A stretch of DNA of 64,000 nucleotides, taken from contig NZ_BONC01000030.1 of the NCBI RefSeq assembly GCF_016862515.1, forward strand, positions 1 through 64,000. The letters are read 5' to 3'. The DNA comes from Asanoa iriomotensis. Its GTDB lineage: Bacteria; Actinomycetota; Actinomycetes; Mycobacteriales; Micromonosporaceae. Below the pieces are notes generated by a model, which saw only the letters and a program-made list of their open reading frames with translations, searched no databases and was not told where the DNA came from. Within the stretch, counting starts at the first letter, position 1, and the number at the start of each line of letters is the position of its first letter. The translations under genes were made by a program, and so were the position numbers. This document shows positions 1 to 64,000 of this stretch, piece by piece.

Positions 1-166
1 AGGGGTCGCCGCCGGCGCGCCGCGTGATGAGCATCTGGCGGTAGTCGTCCTCGCTGAGGCCGATGATGAGGTTGTTGTGCGGCAGCCACTGTTCGCGGCT
101 TGTCCACCGAGCGTCAGCGAGGCCTGACGAATTAAGGTAATGGCCTACGGCTGGGTCGCCGTAAGG
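1..166 (-). pseudogene. Possible truncated reading frame running off the left edge
   Basis: On the minus strand, a frame opens after a TGA at 167-169 and stays open to base 1. Its text looks protein-like (for example WTSREQWLPHNNLIIGLSED followed by a DYRQMLITRR segment). No ATG, GTG or TTG lies between the stop and this segment, so it may be a 5'-truncated gene or one broken by a frameshift. I do not recognise the family. The rest lies outside the window. Confidence 0.3.
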
Positions 167-279
167 TCATTCGGGCGCGGATGCACACGTTCGTCACCCA
201 GTTGGTAGCCATACTGCCGCACGTCGCTCAGAGGTGCATGGCCCGCATTGCCGGGGTCCACGTACGTAGGGAGCAGTGC

Positions 280-1215
280 ATGGACACGCCGCGTCGTACC
301 CGCACCTACCGCAGCCATCACCTCGACAGCGAGCGGTGGGACCATGTCACGCTGCGGTCGGGCGACGTCGTCATCTCGACCTCGATGAAGGCGGGTACCA
401 CCTGGATGCAACGCATCATGAGCCTGCTGGTCTTCGGCGCGGGCCCCTTGCCGGCTCCGCTGGCCGCGTTGTCTCCGTGGATCGACGCGGCCTTCCTGGG
501 CGACGTGGATGGCGTCGTGGCGAGCATCGAGGCCCAGGAGCACCAGCGGTTCCTGAAGAGCCACCTGCCGTTCGACGCACTGCCATACGACCCGGCGGTC
601 CGTTACGTGTACGTCGGCCGCGACACGCGGGACGTGTTCATGTCGGCCTTCAACCACTACAGCGCCTACACCGAGTTCACCTACTCGCTGCTGGACGCCG
701 CGGGCGGCGCGGCTGGACCGATGCCCCGTTGCCCGGCCACCGAGCGAGAGCTGTGGCCCGACTGGATGACCCGCAGCCTGTTCGATTGGGAGACGGACGG
801 CTGGCCGTTCTGGTCTCACCATCACCACGCCGCGACCTTCTGGCCGCATAGGAACCTGCCCAACCTGCTGATGGTCCACTACGCCGATCTGCTCGCCGAC
901 CTCGAGGCGCAGATGCGCCGCGTCGCCGCCTTCACCCACATCGAGGTGGCCGAGGATGCTTGGCCCGAGCTCGTGGCGGCCGCCCGGTTCGACGCCATGA
1001 AGCAGGAGGCGATCCGCAACGAGAAGTCCGTCAAGCCGCTCTTCTTCGAGGGCGGCGCCCGTCGCTTCTTCTACAAGGGCACCAACGGACGTTGGCGCGA
1101 TGTCCTCACCGAGGAAGACCTGGCCCTCTACGAGACAGCAGCCGCCCAGCTCGACCCGGGGCTGCGCGCATGGCTCGAAGCCGATTCACCGCCAACGCTT
1201 GACTCCGGCGTTTGA
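280..1215 (+). CDS. PAPS-dependent sulfotransferase
   Basis: This 311-residue protein should transfer a sulfuryl group from PAPS to a hydroxyl or amine acceptor in the cytoplasm. The 5'-phosphosulfate loop is visible near residues 29-40 (TSMKAGTTW, with the catalytic-loop Lys). The 3'-phosphate motif is RDTRDVFMSAFNHY. The C-terminal KGTNGRWRD block matches the R/K-x-G-x-x-G-x-W signature. Length fits the Sulfotransfer_1 family. I chose ATG 280 because a GGGAG sits just upstream and because the residues before it, from an ATG at 181, have no family match. The substrate is unknown. It has no co-directional neighbour, so no pathway can be inferred. Confidence 0.85.
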   Translation: MDTPRRTRTYRSHHLDSERWDHVTLRSGDVVISTSMKAGTTWMQRIMSLLVFGAGPLPAPLAALSPWIDAAFLGDVDGVVASIEAQEHQRFLKSHLPFDALPYDPAVRYVYVGRDTRDVFMSAFNHYSAYTEFTYSLLDAAGGAAGPMPRCPATERELWPDWMTRSLFDWETDGWPFWSHHHHAATFWPHRNLPNLLMVHYADLLADLEAQMRRVAAFTHIEVAEDAWPELVAAARFDAMKQEAIRNEKSVKPLFFEGGARRFFYKGTNGRWRDVLTEEDLALYETAAAQLDPGLRAWLEADSPPTLDSGV

Positions 1216-1863
1216 CGCGAGCGGCGAGGATTCGGGACGACCTCACGATGGACGTCTTGCTGCGGAGCGTGCGCCACGTTCCGCCGAGGGCTCCGGCCAC
1301 ATTCGCCTTTGTCGACGGACCACCAACGGACGCCGCAGCGGCAACGGCTCAGTCAAGACCGCTCATCCACAGGTTTGACAATTGTTCCGGCCTCGCCTTC
1401 TCCATTCGTTCGCAGACAGCGGCACTGGCTGCCGACTGGCTACGGTGATCGGTTCAGCATTCGTGCCCTGGCAGGCCGCAGCTTGGGCCTGCAAACCCCG
1501 ACTGGGCCACCCACGCCCCTCAGGTTTGAGTCCAGTCCTACCGCCATGTGCCGGTTACGGCTTGGCTCAGCCCTGGGCGTTCCAGGTTGGGAGTCGCCCA
1601 AAGCCTTGGTGTGGGGGTTCAACTCGATAACGAGCAGACGTGCTCTGAGCTGGCGTTGGGTTTGGGTTCGTATCGAGGGGCGACACGAACCGATACCCAA
1701 CCGGGGTATCGGCTTGCAAGGACGATACTGCTGCCCGACTAGCCACGCCGTCAATGCGGCACCATCGGTCTCCCGATCTTGATGTCATTTTTGTCGCCTG
1801 CCTGACCGTCGAACGAGGCGACGGTCAGGCCGACGATGACTCGCGATCGGATGGCGACGACGG
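1216..1863. other. Non-coding gap holding repeat copy 1
   Basis: This 650-base gap separates the sulfotransferase from the 3' end of the efflux operon. Its only clear structure is the stem-loop repeat at 1578-1741. A short plus-strand frame overlaps the sulfotransferase stop, but it has no ribosome binding site or family match. Confidence 0.6.
1578..1741. repeat. Dispersed stem-loop repeat, copy 1
   Basis: About 130-160 bases are shared with 5689-5850. Identity is strongest from the GTGGGGGTTCAACTCGAT block onward. The centre (1655-1701) folds into a long hairpin with 21-base arms around an AGGGG loop, 18 of 21 positions pairing. Frames through it on either strand look like shadows. It could be a small RNA, a REP-like element or a mobile-element end; the sequence does not decide. 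Confidence 0.6.
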
Positions 1864-3357
1864 TCAGTGGACGAGCAGGGGTGTCGCGTCGCCGGCTGGG
1901 CCGTTGTTGGGTTCGTCGGCTCTGCCGGTGCCGTCTGGTTGGGGTACGCGTACCAGAGTGATGGCGAGGAACGCGGCGACGACGAGGAAGCCGACGGCCC
2001 ACCAGACTGCGGTGGCGTACCCGTGCACGATCGCCTGGTTGGTGGTGCCGGCGTGGTCGGCGAGCCACGCCGCCGTGGCGCCGGCCGCGACCGTGTTGAG
2101 CAGCGCGGTGCCGATGGAGGCACCGATCTGTTGCGACGTGTTGATGATCGCGGAGGCGATGCCGGCTTCGTGTGCGCGCAGCCCGTGGGTGGCCAGGCTC
2201 ATCGCGGGCAGGAACGCCGTACCGGTACCGAGGCCGAGCAGGACCTGGCTGGGCAGGATCAGCGCCAGGTAGGAACTATCCACCGTCAGCTGGGTCAGCA
2301 ACAGCAGGCCGATCGCCGCGGTCAGAAAGCTCCCGGCGAGGAGGACTCCGGGCCGGACGCGGTGGCTGAGCCGGGCGCCGATCAGGGTCGGGCCGAGGAT
2401 CATCGCGATGATGAGTGGCAGGAAGCCGAGGCCGGTGCGGACCGGTGACCAGGCCTGGACGACCTGCAGGTAGTAGGTCAGGAAGAGGAAGAGGCCGAAC
2501 ATGCCGACCATGGAGAGCCCGATCGAGGCGTAGACGCCGCCTCGGGTGCGGTCGGTCACCACGCGCAGCGGCAGCAGCGGGTTTGGCACTCTCGCCTCGA
2601 CCAGCACGAAAGCGAGCAGCAGGACGGCGGACGCGAGGAACGAGCCGAGCGTCCAGCCGGCACTCCAGCCGTCCGACTCGGCCCGGGTGAAGCCGTAGAC
2701 GAGCGCGACGAGACCGGCGGTCGCGACTGCGGCACCGGGGATGTCCAGGCGCTGGCGCCGGCGTGCCCCCGATGTGTCGTGGATCGTGGGTATGGCACCG
2801 ATCGCGGCGACGAGAGCGAACGGGACGTTGATGAACAGCGCCCAGCGCCAGTCCAGATATTCGGTGAGGACACCGCCGAGGATCAGTCCGACGCCACCAC
2901 CCGCGGCGGCGATCGCTCCGAAGACGGCGTACGCTCGGGCACGCTCCTTCGCTTCGGTGAAGGTCACCGAGAGCAGCGCCAACGCGGCCGGGGCGAGGAG
3001 CGCGGCGAAGGCACCCTGCAGGGCGCGGGCGGCCAGCAGCGTGCCGGTGTCGCCCGCGACGCCGCCGACGGCCGAGGCGACGGCGAAGCCCACCAGCCCG
3101 ATCAGGAAGATCCGTTTGCGGCCGGCGATGTCCGCGAGCCGGCCGCCGAAGAGCAGGAGGCCGCCGAACGCGAGGGTGTAGCCGGTGATCACCCACTGCC
3201 TGTTGCCGTCGGAGAAGCCGAGATCGTGCTGGGCCGAGGGCAGCGCGATGTTCACCACCGTCGCGTCCAGGGCGACCATCAGCTGCGCCAGGGATATGAA
3301 GACCAGAGCCGTCCAACGGCGGGGATTGGCGGGTGCGGGGTCGGACGTGAGTCGCAT
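1864..3357 (-). CDS. MFS drug efflux transporter, DHA2 (EmrB/QacA) type
   Basis: This 497-residue membrane protein is likely a proton-coupled drug exporter with about 14 transmembrane segments. The N-terminus carries the DHA2 motif LDATVVNIALPSA in helix 1, then WVITGYTLAFGGLLLFGGRLAD (motif A region, with GRK after it) and a Gly-rich helix 5 (GGGVGLILGGVLTEY). It is the last gene of a three-gene minus-strand operon (4191 to 1864), divergent from a TetR gene. That layout suggests a ligand-induced pump whose substrate also binds the TetR protein. ATG at 3357 is 28 bases after the previous stop. Confidence 0.9.
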   Translation of the reverse strand: MRLTSDPAPANPRRWTALVFISLAQLMVALDATVVNIALPSAQHDLGFSDGNRQWVITGYTLAFGGLLLFGGRLADIAGRKRIFLIGLVGFAVASAVGGVAGDTGTLLAARALQGAFAALLAPAALALLSVTFTEAKERARAYAVFGAIAAAGGGVGLILGGVLTEYLDWRWALFINVPFALVAAIGAIPTIHDTSGARRRQRLDIPGAAVATAGLVALVYGFTRAESDGWSAGWTLGSFLASAVLLLAFVLVEARVPNPLLPLRVVTDRTRGGVYASIGLSMVGMFGLFLFLTYYLQVVQAWSPVRTGLGFLPLIIAMILGPTLIGARLSHRVRPGVLLAGSFLTAAIGLLLLTQLTVDSSYLALILPSQVLLGLGTGTAFLPAMSLATHGLRAHEAGIASAIINTSQQIGASIGTALLNTVAAGATAAWLADHAGTTNQAIVHGYATAVWWAVGFLVVAAFLAITLVRVPQPDGTGRADEPNNGPAGDATPLLVH

Positions 3358-3385
3358 GTGGACCTGTTCTGTTCGAGGGGTGGTG

Positions 3386-3763
3386 TCAGAGGCTGATGAC
3401 GATGCCGATGCGGCGGTCGCGTCGGCGCAGGAGCAGATCGGCGGCGAACACCAATCGGGAGATCGGGAAGCGGCGGGACATCAGGCGGCGTACCCGGGCC
3501 GTCCCGTCGCGGTCCAGCAGCCGGGCCTGGCCGCGCACCGTCGGTGCGCCCCCGGCGACCCGCCCGCTCATGTCGCACGGCGTGACGGTCACCGTCGCGT
3601 TGTTGCGGATCCGCTTGACCTTCCCGCTGGTGCGCTCGGTGAGCACGAACAGCTCGCCGGCATCCGCGACGACCCCGACCGGCGTGAGGACCGGTCGGCC
3701 GTCCCGGCGGTACGTGGTAACGCTGGCGTACCGGGCGCGGGCGATCGAGGCGGGCACACTCAT
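3386..3763 (-). CDS. PPOX-class F420/FMN-dependent oxidoreductase
   Basis: This 125-residue protein resembles the pyridoxamine-phosphate-oxidase-like split-barrel family, whose actinobacterial members often use F420. The pattern YASVTTYRRDGRPVLTPVGV followed by GELFVLTERTSGKVKRIRNN matches the usual strand and flavin-phosphate-binding region, and VTVTPCD follows. Its start overlaps the upstream gene's stop by four bases (ATGA), which implies translational coupling. In this operon it may modify or detoxify the efflux pump's substrate; that is inference. The cofactor cannot be decided from the sequence alone. Confidence 0.75.
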   Translation of the reverse strand: MSVPASIARARYASVTTYRRDGRPVLTPVGVVADAGELFVLTERTSGKVKRIRNNATVTVTPCDMSGRVAGGAPTVRGQARLLDRDGTARVRRLMSRRFPISRLVFAADLLLRRRDRRIGIVISL

Positions 3764-4191
3764 GCCGGCCTCCCGGCGTTTCGGCGGTCCAGCCAGAGGG
3801 CGCCCGCGACGGCCGCGGCACCGAGTGCCTCCCAGCCCGCCGCGTGGAGAAATGCCCTCGGCGCGCGACCGGTGACCGCGAGCCCGGCAAGGCCGGCGGC
3901 CATCAGTGCCCTACGAGCGATCACGAAGGCGGGAAAGCCGGGCCACCCTCGCGCCGCACCGAGCAGGTAGGCCGCGCCCTCGCCGATCGCGGCGAAGGAG
4001 CTGCTGCCCAGGACGGCGGGCGTGTGGTCACCCGGCCCTCGCTCGGTCGGGCGTTCGAACCCGGACAGGCGTAGTTGGCGGTCGGGACTGACCACGCCAA
4101 GGATCCCGAGGGCGGCGCCGGCCGCGCCCAGGGTGGTCAGCGTCCAGAAGGCGGCGTCTCGCGGCGGCCCCAAAAACGGTAGTGTCATCAC
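3760..4191 (-). CDS. Small membrane protein of the efflux operon, unknown function
   Basis: This 143-residue protein has about four hydrophobic stretches (near residues 15-33, 65-80, 90-105 and 115-133), each rich in Ala, Gly and Leu, so it is probably an integral membrane protein. I do not recognise the family. It is the first gene of the TetR-controlled operon, followed with a four-base overlap by the PPOX-like oxidoreductase and then by the DHA2 pump. Two start codons are adjacent (4191 and 4188). The promoter and operator lie just upstream, in the 56-base gap to the TetR gene. Confidence 0.65.
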   Translation of the reverse strand: MMTLPFLGPPRDAAFWTLTTLGAAGAALGILGVVSPDRQLRLSGFERPTERGPGDHTPAVLGSSSFAAIGEGAAYLLGAARGWPGFPAFVIARRALMAAGLAGLAVTGRAPRAFLHAAGWEALGAAAVAGALWLDRRNAGRPA

Positions 4192-4210
4192 CGTTTTGAC
4201 GATAGCGCTA

Positions 4211-4233
4211 AAGTGGTGGTGTCGCCACCACTT
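4211..4233. promoter_or_regulatory. Palindromic operator for the divergent TetR regulator
   Basis: A perfect inverted repeat, AAGTGGTGG-N5-CCACCACTT, sits in the 56-base space between the TetR gene and the divergent efflux operon. Size and position are those of a TetR-dimer operator that would repress both promoters. Confidence 0.75.
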
Positions 4234-4247
4234 CGATCGGAGGTCCG

Positions 4248-4802
4248 ATGACGCGGGCTCCCCGCCGGGACCAGCTCCGCAACCGGCAACGGTTGATCAC
4301 GGCCGCCCGCGAGGCGTTCACCGAGCAAGGCCCGGACATCGCCTTGGAGGAGATCGCGCGCCGGGCCGGCGTGGGGACCACCACGCTCTACCGGCACTTT
4401 CCCGAGAAGGAGGGGCTGATCGAGGCGGTCCTCGACGACCTCACCGCCGCGGTGAAGGACAGCGCGGCCCGGGCCATGGAGGGCACCGACCCGGTCAGCG
4501 CCTTCCGAGCGGTGTTCACGCAGAGCTGCGACATGTCGGAACAGGAAACGGCGACCTTCGCCCAACTGGCCGGCGCCGGCCACCGCGCCGATCAACACGC
4601 CCAGCGTCTGATCACCTCCGTGGTCGGCCCGGCCACGGACCGGCTGAGAACCGCCGGTCGGCTACGTGCCGGCATCACCGCCGAGGACATCGCCTCCTTC
4701 GTACGCATGACCCTCACCGCGGACAGCGACGACGCCCGCGAAAAGGCGATCCACGTCATGCTCGACGGCCTCGTCACCCCCGAAGGCGCGGCGGTGCCGT
4801 GA
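4248..4802 (+). CDS. TetR/AcrR-family repressor
   Basis: This 184-residue regulator has an N-terminal helix-turn-helix (residues about 12-58: LITAAREAFTEQGPDIALEE, then RRAGVGTTTLYRHFPEKEGL), the TetR DNA-binding signature. The C-terminal all-helical part should bind a ligand. A GGAGG lies five bases before the ATG. It is divergent from the efflux operon and has the 23-base palindrome directly upstream, so it most likely represses itself and the pump and is released by the pump's substrate. Confidence 0.88.
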   Translation: MTRAPRRDQLRNRQRLITAAREAFTEQGPDIALEEIARRAGVGTTTLYRHFPEKEGLIEAVLDDLTAAVKDSAARAMEGTDPVSAFRAVFTQSCDMSEQETATFAQLAGAGHRADQHAQRLITSVVGPATDRLRTAGRLRAGITAEDIASFVRMTLTADSDDAREKAIHVMLDGLVTPEGAAVP

Positions 4803-4872
4803 CAGAGCGGGTGAAGACGTTCAGGCGGGTGTGTGTACGGCGGCGAGGTAGGCGAGTGCCTCGGCGCCGCGG

Positions 4873-5010
4873 CTACCGCGTTCCGGCGTACCGACCAGCA
4901 GTAGCCTCTCGCAGGTTGGCGACGAGAGCCTGGATCTCCGGGTCGTCGGGGAACAGCCCGGCGTTGAGGCGCAGGGCGCGGACCTGCTTGTAGAGATCGC
5001 TCAGCTCGGG
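4873..5010 (-). pseudogene. Possible C-terminal gene remnant
   Basis: A minus-strand frame overlapping the 3' end of the SnoaL-like gene ends in about 43 protein-like residues (LSDLYKQVRALRLNAG, then FPDDPEIQALVANLREA). No start codon or ribosome site belongs to it, and upstream the frame is only a shadow of the SnoaL-like gene. It may be the tail of a deleted gene. I do not recognise the family. Confidence 0.25.
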
Positions 5011-5426
5011 GCCAGCCCCAGCTGACGCTGGAAATCCAGCTCGTCGAAGTAGAGATGATGCTCCGTGATCTTCCCGTTCTTCACGGTCGCGATGTCGGCG
5101 CCACGGATTTTGACGTGCTTCCCGGTCGGTTCCATGGTCGCGCCCGTCGGCCCCCGCACCGACCCGGTGTTCGTGCCAACGAAGAAACCCTCGTCGACCG
5201 CCTTGTCGCCCGACTCGACCTTGCTGGTCGATTCCCAACTGCCGTCCGGGAAACCATCGATGAACTGACGCCAGTAATCCCCGATCTGCTGGCGTCCCTT
5301 GACCTCGCCCGCGTCCGGAGTCATCACGACCGCATCGTCCGCGTACAAAGCCGCTGTCGCGTCCACATCATGAGCTTCCATGGCCGCAACGGTCATCCGG
5401 TCCAGTAGTTCGCGCGCCTCTCCCAT
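5001..5426 (-). CDS. SnoaL-like / NTF2-fold protein
   Basis: This 141-residue protein fits the SnoaL-like (SgcJ/EcaC) family of cone-shaped alpha+beta barrels. Visible family features are DVDATAALYADDAVVMTPDAG, the GRQQIGDYWRQFIDGFPDG segment, and late strands ending ITEHHLYFDELDFQRQLG. Members bind small hydrophobic ligands or act as isomerases or cyclases; which applies here is unknown. The start at 5426 was chosen because AAAGGGGGTG lies just before it, while upstream residues up to 5519 do not look coding. No operon partner is visible. Confidence 0.75.
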   Translation of the reverse strand: MGEARELLDRMTVAAMEAHDVDATAALYADDAVVMTPDAGEVKGRQQIGDYWRQFIDGFPDGSWESTSKVESGDKAVDEGFFVGTNTGSVRGPTGATMEPTGKHVKIRGADIATVKNGKITEHHLYFDELDFQRQLGLAPS

Positions 5427-5688
5427 GTTGCCACCCCCTTTCCTGCTGGTTATCCCCCGATTCGGGCGCCAACCATCGCCGCGGCCCGAAATACCGGAGC
5501 GGGCGACGAAGGCCGCCAACCTTGGTTGACAAGTAGCTCAATCAGGCCAGCCGCGGTAATGATCGGCACGACCGCTGGACCGGAAGCAGAAGCGGCGCCC
5601 AGTGGTGCTGCGCGGCGTCGCGATCGCGCGCCGGCAAGCGCAGGGCAGGTGGTCCTCCACCGGTTCCGGCCTCCTTCGGCGGTCTGCA

Positions 5689-5850
5689 CGTTCAAGGCTC
5701 GGAGCCGGCTTCGAGCCGAGGCGTGGGGGTTCAACTCGATGACGAGGAGGTGCTCTGAGCTGCGTTGGGTTTGGGTTCGTATCGAGGGGCGACACGAACC
5801 CATACCCAACGTGGGTGTCAGCTAGCAGGGACGATTCCACTTCCCGACCA
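5689..5850. repeat. Dispersed stem-loop repeat, copy 2
   Basis: Second copy of the element at 1578-1741. The hairpin spans 5764-5810 (again 47 bases, 21-base arms, AGGGG loop) with 19 of 21 positions pairing. The outer arm bases and the loop are conserved between copies while the flanks diverge, which suggests selection on structure or recent mobility. Confidence 0.6.
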
Positions 5851-5960
5851 CGCTGTTCCAGGACTCCGGATCCCCCGGACCTCAAGATCCGTGGGTCAAG
5901 TGCCCAAGATCAGGGGCAACTCCACCACGGTAATCAGGTTTGACACCCGACAGGGCGAGG

Positions 5961-6006
5961 GCCTGGCCAGCCAGGCTCAGGCGAACCTGAGCGTGGCTGG
6001 CCAGGC
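5961..6006 (-). terminator. Hairpin terminator after the subtilase gene
   Basis: A 12-base perfect stem (GCCTGGCCAGCC / GGCTGGCCAGGC) with an inner CTCAGG/CCTGAG stem lies about 30 bases past the stop of the 6037-8535 gene. There is no T-run, as is common in actinomycetes. Confidence 0.65.
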
Positions 6007-6036
6007 TACCTGCGGCTGGACGCCGCCGGGCCCTGC

Positions 6037-8535
6037 CTAGGGCAGCGCCCGCTCGACGGTCAGCGTCATGTCGCCGTGCCGGTAGGACACCCTGAACAGG
6101 TGGCGGCCCGCGTTCAGGACCCGCCGTTCCGGCAGGGAATGGAAGTTGCCCTTGATCGAGTCGCCACTCATGATCGTCAGGACCGTGCCCGGAGTGAGGC
6201 GCGCGCGGACGTCCAGGTCGAGTTTGCCGCTCAGCACCAGGTCACCCGCGGCCCGGACGCTCGTGTAGTCGTGGTCGCCGGAGATGGTGATGGCGAGGCG
6301 ACCCGCTCGGCCGACGGTCACGTCGCCGCCGACCCTCAGGACGTTGCCGGGCGCGACGTCGGTGAGGGTGAGGGATGCCGCGGACGCCGCTTCCTCGGAT
6401 GACAGACCAGGCTCCAGCACGCCATTGTCGACGTTGATGCTGCCTGCCACGAAACCGGTGCCGCCGAGCGTGCCGCCGCTGACGTCGATCGAGCTTGCGT
6501 GCGAGCCGGTGATCGCAAGCTTTCCGCCTTCAACCGTCGTGCCGCCCTCGTACGTGTCGGCGCCCGTCATGACCAGCGTCCCCGAGCCTTGCTTGGTCAG
6601 CGAAGCCGTGTAGAGGTTGTTGTCGATCTTGTCCTGAATGTAGGCCGCGCGCGCGTCCATCCATTGCTTGCGCCACTTGACGGCGTCCTCATGGGTGATC
6701 TTGTCGTACAACTCGGGATGGCCGTCAGTAATGGCTTGGACGTACGGATCAGCCAAAATGCCCTGCAGCATGAAGGCCTGTTCGTCGAGCGTGCCGTCCG
6801 GGTTCAGCACGTTGGGGCTGAATTCACCGGCGTACGCAACGCCTTGCTCCTTGTAGCGCGCCAGCCACTGCAGATCTTGCCGTTCCCGTTCCTTGATCGC
6901 GATCTGGCTGATGTCGTTGGACCAGACGTCCAAGGGCGCTTTATCCATGTTGTACGTCATGGGGCTCAGGAGCTGGCCCGGGCCGTACATGCCCTTGGCC
7001 AGGTCGGGAATCCCCCAGCCCCAGCGGTCGTCCGGAAGACCGTCGGGAGCGGTCCAGGCGATGGATGCCCCGGAGGGGGACGTTTGCCCGGTGCCGAGGA
7101 ATCTCACGCCGTCGGACATCTTGTTGTTCGCCGTGGTGAACATCAGCTCGCGCACCTGGATGGCGTCCATGTTCGGGTAGCGAGAGAGCAGCACACCCAT
7201 CACCGCTGTCGCGACGGGCGTCGCCGGTGACGTGCCGCTCGAGTTCGAATAGTTGGTGTCACCGGCGCTGCTCGTGGTCCGCACGCTGTTCGAAGGAGTC
7301 GACACGGTCCACCATTTGGCGAGCCCCGCCTCGTTGAACCCGAACTGCTTCGTGTATTCGGGATTGGTCGCGGTGGGCGGTTGCACCCCGCCGACGGCTA
7401 CCCACTGCTTTTCCGCCGCGGGATTGAAGAGGGGGTACGCCGGGCGAAAATACGGGTTGCTCCAGTCGTTGTTGCCGGACGACCGTACGTTGACGGTGCC
7501 GCTGTCCTTGATGGCTTCCCAGATGGCGTCCATGAAGGAACGTCCGGGGTGGTTCGGATTGTACTGGATGCCGCCTTCCGAATAGCTCTTCAGGAACAAG
7601 AAATACTGGTACTCCAGATCCTTCAGGAACTCGTTGGGGACAATCGTCGCCATTGCCGTGGGGCTGGCGCTGTCCTTGCCAGGCAGTTGGTAGGCGTTGG
7701 CGAGGTTGCCGTTGACACCGAGATCTTTTCCGAGGCCGTCAAAGCGGGCCCTGTCAAGGGTCTGGACAAAAGAGCCCCAACTGCTGTTGATGACCCGGGC
7801 GCCCGCGTCGACCAGGGCCTTGTTGGCGGTGTACCAGTAGACGTAGTCGTGGAAGGGACCGTGCGACTGGGTATCGGAACCGCCGGTCTTGGCAACGTAC
7901 ATCGTCGATCCGAAGGCGATGCCGTGCTGGTCTTTACCGTCCCGAATGCCGGAGGTGACCCCAAGCATCCCGGTCCCGTGCCCGTAGTCACTTGTCCGCG
8001 CCTGATCACCGGCCACAGTGAACGGCTCGCCCGCGGTGAACGGGTTCCCCGGGGTTGCCGTGTTCCGGTACCCGAAGCCGGAGGTGCCGTAGACGCCCTC
8101 CGCTCTGACCGGAACGATCAGCCCGGTCTGAAATCCTTCGTGTGTAGTCCGGTAGCCCGAGTCCATCATGCCCAGCGCGACGCCCTGCCCGAAGTAGCCC
8201 AGGGCGTAGGCGGTGGACGCGTTTACCGCGACGAGCTGCCACGGGGAGTCGATCGCGGTGCCGGGGTTAGCAGGATTATGTCCGGTGTAATAACCGTATT
8301 CCGGCGTTTCCCAACTGGCTTTGGCGGCATCCAGCTCGCCTGGGCTCCTGGCGACAAAGCCGGGGTCTCCCGGGTACGTCGGCGGGCCGCCTGCATTGCC
8401 AGACGTCAACGTTGGACCGGTCTTGGACGTTGCCGAGGCGAACCCGGCCGGAAACAACGCGACGCCTGCTCCGGCAGCTACGGCGCCTCCCAGTCGCCGC
8501 AGGAACTGCCGCCGACTCGTGAACCTCATGCTCAT
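6037..8535 (-). CDS. Tat-exported subtilisin-like (S8) protease with C-terminal autotransporter-type beta repeat
   Basis: This 832-residue secreted protease starts at ATG 8535, behind a GGAG and followed by a twin-arginine signal (SRRQFLRRLGG, then a hydrophobic stretch ending FASA). The S8 triad is visible: Asp in MMDSG (about residue 123), His in DYGHGTGMLG (about 186) and Ser in SSGTSPATPVA (about 433). From about residue 640 comes a passenger-associated beta-strand repeat (GSGTLVMTGADTYEGGTTV, then GGKLAITG). It is followed by a beta-helix-like tail ending RHGDMTLTVERALP. Such repeats are typical of Gram-negative autotransporters, but no outer-membrane barrel follows here. The gene looks somewhat richer in A and T than its surroundings, a hint of transfer. 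Target unknown. Confidence 0.85.
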   Translation of the reverse strand: MSMRFTSRRQFLRRLGGAVAAGAGVALFPAGFASATSKTGPTLTSGNAGGPPTYPGDPGFVARSPGELDAAKASWETPEYGYYTGHNPANPGTAIDSPWQLVAVNASTAYALGYFGQGVALGMMDSGYRTTHEGFQTGLIVPVRAEGVYGTSGFGYRNTATPGNPFTAGEPFTVAGDQARTSDYGHGTGMLGVTSGIRDGKDQHGIAFGSTMYVAKTGGSDTQSHGPFHDYVYWYTANKALVDAGARVINSSWGSFVQTLDRARFDGLGKDLGVNGNLANAYQLPGKDSASPTAMATIVPNEFLKDLEYQYFLFLKSYSEGGIQYNPNHPGRSFMDAIWEAIKDSGTVNVRSSGNNDWSNPYFRPAYPLFNPAAEKQWVAVGGVQPPTATNPEYTKQFGFNEAGLAKWWTVSTPSNSVRTTSSAGDTNYSNSSGTSPATPVATAVMGVLLSRYPNMDAIQVRELMFTTANNKMSDGVRFLGTGQTSPSGASIAWTAPDGLPDDRWGWGIPDLAKGMYGPGQLLSPMTYNMDKAPLDVWSNDISQIAIKERERQDLQWLARYKEQGVAYAGEFSPNVLNPDGTLDEQAFMLQGILADPYVQAITDGHPELYDKITHEDAVKWRKQWMDARAAYIQDKIDNNLYTASLTKQGSGTLVMTGADTYEGGTTVEGGKLAITGSHASSIDVSGGTLGGTGFVAGSINVDNGVLEPGLSSEEAASAASLTLTDVAPGNVLRVGGDVTVGRAGRLAITISGDHDYTSVRAAGDLVLSGKLDLDVRARLTPGTVLTIMSGDSIKGNFHSLPERRVLNAGRHLFRVSYRHGDMTLTVERALP

Positions 8536-8873
8536 TCCGGCTCCTTCCCGAGGGGTCGATATCGCTAACGGACCGGGGCGACCTGATCCGCCCCAGCCCC
8601 ATGATTTACACGCGCTGGCCGAGTCAAAATGATGGGCCGTTACGCCGCTTCCAATAACGGCGCCCGACCCCATTCGCCCGGATCAAAGGGGTGGATAGGG
8701 ACAAGAGACTCGCACGGAGAGCAACCCTCAGACGTGAAGACCGTCACCGAACGACCCAGCTGCACGGGCTCGCTCCGTCGGGCGCGGCGAGGCCGACCTC
8801 CAGTCCACTGAGGGCGCGTGCGTCGCTTGGCGGCCGGGAGGTGATCTCATCCAGCGCACGGCCATCCTGGTCG
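8536..8873. other. Gap between two minus-strand genes
   Basis: About 340 bases lie upstream of the subtilase and downstream of the MauE-like gene. They should hold the subtilase promoter, but I cannot assign -35 and -10 boxes. No credible gene seen. Confidence 0.5.
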
Positions 8874-9329
8874 TCATCGCGGCAGCGCCTCCAAACCGTT
8901 GTGCATGCGAAGGCCGACCGCCAACGCCCGCCGCAGCACCTGCAAACTCGGAGGAACAGCGCCGGACAGGCCCGCAGAGATAGCCAAGCCACCGGTCCGC
9001 GCGACGATGACGGGGCTGTCCTCGCCAACACCGCAACCGCAGAACGGTCGGCGCCCTCGAAGGAGTGCCGATGCCGTCGCGAGCCCGAAGGAACCGAACA
9101 GCGCAGCCGCGAGCGGAAGCATGACCGCCGGCTGCCAACCACCGATGAGGCCGGTGCCGAGGATGACTACGACGCCGGCAACGCTCCGGGCCAAGATCAA
9201 GGCAGACGGCACAAGCCGGTAACCGGCAACGGGCGTTGCGGACCGACGCGGTGCGCGCACCTTCGCGGCCGCAGCCGCGATCAGAAGGAAACCCTGCCAC
9301 GCCGGAACGGCGAACTGGAACTCTCCCAC
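8874..9329 (-). CDS. MauE/DoxX-like redox-associated membrane protein
   Basis: This 151-residue protein has about four transmembrane segments and the CGC motif of MauE-type proteins (RPFCGCGVGEDSPVIVARTG). Relatives of this family help form or transfer disulfides in exported partners; its partner here is not obvious. I place the start at GTG 9329 (VGEFQFAVPAW) because an excellent AAGGGAGG sits seven bases upstream of it. The ATG and TTG codons further upstream overlap or precede that site. It stands alone, without a thioredoxin-like gene next to it. Confidence 0.65.
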   Translation of the reverse strand: MGEFQFAVPAWQGFLLIAAAAAKVRAPRRSATPVAGYRLVPSALILARSVAGVVVILGTGLIGGWQPAVMLPLAAALFGSFGLATASALLRGRRPFCGCGVGEDSPVIVARTGGLAISAGLSGAVPPSLQVLRRALAVGLRMHNGLEALPR

Positions 9330-9529
9330 CGCGCGGCCTCCCTTCATGATCATCAATTAGACTGCGACAGAAGTGCCTCGTCAAGAGGGCAGCGTCTATC
9401 CACCAGAAGCGGTTTGAGCGACCGTCCACATCGGATCTCCGCCGGAACGGTGGTTTGGCGCGAAGAGCGCGTGGTCTCGGGTGGGACTGCCCCAAGTTCG
9501 GTTGACTTGGGGGTTCTGTCGATCAGGCT

Positions 9530-10100
9530 GCGGTTGCGTCGGCCGCGACGAGTTGGCGGCCGACGTCGGTTTGGACCCGGACGAGGCGCAGAAGGCGGCG
9601 AGTGGGCTGCTGACCTTGCTTTCGTTCGGAACCGGGCGTTCGGGCGGCCCTCGGCCTGCGGGCCCGCCCGGAGGTCCTGCTGCGCGATCAGTGGTTGCGA
9701 ACCGTGCCCGCGGAGTCGGTCGGCGTGCTGACGGACAGAGACGCCGTCGACGCATGGGTGCGCGAGCAGACCGGCGGCCTGCTCAACGGGCTCTCGACGC
9801 TCGTGTCCCAGGAGCGGTTGCTGGTGCTCGCAATGGTGTTGACTGTGCGCACTACCTGGAAGGAGCCTTTCGAGGAGGACATGCTCGCGCCGCGCCTCGG
9901 TCCGTGGGCCAGGCGGTCAGCCCATAGTCAGTCGCGATCCGGCCCAGACCTTGACCAGCTCGCGGTGTACGAGATGGCGCATGGCCCGGTCTCGTGCTCG
10001 GCGTCGAGGGCGACAACGGCGCGTGGTCGACTTGGTGCTGGGCCCTCCTGACGCGCCGGCCGGCGTGGTGCTCGCGCCGGGCTCGCGGCTCCCGGCGGCG
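9530..10100 (+). pseudogene. Serpin (serine protease inhibitor) remnant, multiply frameshifted
   Basis: Pieces of an actinobacterial serpin can be read by changing frame. DELAADVGLDPDEAQKAASG comes first, then RARPEVLLRDQWLRTVPAES and DAVDAWVREQTGGLL, then LVLAMVLTVRTTWKEPFEE (the serpin strand with W-x-x-P-F). LDQLAVYEMAHGPV and DLVLGPPDAPAGVVLA follow. The N-terminus and the reactive-centre loop are missing, and at least three frame changes are needed. It is cut off at about 10100, where the IS630 remnant begins. Confidence 0.65.
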
Positions 10101-10560
10101 GTTCACCGGTGCGGGTCGTTGGATGCCTTCCAGGTCGTGGTCCGCTGGAACGTGATCTGGTGGTGACGCAGGAACTGCCGCAGCCGTTCGCCGACCACGA
10201 CGACCCGGTCGGGGTTTATCGGCCAGGCACTCGGCGAGCTTGCGGATGCTCCAGCGGGTGAACGGGCGCCCCAGCGTGGTGGGGCGGGTGTTGGCCGTCA
10301 TACCGGCCCACCGAGGGTCCAGGATGGCCATCCCCATCTCGTTGAACCGATGGATCACCTGACGCACCGAGTCCCCGTCGGCAGTACCAGACGGGCAAAC
10401 GCCGGCACCGTGTTCCCACTCGCAGCGGCGAGCACAACCATCGCCCGCCGCAACCGCAAGACCCCAACCCGGTACCACGGCGCACGAGAGTTGCGTATCG
10501 CTAAGCCGGCCAACGTCTGTGGTCAAGGCACTAGCCAGGGTTGACCGGTTTGGATAAGTT
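10100..10560 (-). pseudogene. IS630-family transposase remnant
   Basis: The minus strand reads as the N-terminal half of an IS630 transposase in at least three frames. The pieces are MVVLAAASGNTVPAFARLV, DSVRQVIHRFNEMGMA with LDPRWAG, RPTTLGRPFTRWSIRKLAE, and DRVVVVGERLRQFLRHHQIT followed by TWKASNDP. The catalytic DDE half is absent. No terminal inverted repeats were found. Confidence 0.7.
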
Positions 10561-10602
10561 GAGAGCAAATTCATCTGCTTCGCTGGGCGGCGGGAGATCG
10601 CG

Positions 10603-11490
10603 GTGGGTTACTACATGGAGATCGCGTCGATGGGTGACCTCGGCGAGATGATTTCCAACTCAGGGCGCTTTTTCGGGAGGCCCTACGGGGCGTACATCAT
10701 CGCCTTGGCGACCCGCGTCGACGAAGAAGCGCTGGAGTGGCTCTATGAATACCGGGAAGCCATGGATTCTCTCACCGGCGAGCTCGTGGCGTTCGTGCTC
10801 TTCTACAACGAGGCCGAGCTGAGGATCGAATCGAGTACCGGTGACTTCGGCAGAAACCATCCGGCGGTGATGATGACCGTGCGAGACATCATCAAAGAAC
10901 GCAAGGAGCCGGAAGACCTGCCCTTGGCTCGCGGTCGCAAGCTGGGGTTTGCCACCGCCATGACCTACGGCTCCGACGCTGTCGCCCGCGAGCTTGAAAT
11001 CATCGACCAGTTGCCCTGCTTCGTCGTCTTCGACGACGCCAGCTCGAACTCGGGCGTGTTCCACACGTTGCCGATGACGGGCCAACGCTCCGACTTCCAG
11101 GTGTTCCGCGAACTCATGTCGGGGTTCGCCGCCGACCCGGCCAACGCCGCATACTCCGCCGTTTCCCGAAAATGGGACCGAGCCGCCGCGAGACGGCTGG
11201 AGTTGGTCAACCGCGTCAGCTACCTGTCGCACGAGGCGGGCGGATCCTCGAAAGTGGCCGAGGCGAAGCAGGAGATCGCCGAGATCGACCGACAGTTGGC
11301 CGTCTACGTCGAGCAGCTCAACCGTCTTCCGAAGCCCTCGCTCGGCCCCCACGTCGACGAGATCCTCAAGGATCGAAAGCGTTCAGCCCGGATGAAAGGG
11401 CTTCGCAAGTCCGCGTCGGCCATCGCGACCAACACGCCAACGGTCCTGGACACGGTGGTCAAGACCGCGTCTTCACTCGGCTACATGTGA
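10603..11490 (+). CDS. Unknown protein, 295 residues, helical C-terminal half
   Basis: I do not recognise the family. The N-terminal half (1-180) is mixed alpha/beta, with protein-like segments such as GAYIIALATRVDEEALEWLY and CFVVFDDASSNSGVFHTLP. Residues 195-270 are charged and helical (KVAEAKQEIAEIDRQLAVYV), likely a coiled coil. There is no signal peptide or membrane segment, so it is probably cytoplasmic. GTG 10603 is chosen because GGGAG lies about seven bases upstream; ATG 10615 is an alternative. It is intact between decayed remnants on both sides and has no operon partner, so it may be horizontally acquired cargo. That is inference. Confidence 0.6.
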   Translation: MGYYMEIASMGDLGEMISNSGRFFGRPYGAYIIALATRVDEEALEWLYEYREAMDSLTGELVAFVLFYNEAELRIESSTGDFGRNHPAVMMTVRDIIKERKEPEDLPLARGRKLGFATAMTYGSDAVARELEIIDQLPCFVVFDDASSNSGVFHTLPMTGQRSDFQVFRELMSGFAADPANAAYSAVSRKWDRAAARRLELVNRVSYLSHEAGGSSKVAEAKQEIAEIDRQLAVYVEQLNRLPKPSLGPHVDEILKDRKRSARMKGLRKSASAIATNTPTVLDTVVKTASSLGYM

Positions 11491-11509
11491 TCGCCGTCCC
11501 CGCCAATCG

Positions 11510-12010
11510 CGGGAGGAACGGATGCCGCTACTGCGGGTGGCGGCGAGTGCCAGCAGGATAAGCAGAGCCGAATAGACGGCGACGGTCCCGATCGGCCCGC
11601 CCACCGTAGCAGCATGCCGGCGAGCTACGGTCCGAACGGCAACGCAGCCTTGGTGAAAGGGTTGATGGCCGCGTCGACGCTGCCCTGGATCGGTTCGGGG
11701 CCGTGAGTCACGATGTAGCCTAGGACGCCCGCCGTCGCGGCCGGGCCGAGGAAGAACGCGGCGCCGCGGACGGCACCGATGGCGCAGGCCGATTCCGCGA
11801 CCGCCATCAGCGGTGACCAGCGCCGTCGTCCAGCCGAACGCGACGATGAGGGTTCGCGGCGCGAGCCAGGCCGTCAGCCGTGGCGCGGCAAGCGCGCCGG
11901 TGGGGCCGCCCGCGCGGGCAATGGAGAAGAGTGCGCCGACCTCACCCGGCCCAGCGGCGTGTGCCCTGGCCAGCATCACCGACACCGGGCCGCTGCCGCC
12001 CTTGATGCCT
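11510..12010 (-). pseudogene. MFS transporter remnant (C-terminal half)
   Basis: The minus strand reads, over several frames, as the last helices of an MFS exporter. The pieces are GEVGALFSIARAGGPTGALA, LTAWLAPRTLIVAFGWTTAL, AFFLGPAATAGVLGYIVTHG, INPFTKAALPFGP and VAVYSALLILLALAATRS. Stops and frame changes interrupt it, and the N-terminal half is missing. Confidence 0.6.
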
Positions 12011-12449
12011 TGACACGTGCGGTGGCTCTGCCCGCATCGCGTGCGACCTCGGAACGACAAGCCGGCCGCTGCGGCGCCTTGCCGACCGGGGCAGGGCAAC
12101 GCCGGCCGCCGCACCCCGCTGACCGCAACCTAACGCCGGCGCCGGTACCCAGATCACGGCCTCCGCGGCGACACCCTTCTACTCACAAACCCGCGAGGTC
12201 TGGTGATCGACCAAGGGGGTAGGTCGCCCTCAAGAAGGCGCTTCGACGATCCTCCCAGCACCTGTCGGACGCGGCGGACCACGCCGGCCTTTCCAGGCGC
12301 CGCCGGACCTCGCGGGAGGCTGCTGCTGGCCGTCCACGCCGATGGACGTCAGGACGCGTCGCCGGTTAGATCCGATCTATGTGGCCTTGCGATGGCCTAT
12401 CGACCGTGAAGGTTGCCACTTTGGATCGACAGTCGTACGATCACTCGAC
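12011..12449. other. Gap upstream of the GH95 gene
   Basis: About 440 bases between the MFS remnant and the GH95 operator. I see no gene; short frames here lack ribosome sites and family matches. Confidence 0.5.
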
Positions 12450-12468
12450 CCAGACATCCGATGTCTGG
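12450..12468. promoter_or_regulatory. Palindromic operator upstream of the GH95 gene
   Basis: CCAGACATCCGATGTCTGG is a near-perfect palindrome (nine-base arms, one central base), 108 bases before the GTG start. The ACATC-N-GATGT core resembles operators of GntR/FadR-type sugar regulators. No regulator gene lies next to it, so the binding protein is unknown. Confidence 0.55.
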
Positions 12469-12575
12469 TCGTACACCTGTTCGTCGAGATCGGAGCGCCG
12501 CGCGCAAGCCCGACAGGACGTGAGGTCGGCGGTGCTCGATCGGTCGAGGGATGTTCGATCAAAGGAGAGAGAACT

Positions 12576-15500
12576 GTGCCAACGACCAATCGGTATCGAA
12601 GGAATGGATCCGCCGCTCTCGGCGTGAGGCGGCGAGCGAGGAGGTGGATCGCCGGTTCGCTCGTTCTCATGCTCGGCGTGGGCGGCGTCGTGTCGCTGAG
12701 CGCCCCGGTCGCCGCCGCGGAGCAGCCCGACATCTACGGCGAGCAGCCCGCTCTGAAGGCTTGGTATTCGGCACCCGCGGGGCCGGCGAACGACAAGGCG
12801 CTCGCGTGGGAGAAGGAGAGCATCCCGCTCGGGAACGGCTTCATGGGCGCCGGCATCATGGGCGGCGTCGACAGCGACGAGATCATCATCAACGATCACA
12901 CCTACTGGACCGGGGGGCCCGGGCAGAATCCCGCCTATGACGGCGGGTTCAGCGCCAAGACCTCGGCAGAGAACGCCGCCAACGTCAAGAAGGCGCAGGA
13001 CCTGCTGCAGGCTGCCTGGGACGCGACGTCGCCCGCGACCGTCGACGCGGAAGGCAGGATCACGCCGGCGACAACGCCGAGCGGAGCGGCGATGTCCGCG
13101 ATAACCAGCACGGTCGACCAGCTCAAGGGAGTCAAGAACAACTTCGGCAGCTACCGGCAGCTCAGTACGGTCGCCATGAGCTCCAGTGACATCATCGAGC
13201 TCACCGGGTTCTCGGCGAACTACACCAACCCGAACAACGCGAACGAAGGCACCGCGGCGCTGTTCGACGGGACCACGGGAACGAAGATGTACGCCGACCG
13301 GTTCGGCCGGCCCACCGCTGACAGGCCGTACGAGGTGCAGTGGTCGTATTCCCATCCGTTTGTGGCATCCACTTACCGCCTCGCGACCGGCAACGACGTT
13401 CCCGGGCGCGATTTCAAGAGCTGGCAGTTGTACGGCAAGCAGGGCGGCTCGGACTGGGTGCTCGTCGACACGGTGACGGATGCCGCGTTCGGCGCGCCCC
13501 GGCAGACGTACAAGTCGTTCGAGGTGGACGTTCCCGGGTCGTACGACGCGTACAAGATGGCCGTGACCGAAACGGTGGCCGGTGCCGACCCGCAGATGTC
13601 GGAGATCCAGGTCATCCTTCCCTCGACCGAGGGCGACCCGGTGACGAACTACCGGCGCGAGCTGGATCTCGACGGCAGCAAGGCCTCGGTGTCGTACACG
13701 CGGGATGATGTCAATTTCGCGCGCGAGTACTTCGTCTCGAATCCTGGCAACGTGATGGCGATCCGGCTGAGCGCCTCGGAGCCGGGTCAGATCACACAGT
13801 CCTTCTCGATCCGGCCGATCGACCCGCAGTCCATTGTGGCCGAAGGTGACACGGTGACGGCCACCGGCTGGGTCGGCGGTCACAACCAGGCCGCGGACGA
13901 CGTCAACAAGTTCAACGACGCGCTCCACTACGCCCAACAGCTGAAGGTCATCCCCCAGGGCGAGAACGCCGAGCTGGTCACGTCGGGGAAAGCGATCACG
14001 GTCAAGAACGCCGACTCGGTCCTCGTGCTCACCACGACGGACACCAACTACCAGCAGGACGTTACGGCCGACCCGCTGTATCCGGGCGAGAAGCCGCTGA
14101 ACAACTACTTCGACGGGCGTGACCCGCTGATCGACGTCGCGCAGCGCATCGACGCGGCGTCCGGGCGGACGTTCGACGAGCTTTACGCGACCCACCTGGC
14201 CGACTACAAGTCGCTCTTCGACCGGGTCAAGCTGAACCTCGGAAACGTCGCGTCCGTGACCAACAAGACGACCCCGCAGTTGTTGGCCGGGTACCGCGCA
14301 GGCACGAACACCGCGGCCGAGAACCGCTACCTCGAGACGCTGTACTACCAGTTCGGACGCTACCTGCTCATCTCGTCGTCACGTCCGGGAGGGCTCCCGG
14401 CGAACCTGCAGGGGATCTGGGCCTACGGCACGAACGTCCCGTGGAGCGGCGACTACCACGCGAACATCAACCTGCAGATGAACTACTGGCTCGCCGAGCA
14501 GACGAACCTCTCCGAGTTGACCGAGCCGCTGATCAGCTATGTCGACAGCCTGGTGCCACGGGGCACCGAGGGTGCCGAGCGGGTTTTCGGTGCGGGCACC
14601 CGCGGGTGGACCACGTGGCACGAGAACAACATCTGGGGCAACACCGCTCCCGCGGTGTCGGACGCGTTCTACAGCCCGGAGGACGGCGCCTGGCTCGCCC
14701 AGCATGTCTGGGAGCACTATCAGTTCACGAAGGACGTCGACTTCCTCGCGGAGCATTACGACATGCTGCGTGATGCCGCGCTGTTCTGGGTGGACACTCT
14801 CGTGCTGGACTCGAAGAGCAACAAGCTCGTCGTGAGCCCGTCATACTCGCCGGAGCACGGACCATACTCGCTGGGCGCGACACAGCCGCAGTCGGTCGTG
14901 ATCGGCATCTTCGAGGACGTCATCGAGGCACACGAGGTTCTCGGCAACCGACTCAACACGGCTGACGCGGCGAACGGCCTCGAGGGCCGCGCTGCCGAGG
15001 ACGCGTACCTCGACGAGATCGCCACGGCCAAGGACGGCATGCTCGACCTGCAGGTCGCTCCGCAGGGCACCTACACCCAGAACGGCCGACAGTACCCCGG
15101 CGGACAGTTGCAGGAGTGGCAGCACCCCATCGCCATCGACTTCACCGGCGACGGCAGCCACCGCCACACCAACCACCTCTACGCCCTGCACCCTGGTGAC
15201 CAGGTCGTCGCAGGCCGGAGCGCGGAAGAGGACGCGTTCGTGAACGCGATGAAGGTGACGCTCAACACCCGCGGCGATTCGTCGACGGGGTGGTCGATGG
15301 CTTGGAAGTTGAACTTCTGGTCCCGGGTCCGCGACGGCGACCGTGCGCACGTCCTGTACAGCAACCTGCTGAAGCAGGGCACCTATGACAACTTGTGGGA
15401 TGCGCACCCGCCGTTCCAGATCGACGGGAACTTCGGCGGCACGGCCGGGGCGACCGAGATGCTCCTGCAGTCCCAGGGCGACGCCATCGAACTCCTGCCG

Positions 15501-16019
15501 GCGATGCCTCAGGTCTGGGACACCGGCTCCGTGACGGGTCTGCGCGCTCGTGGAGACGTCGGAGTGGACATCGCGTGGGCCGACGGCACGCTCTCCGAGG
15601 CTGTCGTGACCCCGGACGTCGCACAGACCCTCACCCTCAAGAGCCCGGGCATCGCCCACAAGAGGGTGACGGACTCGAACGGCAACGAGGTGCGGTTCGA
15701 GGCAATGGCGAACTACGACGGCGACCTGGACGGCAACACGATCCGGTTCGACGGGCAAGCCGGTGAAACCTACCGGATCTCGGACGGGCCCGGGTTCTCG
15801 ACGGTCTTCTGGCTCGTCGATCGTGCCGTGAGCGTCGGGCATCTCACCGGCCAGACCGCGGAAGAAGTTCGCAAGCACATCGAGAAGGCGGAGTCCCTCG
15901 CCGATTCGCCCGCGTCACACCGGGCGGTCGTCGCACAGCTCGACAACGCGGCACGGAAGGGTCGGGCGAGCGCGGAGCTGGTGGATGCACTCCAGGCACT
16001 GGAGGCCAGATTCCGCTGA
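12576..16019 (+). CDS. Secreted GH95 alpha-L-fucosidase with inserted discoidin-like domain
   Basis: This 1147-residue enzyme should hydrolyse terminal alpha-L-fucose from glycans outside the cell. GTG 12576 follows AAAGGAGAG, and the N-terminus is a Sec signal (Arg-rich, then [20 protein letters not shown]). The GH95 beta-sandwich starts at about residue 55 ([16 protein letters not shown]). It is interrupted at about 205-348 by an F5/8 type C-like module ([20 protein letters not shown] to the SEIQVILPS strand). The (alpha/alpha)6 catalytic part shows [16 protein letters not shown] (about 629), a Glu in SPEHGP (about 757) and DGNFGG (about 950). Those are the regions that hold the known GH95 catalytic residues. 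No transporter or fucose catabolic gene lies nearby. Confidence 0.9.
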
Positions 16020-16074
16020 ATTGTGGCACCACGGGTGCCCGGCGACGTGGTCGCGGGGCACCTGGCGGGTGGTG

Positions 16075-16220
16075 CTCCCGCAGTGCCCTCGATGATCGCG
16101 TACGCCAGCTTGGCGGCCCGACCGACCGCGTGGGCCAGGTCCGGGCAGCTGCGGCGAGCAGGTCGATCGCCTCGCGCAGGTACCGCCATACGGTGCTGAC
16201 CGACACCGCGAACCCGACCG
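16075..16220 (-). pseudogene. Transposase fragment (IS5-like)
   Basis: The minus strand reads VSVSTVWRYLREAIDLLAAA and then, after a one-base frame change, PDLAHAVGRAAKLAYAIIEGT. This matches the helix-turn-helix linker and first catalytic strand of IS5-type transposases. Both ends are missing. It sits between the GH95 and multicopper oxidase genes. Confidence 0.5.
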
Positions 16221-16225
16221 CCTGG

Positions 16226-17698
16226 CTATTCGGGTCGGTTGCCGTGCTCGCCGCCGAGGACGTACGGCGTCGTCACGCCCTCGTACATCAAGTGGACGAT
16301 GAGCCCCTCCACGGCGTGGTTCAGGTTGTGACAGTGGTCAGCCCAGGTCCCAGGGTTGTCGGCGACGAAGGCGATCTCGTAGGTCTCGCCGTCGTCCACG
16401 TTGAGCGAATCGACCCACCACGGGCTGCCCGTCGCGGCGACTCCATTCCTGCTCAGCACGACCACGTGGTGGCCGTGGAGGTGCATCGGATGTACCTCAC
16501 CGCTGTTGTTGCTGATCGTCATGCGGACGACATCACCGTCGGACACCAGGTAGGTGGGCACGTCGGGGTACAGGCGATCGTTGACAGTCCAGTAGTAGGC
16601 AGGCTTGCCGTCGAGGAAACCGAAGCGCCGCCCGATGTCGTACCTGAACGTCCGGTCCCGCTCGTCGGCGTTGAAGCCGAGCGGGGCCGGCGTGCCGTAC
16701 CGAAGAAGGTCCACCGTTGCCGTCGGCCGCGAGGCGAAAGGGGCGTCGAAAGAGCTCGAGCCCAGCACCACGGAGAGCGCCCCGCCGACCTGGATCCGGA
16801 CCGGGGCGCCGCCGGCCGGCATCGTCACCTCCAGATCGGCCCGGGCACCGGCGGTGACGAGCACGGCCTCGCCATCGATGGACGTCGGCCCGTTCAGGTC
16901 GGTGCCGTCCACCGCGACGAGGCGAGCGGACGCGCCGGTGACCCACACGGACGTCGGGCCGTTGTCGGTGTTGATGACCCGGACCCGGGCCCGGCTCCCG
17001 GGCGGGATGGTGACGGCGATGTCGTTCTCCTGCCCGTTGAGAGTCCGGATGCCGCGGTAGAGGTGGGTCAGCGTCACCACGTCGGTAACCTCATCGGCGG
17101 ACCCGGTGGGCCGCACCACCAGTGGCCCGAGCAGGCCACCGATGACCTGCTCGTGCGAGATCTGGTGCGAGTGGTACCAGAACGTGCCGGCCTGGTCCGG
17201 CACGAACCGGTAGACGAACTGCTCACCCGGCCGGACCGCGTCCTGCGTTATGCCGGCCACGCCGTCGGCGGCGTTGGGAACATCGACGCCATGCCAATGC
17301 AGTGTGGCGCCGTCCGGTACGGACTCGTTGACGAGCCGGACCTCCACAAGTTGACCGACCGTCGCCTCGATCAGCGGACCAGGCGACCGCCCGTTGACGG
17401 TGTATCCGTCGATTTCTCGCCCCGATGCCAGCCGGAACCGTTCCTTGCGGACGGTCAGCGTGACCGACACATCCGCCGGTCGATCGGGGTCGGCGACCAG
17501 ACTGGTGATGGTGCGCGCCGAGTCCCCGTGGGACCCATGCCCTCCGTGGCCGGTGCCGCCGTCGTCGACGTATCCCATATCCATAATGGAGTATGGGTCG
17601 GGCAACAGGCTCCGCTGCCACTGCCAGACGAGCGGGCCCGCGATGAGCAACGTCGCGGCGATCGCCACAGCCAGGCGAAGACGTCGGTTACGCAGCAT
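16226..17698 (-). CDS. Multicopper oxidase (laccase-like)
   Basis: This 490-residue protein should oxidise phenols or metal ions with reduction of oxygen to water on the outer face of the membrane. An N-terminal membrane anchor (residues 9-26) is followed by a His/Gly-rich stretch (GGTGHGGHGSHG). The four copper motifs are present: HWHG (134-137), WYHSHQ (about 174), HPMHLHGHHV (about 415) and HCHNLNHAVEGL (about 460). The last contains the T1-copper Cys and its ligands. Three cupredoxin domains fit the length. It follows the small membrane protein gene at 17705 by six bases, so the two form an operon. Confidence 0.88.
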   Translation of the reverse strand: MLRNRRLRLAVAIAATLLIAGPLVWQWQRSLLPDPYSIMDMGYVDDGGTGHGGHGSHGDSARTITSLVADPDRPADVSVTLTVRKERFRLASGREIDGYTVNGRSPGPLIEATVGQLVEVRLVNESVPDGATLHWHGVDVPNAADGVAGITQDAVRPGEQFVYRFVPDQAGTFWYHSHQISHEQVIGGLLGPLVVRPTGSADEVTDVVTLTHLYRGIRTLNGQENDIAVTIPPGSRARVRVINTDNGPTSVWVTGASARLVAVDGTDLNGPTSIDGEAVLVTAGARADLEVTMPAGGAPVRIQVGGALSVVLGSSSFDAPFASRPTATVDLLRYGTPAPLGFNADERDRTFRYDIGRRFGFLDGKPAYYWTVNDRLYPDVPTYLVSDGDVVRMTISNNSGEVHPMHLHGHHVVVLSRNGVAATGSPWWVDSLNVDDGETYEIAFVADNPGTWADHCHNLNHAVEGLIVHLMYEGVTTPYVLGGEHGNRPE

Positions 17699-17704
17699 CG
17701 GTTC

Positions 17705-18175
17705 TCACGCCGCCGATCGGACGGCTTCGCCTTCCGCCCTGCGGTCAACGCCCGCGACGGCTCGGACCCGACGCCCAGCGTGCAACGCGGCGAGGAACAG
17801 CACAATCGCGTTCAGGCCGTGCAGCGCGCCGGCGGCCGGTAAGTCATGGCCGAGGTAACCGAGCTGGCCTTGGACGACAGCGAGCATCACGACGATGCCG
17901 GCCCACTTCACGCCGCCGGGAATCTTCGCGAAGAACGAGAGAACCAGCGTAATCAATGCGATCCCCGGAATGATCAGGCCGCCGTTCAGGCCGTGCAGCG
18001 GGATCCCCAGGATCTCCGGGAAGATGATCTGCCTGTCCTCCATGACGGCCTTGTCGAAGACGCCCCCGTTGTTGACCCACTTGGTGAGCCCGGCGATGGC
18101 CCAGACCATCAGCATGGCCTGCACGACGACCTCGGCAGCGACGACGTACGCCAAGACCTTGTAGACCTTTCTCAT
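17705..18175 (-). CDS. DUF6220-like four-helix membrane protein
   Basis: This 156-residue protein has four predicted transmembrane helices (about residues 8-28, 58-80, 85-105 and 112-132) with conserved-looking His residues in FPEILGIPLHGLNGG and ALHGLNAIVLF. It resembles the DUF6220 group of small actinobacterial membrane proteins. The paired His residues could bind heme or copper; that is inference. The start at 18175 has GGAAAGGAAC upstream; the extra 63 upstream codons look non-coding. It is the first gene of a two-gene operon with the multicopper oxidase and may supply copper or electrons to it. Confidence 0.65.
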   Translation of the reverse strand: MRKVYKVLAYVVAAEVVVQAMLMVWAIAGLTKWVNNGGVFDKAVMEDRQIIFPEILGIPLHGLNGGLIIPGIALITLVLSFFAKIPGGVKWAGIVVMLAVVQGQLGYLGHDLPAAGALHGLNAIVLFLAALHAGRRVRAVAGVDRRAEGEAVRSAA

Positions 18176-18540
18176 GACCGTTCCTTTCCTAGCTCGAGCG
18201 TGCGGGACGCGGATGCGGTTTGTTGATGCGGAAACCGTGACGCAGCCTGCGCCTGGGTCGGTCCCGCCGTGGTACGGGGTCGTTGGGGGCGGCACGGGCA
18301 CGCCCTGCAGCAGCACGCCGGTGCAGACGGGTCGACCGTAGAGCCGGACGGCTGGGCTCGTCATCGGTGCAACCCCGTAGATGCCTTCAGTGCCAGCACT
18401 TATCGGCGATGCCGTGGTGGCGCGACATCAAGCTAGGCCCAGGCGTCCTCGCCAAGAAGGCCCACGACACGCACGTCCGGTCGAACGTTCAGACCGAGGT
18501 ACAGGAGCACCGCCGACCATGCTGTTGATTCAGTTGACGG
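18176..18540. other. Gap between two minus-strand genes
   Basis: About 365 bases that should contain the promoter of the DUF6220-multicopper oxidase operon. No gene, repeat or clear operator seen. Confidence 0.5.
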
Positions 18541-19395
18541 TCAGCCGCATTGCCAGGTGAACACCGCTCGGTCGAAGTCGCGGGCTCGCAGGTCCGCCGG
18601 CCGGACCAACCAATACAGGGTGCCGACGTCTCCCCAGCACATGTTCGCTTCCTCGTCGCTGTCGATCTGCGCGAGCAGGACCCAGCGCTGCGCCTCCTCG
18701 TGCACGGCGGGGCCGGTCCAGTCGGCACGGCCGCCGAGCACGACCTGGGCCGCGTCCATCTCGACCGGCCCCTGGACCGGGTCGGCATGCCCGCCCACGC
18801 CGTGCCAGGGCCGGCCTACCAGGTCGCTCAGCGCCCAGGCGAAGTCATCCCGGTTGCGGTAGTCGTCCATGAACGCCCGGTGCTCCGGAGCCAGATCCGT
18901 TATGGACGCTCTGAAGGCCGGATGGTCCCAATCCGGGCCCGTGACGATCGCCTCGGCGGTGAGCGCCACCTCGCGGTAGGTGGGGACGCCGCTCGGGGTC
19001 GAACGCGGCGAAGTCGGTACGCCGGCCGGCACGTAGGTCACCCGGGCCCCGGCCTGGGTTTCCGGCGCCCACGTTCCGACCACCTCGTCCCTGTCCCGAT
19101 AGAAGAACAGCAGCGTGCCGTCGCCCGGCAACGCGATGTCCAGGGAATCTGCCGGGAGGCTGCCACAGTCGATCGCGGCGACGAAGCCTAGCCACCCTTG
19201 ACCTTTCCACCGCGGCCAGCCGACATCGCGAGGAAGCTCCGGCAGGCCACCGAGCCTCGCGACCACCGATTCGCCAGGCAGGGCTTTCCGCAACCACAGG
19301 CCAGGACGGAGCAGCCCGATCCACCGATCCGCCACAGGCTCCGGAAGATGCCGACGAGCCACCTCGACCAGATCAGTGTCCAACGGCATCGCCAT
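18541..19395 (-). CDS. DUF1963 (YwqG-like) protein
   Basis: This 284-residue cytoplasmic protein matches the DUF1963/YwqG family. It has SVVARLGGLPELPRDVGWPR near the N-terminus, GWLGFVAAIDC, GTLLFFYRDRDEVV, and the C-terminal WVLLAQIDSDEEANMCWGD with GTLYWLVRPADL. The last two are the usual family landmarks (Q-I-D-S and W-G-D-x-G-x-x-Y-W). The biochemical function of the family is not known. No operon partner is visible; the terminator hairpin at 19615 separates it from the next gene upstream. Confidence 0.8.
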   Translation of the reverse strand: MAMPLDTDLVEVARRHLPEPVADRWIGLLRPGLWLRKALPGESVVARLGGLPELPRDVGWPRWKGQGWLGFVAAIDCGSLPADSLDIALPGDGTLLFFYRDRDEVVGTWAPETQAGARVTYVPAGVPTSPRSTPSGVPTYREVALTAEAIVTGPDWDHPAFRASITDLAPEHRAFMDDYRNRDDFAWALSDLVGRPWHGVGGHADPVQGPVEMDAAQVVLGGRADWTGPAVHEEAQRWVLLAQIDSDEEANMCWGDVGTLYWLVRPADLRARDFDRAVFTWQCG

Positions 19396-19614
19396 ACCCT
19401 AAGGCAACTGCATCCTTGTTCTCAGCCCTTACCGGTAGGACAAACGTCATTGCTGGCACCAGACCACGATGCCTCAGGTGCGGTCCGCAGGGACCAAGAC
19501 GTTGAGAGCACCACTAGTCGGAAAGCAGAATCGATCAAGGGTTTGGGAACGATGTCGAGCGAGGCCTACGGTCTGGCCGAGCTGCTGTTGGCCGCGCGGG
19601 AGGCGCATAGAGGC

Positions 19615-19647
19615 GGTCGGCTGTCAGGTTCGACCTGACAGCCGACC
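19615..19647 (-). terminator. Strong hairpin terminator
   Basis: A perfect 15-base stem (GGTCGGCTGTCAGGT / ACCTGACAGCCGACC) with a 3-base loop lies immediately after the original stop (19655) of the frameshifted gene. There is no T-run. Confidence 0.8.
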
Positions 19648-19654
19648 GCACGGA

Positions 19655-20964
19655 TTTAGGGGACGACTTCGATCGTGTCGCAGCCGTAGAAGCTCGTCTG
19701 CGTCGACGGGCCGCTGGTGAACTTGCCGAAGACACAGGCCGTCCGTGTCCGTCGGCGTCAGGGCGTCCCGTGGCGGTCCGAAGTGGAGGACCGCGTCCGG
19801 GTCCTGGTCGCGGGTGCGCTCGTCGCGCTCCAGCGAATCCTCCTTGTGGACCTTGTTGTGGAGCTCCGGCACGCCGAGACCGCGCAGCAGGACGTCTGGC
19901 GAGCCGAAGCGGGTCGCGTTGACGACGATCGTGGTCGCGTCGAACGCCAGCGGGTTGCCGTATTCGCCGGCGCGGGTGGTGAGGACCGCGGTAGGAACGT
20001 CGGCGGCGCCCAGGTTGATCGGGTTCACTTCGCTGCCGGGGTGGATGTTGATGGTCACCGGCACCGCGCAGTCGAGCGTGAGCCGCGTGGTCCGCTGGTT
20101 GTTGTCAGCTCGACCGTCGACGACGTACGCCCGCCTCGGATTCACCGTCGTGGTGAAGTCGAGCGTGCGCGGACCTGGCTGGCCACACGTCACGGTGTAC
20201 GTCTTCTCCAGCCGCTGCGGCGTGCCGACCGCGAGGGTGGCCGGCGTCGTGTCCGGGGCGTCGGGGGTGACGGTGATGCCGGGACCGGCCACGACCGTGC
20301 GTTCCACCCTGGCCTCGGTCGGACCGTCGGGTCCGGCGTTGGCGACGGTGCTGGCCACCGTGATGGTCACCGGCCTGCCGATCACGCCGAACAGCGGCCC
20401 GGGTGCCGTGACGGCGTCGACCGACAGGTCGCTTTCGCGGCAGTCCGGGTCGTTCGGGTTGGCGACGCAGTAGTCGCGAACGGCCGCCGTGGTGTCGACC
20501 GTGGCTACCAAGGCACCACCCTCGCCGGCCACTTGGATTTGCTCGACCCGGCTGTCATAGGGGACGAGCACCTGGCCGCGGCCCGCCTGGCTGACGAAGC
20601 CCGAACCCTCCGCGTACGCGAGAGCCGGGTTCGGCATTGTGGTCGACCTGAGCACCGCCCCGTCGGCGATGCTGGACACCTTCAGATCCGGCCTCAGGAA
20701 CGCGGTCCCCGGTGTGGCCACGTGCGCCACCACGACGCCGGCCGACGTGCCGGACTGCGCGGACCGGAAATCGATCTCGGCGACGAAGCTGCGGGCGTCG
20801 TCGACATATTCCGGCCGCGGAACCGGATCGCTCAGCGGGTTGGCGACGGTGGGGACCGCCTCTGCGGTCGTGTGGAGCGCGCCGATCGTCAGGGCGACGG
20901 CGCCGATTATCAGCATCGGTACGCGGGCCCGCCGCAGCCGGCGGGCGGGAGTGCGGTTCGGCAT
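19655..20964 (-). CDS. Secreted protein with C-terminal calcium-binding-like repeat domain; frameshifted near the end
   Basis: The protein starts at ATG 20964 behind GAGGGG and has a Sec signal (VPMLIIGAVALTIGALHTTA). Its middle consists of beta-sandwich-like segments. The end matches a widespread extracellular domain that begins INIHPGSEVNPINLG, continues FDATTIVVNATRFG and DPDAVLHFGPP, and normally ends near a G-x-D-x-I stretch. An extra G near 19740 shifts the frame. Without it the protein would end TDTDACVFGKFTSG then SFYGCDTIEVVP at a TAA (19655-19657), exactly before the terminator. As sequenced it ends at 19624 with unrelated residues. It follows the M64 protease gene by 11 bases, so the two form an operon. 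Confidence 0.7.
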
Positions 20965-20975
20965 CGTAGGACCCC

Positions 20976-22661
20976 TCAGCAGTTTGCCCGGTCGCATTCA
21001 CCGAAGACGAAGGCTATGCGCCTGCGGTCGGCTCGCCGGGCGAAGGTGTTGTCGTTCATCAGGTCGTTGGACGCCGGGTCGGAGACCCAGAAGTCCGGGT
21101 CGGTGTCGGGGTCGAAGACCGAGTCCATGCCACGGCAGTCGCCGGCGACTCCGCCGAGGTTGCCGACGTCAGCGACGCAGGAGTTCCGGCTCCTGTAGAC
21201 GTTCGGAACGGTGGGCATCTCGAAGTAGCCACCGTTGCAGCAGTATTCGTCGGCCAGCTCGAAAGCGGAGTGGCCGGTCTCGTGGATGAACACCCCGGTC
21301 TCGCCGGCCTCGGCGCTCTGCACCCGATTGAAGGCGCACTCCCGCAGGGTGTTCCTGTTGCCGGGCGGCGGGGTCGCGGGATGCAGGATCGCACGGACAT
21401 GGCCGAACCCGTAGTCGGCGCCGAGATTGGCCGGCATCTGGTGCTGGCAGGTGTCGTCGATGCCGTCGCCGCCCTGCAGATCCCGGAAACCACCCGTGGC
21501 GGCGCCGTCGAGGGCTATCCAGACGTTGACGGCACGCTGGTTCTCCAGCAGGAGTTGTTCTCGCATCAGCTCGAGGACGGCGTCGTGCGCATGGTTCAGG
21601 AAGTTGGCGTCCTTCGGCCCGCTGTAGACCGGATACGTCAGCAGGCTGGTGTCCGCGGGGTTGTTCGGTTGTCTCCGAACGTTGGTGGTCGCCGGGAACA
21701 GGATGACGTCCAGCGCCCTCTCCCGGGCGGCGGTCAGCAGCACGGGTGCGGTCCGGCCCTGTGGCGGATCCCCGACCTGCACCGTGTGCCACCCGGAGTC
21801 GACCGGCTCGAGGCGATCGATCGCCAGGCAGCTGTAGGAGAACGTCGAGCCGGCCGCCCCGGCCGTCCGGCTGGCACTCAGCGTCGTCTGCCGGCCCGAG
21901 CCACCGATCTTCTGCCGGGTCGCGCCGCCGTCGGTCGAGAAGAAGATGTCCAGCTGGTCGGAGATCAGCGGCGGCAGGCCGGCGCCATCCGGTTGGTCGC
22001 CGAACGCTTCTGCGGTGATGGTGACCGTCTCGCCCGGCTGCGGCCACAGCGGGGAGTGCAGGCACCGCACATGCCGTCCGGGTGCTTGCGGCGGCTCGTT
22101 GACCTCGACCATGAGGATCATGTCGCCGACGTCGCCGTCGTCCGCGTTGCCCTGCGTCGTGACCTCGGCGCCGCACGGTCCGCTGACGTCACCGGTGAAG
22201 TAGCAGCGGGAGTCTTCCGGATGGAGGTCGATCGAGAAGTTCACCGCCCGGTCGGCATCGTTGTTGGTGAGGTCGATCTGGTTGTCGCGGAAATTCAAGC
22301 CGTCGTCCTCGTCGAATATCTCGATCTTCACGTCGGTCGTGGCATTGCTGTGGTCGACTGTTTCGGTCGCCTTCCAGTCGTCCGGCGTGATAATCGACTT
22401 GTCCTCGATCTCGCCGAAATCGGTCGAGGAGCCCGCAATGGTCACCCGGCCGTAGAAATCGGCTTCCGAATCCAGGTCGATCGGGCCGCCCGGACAGCAT
22501 TCCGCCACCCTGACAATCGTGACGGTCACGCTCAACGGCAGCGCCTGCGCGGGAGCGGCCCAGGCCACCAGCCCTGTCGCGGCGACGGCGGCGACCACGA
22601 GCGCCGCACGTATTCGCCCAGGAACGAGCCGTCTCGCATTTCTGACCCCTACCAATCTCAT
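20976..22661 (-). CDS. Secreted zinc metalloprotease, M64-like
   Basis: This 561-residue secreted protein has an Arg-rich N-terminus and hydrophobic signal (ALVVAAVAATGLVAWAAPAQA). Residues 40-330 are beta-rich accessory domains. The catalytic region has the zinc motif FIHETGHSAFELADEY (about residue 459), the HExGHxxxxLxDEY pattern of M64 (IgA-peptidase type) enzymes. It is followed by Cys pairs likely to form disulfides. Upstream, VILFPATTNV and FLNHAHDAVLELMREQLLLE fit the M64 fold. It is the first gene of an operon with the frameshifted secreted protein, which may be an inhibitor, chaperone or co-secreted factor. Natural substrate unknown. Confidence 0.8.
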   Translation of the reverse strand: MRLVGVRNARRLVPGRIRAALVVAAVAATGLVAWAAPAQALPLSVTVTIVRVAECCPGGPIDLDSEADFYGRVTIAGSSTDFGEIEDKSIITPDDWKATETVDHSNATTDVKIEIFDEDDGLNFRDNQIDLTNNDADRAVNFSIDLHPEDSRCYFTGDVSGPCGAEVTTQGNADDGDVGDMILMVEVNEPPQAPGRHVRCLHSPLWPQPGETVTITAEAFGDQPDGAGLPPLISDQLDIFFSTDGGATRQKIGGSGRQTTLSASRTAGAAGSTFSYSCLAIDRLEPVDSGWHTVQVGDPPQGRTAPVLLTAARERALDVILFPATTNVRRQPNNPADTSLLTYPVYSGPKDANFLNHAHDAVLELMREQLLLENQRAVNVWIALDGAATGGFRDLQGGDGIDDTCQHQMPANLGADYGFGHVRAILHPATPPPGNRNTLRECAFNRVQSAEAGETGVFIHETGHSAFELADEYCCNGGYFEMPTVPNVYRSRNSCVADVGNLGGVAGDCRGMDSVFDPDTDPDFWVSDPASNDLMNDNTFARRADRRRIAFVFGECDRANC

Positions 22662-22885
22662 TTGCGCGCACCCCTTTCCGAAAGAGCATTTCGGGACGAT
22701 GGTCGTCGCGCCGAGAAGGCGTCGTCAAGGCGACGTACAGCCGGCTTTCAAGTCGGATCAAGGACTGGCGAACACAATTCGTCACCCGTTAGAAGGAAAT
22801 TGTGATTCCCAATGGAATGGCGTGTATCAAACGATGCCCAAGTCCATCCGTGAGCTTTTCGGCCGGTAGGCGGTGCGCGTTCGGG

Positions 22886-24790
22886 TCAGGCCAGGGGCGC
22901 CGGGGGTCGCCATGGCCGGTCGCACAGGGCGTGGTCCAGGAACGCGAACACCGCCTCGTACCAGATCCGGACGTTGCCCGGCCTGGTGATGTCGTGCATC
23001 TCGTCGGGGAACTGGAGCAGTCTCGCGGGCCTGCCCAGCCGCCGCAGGTCGTTCAACGCCGTGAGCGCCTGGGTGAACGGCACCACCGGATCCAGGCTTC
23101 CGTGACTGAGCAGCAGGGGCGTGCGCATCTGGTGGGCACGCGAGCGGGGACTCTGCCGCCGGTATGTGTCGGCGGCGTCCAGCGGGTGCCCGAACTCGGC
23201 GTGAAACGTCGGCGCCATGGTGCTGCTGCCGACGAACTCGCCCAGGTCCCAGATGCCGGCGTGGACCACGGCCGCGCGGAACCTGCTCGATCGCGCCACC
23301 AGGTGGTACGCGAGGAAGCCGCCGAACGAACCGCCCATCACCGCGGTGCGGTCGGCGTCGACGTCCGGCCGTGCGGAGACGACATCCACCAGGCTCATGA
23401 CGTCGGCGCCTGGGGTGCCCGCCCAGTCACCCCAGGCACGCTCCGTGAAGGCCTGACCGTAGCCGGTCGACGGGGCCGGATCAGGCATGAGGACGGCGTA
23501 GCCCTTCGCGACGGCCAGCCAGGGACACCACCGCCACGACCAGGCGTTCCAGCTGGCTCGCGGGCCACCGTGCAGCCACACCAGCAGCGGCCGGGGACGG
23601 GTTCCGGCGGGCCGGCACAGCCAGCCGGACACCGGTGCCGAGCCGATGTCCGCGACGACCCGTTCCAGGTGGCCGGGCATCGCGGGATCAGGTGTTGGGC
23701 TGGGCAGCACCTGCGGCGCGCGCCGGCCGGACGGGCCGTGCGGGCGCTGTCGGGTCGGCACGGGCACCCGGTCGACCGCCGAACGGATCGCGTAGATCTC
23801 GTCGCCGCGAGATTGGACATCGGTGAAGCTGCCCGTGCCGGTGAGTCGCCGGACGGCGCCGGTCGCGATCTCCACGCTGAAGACCGGTCTGCTGCCGGCG
23901 CGGTCGGCCGTGAAAAGCAGTGCGTCCGGCGTCCACGCGGCCGGAGTCGGCCAGACGTCGACATCGGTCGCCAGGGGGCGCCCACCGTCGGCCGGGTCGG
24001 CGAGGTCGAACAACCACAGCGTGCCGGACACCGGCGCCCCCGGGCTGCCCGCGCCGGCGGAGCCGCCCGACACCCGGGTGCAGGCGAGCCACCGCCCGTC
24101 CGCGGACAGCAACGGGCTGAAGAAGTCCGCGTCGTCGTGCGGGGCGAGGGGCCGCCATCGCCACGGACTGTCCGTGCCGCCACGCTCCGCGAGGTGCAGA
24201 CCAAGGCGCCGCTGCCGCTGGCCGTCCACGATCGACTCCGCCACGACGCGCAGCGCGTCCTCGGCGACCGCGAAGCCGCCGCGCAGCCGCGCCCCGCACA
24301 GCTCCGGTAACAGGGCCGCGGTCTGGGAAGCGAGAGACAGGCAGGCCAGGCGGATCCGCCTCTGCCCGGCGCCGCGACCATAGTGGACCGTCTCACCCGG
24401 CTCGTAAAGTGCGGCACCCTTGCCCTGGGCCTGTCGCGTCACGTAGAGAACCTGGTCGGCGACGGCCGCGTGTGCGTAGGCCGAGACACCACCCGGTGGG
24501 GCGGCCAGCGGTCGTGCCTCGCCCCGGTCGAGCGACCGCCACCACAGGGCGGTCCGGGGAGGGCCGGTGTCAGCCTCGGCGAGGTACAGCACGCACCGGT
24601 CCGGCAGCGCTGTCACGGCCCACCCCGGAACGGGAGCCGGCTCCCGGTCGCCGGCGTCCATCAGGACGGAACTGCGACCGGCGCCAGGAAGGTCCAGTTC
24701 CAAGGTGTACGACCGTCCGTCCGCCGCGGCAGACAGACCGACCAACCGTGGCAGGGCAAACAAGGACGCGGGCGCCGGCGGATCGGCCAC
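22886..24790 (-). CDS. S9 prolyl-oligopeptidase-like serine peptidase
   Basis: This 634-residue cytoplasmic peptidase has an N-terminal beta-propeller (about 1-380) and an alpha/beta-hydrolase domain. The catalytic Ser is in GGSFGGF (about 487), Asp in HGSLDPVVP (about 567) and His in DEMHDITRPGN (about 597). LLVWLHGGPRASW forms the oxyanion-hole region. It is divergent from the RiPP precursor gene at 24924 and shares its 133-base promoter region, which carries the regulon motif. S9 enzymes remove leaders in some class III lanthipeptide systems (for example FlaP). It is therefore the best candidate for leader or follower cleavage here; that role is inference. Confidence 0.85.
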   Translation of the reverse strand: MADPPAPASLFALPRLVGLSAAADGRSYTLELDLPGAGRSSVLMDAGDREPAPVPGWAVTALPDRCVLYLAEADTGPPRTALWWRSLDRGEARPLAAPPGGVSAYAHAAVADQVLYVTRQAQGKGAALYEPGETVHYGRGAGQRRIRLACLSLASQTAALLPELCGARLRGGFAVAEDALRVVAESIVDGQRQRRLGLHLAERGGTDSPWRWRPLAPHDDADFFSPLLSADGRWLACTRVSGGSAGAGSPGAPVSGTLWLFDLADPADGGRPLATDVDVWPTPAAWTPDALLFTADRAGSRPVFSVEIATGAVRRLTGTGSFTDVQSRGDEIYAIRSAVDRVPVPTRQRPHGPSGRRAPQVLPSPTPDPAMPGHLERVVADIGSAPVSGWLCRPAGTRPRPLLVWLHGGPRASWNAWSWRWCPWLAVAKGYAVLMPDPAPSTGYGQAFTERAWGDWAGTPGADVMSLVDVVSARPDVDADRTAVMGGSFGGFLAYHLVARSSRFRAAVVHAGIWDLGEFVGSSTMAPTFHAEFGHPLDAADTYRRQSPRSRAHQMRTPLLLSHGSLDPVVPFTQALTALNDLRRLGRPARLLQFPDEMHDITRPGNVRIWYEAVFAFLDHALCDRPWRPPAPLA

Positions 24791-24832
24791 GTGCTGCCTC
24801 CTGAGGTGATGCCTCCGAGGCTTCCACTGCCG

Positions 24833-24875
24833 CTACACACGGGATACACGCTCCCGGTGTTCGGATCATGTGTAG
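24833..24875. promoter_or_regulatory. Regulon motif, site A (S9 peptidase / precursor 1)
   Basis: CTACACACGGGATACA (24833-24848) fits the consensus CTACACRYSGGRTACR found at three places in this locus. An inverted GTGTAG half-site follows at 24870-24875, giving a 43-base span. It lies in the divergent promoter of the S9 peptidase and precursor 1 genes. A SARP-type regulator is the likely ligand. Confidence 0.65.
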
Positions 24876-24923
24876 GCGGCGACTCTACGTTCACCTTCCG
24901 ACGCATTCCAGGGAGGTAGCAAG

Positions 24924-25136
24924 ATGACGGTGACAGCGGTTCGAAACGACCAGTTGACCGACAGCGATCCGTTCCTGCTCGAGATCGTGCCGGCCGACGC
25001 GCTGACGGCCTGGATCGACAGCGATGTCGAAGGCCCGGTCGCTCGCACCTGCAACTGCTACGGCAGCTGCGGCGCCACGATCCACCAGACGGGCACGGAA
25101 TGCACCTTCGGCAGCACCACCTGTCTCGAGCGCTGA
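24924..25136 (+). CDS. RiPP precursor peptide 1 (Cys/Thr/Ser-rich core)
   Basis: This 70-residue peptide has an acidic leader (1-40) and a C-terminal core from about 42 that is rich in modifiable residues. There are Cys at 43, 45, 49, 60 and 67, plus Ser and Thr at 42, 48, 52, 56, 58, 61, 64, 65 and 66. The leader contains DPFLLEI, which resembles the F-x-L-D motif read by LanB enzymes. GGGAGG lies nine bases before the ATG. The enzymes downstream are an MNIO oxidase, its partner, a glycosyltransferase and a LanB. So the core may be dehydrated at Ser/Thr, oxidised at Cys and glycosylated. The exact cleavage site is not visible; VAR just before TC is a possible one. Confidence 0.8.
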   Translation: MTVTAVRNDQLTDSDPFLLEIVPADALTAWIDSDVEGPVARTCNCYGSCGATIHQTGTECTFGSTTCLER

Positions 25137-25143
25137 ACACGCG

Positions 25144-25178
25144 GGCGGCGCGCCGCGGATCCGCCCCGGCGCGCCGCC
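25144..25178 (+). terminator. Attenuator-like hairpin after precursor 1
   Basis: A perfect 12-base stem (GGCGGCGCGCCG / CGGCGCGCCGCC) with an 11-base loop follows the precursor stop by seven bases and precedes the MNIO gene. Such hairpins let a precursor be made in excess over its enzymes. Confidence 0.65.
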
Positions 25179-25221
25179 GGCCCCTGCCTGTCCAGTGACT
25201 GCCGATCCAGAGGCGATGCCG

Positions 25222-26054
25222 ATGCGTTCCCTTTCCGCAGTGCCGGCCCTGGGGGCCGGCCTCGGTTTCCGGACCGAGTTGCACGACCAGATCGTTGCCC
25301 ACCACGACGACATCGACTGGCTCGAGATCATCACCGAGCACTTTCTTCTCAGCCGTCCGCGCGAGGACCGCGTGCTGGGTGAGTTGCGGGAGCTGTTCCC
25401 CATCGTGCCGCACGGCATCGAGATGTCGATCGGCTCTCCCGGTGAAGTGGACCCGCATTACCTCGAGGCGCTGGCCCGTCTCGTCAAGGCGATCGACGCG
25501 CCCTACTTCAGCGATCATCTCTGTTTCACCCGGGCGGGCGGGGTCAGTCTGGGATCGCTGACGCCGTTGCCCCGCTCGACCGCACTGGCCCGGGAGCTCG
25601 CCGGTAAGGCCCAGCGGGTGCAGGAGGCGGTGGGCGTGCCTTTCGTGCTGGAGAACATCACGTACCACGTGGATCTGCGGACCGGCATGTCCGAGGCCGA
25701 GTTCATCGCCGAGTTCTTCGAGCATTGTGACTGCGGACTGTTGCTGGACGTGACGAACCTCTACACCAACGCTGTCAATCACGGCTTCGACCCGCAGCAT
25801 TTCCTCGACGTGATTCCTACCGAGCGCGTCGTGCAGGTCCACCTGGCCGGCGGGATCGAGGAACCCGGTGTTCTGCTCGACTCCCACTCCACGGCGGTGC
25901 CTGAGCCGGTGTGGCGGCTGTTCGACGACGTGCTCCGCCGGGTTTCGCTGAAGGCGGGAATGATCGAGCGGGATCAGGACTTCCCGGAGGACTTCGGCGA
26001 CCTGCTGACCGAGGTGGGCCGGGCCCGCGCCGCGATGCAGCGCCCGGTGCCGGC

Positions 26055-26058
<4 letters not shown>
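25222..26058 (+). CDS. DUF692 multinuclear non-heme iron oxidase (MNIO), MbnB/TglH-like
   Basis: This 278-residue TIM-barrel enzyme belongs to DUF692, whose studied members (MbnB, TglH, ChrH) use two or three iron ions and oxygen to rearrange Cys residues of RiPP precursors. Metal-ligand motifs are visible: WLEIITEHFL, PHGIEMSIG, FSDHLCFT, LENITYHV, LLLDVTNLYTNAVNHG, QVHLAGG and DSHS. The AGAGG at 25209 is well spaced for ATG 25222; ATG 25216 is possible. Its stop overlaps the partner gene start (ATGA). The likely substrate is the Cys-rich core of precursor 1; the chemistry cannot be read from sequence. Confidence 0.88.
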
Positions 26059-26927
<869 letters not shown>

Positions 26928-26946
26928 CCGTGAGGATGTGTTCGTC

Positions 26947-28884
26947 ATGCGCATTTGCGCCGTTGTCAAATATCCGCCGATCGAGGGCGGCGTCAGCGCC
27001 CTGAGCTACCGCGTAGTGATGGCACTCGGCGCCGCCGGGCATCAAGTCAGCGTGGTCACCAACGCGGACGAGGTCGAGGACGACTACCGGATGTGGATGC
27101 GGCCGGAGGACCGCGCGCGACTGGAGGCGTCCTTCCCCGGCGGCGGAAGTGTCTCGCTGGTCCCCACGTCGGGCCTGGGCCGCAAGTTCGCCGCGTACAT
27201 CCCGGCGAGCAAGCCGTTCGTCACCAAACTCGCCAGCCTGGCCACGGAGGAGATCCGGCGGATCGACGCGGACGTCGTCTACTCCTACTATCTGGAGCCC
27301 TACGGGCTGGCCGCGCATCTCGCGGCGCAGTGGACCGGCGTGCCGCACGTCGTGCAGCACGCGGGCAGCGACCGCACCCGGCTCATGGCCCATCCGGAAC
27401 TGTCGCTGGCATACCGGGAGGTGCTGCGGCGAGCGGACCTCGTGGTGGCCCGGCCGGGAACGATCGAGGGATTCGGGGTGGATCCCGCGCGGGTGACCAA
27501 TCTGGGACCGCGACGACTGGCCTCCTTCCCCCAAGCCGACACGCCCGCGCTCGACATCGACGCCACGATCGCCGAGCTGGCGGCCGCCGGCCATCCCTGG
27601 GTCACCAACACCGACCCGTTGCCGAAAGACCGGGCGACGTTCGGTATCTACGGGAAGGTCAGCCAGTTCAAGGGCAGCTACGACCTGGTCGACGCGCTGG
27701 CCAAGTGCCGCGCCGCCGGCCACTCGTTCAACCTCGTCGTCATGGCCGGAGGCATGTGGCGGGAACGCTTCCTCGAAGCGGCGCGGCACGCCGGCCTCGG
27801 CGACCGCACCTGGACGCTGCCGTTCCTCCCACACTGGCGGGTGCCGGAGTTCCTGCGCAGCCTCACCGCCGCCTGTTTCCTGGAACGCCGATTCCCCATC
27901 GCGATCCACACCCCGGGCGTGCCGGCCGAAGTGCTCACCGTCGGCACCTGTCTGGTGATGTCCCGGGAGATCGCGGAGAAGCAGCGGTTCCGCGATGAAC
28001 TCCAGCAGGGGCGGAACTGTTACGTCGTCGAGGATCCGACCGACGCCGCGGAACTGGCCGGCGTCCTCGGGCGGATCGCCGCCGACCCGGCGGAGGCGCT
28101 GCAGGTCGGCCGGGAAGGGCAGCGGCTCGTGGCGGACGTCGGGACTGACGTCGAACTGGCGGCCGACTACGAGCGGCTGTTCCGGCGGGCCGCCGACCTC
28201 CGTGCCGACCGGGACAGCCGCACGGCCGTGGCGCCGGTCCCCGACGGCCAGTGGGACCTTCTTCGCCGGTTCATGCCGGCGACCATGGCGGTGCTGGGCG
28301 AATCGCGGGACGAGGTCCTGGCGCAGGTTGCCGCGGACGGCCACCCGAGTGCGGCACACCGCACCTACGCGGGCGGTGAGGCCGCCGTCGCGTGGATCAC
28401 GCAGCAGGCCGGGACGCTGCCGGAGGGCGCCCCGGGGGCGGCCGCCTTCGAGCTGGATCTGTTGTGGACCCGCCTCGACCTGGAGAGCCACGACGGCGCC
28501 CCGCTGTTCCCACGCCGTGGTGCGGGTGCGCTCGTCCTTTCCGATGTGGTCGGCCCCGGCTCCCGGGTTCCGGTCGCGGCCAGTGGCATTCGGATCCGAC
28601 GCCACCGCGGTGACATCGAGTCCGTCCTCGCCGACCTGCGAAACGGATCCACGCCCCCCGCGTCGACCGGCGAGGAGACGCTGTTCGTCTTCCTCAAGCG
28701 CGGTGACCTCGACGGTGCGGTGCGACGCATCAACCCGGCCACCCGGTCGCTGTTGCAGCTCTGCGACGGCCGCACCCCGGTGACGGAGATCGCGCAGCGG
28801 CTCGGCGGTGAGTACGGCGTCAGCTACGACGAGGTCGAGCACATGGTGCTGGAGCTGGCCAACGAGCGGCTGGTGCAGATGTAG
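26947..28884 (+). CDS. GT4-type glycosyltransferase fused to MNIO-partner-like and PqqD-like domains
   Basis: This 645-residue protein has an N-terminal GT-B glycosyltransferase (residues about 1-415). Its start is KYPPIEGGVSALSYRV, the acceptor-side loop of GT4 enzymes, and its donor half shows GIYGKVSQFKGSYDLVDAL and TPGVPAEVLTVGTCLVMS. Residues about 435-510 (WDLLRRFMPATMAVLGESRD to AAFELDLLWTRLDLE) resemble the helical domain of the MNIO partner encoded just upstream. The last 75 residues (FLKRGDLDGAVRRINPATRS, then LLQLCDGRTPVTEIAQRL) are PqqD-like, a RiPP recognition element. The architecture implies leader-guided glycosylation of precursor 1. GAGGA lies ten bases before ATG 26947. Donor sugar unknown. 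Confidence 0.78.
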   Translation: MRICAVVKYPPIEGGVSALSYRVVMALGAAGHQVSVVTNADEVEDDYRMWMRPEDRARLEASFPGGGSVSLVPTSGLGRKFAAYIPASKPFVTKLASLATEEIRRIDADVVYSYYLEPYGLAAHLAAQWTGVPHVVQHAGSDRTRLMAHPELSLAYREVLRRADLVVARPGTIEGFGVDPARVTNLGPRRLASFPQADTPALDIDATIAELAAAGHPWVTNTDPLPKDRATFGIYGKVSQFKGSYDLVDALAKCRAAGHSFNLVVMAGGMWRERFLEAARHAGLGDRTWTLPFLPHWRVPEFLRSLTAACFLERRFPIAIHTPGVPAEVLTVGTCLVMSREIAEKQRFRDELQQGRNCYVVEDPTDAAELAGVLGRIAADPAEALQVGREGQRLVADVGTDVELAADYERLFRRAADLRADRDSRTAVAPVPDGQWDLLRRFMPATMAVLGESRDEVLAQVAADGHPSAAHRTYAGGEAAVAWITQQAGTLPEGAPGAAAFELDLLWTRLDLESHDGAPLFPRRGAGALVLSDVVGPGSRVPVAASGIRIRRHRGDIESVLADLRNGSTPPASTGEETLFVFLKRGDLDGAVRRINPATRSLLQLCDGRTPVTEIAQRLGGEYGVSYDEVEHMVLELANERLVQM

Positions 28885-28929
28885 CCGGCCGCACCTCGAG
28901 CACTGCTTCGCAGCCACAGGGAGGAAACC

Positions 28930-31900
28930 GTGGGTGAGTCACTGTCGGAACCGGATTTCCGCTGCGCGGACGTCCTCCTGGTGCGCGTCGCCGCGCGGCC
29001 ACTCGGATGGGGTCACGCGACCACCCCGCGGGACGGTGATGACGAGACCCTGCTGGACCGGATCAGGGAGCTGGCCGGCGACCCGGTGCTCCGCGAGGCG
29101 GTCGCGGTCGCCAGTTCCAGCCTGTCGAGGGCGTTGCACGCCGCCCTGACCGGGCCGACATCACCCAAACCGAAGGATCTGCGGCGACTGCTCCTGAGCC
29201 TGGAGTCGTACCGGATGCGGATGTCGGCCAGGGCCACACCGTTCGGGTTGTTCGCCGGCGTGGCGAAGGCACGATTCGACGAGACCGGTGCGGCTGTGCT
29301 GAACGGCGGTCACCGCACCCGCACCCGGCCGGACATGGGATGGCTGGCCGGCCTGGTCGCGACCCTGGAGACCGACCCGGCCGTGCTGCCCCGGTTGCGT
29401 GTGGTGACGAACGCGTCGTATGTCGTGCGCGGCGGGCGGCTCGAGTTGATGGACCGGGCCGGCCCGGCGCCGCAGGACGCCGACCCGGAACCGCTCACCT
29501 CGCTGCGGTGCACGCCGGCCGCGCAAGCGGCTCTCGATGCGGCCGCCACCCCGATCGGCGTTGGCGACCTCGCCGAGCTCCTCGCCGCCAAGTGGCCCGG
29601 CGCATCCTCGGGCCGATCGCTGCAACTGCTCAGCGGGCTGGTCCGGCACAGGTTCCTCCTCACCGACCTGAGGCCCCCGTCCGATTGCGCGGAGCCCATC
29701 GGGCACGTGCTGGACCGGCTCGGTGAGCACCCCGCCGCGGTGGAGCTCGGCGCGATCAGGAGTGCGATGGTCGAGTACGACCGGCTGGCACCCGGCGAAG
29801 GTCTCCCGGTCCTGGAGCGGTTGACCGAGCGGATGCGCGTGGCGCGGCCGGCCGGCGACGTGCTCCACGTCGACCTTGCGGTGCGTGCCGAGGTCCGCAT
29901 CCCGACGCTGGTCGCGCGGGAGTTGGAGAAGGCGATGGAGACCCTGTGGCGGCTGTCTCCGCGTCAGCCCGGAAGCCCGCGCCTGCGCGGTTATCACCGC
30001 GATTTCCTGCAGCGGTACGGCACAGGCCGGCCGGTGCCGTTGACCGAACTGCTGTCCGAGGAGATCGGCCTCGGCCTGCCCGACACGTACCGGCGCGACG
30101 GCGGGCTGCGCTCGAAGCACCAGCTGTCCACCCTCGATCCCGACGTCGAGCGGAACCGCCTGCTCGCCCGGGTGGTGGCGGACGCCGTCGCGGACCAGCG
30201 ACGGGAGGTGTGCCTGGACGACGACCTGGTCGACCGGCTGGCCGGGGAACCAGCGGCGGGGGAGCGGCCACACCCCTCGATCGAGGTCAAGGCGCGGCTG
30301 ATGGCGCCGTCGATGGCGGCGATGACAGCGGGCGACTTCCTGCTGGCCTTCGGCCCGTACGTGGGATCCAGTCCGGCCGGTGCCGTCTCCAGCCGGTTCG
30401 CGACCCTGCTCTCCGGGAACGAGGAGATGGGCCGCGTGGTGCAGGGGGCCGACGAGGAACTCGGCGACGAGATCCGCGCGGCCCTCGTCTACCGGCCCAC
30501 GTCCGACCGGACGAACAACATATTGTCCTCGCCTCGCTGGCTGGCACACCGCATTCCGGTCGGGGTCGGCACGTTCGAGTCGTCGGTGGTCGATCTGCTC
30601 CCCGACGACCTCGCGGTCACCGCGACGAGCGACCGGCTGGTCCTGGTCTCTCGCCGGCTCGGCCGGCGCGTCCGGCCGATCCGCTTCAACGTCGCCAACC
30701 TGAGCCGGTCCGGGACCGGCATGGTCCGGTTCCTCGACGACATCGGCCGCGAAGGGCTCTGCCCCGTGCAGGGATGGAACTGGGGCGCCATGCGCGACGT
30801 CCCGTTCCTGCCCCGGATCCGGCGGGGGAGGACCGTCCTCGCCCTCGCCACCTGGCGCATCGACGACACGCTCGCCGGACCGAACGCGGCCCGGCCGGAC
30901 TGGTCGCGGCGACTCGCCGCCTGGCGCGAGGCGGCCGGTGTGCCGCGGCGGATCGTCGTCGCCGAAGGGGATCGGGTGCTGACCCTGGACCTGGACGAGT
31001 CGTCGCACCGCGAGCTGTTCCGCCGGTCATGCGAGCGGCGTGGCGACTTCACCGTCCGGGAGGTGCTTGACGATTCCTTCGTGGACGGATGGCTCCGATC
31101 CCCGGACGGGCCGCACCACTGCGAGCTCGTCGTCCCGATGGTGCGGCGGGAACCGGCCCCGCCCGACCCGGTTGCCGTCCCGCCCAGCACGGCGACGCAG
31201 GTCCGGGACCGCGACCACCTGCACCTGCCGGGTGGGGAATGGTTGTACGCGAAGATCTACACGGCCGACGGCAGGCTCACCGAGCTCGCCCGCGACCACC
31301 TTCCGGCGCTGCTGGAGCGGCTCGCTTCCGGTGCGCCGCCGCGGTGGTTCTTCATCCGGTATGCCGACCCGGGGGCTCACCTGCGGCTCCGTATCTGGGG
31401 GTCGCCGACCGACCTGTGGTCCGACTCACTGCCGAGGCTGCGCGACTGGGTCCTCGGGCTGCGGGAAGCGGGTCTGGTCAGTCACCTGGCGTTGGACAGC
31501 TACGACCCGGAGGTCGAGCGGTACGGTGGGCCACCGCTCGTCGAGGCGGCGGAGCGTGTCTTCCACGCCGACAGTGAAGCCGTGATCCGGATGTTGCGGG
31601 TGCTCGAGCCGCAACGCTCCACCGCGGATCCCGTCCTGGTCGGCGCATTGAGTGTCCTGCACATGTTCGCCGCGCTGGGCCAGGAGGACGAGGCGGCGGA
31701 CTGGCTGGCGCGCACCGGAGCCAACGGTGACTACCGCCGGGCGTTCACCGCACGACGCGAACAGGCACTTCGCCTGGCCGACCCCGGCGGCGCCTGGACC
31801 GAGCTGCGGCAGCTTCCTGGGGGTGACGACCTGCTGGCGGCCTGGGAGCGGCGGCGCCCTGCCCTGGCGCGGTACCGGTCCGCGCTGCGCTGCGCGGGCG

Positions 31901-32058
31901 ACGCCACGACGTCAATGCATTCGATCGCCCGGAGCCTGGCACACATGCACTGCAACCGGCTGTTCGGCCTGGACCGCACGCTGGAGAACCAGGTGCTGTC
32001 CGTGGCGCGGAACGTCATGCTCACCCGCGCGCGCCGGGCCCGGTATGCGCCGCGCTGA
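28930..32058 (+). CDS. Full-length LanB-type dehydratase 1
   Basis: This 1042-residue enzyme has both LanB parts: the tRNA-Glu-dependent glutamylation domain (about 1-740) and the SpaB_C elimination domain (about 757-1040). The motif RMSARATPFGLFAGV (about residue 97) contains the R-x-x-x-R-x-T residues that bind tRNA-Glu in NisB. RWFFIRYADPGAHLRLRIWG and SLAHMHCNRLFG carry the elimination-site Arg and His. It should convert Ser/Thr of a precursor to Dha/Dhb. A GGAGG sits before GTG 28930. It ends the precursor 1 operon, two bases from the stop of the convergent methyltransferase. No LanC lies nearby. It is a clear paralogue of the enzyme at 34299. Confidence 0.92.
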   Translation: MGESLSEPDFRCADVLLVRVAARPLGWGHATTPRDGDDETLLDRIRELAGDPVLREAVAVASSSLSRALHAALTGPTSPKPKDLRRLLLSLESYRMRMSARATPFGLFAGVAKARFDETGAAVLNGGHRTRTRPDMGWLAGLVATLETDPAVLPRLRVVTNASYVVRGGRLELMDRAGPAPQDADPEPLTSLRCTPAAQAALDAAATPIGVGDLAELLAAKWPGASSGRSLQLLSGLVRHRFLLTDLRPPSDCAEPIGHVLDRLGEHPAAVELGAIRSAMVEYDRLAPGEGLPVLERLTERMRVARPAGDVLHVDLAVRAEVRIPTLVARELEKAMETLWRLSPRQPGSPRLRGYHRDFLQRYGTGRPVPLTELLSEEIGLGLPDTYRRDGGLRSKHQLSTLDPDVERNRLLARVVADAVADQRREVCLDDDLVDRLAGEPAAGERPHPSIEVKARLMAPSMAAMTAGDFLLAFGPYVGSSPAGAVSSRFATLLSGNEEMGRVVQGADEELGDEIRAALVYRPTSDRTNNILSSPRWLAHRIPVGVGTFESSVVDLLPDDLAVTATSDRLVLVSRRLGRRVRPIRFNVANLSRSGTGMVRFLDDIGREGLCPVQGWNWGAMRDVPFLPRIRRGRTVLALATWRIDDTLAGPNAARPDWSRRLAAWREAAGVPRRIVVAEGDRVLTLDLDESSHRELFRRSCERRGDFTVREVLDDSFVDGWLRSPDGPHHCELVVPMVRREPAPPDPVAVPPSTATQVRDRDHLHLPGGEWLYAKIYTADGRLTELARDHLPALLERLASGAPPRWFFIRYADPGAHLRLRIWGSPTDLWSDSLPRLRDWVLGLREAGLVSHLALDSYDPEVERYGGPPLVEAAERVFHADSEAVIRMLRVLEPQRSTADPVLVGALSVLHMFAALGQEDEAADWLARTGANGDYRRAFTARREQALRLADPGGAWTELRQLPGGDDLLAAWERRRPALARYRSALRCAGDATTSMHSIARSLAHMHCNRLFGLDRTLENQVLSVARNVMLTRARRARYAPR

Positions 32059-32060
32059 CG

Positions 32061-32780
32061 CTATTTCTGTCCGACGACGGCGAACAGGCCCGTCGGCAGC
32101 CGTTCGCTGCCGAACGACGTACGCTTCCCGGCCGTCATCCCGTGCCGCTCCAGGACGGCGACCAACCCCGCGACGTCGAGCAGAACGTTCTCGTGCCGCT
32201 CGTCGCTGCGTCGCCACGACGCGTCGGCGGAGCGTACGAACGTCGTCATCTCCTGCACCATGCGCCGGCGTCCGGTCGCGACTGGTCGCGAGAACACGGC
32301 CCACTCCTCGTTCACGCGTGCCAGGGATGTCATGTTCCGCCAGTCGTCCAGCCAGCCGAGGTCGATGACGTCGATGGCGAGGACGCCTCCGGGGCGCAGC
32401 GCATCGGCGATCGCGGTCACCGTACGCGTGACCGACTCCTCGTCGTCCAGGTAGTTGAGGACGTGTCCGACGCCCACCACGGCATCGACGGCCGGCAACC
32501 GGTCCGCGGGCAGGACGAGGCGCCGCAGGTCCGCTGCCGGCAGCCGGGTGCGGGCCCTCGCGAGCATGGCCGGCGAGCCGTCGGTGGCGATGACGCGATG
32601 ACCGGCATCGAGCAGGTGACCGGTCAGCGATCCGCTCCCGCACCCCAGCTCCAGCACGACACCGTCGCGGCGCCGCACCGGTTCCAGCAGCTCGAGGATG
32701 CCGGGCGCGCAGCGGTTGCCGTGAAAGGCGAAACCGCTGTCGTGTACGAGGGCCAGGTCGTCCTGGTAGTAGTCAGGCAT
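32061..32780 (-). CDS. Class I SAM-dependent methyltransferase
   Basis: This 239-residue methyltransferase has the SAM motif VVLELGCGSGSLTGHLLDAG (residues about 41-60), the acidic ATDGSP at the end of strand 2, and VVGVGHVLNYLDDEES after strand 4. It overlaps the MFS gene stop by eight bases, so the two form an operon under site B, divergent from precursor 2. It could methylate precursor 2 (for example the N-terminus or C-terminal carboxylate after processing) or another product. The family alone does not tell N-, O- or S-methylation. Confidence 0.82.
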   Translation of the reverse strand: MPDYYQDDLALVHDSGFAFHGNRCAPGILELLEPVRRRDGVVLELGCGSGSLTGHLLDAGHRVIATDGSPAMLARARTRLPAADLRRLVLPADRLPAVDAVVGVGHVLNYLDDEESVTRTVTAIADALRPGGVLAIDVIDLGWLDDWRNMTSLARVNEEWAVFSRPVATGRRRMVQEMTTFVRSADASWRRSDERHENVLLDVAGLVAVLERHGMTAGKRTSFGSERLPTGLFAVVGQK

Positions 32781-33963
32781 TGCGCAACCTCCGTCCGGCG
32801 GTCGCCACCACCGGGTTGACCAGAAGGAACGTGAGGGCGAAGAACAGGGCGAGCACGATCCAGCCGATGGACCGCAGGTCGCCGATCAGCGTGGCGACCA
32901 GGACGGGACCGACCACGCCGCGCAGCGCGATGCCGAGCGAGAAGACCCCCGCGTACTGTCCCTGCGCGGCCGGGTCGGCGAACGCGAATCGCAACCGCCA
33001 GTTCGCGGCGGAGCTCCACAGTTCGCCCGCGGTCAACACGACGACGCCGAGGACGAGCAGCGCCGTCGCCGGACCGGCGGTCGGTCCACGGGTCAGACCG
33101 AACACCACGCAGGCGAGCGCGACGGCGACGCACGCTCTCCGCTGCAACCGGCGCGCGCCGTCGACGGTGACCGCGAGCCGGGAAGCCGGCACCTGCAGGG
33201 CGACCACCAGCACCGTGTTGAGCCCGACGACCCACGCCGCCACGGCCGCCGGCGCCTGCGTCGAGCTGATGATCCAGAGCGGCAGGCCGACGCCGAGGAT
33301 GACGTCGTGGACCGTGACGAGCCCGCCGACGACGGCCAGGGAGACGTACGGAAGGTCCGCCAGCGCGGACCACGGCCCGCGCCCGTCCGCCGGAGTTCCG
33401 GCCACCCGTGGCTGGACCGTGGTGACCGTTGCGGCGGCGGCGGCCGCCGCCGCGGAGCCGAGGAAGAGCCACCGGTATCCGGTGGGTGAGTCGGCCGCGA
33501 CGGCGAGGCCGGTCAGGAGGACGCCCACCGTGAGGCCGACGTTGAAGACGCTGCGGAGCAGGGCCAGCACCGGGACCTGGTCGTCCTTGGTGACCACGCC
33601 CACCAGCAGCGCGTTGCCGGCGATGATGGCGGTCTGCTCCAGGAACCCGACGGCCGTGATGACGACGAGGTACGTCTCGAAGCTCCGCGCCTGCCCCGCC
33701 AACGCCAGTGCCAGGGCCTGCGCCAGGCCCGCTACCACCGCCGCCTCCCGTGGCCCGATGCGGTCGACGAGGCGACCGACCGGCACGGCCAGCAGAATCC
33801 ACAACAGGCCGGACACCGACAGGCCGATGCCCACCTGCGACGGCGAAAGCCCCACGACGCGGTTGAAGTAGATCACCGTGCCTGTGGAGTACAGCCCGAA
33901 GCCGACACTGGTGAAGAAATGGGCCGCCACGAAGACCGCCGTCGACCGGTGGCGTATCCGCAT
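32773..33963 (-). CDS. MFS exporter of the RiPP locus
   Basis: This 396-residue protein has about 12 transmembrane helices. Helix 1 is FVAAHFFTSVGFGLYSTG and the MFS motif A loop is VPVGRLVDRIGPREAAVVAG. It probably exports the mature product or gives self-immunity. The start at 33963 is the last ATG before the divergent promoter region containing site B; its ribosome site is weak (GGAT). It is co-transcribed with the downstream methyltransferase. Confidence 0.8.
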   Translation of the reverse strand: MRIRHRSTAVFVAAHFFTSVGFGLYSTGTVIYFNRVVGLSPSQVGIGLSVSGLLWILLAVPVGRLVDRIGPREAAVVAGLAQALALALAGQARSFETYLVVITAVGFLEQTAIIAGNALLVGVVTKDDQVPVLALLRSVFNVGLTVGVLLTGLAVAADSPTGYRWLFLGSAAAAAAAATVTTVQPRVAGTPADGRGPWSALADLPYVSLAVVGGLVTVHDVILGVGLPLWIISSTQAPAAVAAWVVGLNTVLVVALQVPASRLAVTVDGARRLQRRACVAVALACVVFGLTRGPTAGPATALLVLGVVVLTAGELWSSAANWRLRFAFADPAAQGQYAGVFSLGIALRGVVGPVLVATLIGDLRSIGWIVLALFFALTFLLVNPVVATAGRRLRNA

Positions 33964-33988
33964 CACCGATCCAGCCTGGTGGCGCGAT

Positions 33989-34020
33989 CTACACGTCGGA
34001 TACGCACGGCGCACGTGTAG
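33989..34020. promoter_or_regulatory. Regulon motif, site B (MFS exporter / precursor 2)
   Basis: CTACACGTCGGATACG (33989-34004) fits CTACACRYSGGRTACR without gaps, and an inverted GTGTAG lies at 34015-34020 (32-base span). The span is 11 bases shorter than at site A, close to one helical turn, so both half-sites stay on the same DNA face. It lies between the MFS gene and precursor 2. Confidence 0.65.
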
Positions 34021-34098
34021 GAGCGGCGTAGCACCCGCGCTCACGCTGGCCGGAACAGGTTGTGCGCGCCGCTGGCGCGCCGAGAGGAAGGACGAGCC

Positions 34099-34245
34099 AT
34101 GTCCGACGAGCACACCGCTGACGAGTTCGTGTTGGATCTGCGCGTGGAGACCGAGCCGGCGCTGGTGTCGGGCCAGCAGATGACCGGCACCGGCACCGCG
34201 CCGGCCGTCTTCATGACGGGCACCGGAACGGCACCGGCCAGCTGA
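34099..34245 (+). CDS. RiPP precursor peptide 2, FxLD leader and duplicated Thr-rich core
   Basis: This 48-residue peptide starts at ATG 34099 behind AGGAAGGA. The acidic leader contains DEFVLDL, the F-x-L-D motif of LanB-processed precursors. The core is two copies of MTGTGTAPA (28-36 and 39-47), joined by VF and ending in Ser 48. It has no Cys, so lanthionine rings are impossible. Thr 29, 31, 33, 40, 42 and 44 are the likely dehydration targets. A linear Dhb-rich peptide, perhaps two copies released by cleavage, is the simplest inferred product. A LanB gene lies convergent just downstream. Confidence 0.8.
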   Translation: MSDEHTADEFVLDLRVETEPALVSGQQMTGTGTAPAVFMTGTGTAPAS

Positions 34246-34262
34246 TTCATTGTCGATGACAA

Positions 34263-34293
34263 AGCGGGTCCGGCCGGATCGGCCGGACCCGCT
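34263..34293. terminator. Bidirectional terminator between precursor 2 and LanB 2
   Basis: A perfect 14-base stem (AGCGGGTCCGGCCG / CGGCCGGACCCGCT) with a GAT loop lies between two convergent stops (34245 and 34299). It can end transcription from both sides. Confidence 0.8.
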
Positions 34294-34298
34294 GCGCG

Positions 34299-37200
34299 TC
34301 AACGGCGGCCGAACCGCTCGCGCTCGGCGCGGGCGATGACCACGTTGCGGGCCACGGCGTGGATCTTGCCCTCGAGGGTCACGTCGGTGCCGAAGACGCG
34401 GTTGACATGCATGTGCGCCAGGCTCGCGGCGACCGTCTCCATGGTGTCGCACCCGCGCAGCGCGCATCCGTACCCGGCGACGGCGGGCCGTCGCGAGCGC
34501 CACGCCGCCACCAGTTCCGGACCGCCCGGGCGCCGCGCCAGTTCGTCCCAGTCGCCACCTGGATCGGCCAGCAGGAGTGCCTCCCGGCGCCGCGCGGTGA
34601 ACGCCTCGCGGTGCTGCTGCCTGGTCCCGGTACGCGCGAGCCAGCCGGGAAGGTCGTCGGGCCCGCCGAGCGCGGCGAGCAGGTCGAGGACACTCAGCGC
34701 CCCGATGAGGACGCGGTCCGCCGTCGACGCGTGGGAGTCGAGCACGCGGAGCATCGCGACCGCCGACACGCTGTCGGCGTGGAACGCCCGTTCGGCCTCG
34801 GCGAGCACGTCCGGGCCGCCGTAGCGTTCGATCTCCGGGTCGTAGCTGTCCAGCACGACCTGGCCGAGCAGGCCCGAGCGGCGCAGGCCGGCGGCCCACT
34901 CACGAAGCGCCGGCAGCGCAGCGGCCCACAGCGCCTCCGGCTCGCCGTGCATGCGCAGCCTCAGATGGGGGAGCGGGTCCGCGTACCGCACGAAGAACCA
35001 GCGGTCCACGACCCCCGGTCCGACGAGGTGGAGCAGGCCGTCGACGTGGTCGCGAAGCAGTTCCGGCGCGCGTCTCGCGCCCGTGTAGAGCTTCGCGTAC
35101 AGCCACTCCCCACCGGGCAGGTGGATCTCGTCACGGGTGCGGACCGCGGGCCGGATCCGCGGTGCTCCACCTGGGTCGTCGCCGTTCGCCTTCCGGGACA
35201 CCAGCGGCACGACGATTTCGCAACGGTGGGGCCCGTCCGGACCGCGCAACCATCCGTCGCTGTCGTGGTCACCCACGACCTCCTGGACGAGCAGGTCGTC
35301 GCCGCGCTCGCATTCACGGCGGAACAGGAGCCGGTGCAGCGGGTCGTCGAGATCGAGCGGCATGCACTGGTCGCCGTCGACGAGCAGCACACGATCGGGC
35401 ACCTGCGCCGCGTCGCGCCACCGCGCCAGTCGGTCCAGCCAGGGTCCGGCCACCGCGCCGTCGGCGAGCAGCGCCTCGTCGACCTGCCACCGCGCCGGTG
35501 AGAGGACGGTGCGCCCGTGGGAGACCCGTGGCAGAAAGGGCGCACTGCGTAGCGGTCCCCAGTCCCAGTTCCGCAGGCCGCAGGTGCCTTCGTGGCCGAG
35601 GTCGGCGAGGAAGCGCGCGACGCCGGGGGCGAGAACGGTCGGGTTGAGGACGTTGAACACCGCGGGTACGACCTCCCGGCCCAGCCGCGACGAGTGGAGC
35701 ACGAGCCGGTCCGGCGTAGCCGTCACGGCGAGGTCGGACGGCGGCAGGTCGACGACCGTGGGGTCGAACGACCCGACACCCACCGGTAGGCGGTGATCGA
35801 GCCAGCGGGGTGAGGTCAACACGTTGCCCAGCCGGCCCACCCGGGGCTGGTACGCCAAGGCGGCCACGACGGCCGGGACGTCCGTACCGTTGATGTGCCG
35901 GATCAGCTTTGCCAGGTCCTCTCCGACGTCGCCGAGAAGGTGGGCGAAGCGGCCCAGCATCGCGCCCGCCCGACTCGAACCGAGGTACGGCCCGAGCACA
36001 AGCAGGAAATCGCCGTCACGCATCGCCGTGACCGATCGCGCCATGAGGTGCGCGTAGATCTCCACCGACGCCGGCGGACCTCCGCGCGCATCGTCGAACC
36101 CCTCGCGGTCGAGTCGCGTCATCAGGGCGTCGTCGAGCACGACCTCCCGCTCGCCACGGGCCGCGGCATCGGCGACGAGCCGGGCCAGTATCCGGTCACG
36201 ACGCGGGTCGTCGCCGGTCGACGCCCGTCGTGGTTCGCGGCTCGGACGCTCGCCCGGGCGCCGGTACGGGGCGGGCAGGCCGAGGCCGCACTCCTCGGAG
36301 ACGAGCTCGGTCAGGGCGACGGCCCGGCCCGTGCCGTACCGCTCCAGGAACGCGGTGTGGTAGTCACGCAGCCACGGCTGGCCGGTCCGGCGCGGCGACA
36401 GGCGCCACAGCGCCTCGGCCGCCTGCTCGATCTCGCGGGCGACCAACGCCGGGATTCCGGCGTCCACGTCGAGCACGAGGTCCACCTGGAGAGGATGGTT
36501 CGTCGGCTGCACCTCGCACATCTCGGTCCGGAGCGACTCGAACGCGGGTTGCCCCTGCCCGACCGGAAGGCCGTCGTAGGCCGCGATGTCCCGTCGGATC
36601 GCGCGCAACCGGGCGACCACGGGGTGACCGGGGAGCCGTTCCAGCAGGTAGCCGACCGGGTCGGCGCAGTCGAACGGCGGACGTAGGTCGGTGAGCAGGA
36701 AGCCGTGCACGACGAGGCCGCGGATCATCGCGGCGACGGTCTCCTCGTCGACGCCCGGAAACCCGAGCCGCACCGCCGAGACGAGGGCGTGGTGCGTGAT
36801 CGGAGCGACCGCCGCCCGCAGCGCGGCGTCGACGGGGGGAGTGTGACGCAGCGATACGACTCGGCGTTGTGTGTCGTTGTCGTCGACTCCCGCGTCGGAC
36901 AGGTCGGTCAGCTCGATCCGTCCGCCCCGCACGGTGCCCGCCTCGTTGGCGACCAACCGGAGCCCGGTCAACACGGCCGGTTCGGTCTCCAGGCGGCTCG
37001 CCAGCGCCAGCAACCAGCCGGCGTCGGGACGCGTGTGCGTCCGGTGGTCAAGCCCGAGCCGTGCCTGCCCGCCGGGCACGAACCGTGCGGGCGCCACGCC
37101 GGCGAACAAACCGAACGGGGTCGTGCGCGCGCCCATCCGGAGGCGGTAACGCGCGACGCTCACCGCGAGCCGGCGCAGATCCTTCACCCGCGTCGGCCGT

Positions 37201-37433
37201 TCGCCCGCCAGTGCGGACCGCAACGCGTCGGACAGGCTCGGGCTGGCGACCGCGATTGCCTCGCGCAGGATGGGATCGGCACTCAGGTCACGGACGCGCG
37301 CCAACCAGGCCGCCGCGTCGTCGGTGTCGACCTCGGCTCCGGTCCGGATCCCGTCACCGTGCGGGTTCCCGTACGGATGAGCCGCTGCGCGCAGCAACAG
37401 CACGTCGGCGGACCTGAAGCGCGGTTCGGTCAC
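34299..37433 (-). CDS. Full-length LanB-type dehydratase 2
   Basis: This 1044-residue paralogue of the 28930 enzyme shows the same landmarks. They are RMGARTTPFGLFAGV (about 97, tRNA-Glu site residues R-x-x-x-R-x-T), WFFVRYADPLPHLRLRMHG in the elimination domain, and SLAHMHVNRVFG near the end. Both the glutamylation and elimination halves are present, so it should be a complete Ser/Thr dehydratase. GTG 37433 has GGAAAGGA upstream; longer frames to 38021 run antisense-like through the ABC gene. It follows the ABC gene by 20 bases and is convergent with precursor 2, its likely substrate. Confidence 0.92.
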   Translation of the reverse strand: MTEPRFRSADVLLLRAAAHPYGNPHGDGIRTGAEVDTDDAAAWLARVRDLSADPILREAIAVASPSLSDALRSALAGERPTRVKDLRRLAVSVARYRLRMGARTTPFGLFAGVAPARFVPGGQARLGLDHRTHTRPDAGWLLALASRLETEPAVLTGLRLVANEAGTVRGGRIELTDLSDAGVDDNDTQRRVVSLRHTPPVDAALRAAVAPITHHALVSAVRLGFPGVDEETVAAMIRGLVVHGFLLTDLRPPFDCADPVGYLLERLPGHPVVARLRAIRRDIAAYDGLPVGQGQPAFESLRTEMCEVQPTNHPLQVDLVLDVDAGIPALVAREIEQAAEALWRLSPRRTGQPWLRDYHTAFLERYGTGRAVALTELVSEECGLGLPAPYRRPGERPSREPRRASTGDDPRRDRILARLVADAAARGEREVVLDDALMTRLDREGFDDARGGPPASVEIYAHLMARSVTAMRDGDFLLVLGPYLGSSRAGAMLGRFAHLLGDVGEDLAKLIRHINGTDVPAVVAALAYQPRVGRLGNVLTSPRWLDHRLPVGVGSFDPTVVDLPPSDLAVTATPDRLVLHSSRLGREVVPAVFNVLNPTVLAPGVARFLADLGHEGTCGLRNWDWGPLRSAPFLPRVSHGRTVLSPARWQVDEALLADGAVAGPWLDRLARWRDAAQVPDRVLLVDGDQCMPLDLDDPLHRLLFRRECERGDDLLVQEVVGDHDSDGWLRGPDGPHRCEIVVPLVSRKANGDDPGGAPRIRPAVRTRDEIHLPGGEWLYAKLYTGARRAPELLRDHVDGLLHLVGPGVVDRWFFVRYADPLPHLRLRMHGEPEALWAAALPALREWAAGLRRSGLLGQVVLDSYDPEIERYGGPDVLAEAERAFHADSVSAVAMLRVLDSHASTADRVLIGALSVLDLLAALGGPDDLPGWLARTGTRQQHREAFTARRREALLLADPGGDWDELARRPGGPELVAAWRSRRPAVAGYGCALRGCDTMETVAASLAHMHVNRVFGTDVTLEGKIHAVARNVVIARAERERFGRR

Positions 37434-37453
37434 GGCACGTTCCTTTCCCGGGG

Positions 37454-39331
37454 TCATGTTCGGTATCCGGTGGCCTGCAGGGCGAACAGCTCCGCGTAGC
37501 GGCCACCGAGCGCGCTCAGTTCGGCGTGGGTGCCCTGTTCGACGATCTGTCCGTTGTGGAGCACGTAGATGCGGTCGGCGTGCCTGATGTTGGCCAGCCG
37601 GTGCGTGATGAGCACGGTGATGCGGCGCGCGGCATCCCTGCGCAGGGCCGCGAACAGCGCCTGCTCGGCGCGCGCGTCGAGCGCCGCGGACGGTTCGTCG
37701 CAGATCAGCAGCGGCGCGTCCCGGAACAGCGCACGAGCCATGGCCAGGCGTTGCCACTGCCCGCCGGACAGGTCCATGCCCCCTTCGAACTGGCGCGACA
37801 GCAGCGTCTGGTAGCCGGCCGGCAGAGCGAGGATCATGTCGTGCGCGCCGGCCGCACGCGCCGCGGCGTGTGTCGCGGCCTCGTCGGGCGTGCGGTCGCT
37901 GCCGAGGCGGATGTTGCCCTCGGCGGTGAACGGCCAGTGCCAGTAGTTCTGGCTGACCATTCCCACGTGCCGCCACACCTGTCCCGGCTCGAAGCCGCCC
38001 AGCGGCAGGTCGTTCCAGCACACCGTGCCGGAGTCCGGTTGGTACAGACCGGCGATGAGCCTGGCCAGGCTCGTCTTGCCCGAACCGTTCTCACCGACCA
38101 GTGCGATCGTCTGTCCACGACGGATGGTGAACGTGACGCCGGCGAGGGCCGGAGCGGGGGTGTTCGGGTAGCGGAGCGCGGCGTCGCGGACGCTGATCCG
38201 CTCCGGCGGGCGCATCGTCCCGACCGCGGTCACCGTGCGGACGCGGGCGCGTGCGCGGACGCAGAAGTCGGTGTAGTCCTCGAAGTAGAGTCCCTCCTCG
38301 TACACCCGGTTGATCGTGTTGATGGCGAGGGTCGACGACTGGCGGGCGGCCTGCACGGCCAGCACGGCCGCCCCGGCCGCGGCCAGCGGCAGGGCGTGCC
38401 AGCCGACCAGTGCACCGATCACGGCGTAGACACCGAGCGTCGCCGCGCCGGAGAGGACGCTGCCCAGCGCCCGGGCCGCGGCCTGGCGTCGCGCCACGTC
38501 CAGCTCGGCCGCGATTTCCGTCTCCGCCGTGGCGACGTACTCGCCGAGCAGGTACCGGCGCATGGTGAGCGCGCGCAGTTCGGCCGCGGTCTCGCGCAGG
38601 GCCATGAGGTCGGCGAGCATCCACAACCGTCGCCGCCGGCTGGTGCGGGCATGGATGCTCAGGTACGACAGGCGTGCCGCGCGCAGTGCCGCCCAGAATC
38701 CCGGCACGCTGGCCAGCATGAGCGCCAGCACCAGCAGGGGATGCAGGATGAGCAGGGCGGTGGCGGCGGCCACCAGGCCGAGGGAGCCGGCGAGCAGGTC
38801 GACCGTCGCGCGCACCAGGTGCTGCACCGACTGCGCGCCGCCCTTGCGGGCGCGTTCCAGCTCGTCGCAGAACCGCGGGTCGTCATAGGCGGCGAGGTCG
38901 ACGCTGGTGGTCAGTTCGAACAGCCGGCGCTCGGCCAGGGTCAGCACCCGCGGCTCGAGCCGGGCCAGTGCCCACCCGGCGCCGAGGGTCAGCCCCGACC
39001 GCACCGCGACGGCCACGGCGACGGCGACGAGCTGTGGAAGCGCGGCGCGCAACCGGTCCGGTGTCGCACCCTCGGCCAACAGGGCCTGCAACGCGGCCCG
39101 CGTCGCCAGAAGCGCCCACGCGGTCGCCGCGCCCGCGGCAAGGTTGAGCACCGCCGCCGCTGCCGTGTCCCAGGCGCTCGCCCGCCACGCCATCGCGGCG
39201 GTTCGCGCCACGATCACCGGCAACCGCCAGAGGACGGTGGCCAGGCGCGCCTTGACCAGTGACCGGTGATGGATCTGCCACCACCCGTCGCGTAACGCCG
39301 GCAGTCTCCTGGCGGTCGGCGCGCTAACCAC
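37454..39331 (-). CDS. ABC transporter, fused permease and ATPase
   Basis: This 625-residue half-transporter has about six transmembrane helices (about 40-340) and a C-terminal ATPase. The ATPase shows Walker A GENGSGKTS, signature MDLSGGQWQRLAMARALF, Walker B LLICDEPSAALD and H-loop LITHRL. It would work as a dimer and is of the LanT/exporter type, but it has no C39 peptidase domain, so leader removal must be done by another enzyme. GTG 39331 overlaps the SARP stop by eight bases and LanB 2 follows, giving a SARP-ABC-LanB operon. Export of the module 2 product, or immunity, is the likely job. Confidence 0.88.
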   Translation of the reverse strand: MVSAPTARRLPALRDGWWQIHHRSLVKARLATVLWRLPVIVARTAAMAWRASAWDTAAAAVLNLAAGAATAWALLATRAALQALLAEGATPDRLRAALPQLVAVAVAVAVRSGLTLGAGWALARLEPRVLTLAERRLFELTTSVDLAAYDDPRFCDELERARKGGAQSVQHLVRATVDLLAGSLGLVAAATALLILHPLLVLALMLASVPGFWAALRAARLSYLSIHARTSRRRRLWMLADLMALRETAAELRALTMRRYLLGEYVATAETEIAAELDVARRQAAARALGSVLSGAATLGVYAVIGALVGWHALPLAAAGAAVLAVQAARQSSTLAINTINRVYEEGLYFEDYTDFCVRARARVRTVTAVGTMRPPERISVRDAALRYPNTPAPALAGVTFTIRRGQTIALVGENGSGKTSLARLIAGLYQPDSGTVCWNDLPLGGFEPGQVWRHVGMVSQNYWHWPFTAEGNIRLGSDRTPDEAATHAAARAAGAHDMILALPAGYQTLLSRQFEGGMDLSGGQWQRLAMARALFRDAPLLICDEPSAALDARAEQALFAALRRDAARRITVLITHRLANIRHADRIYVLHNGQIVEQGTHAELSALGGRYAELFALQATGYRT

Positions 39332-40115
39332 GGGAGCCTGTCAGCCAGGCGCTCAGGTCGCCGGTGGCCAGCGATGGGTCGCGGCGGAGGATGGCGCCCT
39401 GCACGCCGGCCAGCTCTGGCCCGGGTTCGAGGCCCAACTCGGCGGCGAGGAGCCGGCGCACGTCGCGGTAGGCCTCCAGCGCCTCGGCCACCCGTCCGGA
39501 TCGGTAGAGCGCGAGCATGAGCTGCAGGTAGAGCCGCTCACACATGGGATCCGCCGCCACGCCGGCGCGCAGTTCGCCGACGAGTTCCTCGTTCTGGCCG
39601 AGGCGCAGCCGGGCGTCGGTCCAGTCCCGGAGCAACGACCGGTGCTGCTCCTCCAGGCATTCGACCCACTGCTCGACCTCCGGGGTGGACGGAAGGTCGG
39701 CCAGCGGCCTGCCCCGCCACAGCCGGGCCGCCTGCCCGAGCAATGCGACGCCGCGACGCAGGTCTCCGTCGCGTAGCTCCGCGCGGCCGCGGTCGGCGAG
39801 GCGGCGGTAGCGCAGGGCGTCCAGGCAGTCGTCCTCGACGTTCAGCACGTAGCCCGCCGCGCCGGTGAGGATCTTGGCTTTCGAACGGCCCGCGGTCAGG
39901 AGGCCGCGGATCGAGCAGACGTAGGTGTAGAGGTTCGCGGCGGCTGACTGCGGCGGTCGCTCACCCCACAGCTCGCGCATGATCCGGTCGGTGGAGACGG
40001 GCTGGTCGGCGTGGGCGAGCAGGACGGCCAGCACGATCTTCGGTTTCGTACGACGCAGGGTGTACGCGGAACCGCCGCTGCGCATCTGGAGGCGGCCCAA
40101 CACATAGAAGTCCAC
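39324..40115 (-). CDS. SARP-family transcriptional activator (short form)
   Basis: This 263-residue regulator has an OmpR-like winged-helix domain (about 1-95: MDFYVLGRLQMRSGGSAYTL, then PVSTDRIMRELWGERPPQSA) and a bacterial transcriptional activation domain (about 97-245, ending ELGLEPGPELAGVQGAI). Such SARPs activate biosynthetic clusters by binding direct repeats near -35. The GTG at 40115 has AAGG upstream. It is the first gene of the SARP-ABC-LanB 2 operon and is divergent from a larger SARP. The regulon motif (site C) lies between them, so this protein or its neighbour probably reads that motif. Confidence 0.88.
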   Translation of the reverse strand: MDFYVLGRLQMRSGGSAYTLRRTKPKIVLAVLLAHADQPVSTDRIMRELWGERPPQSAAANLYTYVCSIRGLLTAGRSKAKILTGAAGYVLNVEDDCLDALRYRRLADRGRAELRDGDLRRGVALLGQAARLWRGRPLADLPSTPEVEQWVECLEEQHRSLLRDWTDARLRLGQNEELVGELRAGVAADPMCERLYLQLMLALYRSGRVAEALEAYRDVRRLLAAELGLEPGPELAGVQGAILRRDPSLATGDLSAWLTGSRG

Positions 40116-40167
40116 AGATACCTTGCCCTTCCGGTCGGTGCGGATGTGACGGGCGCGACATCGCTAC

Positions 40168-40185
40168 CTACACACCGGGTACATT
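40168..40185. promoter_or_regulatory. Regulon motif, site C (between divergent SARP genes)
   Basis: CTACACACCGGGTACA (40168-40183) fits CTACACRYSGGRTACR exactly. No inverted GTGTAG half-site is seen here, unlike sites A and B. It lies in the 160-base gap between the two SARP genes, suggesting autoregulation. Confidence 0.6.
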
Positions 40186-40275
40186 CAGAGCGCCCGTTCT
40201 CTTCGCGTCCTTGCGGCGTCCTTACGACGTCCTCGACGTGCGCCCGCCGGACGGGGTTAGGAGTTGACCGGTCGT

Positions 40276-43056
40276 ATGGATTTCCGCCTGCTCGGTCCGA
40301 TCGAGGTATGGGCAGCCGGCAACCGGGTTCCGCTCCACGGTGCACGCCAGGAGCGCATCCTCGCCGCGCTGCTTCTCGACGCCGACCGTCCGGTGTCGAT
40401 ACCGCGACTGGTGGACATCGTCTGGGACGAAGGGCCACCGGCCACCGCCCGCCGTCAGGTGCAGGACGTCGTGTCCCGGCTGCGATCGGTCCTCACCGCC
40501 GCCGGCGCCCCCGCCGACACGATCCGCGCCGCGCGTGAGGCCTACCAGCTGACGCTCACCGGTCACCGGTACGACGAGCGCAGCTTCGGCGAGCTGGCGG
40601 CCCGGGCCGAGGACCTCGGTGCGCGAGATCCCGAAGGTGCCGTCGCGCTCCTGGACGAGGCGCTGGCGCTGTGGCGCGGGGTGCCGCTGGCCGGGCTGGA
40701 GGGCGCCGGCCTGCGCGACGCGGTCACGGCGTTGAACGCCCGGCGCCTCGCGGTCGCGGAGCGGCGGTGGGAACTGGAGCTGCAGCTCGGCCGGCATGAA
40801 CACGCGGCTGAGGAGTTGTCCAGCCTGCTGTCGGCTCATCCGTACCGTGAGCGGATCGCGATCCTGCTCATGGCCGCACTGGCCGGGCAGGGGCGGCGAG
40901 CCGAGGCATTGTCCGTCTATCACCAGGTTCGCCGGACATTGTCCGAGGAGCTGGGCGTCGAACCCGGCCCGGAGCTGCAGGCCGCGCACCGCGCGCTGCT
41001 GCGTGGCGACCGGGCCGAGTCGGCGGAGCCCGACCGGAGAACCGCCGCGCCGGCCGGCGGCCGATCCGGCCCGCCTGCGCAGCTTCCTGCCGGCGTGCCC
41101 TCGTTCGCCGGTCGGGCCGACGCCCTCGCCTGGCTCGACGGCCTGTTGCGGCCGGACCAGCGGGTCGGTGCGGTGTCCGGCACCGCCGGCGTCGGCAAGA
41201 CCACCCTGGCCGTGCACTGGGCGCATCGGGTGTCCGACCAGTTTCCCGACGGCACGTTGTATGTCAACCTCCGCGGCTTCGACCCCGGCGGCCGGCCGCT
41301 GGATCCCGCCGACGCGGTGCGCGACTTCCTCGAGGCGTTCGGAATTCCCGCCGGCCGCATCCCGCAGGGCCTCGATGCCCGGGCGGCGCAGTACCGCGGC
41401 CTCATCCAGGGCCGCCGGATGCTCGTCGTGTTGGACAACGCCCGCGACGCCGACCAGGTCCGCCCGCTGCTGCCCGGCACGCACACCGCTGTCGTCGTCG
41501 TCACCAGTCGCAACCGGTTGACCGGGCTGGTCGTGGCCGACGGGGCGCGCCCGTTCCATCTCGATCTGATGTCGCCGACCGAGTCATACGACCTGCTGAC
41601 CGGTCGGCTCGGCCCGGATCCGTTGTGGTGCGAGCCGGAGGTGGCGCAGCGGATCGTCACCGTGTGCACCGGGTTGCCGCTCGCGCTGGCGATCGTCGCC
41701 GCACGCGCCCAGCAGACCGGGTTCCCGCTGGCGGCGGTGGCCGCCGAGCTCGGCGGCACCAGCCGGCCACTGGACGCGCTGGACGGCGGGGACGCCACGA
41801 CCCGGCTCCGGGCGGTCCTCTCGTTGTCCTACCGTGCCCTGACGCCGGCAGCCGCCCGCCTGTTCCGCCTGCTCGGCCTGCATCCGGGTGGCACGGTCGG
41901 GCTCCCTGCGGCGGCCAGCCTGGCCGGCGTACCCTCACCTGTCGCGCGCGACCTGCTGACCGAACTCACCCGCGCCTCGCTGCTCGCCGAACCCGACCCG
42001 CGTCGCTACGCACTGCACGACCTGCTGCGCGCGTACGCCACGGAGCTCGCGTGCGACGAGGAGACCCCGAGCGCGCGGAAAGCCGCGTTCACCCGGCTTC
42101 TCGACCACTACCTGCACACCGCGATCGAGGCCGATCGTCAGCTCAGCCCGTCGCGCAAACCCTGCGCGATCCCGTTCGGCGAGCCGGCGCCGGGCACCAC
42201 GGTCGGCCAGGTCGACGATCCCGTTTCGTGGTTCACGGTGGAGCGCTCCAACCTGTTGGCCGTGCTCGATGGCGCCGGCGACTCCGACGTGGCGAAGCAG
42301 GCCTGGCAGCTCGCGTGGGCGGCCGACTCCGCCCTGGAACGCCAGGGCCACTGGTCGGATCTCGCGCATGCGTGGCGCCTGGCACTCTCCATCGCGACGG
42401 CGCTGCCCGACCTGCGGGGGCAGGCGTTCGCGCAACGCCGGCTGGCCCAGGCGTGCACACTGCTCGGGCGCGACGCCGAGGCCGACGCCCACCTGGGCCA
42501 GGCGTTGCGGCTCTACGAGGACGCCGCCGACCACGCCGGTCAGGCCATCGTCCACCATTCACTGTCCTGCGTGTACGAGCAGCGGGACGACTACAAGCGG
42601 GCACTGCACCACGCCGAACACGCATTGTCGTGCGCGCTGTCGAGCGGCGACGAGAGCCAGCAGGCCCTCGCGCTCAACGCCATCGGCTGGTGCCACGCCC
42701 AACTCGGCCAGCACGCCGAGGCGTTGGCCCACTGCCAGCGCGCCCTGCTGCTCCTGGACCCGAACGACCACCGGGCCCAGGCGGACACGTGGGACTCCAT
42801 CGGCTTCGCCTGCCACCACCTCGACCGCCACGACGAGGCGGTGCACGCCTACCAGCAGGCTCTGACGCTGGCCCGCCAGGCCGGAGCCCGCCACCTCGAG
42901 GGAACCGTCCTGACCCACCTGGGCGACACCCACCTCGCGGCGGGAGACCCCACGGCGGCCCGGGCCGTTTGGAAGCCCGCATTGGACATCCTGGCCAGCA
43001 TCGACGCGACCGTCGCCGACCAGCTTCGCGACCGACTCGGTCGAGCACGGCTATGA
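40276..43056 (+). CDS. AfsR-like large SARP regulator (winged helix-BTAD-NB-ARC-TPR)
   Basis: This 926-residue regulator starts MDFRLLGPIEVWAAGNRVPL, a SARP winged helix (1-95). A BTAD domain follows (about 97-245, ending ELGVEPGPELQAAHRALL). Next is an NB-ARC ATPase with P-loop GTAGVGKTT (about 303) and RRMLVVLDNARDADQVRPLL as Walker B. The C-terminus is TPR repeats (about 690-915), such as HAEALAHCQRALLLLDPNDH. ATG 40276 is preferred; a TTG at 40264 lies too close to its AGGAG. It is divergent from the short SARP with site C between them, and is likely the signal-sensing master activator of the RiPP locus. Confidence 0.88.
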   Translation: MDFRLLGPIEVWAAGNRVPLHGARQERILAALLLDADRPVSIPRLVDIVWDEGPPATARRQVQDVVSRLRSVLTAAGAPADTIRAAREAYQLTLTGHRYDERSFGELAARAEDLGARDPEGAVALLDEALALWRGVPLAGLEGAGLRDAVTALNARRLAVAERRWELELQLGRHEHAAEELSSLLSAHPYRERIAILLMAALAGQGRRAEALSVYHQVRRTLSEELGVEPGPELQAAHRALLRGDRAESAEPDRRTAAPAGGRSGPPAQLPAGVPSFAGRADALAWLDGLLRPDQRVGAVSGTAGVGKTTLAVHWAHRVSDQFPDGTLYVNLRGFDPGGRPLDPADAVRDFLEAFGIPAGRIPQGLDARAAQYRGLIQGRRMLVVLDNARDADQVRPLLPGTHTAVVVVTSRNRLTGLVVADGARPFHLDLMSPTESYDLLTGRLGPDPLWCEPEVAQRIVTVCTGLPLALAIVAARAQQTGFPLAAVAAELGGTSRPLDALDGGDATTRLRAVLSLSYRALTPAAARLFRLLGLHPGGTVGLPAAASLAGVPSPVARDLLTELTRASLLAEPDPRRYALHDLLRAYATELACDEETPSARKAAFTRLLDHYLHTAIEADRQLSPSRKPCAIPFGEPAPGTTVGQVDDPVSWFTVERSNLLAVLDGAGDSDVAKQAWQLAWAADSALERQGHWSDLAHAWRLALSIATALPDLRGQAFAQRRLAQACTLLGRDAEADAHLGQALRLYEDAADHAGQAIVHHSLSCVYEQRDDYKRALHHAEHALSCALSSGDESQQALALNAIGWCHAQLGQHAEALAHCQRALLLLDPNDHRAQADTWDSIGFACHHLDRHDEAVHAYQQALTLARQAGARHLEGTVLTHLGDTHLAAGDPTAARAVWKPALDILASIDATVADQLRDRLGRARL

Positions 43057-43238
43057 GAGCGACCATTACAAGGGAACGTTCCGAGCCCGCACGCCGAAGT
43101 CTCAGCTCGGCAACTGGCAGCAGTTCGCCGTCAGCCGGACCTGGCTGGTCGCCCGCGAGCGCCCGCCTGGCGGACGATGGAATTCTTCGAAGACGCCTAT
43201 CGGCGGGGGCGTGTTGCGCTACTTGACCACTTGGCGCC

Positions 43239-43412
43239 CAGGTCATCGGCTCGGCCCACAACAGCCCGGAATACCTGGCCGAGGCCCTGGAGATCGTGGC
43301 CCGCGGCGACGTGAAGCCGATGATCGACGTGTTCCCGAAGGAGAAGGTCGGCGAGGCCTACGACCGCCTGATCCACGGCGACCTCCGCTTCCGCGGCGTC
43401 GTGACCTACTGA
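43239..43412 (+). pseudogene. C-terminal fragment of a medium-chain alcohol dehydrogenase
   Basis: An open frame without a start codon encodes VIGSAHNSPEYLAEALEIVA, then RGDVKPMIDVFPKEKVGEAY, and ends DLRFRGVVTY at a TGA. This is the last 57 residues of a zinc-dependent alcohol dehydrogenase. The rest of the gene is missing; DNA from 43057 to 43238 has protein-like text that I cannot place. Confidence 0.65.
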
Positions 43413-43460
43413 GCCGAGGGAGATCGGATCGCGCGAGACCCACCCACGTCGCCGCGATAG

Positions 43461-44411
43461 TCACCGGACCAGGTCTGCCTCGGGGCCGGGCAGCCAAGCG
43501 TCGGCCGGCAGGTCAAGCCAGCCGCCGGCGGTGCCGAGGTCGTGCGCGGCCTCCCGCAGGGCGGTCAGGCCCGGGTGGTCCAGGTCCGTGCGCCAGATCA
43601 TGCTCCACGGGTAGACGGCGACCGGGTCCACCAGCGGCCTGACCACCGCGCCCGGCACCTCCGGTTGGCTGCTGATGGTCAGGATCGGCAGATCCCACTG
43701 CTGGATGTGGTACGCCAGCTCGTCGATCCCACGGACGTTCGGGCGCGGTGGGGCGGGTGGTGTGCCCGTGTCGGCGAAAAGTTGCAGCATCGCCTGCTCC
43801 CACTGCGCCGACGCGTGGTCACCGCAGTGCCAGCACGCGTCGGTCTCGCGCAGCGCGGCCAGCGGCACTTCCGGCGCGCCGGCCAGCGCATGACGCTCCG
43901 GCACCAGGACCGAGATGCGCTCGTACCGGATCAGCTGGTGTTCCAAACCGCCCGGCGGCGTGCCGCTCACGCCGTGCCACCGGCCGAAGGCGACGTCCAA
44001 CCGGCGTGCGGCCAGCAGCGGCAGCGACGCGTCGAGTCCACCATGGAACCGCGCGAAGAACTCGTAGCCCGACGCGCGGGACCGGGCCGCGGCCAGGACG
44101 AGGGCCGGCGTCAGGCGCTGACCGACCACGTCCACCAGCAGGGAACGACCCGAGCCGCGCAGCTCCCGCAGCGTCTCGTCGTGCAGCGCCAGGATCTGCC
44201 GCGCCCGGCCCAGCAGGTGCCGGCCCGCCGGGGTGAGGGCGACCCGCCGGCTGGTCCGGTCGAACAGCGGCGTCCCGGCCCGCTCCTCGAGCTTGCGCAC
44301 GTCCCGGCTGACCGCCTGCTGTGCCATGAACAGCCGTTCGGCGGCCCGGCTGAAGTGGAGCTCTTCGGCGACCGCGACGAAATGCCGCAGCAGGCGGAGG
44401 TCGGGGTCCAT
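43461..44411 (-). CDS. LysR-family transcriptional regulator
   Basis: This 316-residue regulator has the LysR winged helix (1-60: LRLLRHFVAVAEELHFSRAA, then MAQQAVSRDVRKLEERAG) and a periplasmic-binding-fold effector domain (about 90-300). It is divergent from the GyrI-like and AlkD-like genes, with a palindrome in the 92-base gap. It most likely controls them together with itself. The effector is unknown. Confidence 0.88.
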   Translation of the reverse strand: MDPDLRLLRHFVAVAEELHFSRAAERLFMAQQAVSRDVRKLEERAGTPLFDRTSRRVALTPAGRHLLGRARQILALHDETLRELRGSGRSLLVDVVGQRLTPALVLAAARSRASGYEFFARFHGGLDASLPLLAARRLDVAFGRWHGVSGTPPGGLEHQLIRYERISVLVPERHALAGAPEVPLAALRETDACWHCGDHASAQWEQAMLQLFADTGTPPAPPRPNVRGIDELAYHIQQWDLPILTISSQPEVPGAVVRPLVDPVAVYPWSMIWRTDLDHPGLTALREAAHDLGTAGGWLDLPADAWLPGPEADLVR

Positions 44412-44427
44412 CTGTGCTGTCTACCGG

Positions 44428-44450
44428 ATCCACACACCTGATGTGTAGAT
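44428..44450. promoter_or_regulatory. Palindromic LysR-type operator
   Basis: ATCCACACA-N5-TGTGTAGAT is an inverted repeat with one mismatch, centred between the LysR gene and its divergent neighbours, as expected for a LysR binding site (T-N11-A type). Part of it resembles the RiPP regulon hexamer by chance. Confidence 0.6.
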
Positions 44451-44503
44451 CGGTCGCCGACAGGTGTTGGACCGCGACCCACCGGACCGGCCACGATGAG
44501 GTC

Positions 44504-44980
44504 ATGACCGACATCCACGTCGAACAGCGCGAACCCCAGCCGGTGCTGAGCATCCGGCAGACGATCCCGGTGGCGGAGCTGACCCAGGCCCAGGGCGCGA
44601 GCCTGCACGAGTTGTGGCAGGTCCTGCAGGACGGCGGCATCACGCCCGCCGGGGCGCCCTTCGTCCGCTACCACACGTTCGGTGACGTCGAGACCGACGT
44701 CGAGACCGGCGTGCCGGTCGCCGAGCCCGCTGACGGCACCGGCCGGGTGCGCGCGGGGGAGCTGCCGAGCGGCCGTGCCGTCCGGACCGTCCATCTTGGT
44801 GGGCACGACCGCCTCGGTGAGGCGTACAACCGGATCCAGGAATGGCTCGAAACGCACGGCACGGCGACCGGCCCGGCCTGGGAGGTCTACGAGTGGATCG
44901 ACCTGGCGGTCGAGCCGGACCCGGCGGCGTGGCCGAGCCCCGCCGACTGGCGGACCCAGCTGATCCAGCCGGTCTCATGA
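44504..44980 (+). CDS. GyrI-like small-molecule-binding protein
   Basis: This 158-residue protein fits the GyrI-like (SHS2-type effector-binding) fold. The start is VLSIRQTIPVAELTQAQGAS, followed by PFVRYHTFGDVETDVETGVP, GRAVRTVHLGGHDRLGEAYN, and the end WEVYEWIDLAVEPDP. The two-fold pattern and the late Glu match this family, which binds drugs or other small molecules. It overlaps the AlkD-like gene by four bases. ATG 44504 has a GAGG only two bases away, so translation may be weak. It may sequester or sense a toxic compound for the LysR-controlled unit; that is inference. Confidence 0.75.
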   Translation: MTDIHVEQREPQPVLSIRQTIPVAELTQAQGASLHELWQVLQDGGITPAGAPFVRYHTFGDVETDVETGVPVAEPADGTGRVRAGELPSGRAVRTVHLGGHDRLGEAYNRIQEWLETHGTATGPAWEVYEWIDLAVEPDPAAWPSPADWRTQLIQPVS

Positions 44981-45630
44981 CGGAGCTCACCGCTGCCGCC
45001 TTCGCCGCGCGGATCGACGCTCTCCGCGCGGCCCGGGAGAAGGTCCGCATGGGCGACGTTTTCGCGCTCGCCAAGGAGCACATCGACCTGCCCACCGCGG
45101 AGATCGACAAGCTGTTGGACAGCGACACCCATCTCGTACGCGTCGGCGCCGTCAGCATCATGGGCAAGCGCGCCGTCCGCAAGCGCACCACCGAGGCCGA
45201 GCGCGCGGAGCTGTTCGACCTCTACCTGCGCCGCACCGACCGGATCGACACCTGGGACCTGGTCGACGTCAGCGCTCACCAGGTGGTCGGCGGCTACCTG
45301 CTGGACAAGCCACGGGACGTCCTCTACCGGCTGGCGCGGTCGGACGACTGGTGGGAACGCCGCATCGCGATGTTCGCGACACTGACGTTCGTGCGTGCCA
45401 AGGAGCTCGACGACACGTTCGCGCTGGCGGAACTACTCGTCGACGACGAGCACGAGTTCGTGCGGACCGTCGTCGGCGGCATGCTGCGGGAGGCGGGCAA
45501 GCACGACCGGGCACGGCTGCTCGCCTTCCTCGACCGGCACGCCGCCACCGCGCCGCGGATCGTGCTGCGGTTCGCGATCGAGCACCTCGACAAGGACCAG
45601 CGCGCCGACTACCTCGCCCGGCGCCCTTGA
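44977..45630 (+). CDS. AlkD-like DNA alkylation repair protein (HEAT-like repeats)
   Basis: This 217-residue all-helical protein matches the DNA alkylation repair (PF08713) family. It has WDLVDVSAHQVVGGYLLDKP, SDDWWERRIAMFATLTFVRA and HEFVRTVVGGMLREAGKHDR, the usual landmarks including the WerRia segment and the Asp of the first. AlkD-type glycosylases excise N3- and N7-alkylated bases by wrapping DNA. It is translated together with the GyrI-like gene (ATGA overlap). The unit may protect the cell from a DNA-damaging metabolite. Confidence 0.8.
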   Translation: MTELTAAAFAARIDALRAAREKVRMGDVFALAKEHIDLPTAEIDKLLDSDTHLVRVGAVSIMGKRAVRKRTTEAERAELFDLYLRRTDRIDTWDLVDVSAHQVVGGYLLDKPRDVLYRLARSDDWWERRIAMFATLTFVRAKELDDTFALAELLVDDEHEFVRTVVGGMLREAGKHDRARLLAFLDRHAATAPRIVLRFAIEHLDKDQRADYLARRP

Positions 45631-45634
45631 GGCG

Positions 45635-46030
45635 TCAGCGGCGGGCTTCCAGCGGCAGGTCGGCGGCGCCGACGGTGAGGATCACCGAGTCGTCGTCGAC
45701 GTCGGCCACGTCGGTCAGCGCCGCGTAACACGTGCGCCTCGGCGGTGGTCCGGTGAGGACGATCCGCACGTAACCCTCACGCACCAGGCGCGCGGCCATC
45801 GCGCCGGGCACTCCCGGCAGGCTGTGCCGTGTCCAGCCGGGGATCATCGATTCGACGTCGCCCATGTCGCCGATGCGGCGGCCGTCGTCGGCGACCGCGA
45901 GCGGGTCCGGGCGGTGCAGGTCCCGGACGCGGCCGATTTTCGCGCCGGAGCGGTCGACAACGGTAAGACCGGGACGAAGCCGATGTGGTTGTTGGTCGGA
46001 GGTGTACCGGCCACTGCGGATGTCACTCAT
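45635..46030 (-). CDS. Small PRC-barrel-like protein
   Basis: This 131-residue protein starts MSDIRSGRYTSD with GGAGG just before the ATG at 46030; upstream residues to 46105 are not coding. The segment RPGLTVVDRSGAKIGRVRDL resembles the first two strands of a PRC-barrel domain (PRC and DUF2171-like proteins). A second half (VREGYVRIVLTGPP) may repeat the fold. Function unknown. It is convergent with the AlkD-like gene, with only four bases between stops. Confidence 0.55.
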   Translation of the reverse strand: MSDIRSGRYTSDQQPHRLRPGLTVVDRSGAKIGRVRDLHRPDPLAVADDGRRIGDMGDVESMIPGWTRHSLPGVPGAMAARLVREGYVRIVLTGPPPRRTCYAALTDVADVDDDSVILTVGAADLPLEARR

Positions 46031-46121
46031 CGCAGCCTCCGAGTCATGGGTGCATAACACAACCATTGCACGATTCACGGCACATCGCACGGCGCAGATG
46101 GGCACAAACCAGGCAAACGCG

Positions 46122-48497
46122 TCAGGAGGCGTACGCCTCGACCTCGTAGATGCGGGCCGCCCGATCGGTGGTGCTGGTCGGCGTGATGACGTTCAGGCGC
46201 AGGTAGCGGGTCCCGACCGGGCCGAAGGTGCTGGTCGTGACGTTGGCCGTGTTGCCGCGGACCTGGGCGACCGTCGTCCAGGTGACGCCGTCGACGCTGG
46301 TCTGGAGGTCGAAGTCGCGGGTGTTGAAGCCCGCGCTCTCACCGCCGGCGCCGGCGTGCCGGACGACGACGCGGCCGACGCTGGCGGTGGCCTGCAGGTC
46401 CACCCGCCACCATTTGGTCGTGCCCAGCGAGCACCACTTGTCCGCGTTGCCGCCGGTGGTCGTACCGTTGACGGCCTTCTCCGGTCCTTCGTTGGCCGCG
46501 CACTGGCTGTCGGCGGTCGCGGGCCGGCCCAACGCGAGGTTCGGCGGCGCCGTGCCGGTCAGCGCGAAGTCGTCGATGTCGAACAGGCCGCCGCCGCTGC
46601 CGGTGAAGACCAGGAATAGCGGACCTGACCCGGCCGACAGGGTCGTCGAGACCTCGGCGTAGACGCCGTAGCCGCCGGTGTTAGCCACCGGGACCGAGCC
46701 GAGCAGCGGACCCGTGGCCGAGCCCGACCGCACCTGGATGATGCCGCCCGCGCCGCCGGACGAGATCCGGGCCGAGAAGCCGGTCCGGCCGGCCACGTTG
46801 ACACCGGCGAAGCCGATCCAGTCCCCGTTGTCGATGTAGCCGACGCGGTTGCCGCCGCGCGCCGCCGCGTCCGCGACGATCTGCACGCCGGACTGCGACG
46901 TGAAGGACTCGGCCTCGACGCGGCCGGTGGGCGCGGTCGCCCACGGCACCTGCGGCGACCGGTAGAAGGTGATGCCCTGCGTGGTCCATCGTGGACCGAG
47001 CGCGCCCAGCCGCACCCGGAAGCCGTCCCAGTTGCGGGCGGACTGCGGTGACCAGGCCAGCTCGGCGATGGCCGGCATGCGCGGGAAGGCCATGAACTCG
47101 ATGTCGGCGAGCCGGGTCAGCGTCTCGCTCCACATCGGAGCTTCGACGCCGATGATCGCGCTCGCGGGCACGCCGGGTAGCAGCGTGCCGGGATCCCAGT
47201 CGTACGCGGTCCGCACCTCGATCAGGCCCGCCCAGCTCAGCCCGAGCGGCGTCTCGTTGGTGTACTTCATGTCCAGATAGGTCTTGTTGGCCGGCGACAG
47301 CAGCACCTTGTCGCCCTTGGCGACCGCGGCGCTCAGGTCCGCGTCGGAGGTCGTCGTGCCCCAGAACTGCGCGACCCGGTTGGGCGTGTGGTCGGCCTGG
47401 CCCAGCTGGTGCCAGCCGATCACGGTCTTGCCGGCGGTGCCGACGAACGGCTGCACGCGGTTCATGAACGTGCGGTAGTCGGCGTCCGACGTGCTGTGCG
47501 CCTCGTCGCCGCCGATGTGCAGGTACGGCCCGGGCGTGAGCGCGGCCAACTCGGTGAGCACCTGCCGCACGAACGTGTAGGTGATCTCCTTGCCGACGCA
47601 GAACGAGCTGAAACCGACCTCGATGCCGGTGTAGAGCGGCGGTGCGACGTTGTCGCAGTTGAGCTCGGCGTACGAGGCCAGCGCGGCGTTGGTGTGCCCC
47701 GGCATGTCGATCTCGGGCACGACCGTGACGTGCCGGGCGGCGGCGTACGCGACCAGGTCCGTGTACTGCGCCTTGGTGTAGTAGCCGCCGGGCCCACCGC
47801 CGACCTGGGTGCTGCCGCCGTAGGTGGCCAGCCGCGGCCACGCGTCGATGACGATCCGCCAGCCCTGGTCGTCCGACAGGTGGAGATGCAGCGTATTGAT
47901 CTTGTACTGGCTGATCTCGTCGATGTACCGCTTGACCACGTCCACGCCGAAGAAGTGCCGGGACACGTCGAGCATCGCGCCGCGGTACGCGTACCGCGGC
48001 CGGTCGACGATCCGTCCACCCGCGACCTCCCATGGTCCGGGTTGGACGGTCCGGGCCTCGACGGCGGCCGGCAGCAACTGCCGCAGGGTCTGCACGCCGT
48101 AGAACAGGCCGGCGGCGGTCTGCGCCCGGACGGTGATCGCGGCCGAGGTCACGTCGAGTTGGTAGCCCTCGGCGCCGACGCTCGGATCGGCTCCGGAGAG
48201 CAGCAGCGCGATCCCGCTCGTCGGTGTGCCGGTGCTGGTGCTGACCGGCAGCGCGTACCCGGTGGACGGTCGCAGGATGCCGGCCAGATAGGTCCCGACG
48301 TCGACGGCGGCCGGCGCGGTCTGGATGGTGGCGCCCGCTGGAAGCGTGTAAACGGCTGCGGTTGGCGCGACGGATGCCGGCGCCGGCACCACGCTCGACA
48401 GGCTCACCACGGCGGCACTCGCCGGAGTGGATCCGACCGGAACGAGCGCGGCGGCAACGACCACGGCGGCGGCAGACAGGGCGGCACGACGGCGCAT
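46122..48497 (-). CDS. Secreted GH20 beta-N-acetylhexosaminidase with two carbohydrate-binding modules
   Basis: This 791-residue enzyme should release terminal GlcNAc or GalNAc from chitin oligomers or glycans. A Sec signal (ALSAAAVVVAAALVPV to ASA) is followed by a GH20b domain (about 35-160). The catalytic barrel comes next, with the Asp-Glu pair in HIGGDEAHSTSD (about 329). A CBM6-like module begins VEAESFTSQSGVQ (about 526), and a discoidin-like F5/8C module begins LALGRPATADSQCAANEGPE (about 652). GGAGGA precedes ATG 48497. A palindromic operator lies 14 bases upstream of the start, so it is probably induced by chitin sugars. Confidence 0.9.
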   Translation of the reverse strand: MRRRAALSAAAVVVAAALVPVGSTPASAAVVSLSSVVPAPASVAPTAAVYTLPAGATIQTAPAAVDVGTYLAGILRPSTGYALPVSTSTGTPTSGIALLLSGADPSVGAEGYQLDVTSAAITVRAQTAAGLFYGVQTLRQLLPAAVEARTVQPGPWEVAGGRIVDRPRYAYRGAMLDVSRHFFGVDVVKRYIDEISQYKINTLHLHLSDDQGWRIVIDAWPRLATYGGSTQVGGGPGGYYTKAQYTDLVAYAAARHVTVVPEIDMPGHTNAALASYAELNCDNVAPPLYTGIEVGFSSFCVGKEITYTFVRQVLTELAALTPGPYLHIGGDEAHSTSDADYRTFMNRVQPFVGTAGKTVIGWHQLGQADHTPNRVAQFWGTTTSDADLSAAVAKGDKVLLSPANKTYLDMKYTNETPLGLSWAGLIEVRTAYDWDPGTLLPGVPASAIIGVEAPMWSETLTRLADIEFMAFPRMPAIAELAWSPQSARNWDGFRVRLGALGPRWTTQGITFYRSPQVPWATAPTGRVEAESFTSQSGVQIVADAAARGGNRVGYIDNGDWIGFAGVNVAGRTGFSARISSGGAGGIIQVRSGSATGPLLGSVPVANTGGYGVYAEVSTTLSAGSGPLFLVFTGSGGGLFDIDDFALTGTAPPNLALGRPATADSQCAANEGPEKAVNGTTTGGNADKWCSLGTTKWWRVDLQATASVGRVVVRHAGAGGESAGFNTRDFDLQTSVDGVTWTTVAQVRGNTANVTTSTFGPVGTRYLRLNVITPTSTTDRAARIYEVEAYAS

Positions 48498-48510
48498 GAC
48501 GTCCTCCAGC

Positions 48511-48527
48511 GAAACAGTAAAGTTTCC
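48511..48527. promoter_or_regulatory. Operator upstream of the GH20 gene
   Basis: GAAACAGTAAAGTTTCC contains the inverted repeat GAAAC-N6-GTTTC. It resembles the GGAAASTTTCC-type sites that precede secreted glycosidases in actinomycetes and are read by ROK-family repressors. No regulator gene is adjacent. Confidence 0.5.
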
Positions 48528-48622
48528 TGCGAGTTTGACGGCAGGCTATGTCTCGCCGGCAGTGGTGTCAAGAAACGGTCTCCGTCCAGGTCGGTGTTCC
48601 GCTCAAGATAGCGTTGCGGACC

Positions 48623-49570
48623 ATGCGAGCCGTGCAGTGCGACCGCTTCGGCGGCCCCGAGGTCCTTCAGCTGGTCGACGTGCCCGCGCCGGTGGCGGGC
48701 GACGGCCAGCTCCTGGTCGACGTCAGCGCCGCCGGCGTGAACTTCGCCGACACGAGCCGGATCGCCGGCACCTACGGGCCGGCGCTGTTGCCGTTCATCC
48801 CGGGCACGGAGGTCGTCGGCCGGGTTGCTGACGGGCGCCGGGTGCTGTCCACGGTGTTCGGTGGCGGCGGTTTCGCCGAGCAGGCGGTGGTCGACGCGGC
48901 TAACGCCGTGACCGTGCTCGACGAGGTCGGCGATGCCGAGGCGCTGGCCCTGCTGGTGCAGGGCCTGACCGCCTGGCACGTGCTGCACACCTGCGCCCGG
49001 ATCCGGCCCGGCGAGACCGTGGTCGTCAACGCGGCGGCCGGCGGCGTCGGCACGCTCGCCGTGCAGCTCGTCCGGCACTTCGGCGCCGGCCGGGTCATCG
49101 CGACGGCCTCGACGCAGGCCAAGCGCGACCTGGCCCGCACCCTCGGCGCGGACGCCGCGGTCGCCGGCGACGCGGACGGCTACGGGCAGCGGGTGCTCGA
49201 CGCCAACGACGGCCGGCCGGTGGACATCGTGCTCGACTCGATCGGCGGCCGGGTCTTCACGGCGGGCCTGGGCATCCTGGCCCAGTTCGGCCGCATGGTC
49301 ACCTTCGGCAACGCCTCCCGCGAAGGCGTGCCGGCGGTCGACCCCGACGCGCTCGCGGATCGCAACGCCGGCGTGACAAGCTTCTGGCTGCGCCCGGCCC
49401 TGACCGTTCCCGGCACGTACGCGGAACCCCTGACCGAGATGTTCGGCCTGGTCGCCACCGGGGCGCTCAAGCCGCTGGTCGCCGCCGCCTATCCGCTCGA
49501 GGACGCCGCCCGCGCGTTCACGGACATCCTCGCCCGCCGCACCACCGGGAAGGTGACGCTGCGCCCCTAG
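48623..49570 (+). CDS. Quinone oxidoreductase-like MDR enzyme
   Basis: This 315-residue protein is a zinc-free medium-chain dehydrogenase/reductase. It begins [20 protein letters not shown] and has the NADPH-binding Rossmann motif [18 protein letters not shown] at about 135-152. The catalytic-zinc Cys and His residues of alcohol dehydrogenases are absent. It should reduce quinones or enones with NADPH. ATG 48623 has no ribosome site; a TAGCGT eight bases upstream could be the -10 box of a leaderless transcript. Its stop overlaps that of the convergent HIT gene by four bases. Confidence 0.85.
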
Positions 49571-49974
49571 GCCAGGGCGGCGACGATCTTCTGCTGTGCG
49601 GCGTCGAGCTCGGCGGCCGGCACGTCGTGGCGGACGTTGGCGAAGTTGAAGTCGATCATGCCGCGGGCCGGGAACACGTGCACGTGGGCGTGCGGCACCT
49701 CGAACCCGGCGATGACCAGGCCGGCCCGCGGCGCGTCGAAGGCCGTGCGGACCGCGCCGCCGATCCGGGCGGCGACCGCCATCACGCGGCCCCACAGCGC
49801 CGGGTCGAGCGTGGTCCAGTCGTCGACCTCGGCGCGCGGCACCACCAGCGTGTGGCCGGTCGTGAGCGGCGCGATGCTGAGGAACGCGACCACCTCGTCG
49901 TCGCGGTGGACGAAGCGGCCCGGCAGCTCGCCGGCGATGATCCTGCTGAAGACCGTGGTCATGACAGGCATCAT
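49567..49974 (-). CDS. HIT-family nucleotide hydrolase
   Basis: This 135-residue protein carries the histidine triad [12 protein letters not shown] (about 97-108) and the family's [13 protein letters not shown] strand. It should hydrolyse nucleotide phosphoramidates or dinucleotides such as Ap4A. Starts at 49974, 49971 and 49962 are all possible. The first two overlap the stop of the SRPBCC gene (ATGATG), suggesting translational coupling. Confidence 0.85.
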
Positions 49975-50363
49975 TCCAAAAGCGACTTGAGGGTACGCAG
50001 GTCGGCCAGCACCGTGGCGGCGTCGGTCTCGAACGCCTCGCGGCTCGTGCCCTCACGGCGGAACACGGTGAACACGACCTCGCTGCCGTCGCCGTTGGCG
50101 TACACCCGCAGCGGGTTGTAGAAGGTCTCACCCGACGGGAACGTCACGTCGTGGTCGAGAATCCCGAACGCGTTGTGCGGCGCGAAGGTGATCTCCACCT
50201 GACCGCCCGGGGTCTCGCCGAGCCACCGCCCGCCGACCTGCTCGATCGCGCCGGTCAGCCCGGCGGCCCAGCGCGGGAGGTTGGCCGGGTCGGCGGCGAA
50301 CGCGTAGACCTCCGCCGGCGGCCGCGCGATGGTGACACTCACGTGCAGCGACTCGTAGATCAC
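49971..50363 (-). CDS. SRPBCC (START-like) lipid-binding-fold protein
   Basis: This 130-residue protein fits the polyketide cyclase/dehydrase-like SRPBCC fold. The N-terminal strand and helix are [20 protein letters not shown], followed by LPRWAAGL and the late helix [20 protein letters not shown]. It probably binds a hydrophobic ligand; no substrate can be named. GTG 50363 starts it, and it is co-transcribed with the HIT gene. Confidence 0.8.
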
Positions 50364-50394
50364 CCGTCAGTCGTACCACGCCTGCTGTTTCCCT

Positions 50395-51033
50395 GTGGCG
50401 GCTAACCTCCGCGCGGTGCGGGGTGTCGAGTTCGTGGTGCTGTTCTTCGGAGCCGTCGGGGCGTACGCGTGGCTGGGCAGTCCCGGCAGCCCCATCCCGG
50501 TGCTGCTGGCGCTCGGCGCGCTGGCGTTCTGGTACCTGCGCACCCGCCCCGACGTCGACCGGCGCGACCTGTGGCGCGCGTCGGCGCTGCGCCCGGCCCT
50601 GCGGCCTGTCCTGCTGACCTGGGCGGTCGCCGCGGTGGTCGGCATCGCGGTCGTCGCGGTCTTCATGCCCGACAGCCTGTTCGCCCTGCCCCGCCAGTCG
50701 CCCTGGCTGTGGCTGGCCGTGGCGGTGTTCTACCCGCTGCTGTCGGTCTATCCGCAGGAGGTGCTGTTCCGGGGGTTCCTGCTGCACCGGTACGCGCCGG
50801 TGTTCGGCACCGGGCGGGCGGCGGCTCTCGCCAGTGCGGCCGCGTTCGGCTTCGCGCACGTCATCTTCGGCAACGTCTGGTCGGTGCTGCTCACGCTGGC
50901 CGGCGGGTGGCTGTTCGCCCGCCGCTACCAGCAGACACGGTCACTGCTGGTGGCGTCGGTGGAGCACAGCCTCTACGGTGTGCTCGCCTTCACCATCGGC
51001 CTCGGCGACCTCTTCTATCACGGCGCCACCTGA
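50395..51033 (+). CDS. CPBP-family intramembrane metalloprotease
   Basis: This 212-residue protein has six or more hydrophobic segments and the CPBP (Abi/Rce1-type) motifs: QEVLFRGFLLHRY in place of the usual EExxxR, then FGFAHVIFGN and the third site SVEHSLYGVL. The first Glu of the EE pair is Gln here, which is tolerated in some members. These enzymes cut prenylated or membrane peptides, and some give bacteriocin self-immunity. The start is uncertain: GTG 50395 or GTG 50416. Its 3' end overlaps the convergent DUF2277 gene by 16 bases. Confidence 0.8.
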   Translation: MAANLRAVRGVEFVVLFFGAVGAYAWLGSPGSPIPVLLALGALAFWYLRTRPDVDRRDLWRASALRPALRPVLLTWAVAAVVGIAVVAVFMPDSLFALPRQSPWLWLAVAVFYPLLSVYPQEVLFRGFLLHRYAPVFGTGRAAALASAAAFGFAHVIFGNVWSVLLTLAGGWLFARRYQQTRSLLVASVEHSLYGVLAFTIGLGDLFYHGAT

Positions 51034-51314
51034 GCGGCGGCGGGCCGCGGCCCGTAACGCTCGGCGGCCCGGGCACGCGCCTTGGCGGCCTCGGTCTCGC
51101 GGTCACGCGGCGGCGCCTTGATCACGAGCGTCTCGAGCAGCGCGCGGGTGGCCTCGGTGACCGCTTTGACGGCTTCGTCGAACGCCTCCTGGTTGGCCGT
51201 CGACGGCTTGGTCGTGCCGCTGACCTTGCGCACGTACTGCAACGCGGCGGACTCGATCTCGTCCTCGGTGGCGGGCGGCTCGAAGTTGCTCAGCACCCGG
51301 ATGTTCCTACACAT
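51018..51314 (-). CDS. DUF2277 protein
   Basis: This 98-residue protein begins MCRNIRVLSNFEPPATEDEI, the hallmark start of DUF2277, and continues with helices including SAALQYVRKVSGTTKPS. Function unknown; relatives are small, cytoplasmic and common in actinobacteria. It overlaps the 3' end of the CPBP protease gene on the other strand. Confidence 0.85.
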   Translation of the reverse strand: MCRNIRVLSNFEPPATEDEIESAALQYVRKVSGTTKPSTANQEAFDEAVKAVTEATRALLETLVIKAPPRDRETEAAKARARAAERYGPRPAAAQVAP

Positions 51315-51434
51315 CCGCCCAGCATGTCATCGTCGCGCGGCCGGTCGCCACCATTCCCTTTCCGGGCGGCATCGGTGATCCTCTATGTAGCGCCGCTCAC
51401 CGTCCCGGACGGCTCATGACGAGAGGAACGCGCC

Positions 51435-52514
51435 ATGTTGAGGAGACTGGCCGGGCTGTGTCTGGCCCTCGTGGTGCTGGTGTTTCCCACGCCGGCATAC
51501 GCGGAGTCCAACGGCGGCGTGCGGGTGATGCCGCTGGGTGACTCGATCACCGACGGCTACAACGTGCCCGGCGGCTACCGGATCAACCTGTGGCAGCGGC
51601 TGGCCGGCGGCGGCTACGCGGTCGACTTCGTGGGCTCCGGCTTCAACGGCCCGGCGAGCCTCGGCGACCACGACCACGAGGGCCACTCGGGTTGGCGCAT
51701 CGACCAGATCGACGCGAACGTGGTGGCGTGGCTACGCGCGTACACGCCGCGCACGGTCCTCCTGCACATCGGCACGAACGACCTGAACCAGAACTACGAC
51801 ATCGCCAACGCGCCGGCGCGCCTGTCGGCGCTGATCGACAAGATCCGGGCGACGGCGCCCGACGTCGAGCTGTTCGTCGCGCAGATCACCCCGGAGACCG
51901 ATGCCACCTTGGCAGCACGGGTACGCGCGTACAACGCGGCGATCCCCGGCATCGTCGCCGGCAAAGGCGCGCGAACGCACCTGGTCGACCTGCACTCGCC
52001 GCTCACGACGGCCGACCTGGCCGATGGCGTGCACCCGAACCAGGCGGGCTACGACAAGATGGCCGCGGTCTGGTACTCGGCCCTGCGCGCGGTGCCGGCG
52101 AGCCTCCAGGTGGGTCCGCCGGTGGGCACGGCGGTCTCGCTGGTCAACCCGCAGTCCTCGCGCTGCATGGACGTCTCGGGCGTGTCGACCACGCCGGGCG
52201 CTCAGGTGCACATCTGGGACTGCCACAACGGTGTGAACCAGAAATGGACGCGGACGGCCGCGAACGAGCTGCGGGTCTACGGAAACCGGTGCCTGGACGT
52301 CGCGGGCTCGGGCACGGCCAACGGCACGAAGATCCAGATCTGGGACTGCAACGGTACGGGGGCGCAGAAGTTCAGCTTCCAACCCAACGGCTCGATCGTG
52401 GTGCCGGCCTCGGGCAAATGCCTGGACGTGACGGCCAGCGGCACCGCCAACGGCACGAAGGTCCAGCTCTACACCTGCAACGCCACGGGCGCCCAACGCT
52501 GGACGACAGCCTGA
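51435..52514 (+). CDS. Secreted SGNH/GDSL hydrolase with ricin-type lectin domain
   Basis: This 359-residue protein has a Sec signal (LAGLCLALVVLVFPTPAYA) and an SGNH esterase domain (about 28-215). The catalytic Ser is in MPLGDSITDGYNVPGG, the oxyanion Asn in HIGTNDLNQNYD, and the Asp/His pair in LADGVHPNQAGYDKMA. A ricin B-type beta-trefoil (about 230-359) follows, with repeated CLDV and QIWDCN or QLYTCN strands. It probably removes acetyl or other esters from plant or fungal polysaccharides. GAGAGGAA precedes the ATG. Confidence 0.9.
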   Translation: MLRRLAGLCLALVVLVFPTPAYAESNGGVRVMPLGDSITDGYNVPGGYRINLWQRLAGGGYAVDFVGSGFNGPASLGDHDHEGHSGWRIDQIDANVVAWLRAYTPRTVLLHIGTNDLNQNYDIANAPARLSALIDKIRATAPDVELFVAQITPETDATLAARVRAYNAAIPGIVAGKGARTHLVDLHSPLTTADLADGVHPNQAGYDKMAAVWYSALRAVPASLQVGPPVGTAVSLVNPQSSRCMDVSGVSTTPGAQVHIWDCHNGVNQKWTRTAANELRVYGNRCLDVAGSGTANGTKIQIWDCNGTGAQKFSFQPNGSIVVPASGKCLDVTASGTANGTKVQLYTCNATGAQRWTTA

Positions 52515-52517
52515 CCG

Positions 52518-52547
52518 CCCCGGTCGACCTCGTCGAGTCGACCGGGG
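52518..52547. terminator. Hairpin terminator
   Basis: An 11-base perfect stem (CCCCGGTCGAC / GTCGACCGGGG) with an 8-base loop lies four bases after the SGNH hydrolase stop. It could also serve the convergent small gene ending at 52560. Confidence 0.75.
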
Positions 52548-52559
52548 TGGCGCGACGAC

Positions 52560-52655
52560 TCAGTTCGAGTTGATGATCAAGGGAGCGCCGACGGTCAGGA
52601 GCAACGTCGCCAATGCGGCGAGCGTCAGCACCGCATTCTTCACTGGCTTAGTCAT
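52560..52655 (-). CDS. Small membrane or signal-like peptide, 31 residues
   Basis: A 31-residue open frame starts at ATG 52655 behind a perfect AAGGAGGTG. It has a positive N-terminus (MTKPVKNA), one hydrophobic segment (VLTLAALATLLLTVGAPLII) and ends NSN. Its start overlaps the last eight bases of the upstream DUF5317-like gene, so it is translationally coupled to it. It could be a single-span membrane peptide or a signal-like pheromone. I know no family for it. Confidence 0.6.
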   Translation of the reverse strand: MTKPVKNAVLTLAALATLLLTVGAPLIINSN

Positions 52656-53298
52656 GTGACTTTTCACCTCCTTCTGATAGGGAATTGGTCGGGCCACCAC
52701 GTGCCGTTGCCGTCACCGTCGCCTTCGGCCCTTGCCGAGCCGTGGCCGTCATCATGACCGCGATCAGCGCAGCGACACCTGCGGCGATCAGAAGGTCACC
52801 GGCGCTCACTACCTTGTGGATCGGCGGCACGGCAATGACATCACCAAGGTGCGCCACGAAGGTGTTCGCGTCAGCCGGAGCGTTTTTGCGGGTTTCCACG
52901 CCGACCGGTAGCCCGGCCAGAACCGCCGCCTCCGGGTCGTACGGCATCCGCCCGTTGTTCAATGCGATAGCGATGGCATTCAGCGCGCCGCCCACGAAGA
53001 TCATCGCCACGGCGATTCGAGCGGCAAGACCTCGCCCACGCAGGTTCAGCACCAACCAGATCGCAACGGGCCCGAATACCACCGCAAGCATGGGCACGTG
53101 CAGCCCGTCTTCGACGAACCTCGCAAAAGGCTCAACAAACAGTTGCACGACCTGCACCACTGCGGCGATCCACAACAGCCAGGGGGCGCGGAGTCGCACT
53201 GCACCCAGATTCGCGAGCCGCCCGCCGAACGCATATCCCCCCGCCACGCCAGCGACCAAGGGCGCAACCAGGAGGAGAGCGGTGTACACCACCGCCAC
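52648..53298 (-). CDS. DUF5317-like membrane protein
   Basis: This 216-residue protein has about five transmembrane segments. Recognisable text is GGYAFGGRLANLGAVRLRAP near the N-terminus, ALNAIAIALNNGRMPYDPEA in the middle, and TFVAHLGDVIAVPPIHKVVS before the last helix. This resembles the DUF5317 family of actinobacterial membrane proteins with unknown function. The C-terminal 35 residues are polar. It overlaps the 31-residue peptide gene downstream, a unit that may be conserved. Confidence 0.65.
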   Translation of the reverse strand: MAVVYTALLLVAPLVAGVAGGYAFGGRLANLGAVRLRAPWLLWIAAVVQVVQLFVEPFARFVEDGLHVPMLAVVFGPVAIWLVLNLRGRGLAARIAVAMIFVGGALNAIAIALNNGRMPYDPEAAVLAGLPVGVETRKNAPADANTFVAHLGDVIAVPPIHKVVSAGDLLIAAGVAALIAVMMTATARQGPKATVTATARGGPTNSLSEGGEKSHD

Positions 53299-53772
53299 AC
53301 CTTAGTGGCCGAGATATCCGCGGGGGCTGCCGTGTGGACACTATGGACATACCGGCCGGCTTCGGTGTCTGCCGGTTCCTAAACTTCGGTGCCATAGACG
53401 GCATCGGATGGCACTGCGCGTTGGTGCGCTGGAGTTCGGGGTCGCTCGACACCACTGCCAGGCGGATAGCCCCTCGCCGACGCCACCGGGTCAGGTGCCT
53501 CTGCCGACCAGGCGTTCGTACAGGCGCCGCGCGGTCGGGTTTTCGATCCCGACGCCCCGCGACGCCACACCGGAGAACCCCTAGCCTGGCCCTGATCGAT
53601 TGTGTCCGAGGACCGACACCGGGCAGGAGGATCGCGTCGTCGCATCCGGCGAGGGCGTACTCGCGTTCCGCACTTGCCCTGGTCTTGCCCCGCCACCTGC
53701 GTCGCGCACCCGGTGGGGCACCGTCGGCATCACCGCCGGTGCCCGCGGGTAGCGCGTGACCTCAGGCCGGGC
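53299..53772. other. Gap without recognisable gene
   Basis: About 470 bases between the DUF5317-like gene and the 3' end of the secreted 176-residue protein gene. Short frames on both strands lack ribosome sites, family matches and plausible amino-acid composition. Confidence 0.5.
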
Positions 53773-54303
53773 TCAGCACCGTGCCCAGGACGTCCATCCC
53801 CAACGGTTGGCGCGCGAGCAGTAGAACCAGCCGTCGGTTCCCACCACCCGCAGGGTCGGCTCGGCGGCGGAGAGCGGGAAATCGGCACCGAATCGCCCGG
53901 TGCCCCCGCCGGGGAAGCTCTCCCATCCGGTCCACGTCCCGGACCCCACGGCCGTCTGCGTGGTGTAGTAGATGTTGTTCGACGCCGTCGTGCCGATCAC
54001 GATCGTCTGCTTGATGCCGACGCTGTCGTAGTTGACGTCCACGACGTACGTTCCGTAACGGTATTTGCCGTATCGGTTGGGCGTGGTCTTGTCACCGCGG
54101 CCGATGGTGCATCCGGTCGACACTGTGCAGGCGGGGGCCAGGACCCGCATCGTCACGCCGAAACCGTCGATCCACCACGACTTCTCGGACAACACCTGGT
54201 CCAAGTTGGCGGACGGGTTGGCGGAGGCGGGGCTTGGAGCGGCAAGGAACGCGAGCCCAAGGACGACGGTCAGGAAGCCGGCGATGGAACGTCGAACCCT
54301 CAT
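53773..54303 (-). CDS. Small secreted protein of unknown function
   Basis: This 176-residue protein has a Sec signal (SIAGFLTVVLGLAFLAAPSP to ASA). The mature part is rich in Gly, Thr, Tyr and Trp, with beta-like text such as RYGTYVVDVNYDSVGIKQTI and GTWTGWESFPGGGTGRFGAD. It has four Cys that can form two disulfides. GGAG lies before the ATG. I do not recognise the family. The Trp/Gly pattern hints at a lectin or cell-wall-binding fold, but this is weak. Confidence 0.65.
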   Translation of the reverse strand: MRVRRSIAGFLTVVLGLAFLAAPSPASANPSANLDQVLSEKSWWIDGFGVTMRVLAPACTVSTGCTIGRGDKTTPNRYGKYRYGTYVVDVNYDSVGIKQTIVIGTTASNNIYYTTQTAVGSGTWTGWESFPGGGTGRFGADFPLSAAEPTLRVVGTDGWFYCSRANRWGWTSWARC

Positions 54304-54411
54304 AGATCTCCTTGTGTCGAGGAAAATGATCTATGAGCGTACGAATCGTGTGTTGGATTCCCGTTGGCCCAGGGGTAGCGGCCACACGTCAACGGCTGGC
54401 GTGTGAGTTGC

Positions 54412-54606
54412 TTACTGTTCCGGTGTCTTGCGTAGCCAGAGCCGCACCGCCGCCAGGACGCACACCGCCGCGACAACGGTGATGCCCGACTTCGCCGAAT
54501 CGGAAAGATTATCCAGGTGGGTGGAGCCACGCGAAAGGGCGACCGCCGCGAGCGCGAACACCAGCAGGAGGACGGCAAGGCTACGCCGCAGAATCATGGC
54601 CGCCAT
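54412..54606 (-). CDS. Small two-span membrane protein
   Basis: This 64-residue protein has two hydrophobic helices (residues 8-23 and 41-56) with Arg-rich ends (LRRSLAVLLLVFALAAVALS, then SGITVVAAVCVLAAVRLWLR). Starts at 54606 and 54597 are both possible and no strong ribosome site is seen. Function unknown; its neighbours give no clue. Confidence 0.45.
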   Translation of the reverse strand: MAAMILRRSLAVLLLVFALAAVALSRGSTHLDNLSDSAKSGITVVAAVCVLAAVRLWLRKTPEQ

Positions 54607-54821
54607 TGAAGCACGACGGTGACATCCCGGCCGCGGGCAGCTCGCGCTCGCCCTGCCGAGGGCGGTGCCGTTCGGCCTCGCCGACATAACGCAGCGGTGC
54701 GGTTGCCGGGCTTGGACGACGTCCTTCCCCGATCTGCGCTGACGAGCATCTTTTGTGTCGTACCTGTGGGATAGCTTCCCTGAGTCCGTCCGGAACCGTC
54801 GGCGCACAGGAAGGTGGCAGC

Positions 54822-55556
54822 GTGAGGGCTCTTCTCACCTCGTCCGGGATCAAGAACGGCAGCATCCACGACGCGCTGGTCGACCTGCTGGGCAAACCGA
54901 TCGCCGAGGCCAACGCCCTGTTCATCCCGACCGCCATCTACCCGTTCCCCGGCGGGGCCGGCGCGGCGTGGCGAGCGATCACCGGCCAGGGCCCGTCGCC
55001 GCTGGCCGGGCTGGGCTGGAAGTCGTTGGGTGTCCTGGAGCTGACGGCGCTGCCGAGCATCGAGGAGGCGGCCTGGGTGCCGACGGTCCAGGAGGCCGAC
55101 GCGCTGCTGGTCTGGGGCGGTGACCCGCTGTTCCTAGCCAACTGGATGCGGCGCTCCGGCCTGACCGCTCTCCTGCCGACGTTGCGCTCGGAGGCGGTCT
55201 ACGTCGGGGTGAGCGCCGGCAGCATCGCCGCCGCCCACACCTTCGTCGAGACCTACGTCGATCCGCCCCGGGGCAGCGACGGGCCACTGAAGTCCGAGGA
55301 CGTCGTCTTCAGCACGCCTGAGGGCGACGTCGACCGGATCCTGGTCACCGGGCAGGGTGCGGGGCTCGTCGACTTCGCGGTGATCCCGCACCTGGAGCAC
55401 CCGCACCACCTCGACGCGTCCCTGGCCAACGCGGAGAAGTGGGCGGCGCGGATTCCCGCACCGACTTACGCGATCGACGACGAGAGCGCCATCAGCGTGG
55501 TCGACGGCACCGCCACGGTCGTCTCCGAGGGGCATTGGAGGTTGTTTGAGCCGTGA
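54822..55556 (+). CDS. S51-family peptidase (dipeptidase E-like)
   Basis: This 244-residue enzyme has the S51 nucleophile elbow YVGVSAGSIAAA and ALLVWGGDPLFLANWM before it, plus the His-containing AVIPHLEHPHHLD after it. Members are Asp-specific dipeptidases or cyanophycinase-like. GTG 54822 with AGGAAGGTG upstream is the start; a longer frame from 54753 has no ribosome site. It stands alone, convergent with the O-methyltransferase gene, six bases between stops. Confidence 0.82.
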   Translation: MRALLTSSGIKNGSIHDALVDLLGKPIAEANALFIPTAIYPFPGGAGAAWRAITGQGPSPLAGLGWKSLGVLELTALPSIEEAAWVPTVQEADALLVWGGDPLFLANWMRRSGLTALLPTLRSEAVYVGVSAGSIAAAHTFVETYVDPPRGSDGPLKSEDVVFSTPEGDVDRILVTGQGAGLVDFAVIPHLEHPHHLDASLANAEKWAARIPAPTYAIDDESAISVVDGTATVVSEGHWRLFEP

Positions 55557-55562
55557 CCCCAG

Positions 55563-56894
55563 CTATCGCGCGACCCGGCAGTCGATGACGACAAGACCGG
55601 ACCCGGCCGGATGGACCGCGGCGGTGGTCAACCCGGCGCGTGCGGCCAGCGCGCTGTAGTCCTCGACAGTGCGTTCGCGACCGCCCGCCAGAACCAGCAT
55701 CCGCAGGTCCATCTCCGCGAACGTCGCCGGGTCGTCGCCAGCCGTGCCGTGCGACTCGACGATCACCACGCGCCCGCCCGCACCGCCCGCACGAGTGGCT
55801 GAACCGCCTGCGCCAGCGGCCGCGGCGCGTCGGTCGGTGGCTGCGCCCCGTTGGTCGGTAGGCGCGCCGCGTTCCTCCGCGCCTGCGCTTCGTTGGTCGC
55901 TGGGCGTGCCGTGTTGGTGGGTGGCGGCGCCGTGTTCCTCGGTGTCCGCGGGGTGATGGTCGGTGGGGGTGCCGTGTTGGTGGGTGGCGGCGTCGCGTTC
56001 CTCCGTGTCCGCGCCGTGTTGGTGGGTGGCCGCGCCGTGTTCCTCCGTGTCCGTGCCGCGTTGGTCGGTGGGCGCGCCGTGTTCCTCCGCGTCCGCGCGG
56101 GCGGCCTCCGCGCAGCGGCGCAGGATCGTGGTTGCCTGCTCGTCGGGCCAGTCGTGCAGGACCGCGCACAGCAGGTAGACGTCGCCCCCGGCGGGCAGTG
56201 GGTCGAAGAAGCTCTGGCCCGCGAACTCGCACCGGTCGGCCAAGCCCTGCTCGGCCAGGAAAGCGCGCCCCCGTGCCACCGTGCCCGGCAGGTCGAGCAA
56301 CGTCGCACGCATGTCAGGGTTCGACCGCAGCACCTCGGCCACCAGCGAACCGGTGCCGCCGCCAACGTCGACAAGGTGGCGCACCCCCGACCAGTCGATC
56401 GCCCCGGCCGCCGTGGTCCGGGTCGAGGACGCCATCGAGGCGTCGAACGACGCCGCCATGTCCGGGTGGGCGGCGAGCCAGTCCCAATACGGCGTGCCGA
56501 ATGCCGCCTCCCACGCCGGCATGCCCGTGCGGATCGTGTGCAGCAGTTCCGTGAACGCCAGGTCCATACGGCCGCCGAACTCGTCCAGGGCGAACGCGGT
56601 CCGCATGCCGGCCGGATGGTCGGACCGCAACAGCGACGACACGTCGGTGAGCGCGAACTCGCCCGGCGACGGCTCCGCGAACACCCCATGGCCCGCGAGG
56701 TGCCGCAGCAGCCGGCCCAGCGCGTCCCTGTCGGTGCCGGACCGCGAAGCGAGATCCTCGACGCGCGAGACCCCTCCGGCGATCAGGTCGGCCAGGCGCA
56801 ACGTGGCCGCCACCCGGACCGCCATCGGCGTCACCAGGTCGGCCAGTGGGGCCAACCGCCGCCAGGCTTCCTCGGATGAGGAGGAGGAGCTCAC
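55563..56894 (-). CDS. O-methyltransferase with His-rich repeat insertion
   Basis: This 443-residue protein is a plant-type (AcnO/Methyltransf_2) O-methyltransferase. It has an N-terminal dimerisation winged helix (about 10-95) and a SAM domain with LVDVGGGTGSLVAEVL (about 174). AVLHDWPDEQATTILRRC (about 244) should contain the catalytic His. Family members are about 340 residues; the excess is a low-complexity block (267-357) of imperfect 15-residue units like ADTEEHGAATHQHGT. It is inserted before the RVVIVESHG strand. The enzyme may still fold if the block loops out. Substrate unknown; no biosynthetic partners nearby. Confidence 0.82.
   Translation of the reverse strand: MSSSSSSEEAWRRLAPLADLVTPMAVRVAATLRLADLIAGGVSRVEDLASRSGTDRDALGRLLRHLAGHGVFAEPSPGEFALTDVSSLLRSDHPAGMRTAFALDEFGGRMDLAFTELLHTIRTGMPAWEAAFGTPYWDWLAAHPDMAASFDASMASSTRTTAAGAIDWSGVRHLVDVGGGTGSLVAEVLRSNPDMRATLLDLPGTVARGRAFLAEQGLADRCEFAGQSFFDPLPAGGDVYLLCAVLHDWPDEQATTILRRCAEAARADAEEHGAPTDQRGTDTEEHGAATHQHGADTEERDAATHQHGTPTDHHPADTEEHGAATHQHGTPSDQRSAGAEERGAPTDQRGAATDRRAAAAGAGGSATRAGGAGGRVVIVESHGTAGDDPATFAEMDLRMLVLAGGRERTVEDYSALAARAGLTTAAVHPAGSGLVVIDCRVAR
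55824..56096 (-). repeat. In-frame minisatellite within the O-methyltransferase gene
   Basis: About 270 bases of imperfect short units, longer periods near 45 bases, encode His/Glu/Thr/Gln-rich residues 267-357. The length keeps the reading frame. Such tandem repeats change copy number easily, so alleles are likely to vary between strains. Confidence 0.7.
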
Positions 56895-57013
56895 CTTCCC
56901 AAGCTAGCCCGCTGTCGTTTCTGTACAAGACGGCCGGCGGGCGGGGTTCGTAGCATGGGGCACGGCGTGCGGCACGGGGCGTGCGTCTGACGAGAACGAG
57001 GAGAGAAGCAACC

Positions 57014-57592
57014 ATGCGCGAACTGGTCTACACCGGCTTCATGTCGCTTGACGGCGTTGTCGATTCGCCCGGCGGTGGGCCGGGGGAGGAGCACCGCAGC
57101 GCCGGTTGGGTGTTCAAGGACCTCGAGTTCGTACCCGAGGTCTGGTCGATCAAGGGTGAGGAGCTCGCGGAGACCTCCGCGCTGCTGTTCGGGCGGCGCA
57201 GCTACGAAGCGTTCGCATCGACCTGGCCCGACTCCGAGGACCACATCAGCTACAAGGAGCTGCCCAAGTACGTCCTGTCGAGCACGCTGGCCGACGACGC
57301 GATCGTCGATGGCTGGGGTCCGATCACGATCCTCCGCTCGGTCGACGACCTCGTCGCTCTCAAGAAGGGCGAGGGCGGTGCGATCTTCATCCACGGCAGC
57401 GCCGACCTCGCCCGGCGGCTGTCCGACGCGGGGCTGATCGACCGCTACCACCTGCTGGTCTTCCCGGTTCTGCTCGGCGGCGGCAGCAGCTTGTTCACCG
57501 ACACTGACAAGGCCAAGCAGATGTTGCGCCTGCGCGACTCCGAGGCCTATTCCAACGGCATCCTCAAGCTGATCTACGACGTCGTCAGCTGA
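57014..57592 (+). CDS. Dihydrofolate reductase-family (RibD C-terminal-like) protein
   Basis: This 192-residue protein begins RELVYTGFMSLDGVVDSPGG, the start of DHFR/RibD C-terminal-like proteins. ALLFGRRSYEAF follows and IFIHGSADLARRLSDAGLID holds the NADPH-binding region. These stand-alone proteins reduce unknown substrates and are not true folate enzymes. GAGGAGAG precedes the ATG. Its 3' end overlaps the convergent AraC-type gene by 19 bases. Confidence 0.85.
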   Translation: MRELVYTGFMSLDGVVDSPGGGPGEEHRSAGWVFKDLEFVPEVWSIKGEELAETSALLFGRRSYEAFASTWPDSEDHISYKELPKYVLSSTLADDAIVDGWGPITILRSVDDLVALKKGEGGAIFIHGSADLARRLSDAGLIDRYHLLVFPVLLGGGSSLFTDTDKAKQMLRLRDSEAYSNGILKLIYDVVS

Positions 57593-58284
57593 TCCAGCGG
57601 CATGGAGATCGCGCCGCCGGTGCCTGAGCGGAGCTGGCGGACCGAGCGGCCGACGTACCGGCGCAGCCCGCGGATCAGGTGCGGCTCGTCGAAGTAGTCC
57701 AGTTTGGACAGCACGTCCGCGACCGGCGTGCCGGCGGCCAGCAGCGTCGCCGCGTCGCGGGCGCGCTCGATCTGCCGCACCGCGCCCTGGGTCATCCCGG
57801 TCGCCGTCCGGAACCGGCGTTCGAGGGTCCGGGCCGAGACGTCGGGGCGGTAGCCGCGGCGCACGTCGGTGACGAGCGGGTCGCGCACCACGGCACCCGC
57901 CCGCACCAGACGCGCGACCAGGGCCTCGACGTCGTCGGGGCGCGGCGTCTCCCAGCGGGAGCCGTCGAGCCAGAACGCCCGGTGCGTGGTGTCGGGCAGC
58001 ACGGCTCCGCCGTCGACGAGGTCGGGGGTGGGCACGGCCCGCAACGAGGTGCCGACCGCGAAGTCGACGCCGACGAACGTCGCCCCCTCGGGTACGGGTG
58101 CCGTGCTGGTACGCGTCTCGGGACCGGTGATGCTCGCGTACGCCCGCCCCGCCTGCTGGTGGAACACCAGGCCCCACGACACCGCGGCGACCGACGTCAT
58201 CTCGGTGACGTCGTCGCTCGTGCACGTCCACACGCTCGAGATCCACGGCGAGTCGGACGCCCGCGTCTCGAACAACAGTGCCAT
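57574..58284 (-). CDS. AraC-family transcriptional regulator
   Basis: This 236-residue regulator has an N-terminal sensing domain (about 1-130) and a C-terminal AraC helix-turn-helix pair (about 145-220: VSARTLERRFRTATGMTQGA, then LDYFDEPHLIRGLRRYVGRS). The second helix has the usual Y-F-D-x-x-H-x-x-R pattern. It starts MALLFETRASDS at 58284 and is divergent from the RidA gene, which it may control. Confidence 0.82.
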   Translation of the reverse strand: MALLFETRASDSPWISSVWTCTSDDVTEMTSVAAVSWGLVFHQQAGRAYASITGPETRTSTAPVPEGATFVGVDFAVGTSLRAVPTPDLVDGGAVLPDTTHRAFWLDGSRWETPRPDDVEALVARLVRAGAVVRDPLVTDVRRGYRPDVSARTLERRFRTATGMTQGAVRQIERARDAATLLAAGTPVADVLSKLDYFDEPHLIRGLRRYVGRSVRQLRSGTGGAISMPLDQLTTS

Positions 58285-58338
58285 CGGACCAGGATAAACT
58301 GGGGATTCGCGCTCCACATACGGGGGATTGGAGCTGCT

Positions 58339-58779
58339 GTGACGATTCAAAAGTCGACGTTTGATCTGGGCGTGCCGTGGGAGGACGCCGCCGGTTACGC
58401 GCAGGCGGTGATGGTCGACGACACGCTCTACATTTCGGGACAGCTGGGTCATCGCAAGGACGGCACGCTCGTGTCGCCGGCGCCCGACGGCGCGCAGAGT
58501 GTCGACCAGTCCGTCATGCGGGACCAGATGGCCCAGACGTACGCGAACGCCCGCGAAGTTCTGGCGCACTTCGGCTGCACGTTCGACAACGTGGTCGAGG
58601 AGGTCGTGTTCGCGACCGACATCGGTGCGGCGCTGGCGGTGATGCGCGGGGTCCGCGACGACATCTACACCGACGTCGCCAAGCCGAAGGTCACCAACAC
58701 CACCGTCGGCGTCACCTCGCTCGCATTGCCGGGTCAGGCTGTGGAGATCAAGTTCGTCGCACTCAGGACACGTGGATGA
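58339..58779 (+). CDS. RidA-family protein
   Basis: This 146-residue protein resembles RidA/YjgF enamine/imine deaminases. It has YAQAVMVDDTLYISGQLGHR, NAREVLAHFGCTFDNVVEEV, and the late IKFVALRT strand. The usual catalytic Arg near the end of the fold is not evident, as KPKVTNTTVGVTSLALPG takes its place, so activity may differ. GTG 58339 has GGAG upstream. It overlaps the convergent oxidoreductase gene by 17 bases. Confidence 0.8.
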   Translation: MTIQKSTFDLGVPWEDAAGYAQAVMVDDTLYISGQLGHRKDGTLVSPAPDGAQSVDQSVMRDQMAQTYANAREVLAHFGCTFDNVVEEVVFATDIGAALAVMRGVRDDIYTDVAKPKVTNTTVGVTSLALPGQAVEIKFVALRTRG

Positions 58780-59698
58780 CGATCTTGCCGCGGCGGCCGC
58801 GCTGTTCGAGGGCCTCGTAGGCCGATCGCGTCTCGGTCAGTGGGAGCACGCGGTCGACGACCGGGACCAGCTTGCCGTGGTCGACCAGGTCGGCGAGGGA
58901 GCGCAGGTCGTCGTGCGACGGCGAGACGATGAAGAAGGTCCCGCGGACGCCGTGCCGGGCCGCCTCCTGCTCGTCGGGCGGCGCCGACAGGCTCACCAGG
59001 ACGCCGCCGCGCTTCAGCACCGTCCACGAGCGTGACTGGGTCTCGCCGCCGACGAGGTCGACGACAACGTCGACATCGCGTACGTGGTCCTCGAAGCGCT
59101 CGCTGGTGTAGTCGACGACCTGCGAAGCGCCGAGGTCCGCCACGAACTGCCGATGGTCGGGCCCGGCGGTCGCGATCACGTGCCCGCCGAGCGCGGCGGC
59201 GATCTGCACGACGTAGGTGCCCACGCCACCGGCCGCGCCGTGCACCAGCACGCGCTGGCCCGGCCGTAGCCCGGCGTGGTTGACGAGCGCCTGCCACGCG
59301 CTCAGCCCCGCCAGCGGGACCGCCGCGGCGTGGTCGTGGTCGATCGACGCCGGCTTGGGCGCGAGGATGTCCGCGGGCAGCGCCACGAACTCCGCGGCCG
59401 CGCCGTCGTGCACGAACGGAATCAGCCCGAACACCTCCTCGCCAACGGCGAGAGCGCCGCCCGCGACGACTCCGGAGAACTCGTGCGACGGGATGACCGG
59501 CGTGCGCTCGGGACCGGTCCCGTCGCTGCGGTACGTCCACGTCTCCGCCCAGGTGAGCTCCTGCGGGGTGATCGAGGCCGACTTCACGGCCACCAGCACC
59601 TCGCCGGGCCCCGGCTCGGGTCGCGGGGCGCTCTCGTAGACGAGCTGTTCGGGTCCGCCGCGGGCGTGCGCCCTCACGGCCTGCATCGTGGCCATCAC
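58763..59698 (-). CDS. NADPH-dependent MDR oxidoreductase
   Basis: This 311-residue protein is a zinc-free medium-chain reductase. It begins MQAVRAHARGGPEQLVYESA and has the cofactor motif VLVHGAAGGVGTYVVQIAAA (about 150). The C-terminal end TRSAYEALEQRGRRGKIVIH is typical. It should reduce quinones or enals. Several Met and one GTG start codon lie within five residues of each other; the choice does not matter for function. Confidence 0.85.
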   Translation of the reverse strand: MMATMQAVRAHARGGPEQLVYESAPRPEPGPGEVLVAVKSASITPQELTWAETWTYRSDGTGPERTPVIPSHEFSGVVAGGALAVGEEVFGLIPFVHDGAAAEFVALPADILAPKPASIDHDHAAAVPLAGLSAWQALVNHAGLRPGQRVLVHGAAGGVGTYVVQIAAALGGHVIATAGPDHRQFVADLGASQVVDYTSERFEDHVRDVDVVVDLVGGETQSRSWTVLKRGGVLVSLSAPPDEQEAARHGVRGTFFIVSPSHDDLRSLADLVDHGKLVPVVDRVLPLTETRSAYEALEQRGRRGKIVIHVS

Positions 59699-59745
59699 CC
59701 TGAGCCTAATGGCGTGGCGGCGTCCGCCCGGGGTAGAGCATCATC

Positions 59746-60294
59746 GTGTCCGTGGTTGATCCAGGAGCGTCCCGGCTCGCGCTGCGTGTCCCCGAGGCGG
59801 ACGACCGGGATCGGTTGTTCGCTCTCTACTCGGATCCGCTGGTCTGGGGCCCGGATCCGGTTTCGCGGCACGAAGAGCCGGCACAGACCCAGGAGATGAT
59901 CGAGCGCTGGCGGGCGGCCTGGGACCGCGACGGCCTCGGCATGTGGACGGCGTGGGCCGGTGCCGAGTTCGTCGGGATCGGCGGCTGCGCGGTCCGCGCC
60001 GGCGTGGCGTGGAACCTCGGCTACCGGCTGCGCCCGCCGTGCTGGGGCCGCGGCTACGCCCAGGAGATCAGCGCGGCCGCGATCGCGGCGGCCCGGGCGC
60101 GCAACCCCGCGCTGCCAATCACCGCCTACCTGGTCGAAGGCAACGACCGGTCCCTGCGTACGGTCGAGCGGACCGGCCTGAAGCAGGTCTGGCGCGGCCC
60201 GGACGCGGGCAACCCGAACCCGACCGCGACAAGGCTGCTCTACAGCGACCAGCCACTGTCGCCGAGCGTGCTGACCGCCTTGACGGTGGCCTGA
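59746..60294 (+). CDS. GNAT-family N-acetyltransferase
   Basis: This 182-residue protein fits the RimJ/RimL-type GNAT fold: RLALRVPEADDRDRLFALYS, EFVGIGGCAVRAGVAWNLGY, then the acetyl-CoA loop RPPCWGRGYAQEISAAAIAA (R-x-x-G-x-G/A pattern), and ITAYLVEGNDRSLRTVERTG. It is directly followed by the BtrH-like gene, whose GTG comes right after its stop. The pair may act in one pathway. Confidence 0.82.
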   Translation: MSVVDPGASRLALRVPEADDRDRLFALYSDPLVWGPDPVSRHEEPAQTQEMIERWRAAWDRDGLGMWTAWAGAEFVGIGGCAVRAGVAWNLGYRLRPPCWGRGYAQEISAAAIAAARARNPALPITAYLVEGNDRSLRTVERTGLKQVWRGPDAGNPNPTATRLLYSDQPLSPSVLTALTVA

Positions 60295-61293
60295 GTGATC
60301 ATCGAACGGGTCGACTTCCCTGGCGGCCGGCACTGCGAGACCACCACGCTGGGCGCCCTGCTGCGGCACGCGGGCGTCGACCTGTCCGAGCCGATGCTGT
60401 TCGGCCTGGGTGCGGGCCTGGCCTTCATCTACTGGGACGCGAAGAACATGGCCTTCCCGTTCCTCGGCGGCCGCACCAAACCGCTGGAGATCGCCCGGAC
60501 GGTGGCGGACGGACTGGGCCTCACACTGGAGGTACGGGAGACCGCGTCACCGCGCACGGCCTGGCGACACGTCGAATCCGCGCTGGCCGACGGCCGCCCG
60601 GTCGGCCTGCAGCTCGACTGCTACCACCTCGACTACTTCACCACGAAGGTCCACTTCGGTGGCCACGTCGTCGCCATGTACGGCTACGACGACAGCCACG
60701 CCCACCTGGTCGACACGGCCCAACAGGGCGGCACGGTGACGACCACGCTGGCGAGCCTCGAACGCGCCCGCGCCGAACGCGGCCCGATGACCGCCCGCCA
60801 CCTCTCCTTCACGATCGCCGCCCCGGCCGAGACGACCGCCCTGGAAAGAGCGATCCGGACGGCGGTCCGCGCCAACGCGCACGCGTTCCTCAACCCGCCG
60901 ATCGCCAACCTCGGCCACCGCGGCATCGCCAAGGCCGCCCGCCAGGTCCGCGGCTGGCTGGACCGGGCCACCGACCCGGCCCACGACCTCCCGCTGGCCG
61001 CGACCCTGATGGAACGCGGCGGCACCGGCGGCGCCCTCTTCCGCGCCATGTACCGCGACTTCCTCGCCGAGGCCACCACCATCGTCGACGACGACAACAT
61101 AAGCCACGGTCACCGGCTGTACGCCGAGATCGCCCCGCTCTGGACCGAGGTCGCCGACCACGTCACCGCCGCCGGCCGGACGGGCGACCCCCACCACCTC
61201 ACCCAGGCCTCGGCAATCCTGAGCGACCTGGCGGAACAGGAGCGCCGAGCCATGGAAACCCTGCGGTCAACCCGCGAAGCGGGGGGTAGGTAG
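60295..61293 (+). CDS. BtrH N-terminal-like / DUF4872 protein
   Basis: This 332-residue protein has a BtrH-like papain-type N-terminal domain (about 1-140). It shows the possible nucleophile Cys in GGRHCETTTLGALLRHAG, a His in HFGGHVVAMYGYDD, and an Asp after it in LVDTAQQGGTV. A DUF4872-type C-terminal part (about 150-320) follows. In butirosin synthesis BtrH transfers an acyl side chain from a carrier protein to the aminoglycoside. Here no carrier protein or aminoglycoside genes are nearby, so the substrate is unknown. It is probably co-transcribed with the GNAT gene. Confidence 0.75.
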   Translation: MIIERVDFPGGRHCETTTLGALLRHAGVDLSEPMLFGLGAGLAFIYWDAKNMAFPFLGGRTKPLEIARTVADGLGLTLEVRETASPRTAWRHVESALADGRPVGLQLDCYHLDYFTTKVHFGGHVVAMYGYDDSHAHLVDTAQQGGTVTTTLASLERARAERGPMTARHLSFTIAAPAETTALERAIRTAVRANAHAFLNPPIANLGHRGIAKAARQVRGWLDRATDPAHDLPLAATLMERGGTGGALFRAMYRDFLAEATTIVDDDNISHGHRLYAEIAPLWTEVADHVTAAGRTGDPHHLTQASAILSDLAEQERRAMETLRSTREAGGR

Positions 61294-62112
61294 GCCGCGG
61301 GCACCCGGGTCGAGCAGCAGCGTCTGGCCCGCCAGCGGTGCCGGGTCGCCGCCCACCCGGGCCGACGTCACCGCCAGCAGATCCAGGTCGGGCCCCACGA
61401 ACGCGCAGCGGGTCGGTTTGGAAACAGGCACGGTGACGACCCGGTCGACGGTGCCGTCGGGTGCGTAACGCACGATGCGCCCCCCGCCGAACTTGCAGTT
61501 CCAGACGAACCCGTCCGCGTCGACCGTCACCCCGTCCGGGAACCACGGATGGTCCTCGTCGGACACGAACACCGAACCCGCGCCGACCCAACCCGACGGC
61601 GACACCGGGTACGCGCGGATCTGCCGCACCGTCGAGTCCACGTGGTACATCGTCGAACCGTCCGGGCTCCACGCCGGCCCGTTCGAGCAGACGATCCCGC
61701 CGAAGGCGCGCAGGACGGTCAACGACCCGTCCAGGCGGTAGAACACGCCGAGCGGCTCCTGCTCCGCCATGTGCATCGACCCGAACCAGAACGCCCCCGA
61801 CTGGTCGACCGCCCCGTCGTTGAGGCGGGTGCCGGGCGCGGTGTCGATGGCGCGAACCACCTCGACCTTGCCCGTGTCGACGTCGCAGAAGGCGATCGCG
61901 TCGCGCAACGCCGCCACCAGCCCGCCGCCCGCCCGCAGCGCGACGCTGCCGACCAGGTCGGGCACCGCCAGCGTCAGCACCGGCCCGGCCGGCCACGACA
62001 TCGCGTAGATCCGGCGTTCGAGGATGTCGACCCAGTAGAACCTCGACCCGTCCCACAGCGCGCTCTCGCCGAGCGTGCACGGGATGTCGCTGAGCACAGT
62101 CACGTCAGTCAT
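61267..62112 (-). CDS. SMP-30/gluconolactonase-family sugar lactonase
   Basis: This 281-residue beta-propeller protein begins CTLGESALWDGSRFYWVDIL, with the metal-binding Glu. It has TRLNDGAVDQSGAFWFGSMH, CSNGPAWSPDGSTMYHVDS and HPWFPDGVTVDADGFVWNC, which hold the Asn and Asp ligands. It should open sugar lactones such as galactono- or arabinono-lactone. It is the last gene of the ABC sugar transporter operon and overlaps the permease gene by eight bases. This links the operon to oxidative pentose, hexose or uronate catabolism. Confidence 0.85.
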   Translation of the reverse strand: MTDVTVLSDIPCTLGESALWDGSRFYWVDILERRIYAMSWPAGPVLTLAVPDLVGSVALRAGGGLVAALRDAIAFCDVDTGKVEVVRAIDTAPGTRLNDGAVDQSGAFWFGSMHMAEQEPLGVFYRLDGSLTVLRAFGGIVCSNGPAWSPDGSTMYHVDSTVRQIRAYPVSPSGWVGAGSVFVSDEDHPWFPDGVTVDADGFVWNCKFGGGRIVRYAPDGTVDRVVTVPVSKPTRCAFVGPDLDLLAVTSARVGGDPAPLAGQTLLLDPGARGLPTPRFAG

Positions 62113-63049
62113 GGGCCTTCTCCCGGCCGTAGGCGAACAGGATCGCGAGGATGACCAGGCCGTAGATGACCAGGCGGCCGTACTCGGGGACGCGCTGCGC
62201 CGCGAGGAACGTGGTCACCGCCACCAGGGTCAGCGAGCCGGCGATGACGCCCAGGTAGTGGCCGCGGCCGCCGAGGATGGAGACGCCGCCGACCACGACG
62301 GCCGCGATCGACTCGAAGAGGTACGGGTCGCCGAGGCCGAGCGACGGCTGCCCGCCGTACGCGACGAGCGCGATCCCGGCCAGCGCCGCGAACACCCCGC
62401 TGAGCGTGTAGAGCGCAACGGTCACGCCCCGCACCCCGACGCCCGACAGGAACGCCGCGGTCGGGTTGACGCCGACGGCGTACACCCGGCGCCCGAAGGT
62501 CGTCAGCGTCAACAGCACGGTCATGAACAGGCCGACGCCCACCCAGAGGAATAGTTGGGCCGGCAGCGCGCCGGAGAACAGGCTACGCAGGGGCGACGGC
62601 GCGTACGAGCCGCACGACGCACAGGTGAGACCCTTCGAGAGGCCCAGCGTCAGGCCCTGCATCACGCCGTTCATGCCGAGCGTCATCACGACGGCCGGCA
62701 CGCCGAGCCAGGCGACGCCGAGGCCGTTGCCGAGCCCGACCAGCGCACCCACGCCGAGCGCCAGCAGGATCGCCACCGGGGCCCGCGAGGTCTGGCCCAG
62801 GCTCGCCGTGGTGAGCACGATCGCGGCGCCGTTGAGCACCCACGGTATCGACAGGTCGATGCCGCCCACGAGCACGACGAGCATCTGCCCGGCCGCGACG
62901 AACCCGGTGAAGCTCGCGACGACCAGCATCCCGCGCAGGCTCGACCAGGACGCGAAACCGGGGTGCAGGATCGCGCCGACGACCAGCACGGCGACGGTGC
63001 CGGCGAGCGCGTAGAGAACGCGGCGGGCGCCGGGGGAGTCCAGCGTCAT
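62105..63049 (-). CDS. Sugar ABC transporter permease (RbsC type), second
   Basis: This 314-residue membrane protein has about ten hydrophobic helices and RbsC-type motifs: GQMLVVLVGGIDLSIPWVLN, TFGRRVYAVGVNPTAAFLSG and SIAAVVVGGVSILGGRGHYL. It pairs with the upstream permease as a heterodimer (as in YtfT/YjfF or RhaP/RhaQ). Its start overlaps the upstream stop by four bases. Confidence 0.85.
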   Translation of the reverse strand: MTLDSPGARRVLYALAGTVAVLVVGAILHPGFASWSSLRGMLVVASFTGFVAAGQMLVVLVGGIDLSIPWVLNGAAIVLTTASLGQTSRAPVAILLALGVGALVGLGNGLGVAWLGVPAVVMTLGMNGVMQGLTLGLSKGLTCASCGSYAPSPLRSLFSGALPAQLFLWVGVGLFMTVLLTLTTFGRRVYAVGVNPTAAFLSGVGVRGVTVALYTLSGVFAALAGIALVAYGGQPSLGLGDPYLFESIAAVVVGGVSILGGRGHYLGVIAGSLTLVAVTTFLAAQRVPEYGRLVIYGLVILAILFAYGREKAHD

Positions 63050-63969
63050 GACAACCTCCGGCGGCGGACGAACACGGTGCCGAGCAGCACCGCCACGACC
63101 AGGAACAGGCCCTGGAACAGCGACTGGTAGAGCGGGTCGATGCCCGCGAAGAACAGGATGTCGATGACGAGCGTCAGGGCGACCGCACCGGCGACGGCGC
63201 CGAGGGCGCTGCCCCGACCGCCGCTGAACGCGACCCCACCGACGACGACCGACGCGATCGAGGTGAGGATGAACGGCGTGCCCGCGTTGGCGTCGCCGGC
63301 GGTGGTGGTCGACACGTAGAACACCGCCGCCAGCGCACCGCACAGGCCGGACAGCGCGTACACCTTGAGCTTCACGGCGGCCGCCGGCACGCCGACCGCG
63401 CGGGCGCTGCTCTCGTCGCTGCCGACGGCGTACACCCGCATCCCGAACCGGGTCCGGCGCAGCACCAGCCAGCCGGCCACCGCGAGCCCGAGCCAGATCA
63501 ACCCGGTCGGTGCGGCGGGGTTCGTCAGCACCTGGCGCACCGGGTAGGGGATCGAGCCGCCGGGCGCGGGCAGCACCCGCAGCGCGAGCCCGCTGAAGAT
63601 CGACAGCGTTGCCAAGGTGGTCAGGATCGGCGCTATCCGGCCGTAGGCGACCACGAGCCCGTTGAGCGCGCCGCAGGCGGTGCCGAGCGCCAGCACCGCG
63701 AAGATCCAGGGGATCGACGCCGTCGCCGCGGTCACCGCCACGCAGAGGCTGACGACGCCGCCGACCGACAGGTCGATCCCGCCGGTGAGCACGACCAGGC
63801 TCTGTCCGATGGCGACGAACACCAGCGGCAGTGTGGTGTTGAGGATCGACAGGTAGTCGAACGACGTGGGGAACCGGCCCAGCCGCGACGTGTAGACGAC
63901 GAGGTAGGCGACCGCGGTCGCGGCCAGCACCAGGTAGCCGAGGCTCACCCGGCGCAACGCGTCACGCAT
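63046..63969 (-). CDS. Sugar ABC transporter permease (RbsC type), first
   Basis: This 307-residue permease has VFVAIGQSLVVLTGGIDLSV, RTRFGMRVYAVGSDESSARA and SVVVGGVAFSGGRGSALGAV, the RbsC landmarks. It overlaps the ATPase gene upstream (ATGCGTGA) and the second permease downstream, so the three are translated together. Confidence 0.85.
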   Translation of the reverse strand: MRDALRRVSLGYLVLAATAVAYLVVYTSRLGRFPTSFDYLSILNTTLPLVFVAIGQSLVVLTGGIDLSVGGVVSLCVAVTAATASIPWIFAVLALGTACGALNGLVVAYGRIAPILTTLATLSIFSGLALRVLPAPGGSIPYPVRQVLTNPAAPTGLIWLGLAVAGWLVLRRTRFGMRVYAVGSDESSARAVGVPAAAVKLKVYALSGLCGALAAVFYVSTTTAGDANAGTPFILTSIASVVVGGVAFSGGRGSALGAVAGAVALTLVIDILFFAGIDPLYQSLFQGLFLVVAVLLGTVFVRRRRLS

Positions 63970-64000
63970 CCTGACCCTCCTTGATGGACGCCGCGACGAT
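63962..64000 (-). CDS. C-terminal end of an upstream gene, probably the sugar ABC transporter ATPase
   Basis: The last 12 residues (IVAASIKEGQDA) and the stop of a gene running off the right edge overlap the start of the first permease by eight bases. Operon order in RbsA-type systems suggests the ATPase; the visible part is too short to prove it. Confidence 0.55.
   Translation of the reverse strand: MVAASIKEGQDA

What the first reader, a model, noticed from the sequence alone, without database searches (positions are those of the whole stretch)
22886..43056. Two-module RiPP locus with two LanB dehydratases, MNIO, a glycosyltransferase and no LanC
Seen: two precursor-like peptide genes, two paralogous full-length LanB genes, a DUF692 enzyme with partner, a PqqD-fused glycosyltransferase, a methyltransferase, two exporters, an S9 peptidase and two SARP genes. 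The genes are arranged as divergent and convergent units. Known: LanB makes Dha/Dhb; LanC is normally needed for lanthionine rings; MNIO enzymes rearrange Cys. Inference: the locus makes two products, one Cys-oxidised and possibly glycosylated and dehydrated, the other linear and dehydrated. I know of no described class with this combination.
Basis: partly seen in the sequence, partly recalled or inferred. Interest (0 to 1): 0.92.

Follow-up and report, generated by a model that had tools for sequence, protein, structure and literature searches.

The report
Chimeric peptide-modifying gene cassette with glycosyltransferase
A soil actinomycete carries a 20-kb set of genes that probably makes two modified peptides, apparently built by grafting antibiotic-type dehydrating enzymes onto a little-noticed, widely scattered pathway in which an iron enzyme and a sugar-adding enzyme work on short cysteine-rich peptides.

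Summary
Window 22,886-43,056 holds 13 genes: two full-length LanB dehydratases, an MNIO (DUF692) enzyme with partner, a GT4 glycosyltransferase with a PqqD-like domain, two precursors and more, and no LanC. The same genes sit at another site in a second Asanoa genome, so they behave as one cassette. The precursor-1/MNIO/partner/GT half belongs to a patchy, phylum-crossing group: 42 of 79 GT relatives have an MNIO nearby (35 of the 38 listed first), and at least 22 of these loci carry short Cys-rich precursors. I found no description of this pairing in the open-access text searched. The LanB half was seen only in three Asanoa genomes and, in fragments, one other genus. All 16 other LanBs in my tree have an adjacent LanC; none was found beside the eight cassette-type LanBs. 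Its precursor is Cys-free, usually with a repeated core. The genome's one LanC-like gene recurs across the genus and looks undedicated. Best reading: a hybrid RiPP cassette with two products, one Cys-oxidised and probably glycosylated, the other linear and dehydrated. All chemistry is inferred, not shown.

The parts
22886..24790 (-). S9 (prolyl-oligopeptidase family) peptidase, candidate leader peptidase
   Evidence: PF00326 6e-40; 46% identical homologue beside precursor 1 in A. ishikariensis
24924..25136 (+). precursor 1, 70 aa, leader motif PFLLEIV, core TCNCYGSC...
   Evidence: RBS-like sequence; 91% identical in G002, 43% over 49 aa in A. ishikariensis; dN/dS 0.25
25216..26058 (+). MNIO (DUF692) iron enzyme
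   Evidence: PF05114 2e-80; below the cut-off of all five NCBIfam MNIO models listed; 21 invariant positions in 31 aligned, among them H66 H101 E146 D178 N181 H209 D222 H224 E251 D253
26055..26927 (+). MNIO partner protein (PME-type 2 / ApyI-like: helical domain, then RRE-like domain)
   Evidence: model pLDDT 86.6; only three PDB matches at E<=0.001: TglI 8hi7 and 8hci, NGO1945 3dee
26947..28884 (+). GT4 glycosyltransferase with C-terminal PqqD-like (RRE) domain
   Evidence: Pfam; model pLDDT 91.3, best PDB matches BshA/MshA
28930..32058 (+). LanB1, full-length glutamyl-tRNA-type dehydratase
   Evidence: PF04738+PF14028; 5ehk 2e-136; residues aligned with NisB R83, R87, T89, D121, D299, R464, R784, R786, R826, H961 kept
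32061..32780 (-). SAM methyltransferase (daptide-MTase-like, below cut-off)
   Evidence: PF13649 1e-13; NF041820 62 bits, cut-off 175; 61% in A. ishikariensis
32773..33963 (-). MFS exporter
   Evidence: PF07690 3e-20
34099..34245 (+). precursor 2, 48 aa, leader DEFVLDLRVE, two copies of MTGTGTAPA, no Cys
   Evidence: RBS-like sequence; G002 83% identical; A. ishikariensis equivalent with IHETTLA twice; third equivalent in G010
34299..37433 (-). LanB2, full-length dehydratase, 53% identical to LanB1
   Evidence: PF04738+PF14028; 5ehk 5e-153; identity
37454..39331 (-). ABC exporter
   Evidence: PF00005 3e-28; 42-43% identical ABC beside the LanBs of G005 and G101; not found in A. ishikariensis
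39324..40115 (-). short SARP activator
   Evidence: PF03704 8e-39
40264..43056 (+). AfsR-type SARP (BTAD, NB-ARC, TPR)
   Evidence: PF03704, PF00931, PF13424

Best explanation
A chimeric RiPP cassette that makes two products under shared control. Pathway 1: precursor 1 is bound through its PFLLEIV leader by the RRE-like domains of the MNIO partner and of the GT. The MNIO oxidises Cys residues of the TCNCYGSC... core, and the RRE-tethered GT4 adds a sugar. Pathway 2: precursor 2 is bound through its F-x-L-D leader by LanB2, which dehydrates the Thr residues of its core by the glutamyl-tRNA route. With no Cys and no LanC, the product stays a short linear Dhb peptide, perhaps methylated. LanB1 most likely adds dehydrations to precursor 1. 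The S9 peptidase removes leaders, perhaps after Pro, and the ABC and MFS proteins export. Shown: gene content, movement of the set as a unit, separate family relations of the two halves, conserved catalytic residues of both LanBs and the MNIO, predicted folds of partner and GT. Inferred: which enzyme acts on which peptide, the sugar, the atom it is attached to, the order of steps.
For: 42 of 79 GT relatives have an MNIO in the fetched stretch, 39 of the 42 within 2 kb, 37 of 42 on the same strand. MNIO density in relatives is only 38 matches in 61 genomes. Short Cys-rich precursors lie beside such pairs in at least 22 loci. The partner folds like TglI/NGO1945; the GT carries a PqqD-like domain. 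LanB catalytic residues are intact. Cassette-type LanBs are set apart (99/99) as 8 of 24 rows in a tree; each of the 16 other rows has a LanC within 300 bases in its genome, while no LanC was found beside any of the 8. Three versions of precursor 2 besides that of the window are all Cys-free. The set moves as a unit.
Against: No chemistry was measured. Ser/Thr share of precursor 1 cores (mean 0.29, n=3) overlaps that of LanB-less relatives (0.00-0.30, mean 0.15, n=25), so LanB1 acting on precursor 1 rests on gene order. dN/dS of precursor 2 is 0.91. Only 14 of 38 GTs score PqqD at E<=0.01. Leaders in the wider group are of several kinds; only 11 of 22 tabulated loci have an [FY]xx[DE] motif like that of precursor 1 (counted by eye). 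G010 fits pathway 2 but no MNIO or GT was found in it, though it is 69% complete in 1,080 contigs. The ABC gene was not found in A. ishikariensis. In the window GT the first Glu of the usual GT4 EX7E motif (recalled) reads as replaced, beside an invariant His (by eye), so donor use is uncertain. The LanB tree is midpoint-rooted, so loss of LanC rather than its gain elsewhere is a parsimony argument.
Confidence: 0.6

Rival explanations
1. One product: both LanBs, MNIO and GT all act on precursor 1, and precursor 2 is an accessory such as a regulator or immunity peptide.
For: Both halves are together in three Asanoa genomes; precursor 1 core has 9 Ser/Thr in 29 residues.
Against: Precursor 2 has a LanB-type leader and, in three of four versions, repeated Thr-containing cores; equivalents sit directly beside LanB in A. 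ishikariensis and G010.
Confidence: 0.15
2. A true class I lanthipeptide: LanB1 dehydrates precursor 1 and the genome's LanC-like protein (contig 53), or spontaneous addition, closes thioether rings.
For: Precursor 1 has 5 Cys among many Thr/Ser; the LanC-like protein keeps WCHG and CCG motifs.
Against: The LanC-like gene has apparent counterparts in G001-G004, including G004 in which no LanB passed 1e-40, and lies on another contig. Related precursors with no LanB in sight are Cys-rich too.
Confidence: 0.12
3. The GT does not act on the peptide but makes a sugar-containing small molecule, like its fold relatives BshA/MshA.
For: Best structural matches are BshA and MshA.
Against: A PqqD-like domain is fused in the window protein and the gene sits between the MNIO partner and LanB1; pairing with MNIO recurs in 42 of 79 loci.
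Confidence: 0.13

Closest known systems
RRE-glycosyltransferase fusions flagged by RRE-Finder (PMC7470986, passages seen)
   Same: an RRE fused to a glycosyltransferase, given as a sign of possible new RiPP clusters
   Different: that main text has no mention of DUF692; here the GT4-RRE is tied to an MNIO and Cys-rich precursors
Bufferins / captophorins (MNIO + DUF2063 partner; PMC12452194 sections 17-18 and passages, PMC12668002 passages)
   Same: MNIO with RRE-bearing partner, Cys-rich substrate
   Different: no Pfam DUF2063 or precursor hit; a GT and LanBs are present; the window MNIO falls outside five plasmid-borne MNIOs taken as bufferin-type references
Pearlins (TglB + TglHI; PMC11002830 passages)
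   Same: LanB-family protein, MNIO and TglI-type partner in one cluster
   Different: TglB is a short LanB that adds an amino acid; both LanBs here keep the elimination domain
Class I lanthipeptides (MibB/NisB type; names recalled)
   Same: full-length LanB, F-x-L-D leader on precursor 2, ABC exporter
   Different: no dedicated LanC, one precursor without Cys, plus MNIO and GT
Aminopyruvatides (ApyHI; PMC11002830 passages)
   Same: MNIO with RRE partner; partner gives a weak ApyI hit
   Different: no C-terminal Asp; no P450 or rSAM among the cassette genes

Membership tests
Class I lanthipeptide | full-length LanB with glutamylation and elimination domains | tested here: met
   PF04738 and PF14028 in both; residues aligned with NisB kept; residue roles recalled
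Class I lanthipeptide | dedicated LanC cyclase | tested here: not met
   none found in the window; one LanC-like gene on another contig with counterparts in G001-G004; all 16 non-cassette LanBs of the tree have one adjacent
Class I lanthipeptide | thioether rings | not testable with these tools
   needs mass spectrometry; precursor 2 has no Cys to form one
Bufferin / captophorin | BufB or HvfB type MNIO | tested here: not met
   NF050167 237 bits (cut-off 310), NF003818 201 (360); outside the bufferin-type rows in the tree
Bufferin / captophorin | DUF2063 partner | tested here: inconclusive
   no Pfam hit but fold matches NGO1945 3dee and TglI
Pearlin | short LanB without elimination domain | tested here: not met
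   both carry PF14028
Aminopyruvatide | ApyH MNIO and C-terminal Asp precursor | tested here: not met
   NF050151 105 bits, cut-off 400; precursor 1 ends in ...CLER
Glycocin (recalled) | GT2 S/O-glycosyltransferase | tested here: not met
   GT is of the GT4 kind by Pfam and fold
MNIO-GT4 RiPP group (as outlined here) | MNIO beside this GT4 subfamily, with a short Cys-rich precursor | tested here: met
MNIO-GT4 RiPP group (as outlined here) | single origin of the GT-linked MNIOs | tested here: inconclusive
   31 rows split 100/100 from 29 MNIOs of the same family and order; with bufferin-type rows added only 29 of 31 group, weakly (83/87), and one origin is kept in 11% of 200 bootstrap trees

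The most novel reading that the evidence does not exclude
The MNIO-GT4 pair defines an undescribed RiPP class found across about eight phylum-level groups. The MNIO turns Cys of CxxC-type cores into oxidised sulfur groups, and the RRE-tethered GT4 attaches a sugar to that sulfur. In one core (FCGCGCGCGCGA, locus L066) Cys is the only residue that could take a sugar through a side chain. In Asanoa this class has been fused with LanC-free LanB chemistry, giving a peptide that is oxidised, glycosylated and dehydrated, made alongside a repeat-core linear Dhb peptide.
Probability: 0.3. Interest if true: 0.88.

Novelty: new variant of a known kind. Interest (0 to 1): 0.72.

Why it matters
MNIO chemistry is a growing source of new peptide modifications, and a recent survey of MNIO substrates and partners (PMC12452194) has no mention of 'glycosyl' in its main text. 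A recurrent MNIO-glycosyltransferase pairing with recognisable precursors gives a direct handle on a possible sulfur-glycosylating RiPP class. The Asanoa cassette is also a clear case of two RiPP pathways carried as one unit in which LanB stands without LanC, so that linear dehydropeptide formation and the order of steps can be tested.

Tried and rejected
Rejected: (1) one ordinary lanthipeptide cluster missing LanC by an assembly gap: the cassette lies whole inside the window, the nearest LanC-like match in G002 is about 235 kb from its cluster, and A. ishikariensis has none on the cluster's contig. (2) Precursor 1 leader as just a LanB F-x-L-D box: a like motif, P[FY]LFE, occurs in Sorangium and Nocardia loci with no LanB found. 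(3) Bufferin, pearlin or aminopyruvatide membership: see the table. (4) Ser/Thr share as proof that LanB1 acts on precursor 1: ranges overlap.

Led nowhere: NCBIfam and Pfam on the two precursors; NCBIfam on ten relatives gave only hits below cut-off; G010's genus holds only that genome. A GT scan of 150 genomes of the order found it only in the window's own genome (scoring at most 8 candidates per genome), so the group is patchy.

The LanC test was extended to 14 more genomes.

Literature: search listings; passages, sections or outlines. 'MNIO' with 'glycosyltransferase' gave 3 papers and 'DUF692' with 'glycosyltransferase' 8. I looked inside PMC12710340, PMC13174530, PMC8776678 and PMC7794033 and saw no description of the pairing in the passages shown; the other hits were seen as listing and abstract start only. 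PMC12452194 was word-searched and sections 17 and 18 read. Subscription papers, supplements and figures (for example its Fig. 5b list of Pfam names) were not seen, so prior description cannot be excluded.

Selection to disclose: the scan found 83 relatives and keeps the best 80 (79 loci), listed roughly, not strictly, by score. The 25 LanB-less precursors were picked by eye from the output (22 of 41 LanB-less pair loci). Near-copies (L042), further copies in L026, and candidates in L019, L029, L055, L070 and L073 were left out; in the remaining loci I accepted no candidate. Background MNIOs were thinned from 29 to the first 10. The LanB tree took, of the loci L098-L121 fetched, those in which the script found a long ORF on the match strand (14).

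Full report
WHAT IS THERE. The window lies on contig 30 of an 8.57-Mb genome. Its genus is Asanoa by inference: G001 of the same genus matches the A. ishikariensis DSM 44718 record in contig length and content. Thirteen genes fill 22,886-43,056. Reading along the window: S9 peptidase (-), precursor 1 (+), MNIO (+), MNIO partner (+), GT4 with PqqD-like domain (+), LanB1 (+), methyltransferase (-), MFS (-), precursor 2 (+), LanB2 (-), ABC (-), short SARP (-), AfsR-type SARP (+). Domain assignments are from Pfam and NCBIfam.

ONE CASSETTE. Against genome G002 the DNA homology starts at window 22,885 (the S9 stop) and is collinear to 41,028, at about 91-93% identity; the rest of the last gene (41,053-43,038) matches at 90% a second, tail-to-tail SARP next door, so that gene has recombined in one of the lineages. 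Nothing else matched in about 20 kb on either side of the G002 stretch. The same unit thus sits in different chromosomal places. In A. ishikariensis 12 of the 13 genes are present in a rearranged order: precursor 1, MNIO 70%, partner 43%, GT 59%, methyltransferase 61%, S9 46%, two LanBs, both SARPs, an MFS (weak, 29%) and precursor 2 (found by eye); the ABC was not found. Co-inheritance of both halves at this divergence argues that they belong together.

HALF ONE IS A SCATTERED GROUP. A scan of the GTDB genome collection with an alignment of the GT found 83 relatives, of which the tool keeps 80 (79 loci). By tblastn at 1e-4 an MNIO is present in 42 of 79; 39 of these 42 lie within 2 kb and 37 of 42 are on the same strand. 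Among the first 38 loci (L013-L050) it is 35 of 38; two of the three without it are contigs under 5 kb. Among the other 41 it is 7 of 41. MNIO genes are otherwise thin on the ground: 38 matches in 61 related genomes. In plasmids 354 records match the MNIO at 1e-5, but one matches the GT at 1e-40, and no gene within 6 kb of that one is annotated as an MNIO. The group is patchy: 4 of 61 relatives have the GT at 1e-20 and 1 of 150 genomes of the order at 1e-40. By record title the paired loci are Actinomycetota, Myxococcota, Acidobacteriota, Chloroflexota, Pseudomonadota, Bacillota, Patescibacteria and Tectomicrobia, many from metagenome bins; the placing of genera in phyla is general knowledge. 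A LanB match (1e-4) occurs in 1 of the 79 loci, that of A. ishikariensis; many contigs are short and flanks end at 10 kb.

PRECURSORS OF HALF ONE. Small ORFs next to these pairs fall into recognisable groups. Of 22 tabulated loci, 11 have an [FY]xx[DE] leader motif: P[FY]LFERV (Sorangium, two Nocardia), like the PFLLE[IT]V of Asanoa; FELEQL, FEFEEL and relatives with CxGCxxC cores (Nonomuraea, Spongiactinospora, Acidobacteriota, Rhodococcus); L033; and a Thermoanaerobaculia locus with about nine SGG...CxGC peptides. Five have FELRAMKP with CIVC-type cores (Acetobacteraceae, Streptomyces, Kitasatospora and others), four have a VEW motif with CxC cores, and two (L024, L066) stand alone. The constant feature of the 25 peptides is closely spaced Cys. 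Six of the 25 have no Ser, Thr, Tyr or Asn between first and last Cys, and one (L066, FCGCGCGCGCGA) has none in the core at all. Hence the idea that sulfur is the sugar acceptor; it is an inference.

ENZYMES OF HALF ONE. Across 31 paired MNIOs 21 positions are invariant, among them His, Glu, Asp and Asn residues of the kind that bind metal (roles recalled). The window MNIO scores below the cut-off of all five NCBIfam MNIO models listed. In trees the 31 GT-linked MNIOs separate from 29 MNIOs of the same family and order with 100/100. When five plasmid MNIOs (three of them beside DUF2282 genes) are added, only 29 of the 31 stay together, and weakly, so a single origin is open. The partner's model (pLDDT 86.6) finds TglI (two entries) and NGO1945 as its only PDB hits at E 0.001 or better. 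The GT model (pLDDT 91.3) has a GT-B part, a helical stretch and a C-terminal domain of strands and helices as expected of an RRE; best PDB matches are BshA and MshA. Pfam sees PqqD in 14 of 38 aligned GTs and the NGO1945 C-terminal domain in 2. Neighbours of the LanB-less pairs often look like asparagine-synthase-type amidotransferases (14 of 41 loci by N-terminal sequence; two checked with Pfam, both confirmed).

HALF TWO IS A DERIVED DEHYDRATASE MODULE. LanB1 and LanB2 are 53% identical and match 5ehk (MibB, name recalled), 9g04 and NisB. Positions aligned with NisB R83, R87, T89, D121, D299, R464, R784, R786, R826 and H961 hold the same residue in LanB1, and the same columns hold it in LanB2; functional roles are recalled. 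In a 24-row tree the cassette-type LanBs are set apart (99/99) as eight rows from three Asanoa genomes and G010. Comparing positions, each of the 16 other LanBs in that tree has a LanC-like gene within 300 bases. The six cassette LanBs of the Asanoa genomes have none nearby, and G010 shows none in its 69%-complete genome. So the simplest history is descent from ordinary class I lanthipeptide dehydratases with loss of LanC; the tree is midpoint-rooted, and within it the three rows next to the cassette clade (L111, L114, L119) have LanC too. The LanBs with highest identity outside the clade, of G005 and G101 (about 41%), lie beside an ABC exporter 42-43% identical to that of the cassette and beside FDLDL precursors with Cys. 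Precursor 2 keeps the leader (EFVLDL, EFALDL, ELALDV in three of four versions; A. ishikariensis has LLHLDE) but has no Cys. In three of the four versions the core is repeated: MTGTGTAPA twice in the window, nearly the same in G002, IHETTLA twice in A. ishikariensis; G010 has one copy. In A. ishikariensis and G010 it sits directly beside LanB.

LANC. The one LanC-like gene of the genome covers nearly the same profile range (4-338) as one match (3-338) in each of G001, G002, G003 and G004, and G004 shows no LanB at 1e-40. It scores best, far below cut-off, against class IV LanL and keeps WCHG and CCG motifs. It is probably a genus-wide gene with its own job; activity in trans is not excluded.

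MECHANISM AND LIMITS. The best-supported scheme is given under Best explanation. A possible clue to leader removal is a conserved GPVA[RL] just before the TCNC core in all three Asanoa precursor-1 peptides and Pro beside each repeat of A. ishikariensis precursor 2, fitting an S9 prolyl-oligopeptidase; that such peptidases cut lanthipeptide leaders is recalled. Against the scheme or open: precursor-2 dN/dS 0.91; no MNIO or GT found in G010; overlapping Ser/Thr ranges; varied leaders in the wider group; an unusual GT4 EX7E region read by eye; no measured product.

COMPARISON AND NOVELTY. Known neighbours are bufferins/captophorins, pearlins, aminopyruvatides, class I lanthipeptides and the RRE-GT fusions flagged in 2020 (PMC7470986). 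None has this gene set in what I could read. My literature searches found no description of an MNIO-glycosyltransferase RiPP group or of this cassette, but subscription papers, supplements and figures were out of reach. I rate it a new variant of a known kind (RiPP), with the MNIO-GT group as the part most likely to prove a new class.

Noticed in passing
L156:16555-19587 and the neighbouring G002 SARP that runs on into L009: G002 carries two AfsR-type SARP genes tail to tail; one shares the N-terminal part of the window SARP and the other its C-terminal part (90% DNA identity), as if they had recombined.
   Followed up: partly
L026:6681-13664: A Thermoanaerobaculia locus with about nine Cys-rich SGG precursor-like peptides around one MNIO, with two GT4 genes of this kind.
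   Followed up: no
L055, L059, L070, L073: Patescibacteria contigs with a GT4 (about 400 residues in L070 and L073) facing an MNIO on the opposite strand, with Cys-rich small ORFs near some.
   Followed up: no
L015:11988-13721, L022:5893-7662 and similar: Asparagine-synthase-type amidotransferases recur beside MNIO-GT pairs (14 of 41 loci by N-terminal look, two confirmed by Pfam); role unknown.
   Followed up: partly
window 27904-27930 (GT residues 320-328): The first Glu of the usual GT4 EX7E motif (recalled) looks replaced, next to a His that is invariant in 38 aligned GTs (by eye).
   Followed up: no
window 20976-22661: Protein with weak M6/M64 metallopeptidase similarity just outside the cassette.
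   Followed up: no
window 6037-8673: Large protein with subtilase-like similarity to autotransporter serine peptidases, far below the curated cut-off, in an actinomycete.
   Followed up: no
window 60295-61293: DarH/BtrH-like acyltransferase (171 bits, cut-off 300) next to a protein with weak similarity to bleomycin acetyltransferases (28 bits), possibly another secondary-metabolite fragment.
   Followed up: no
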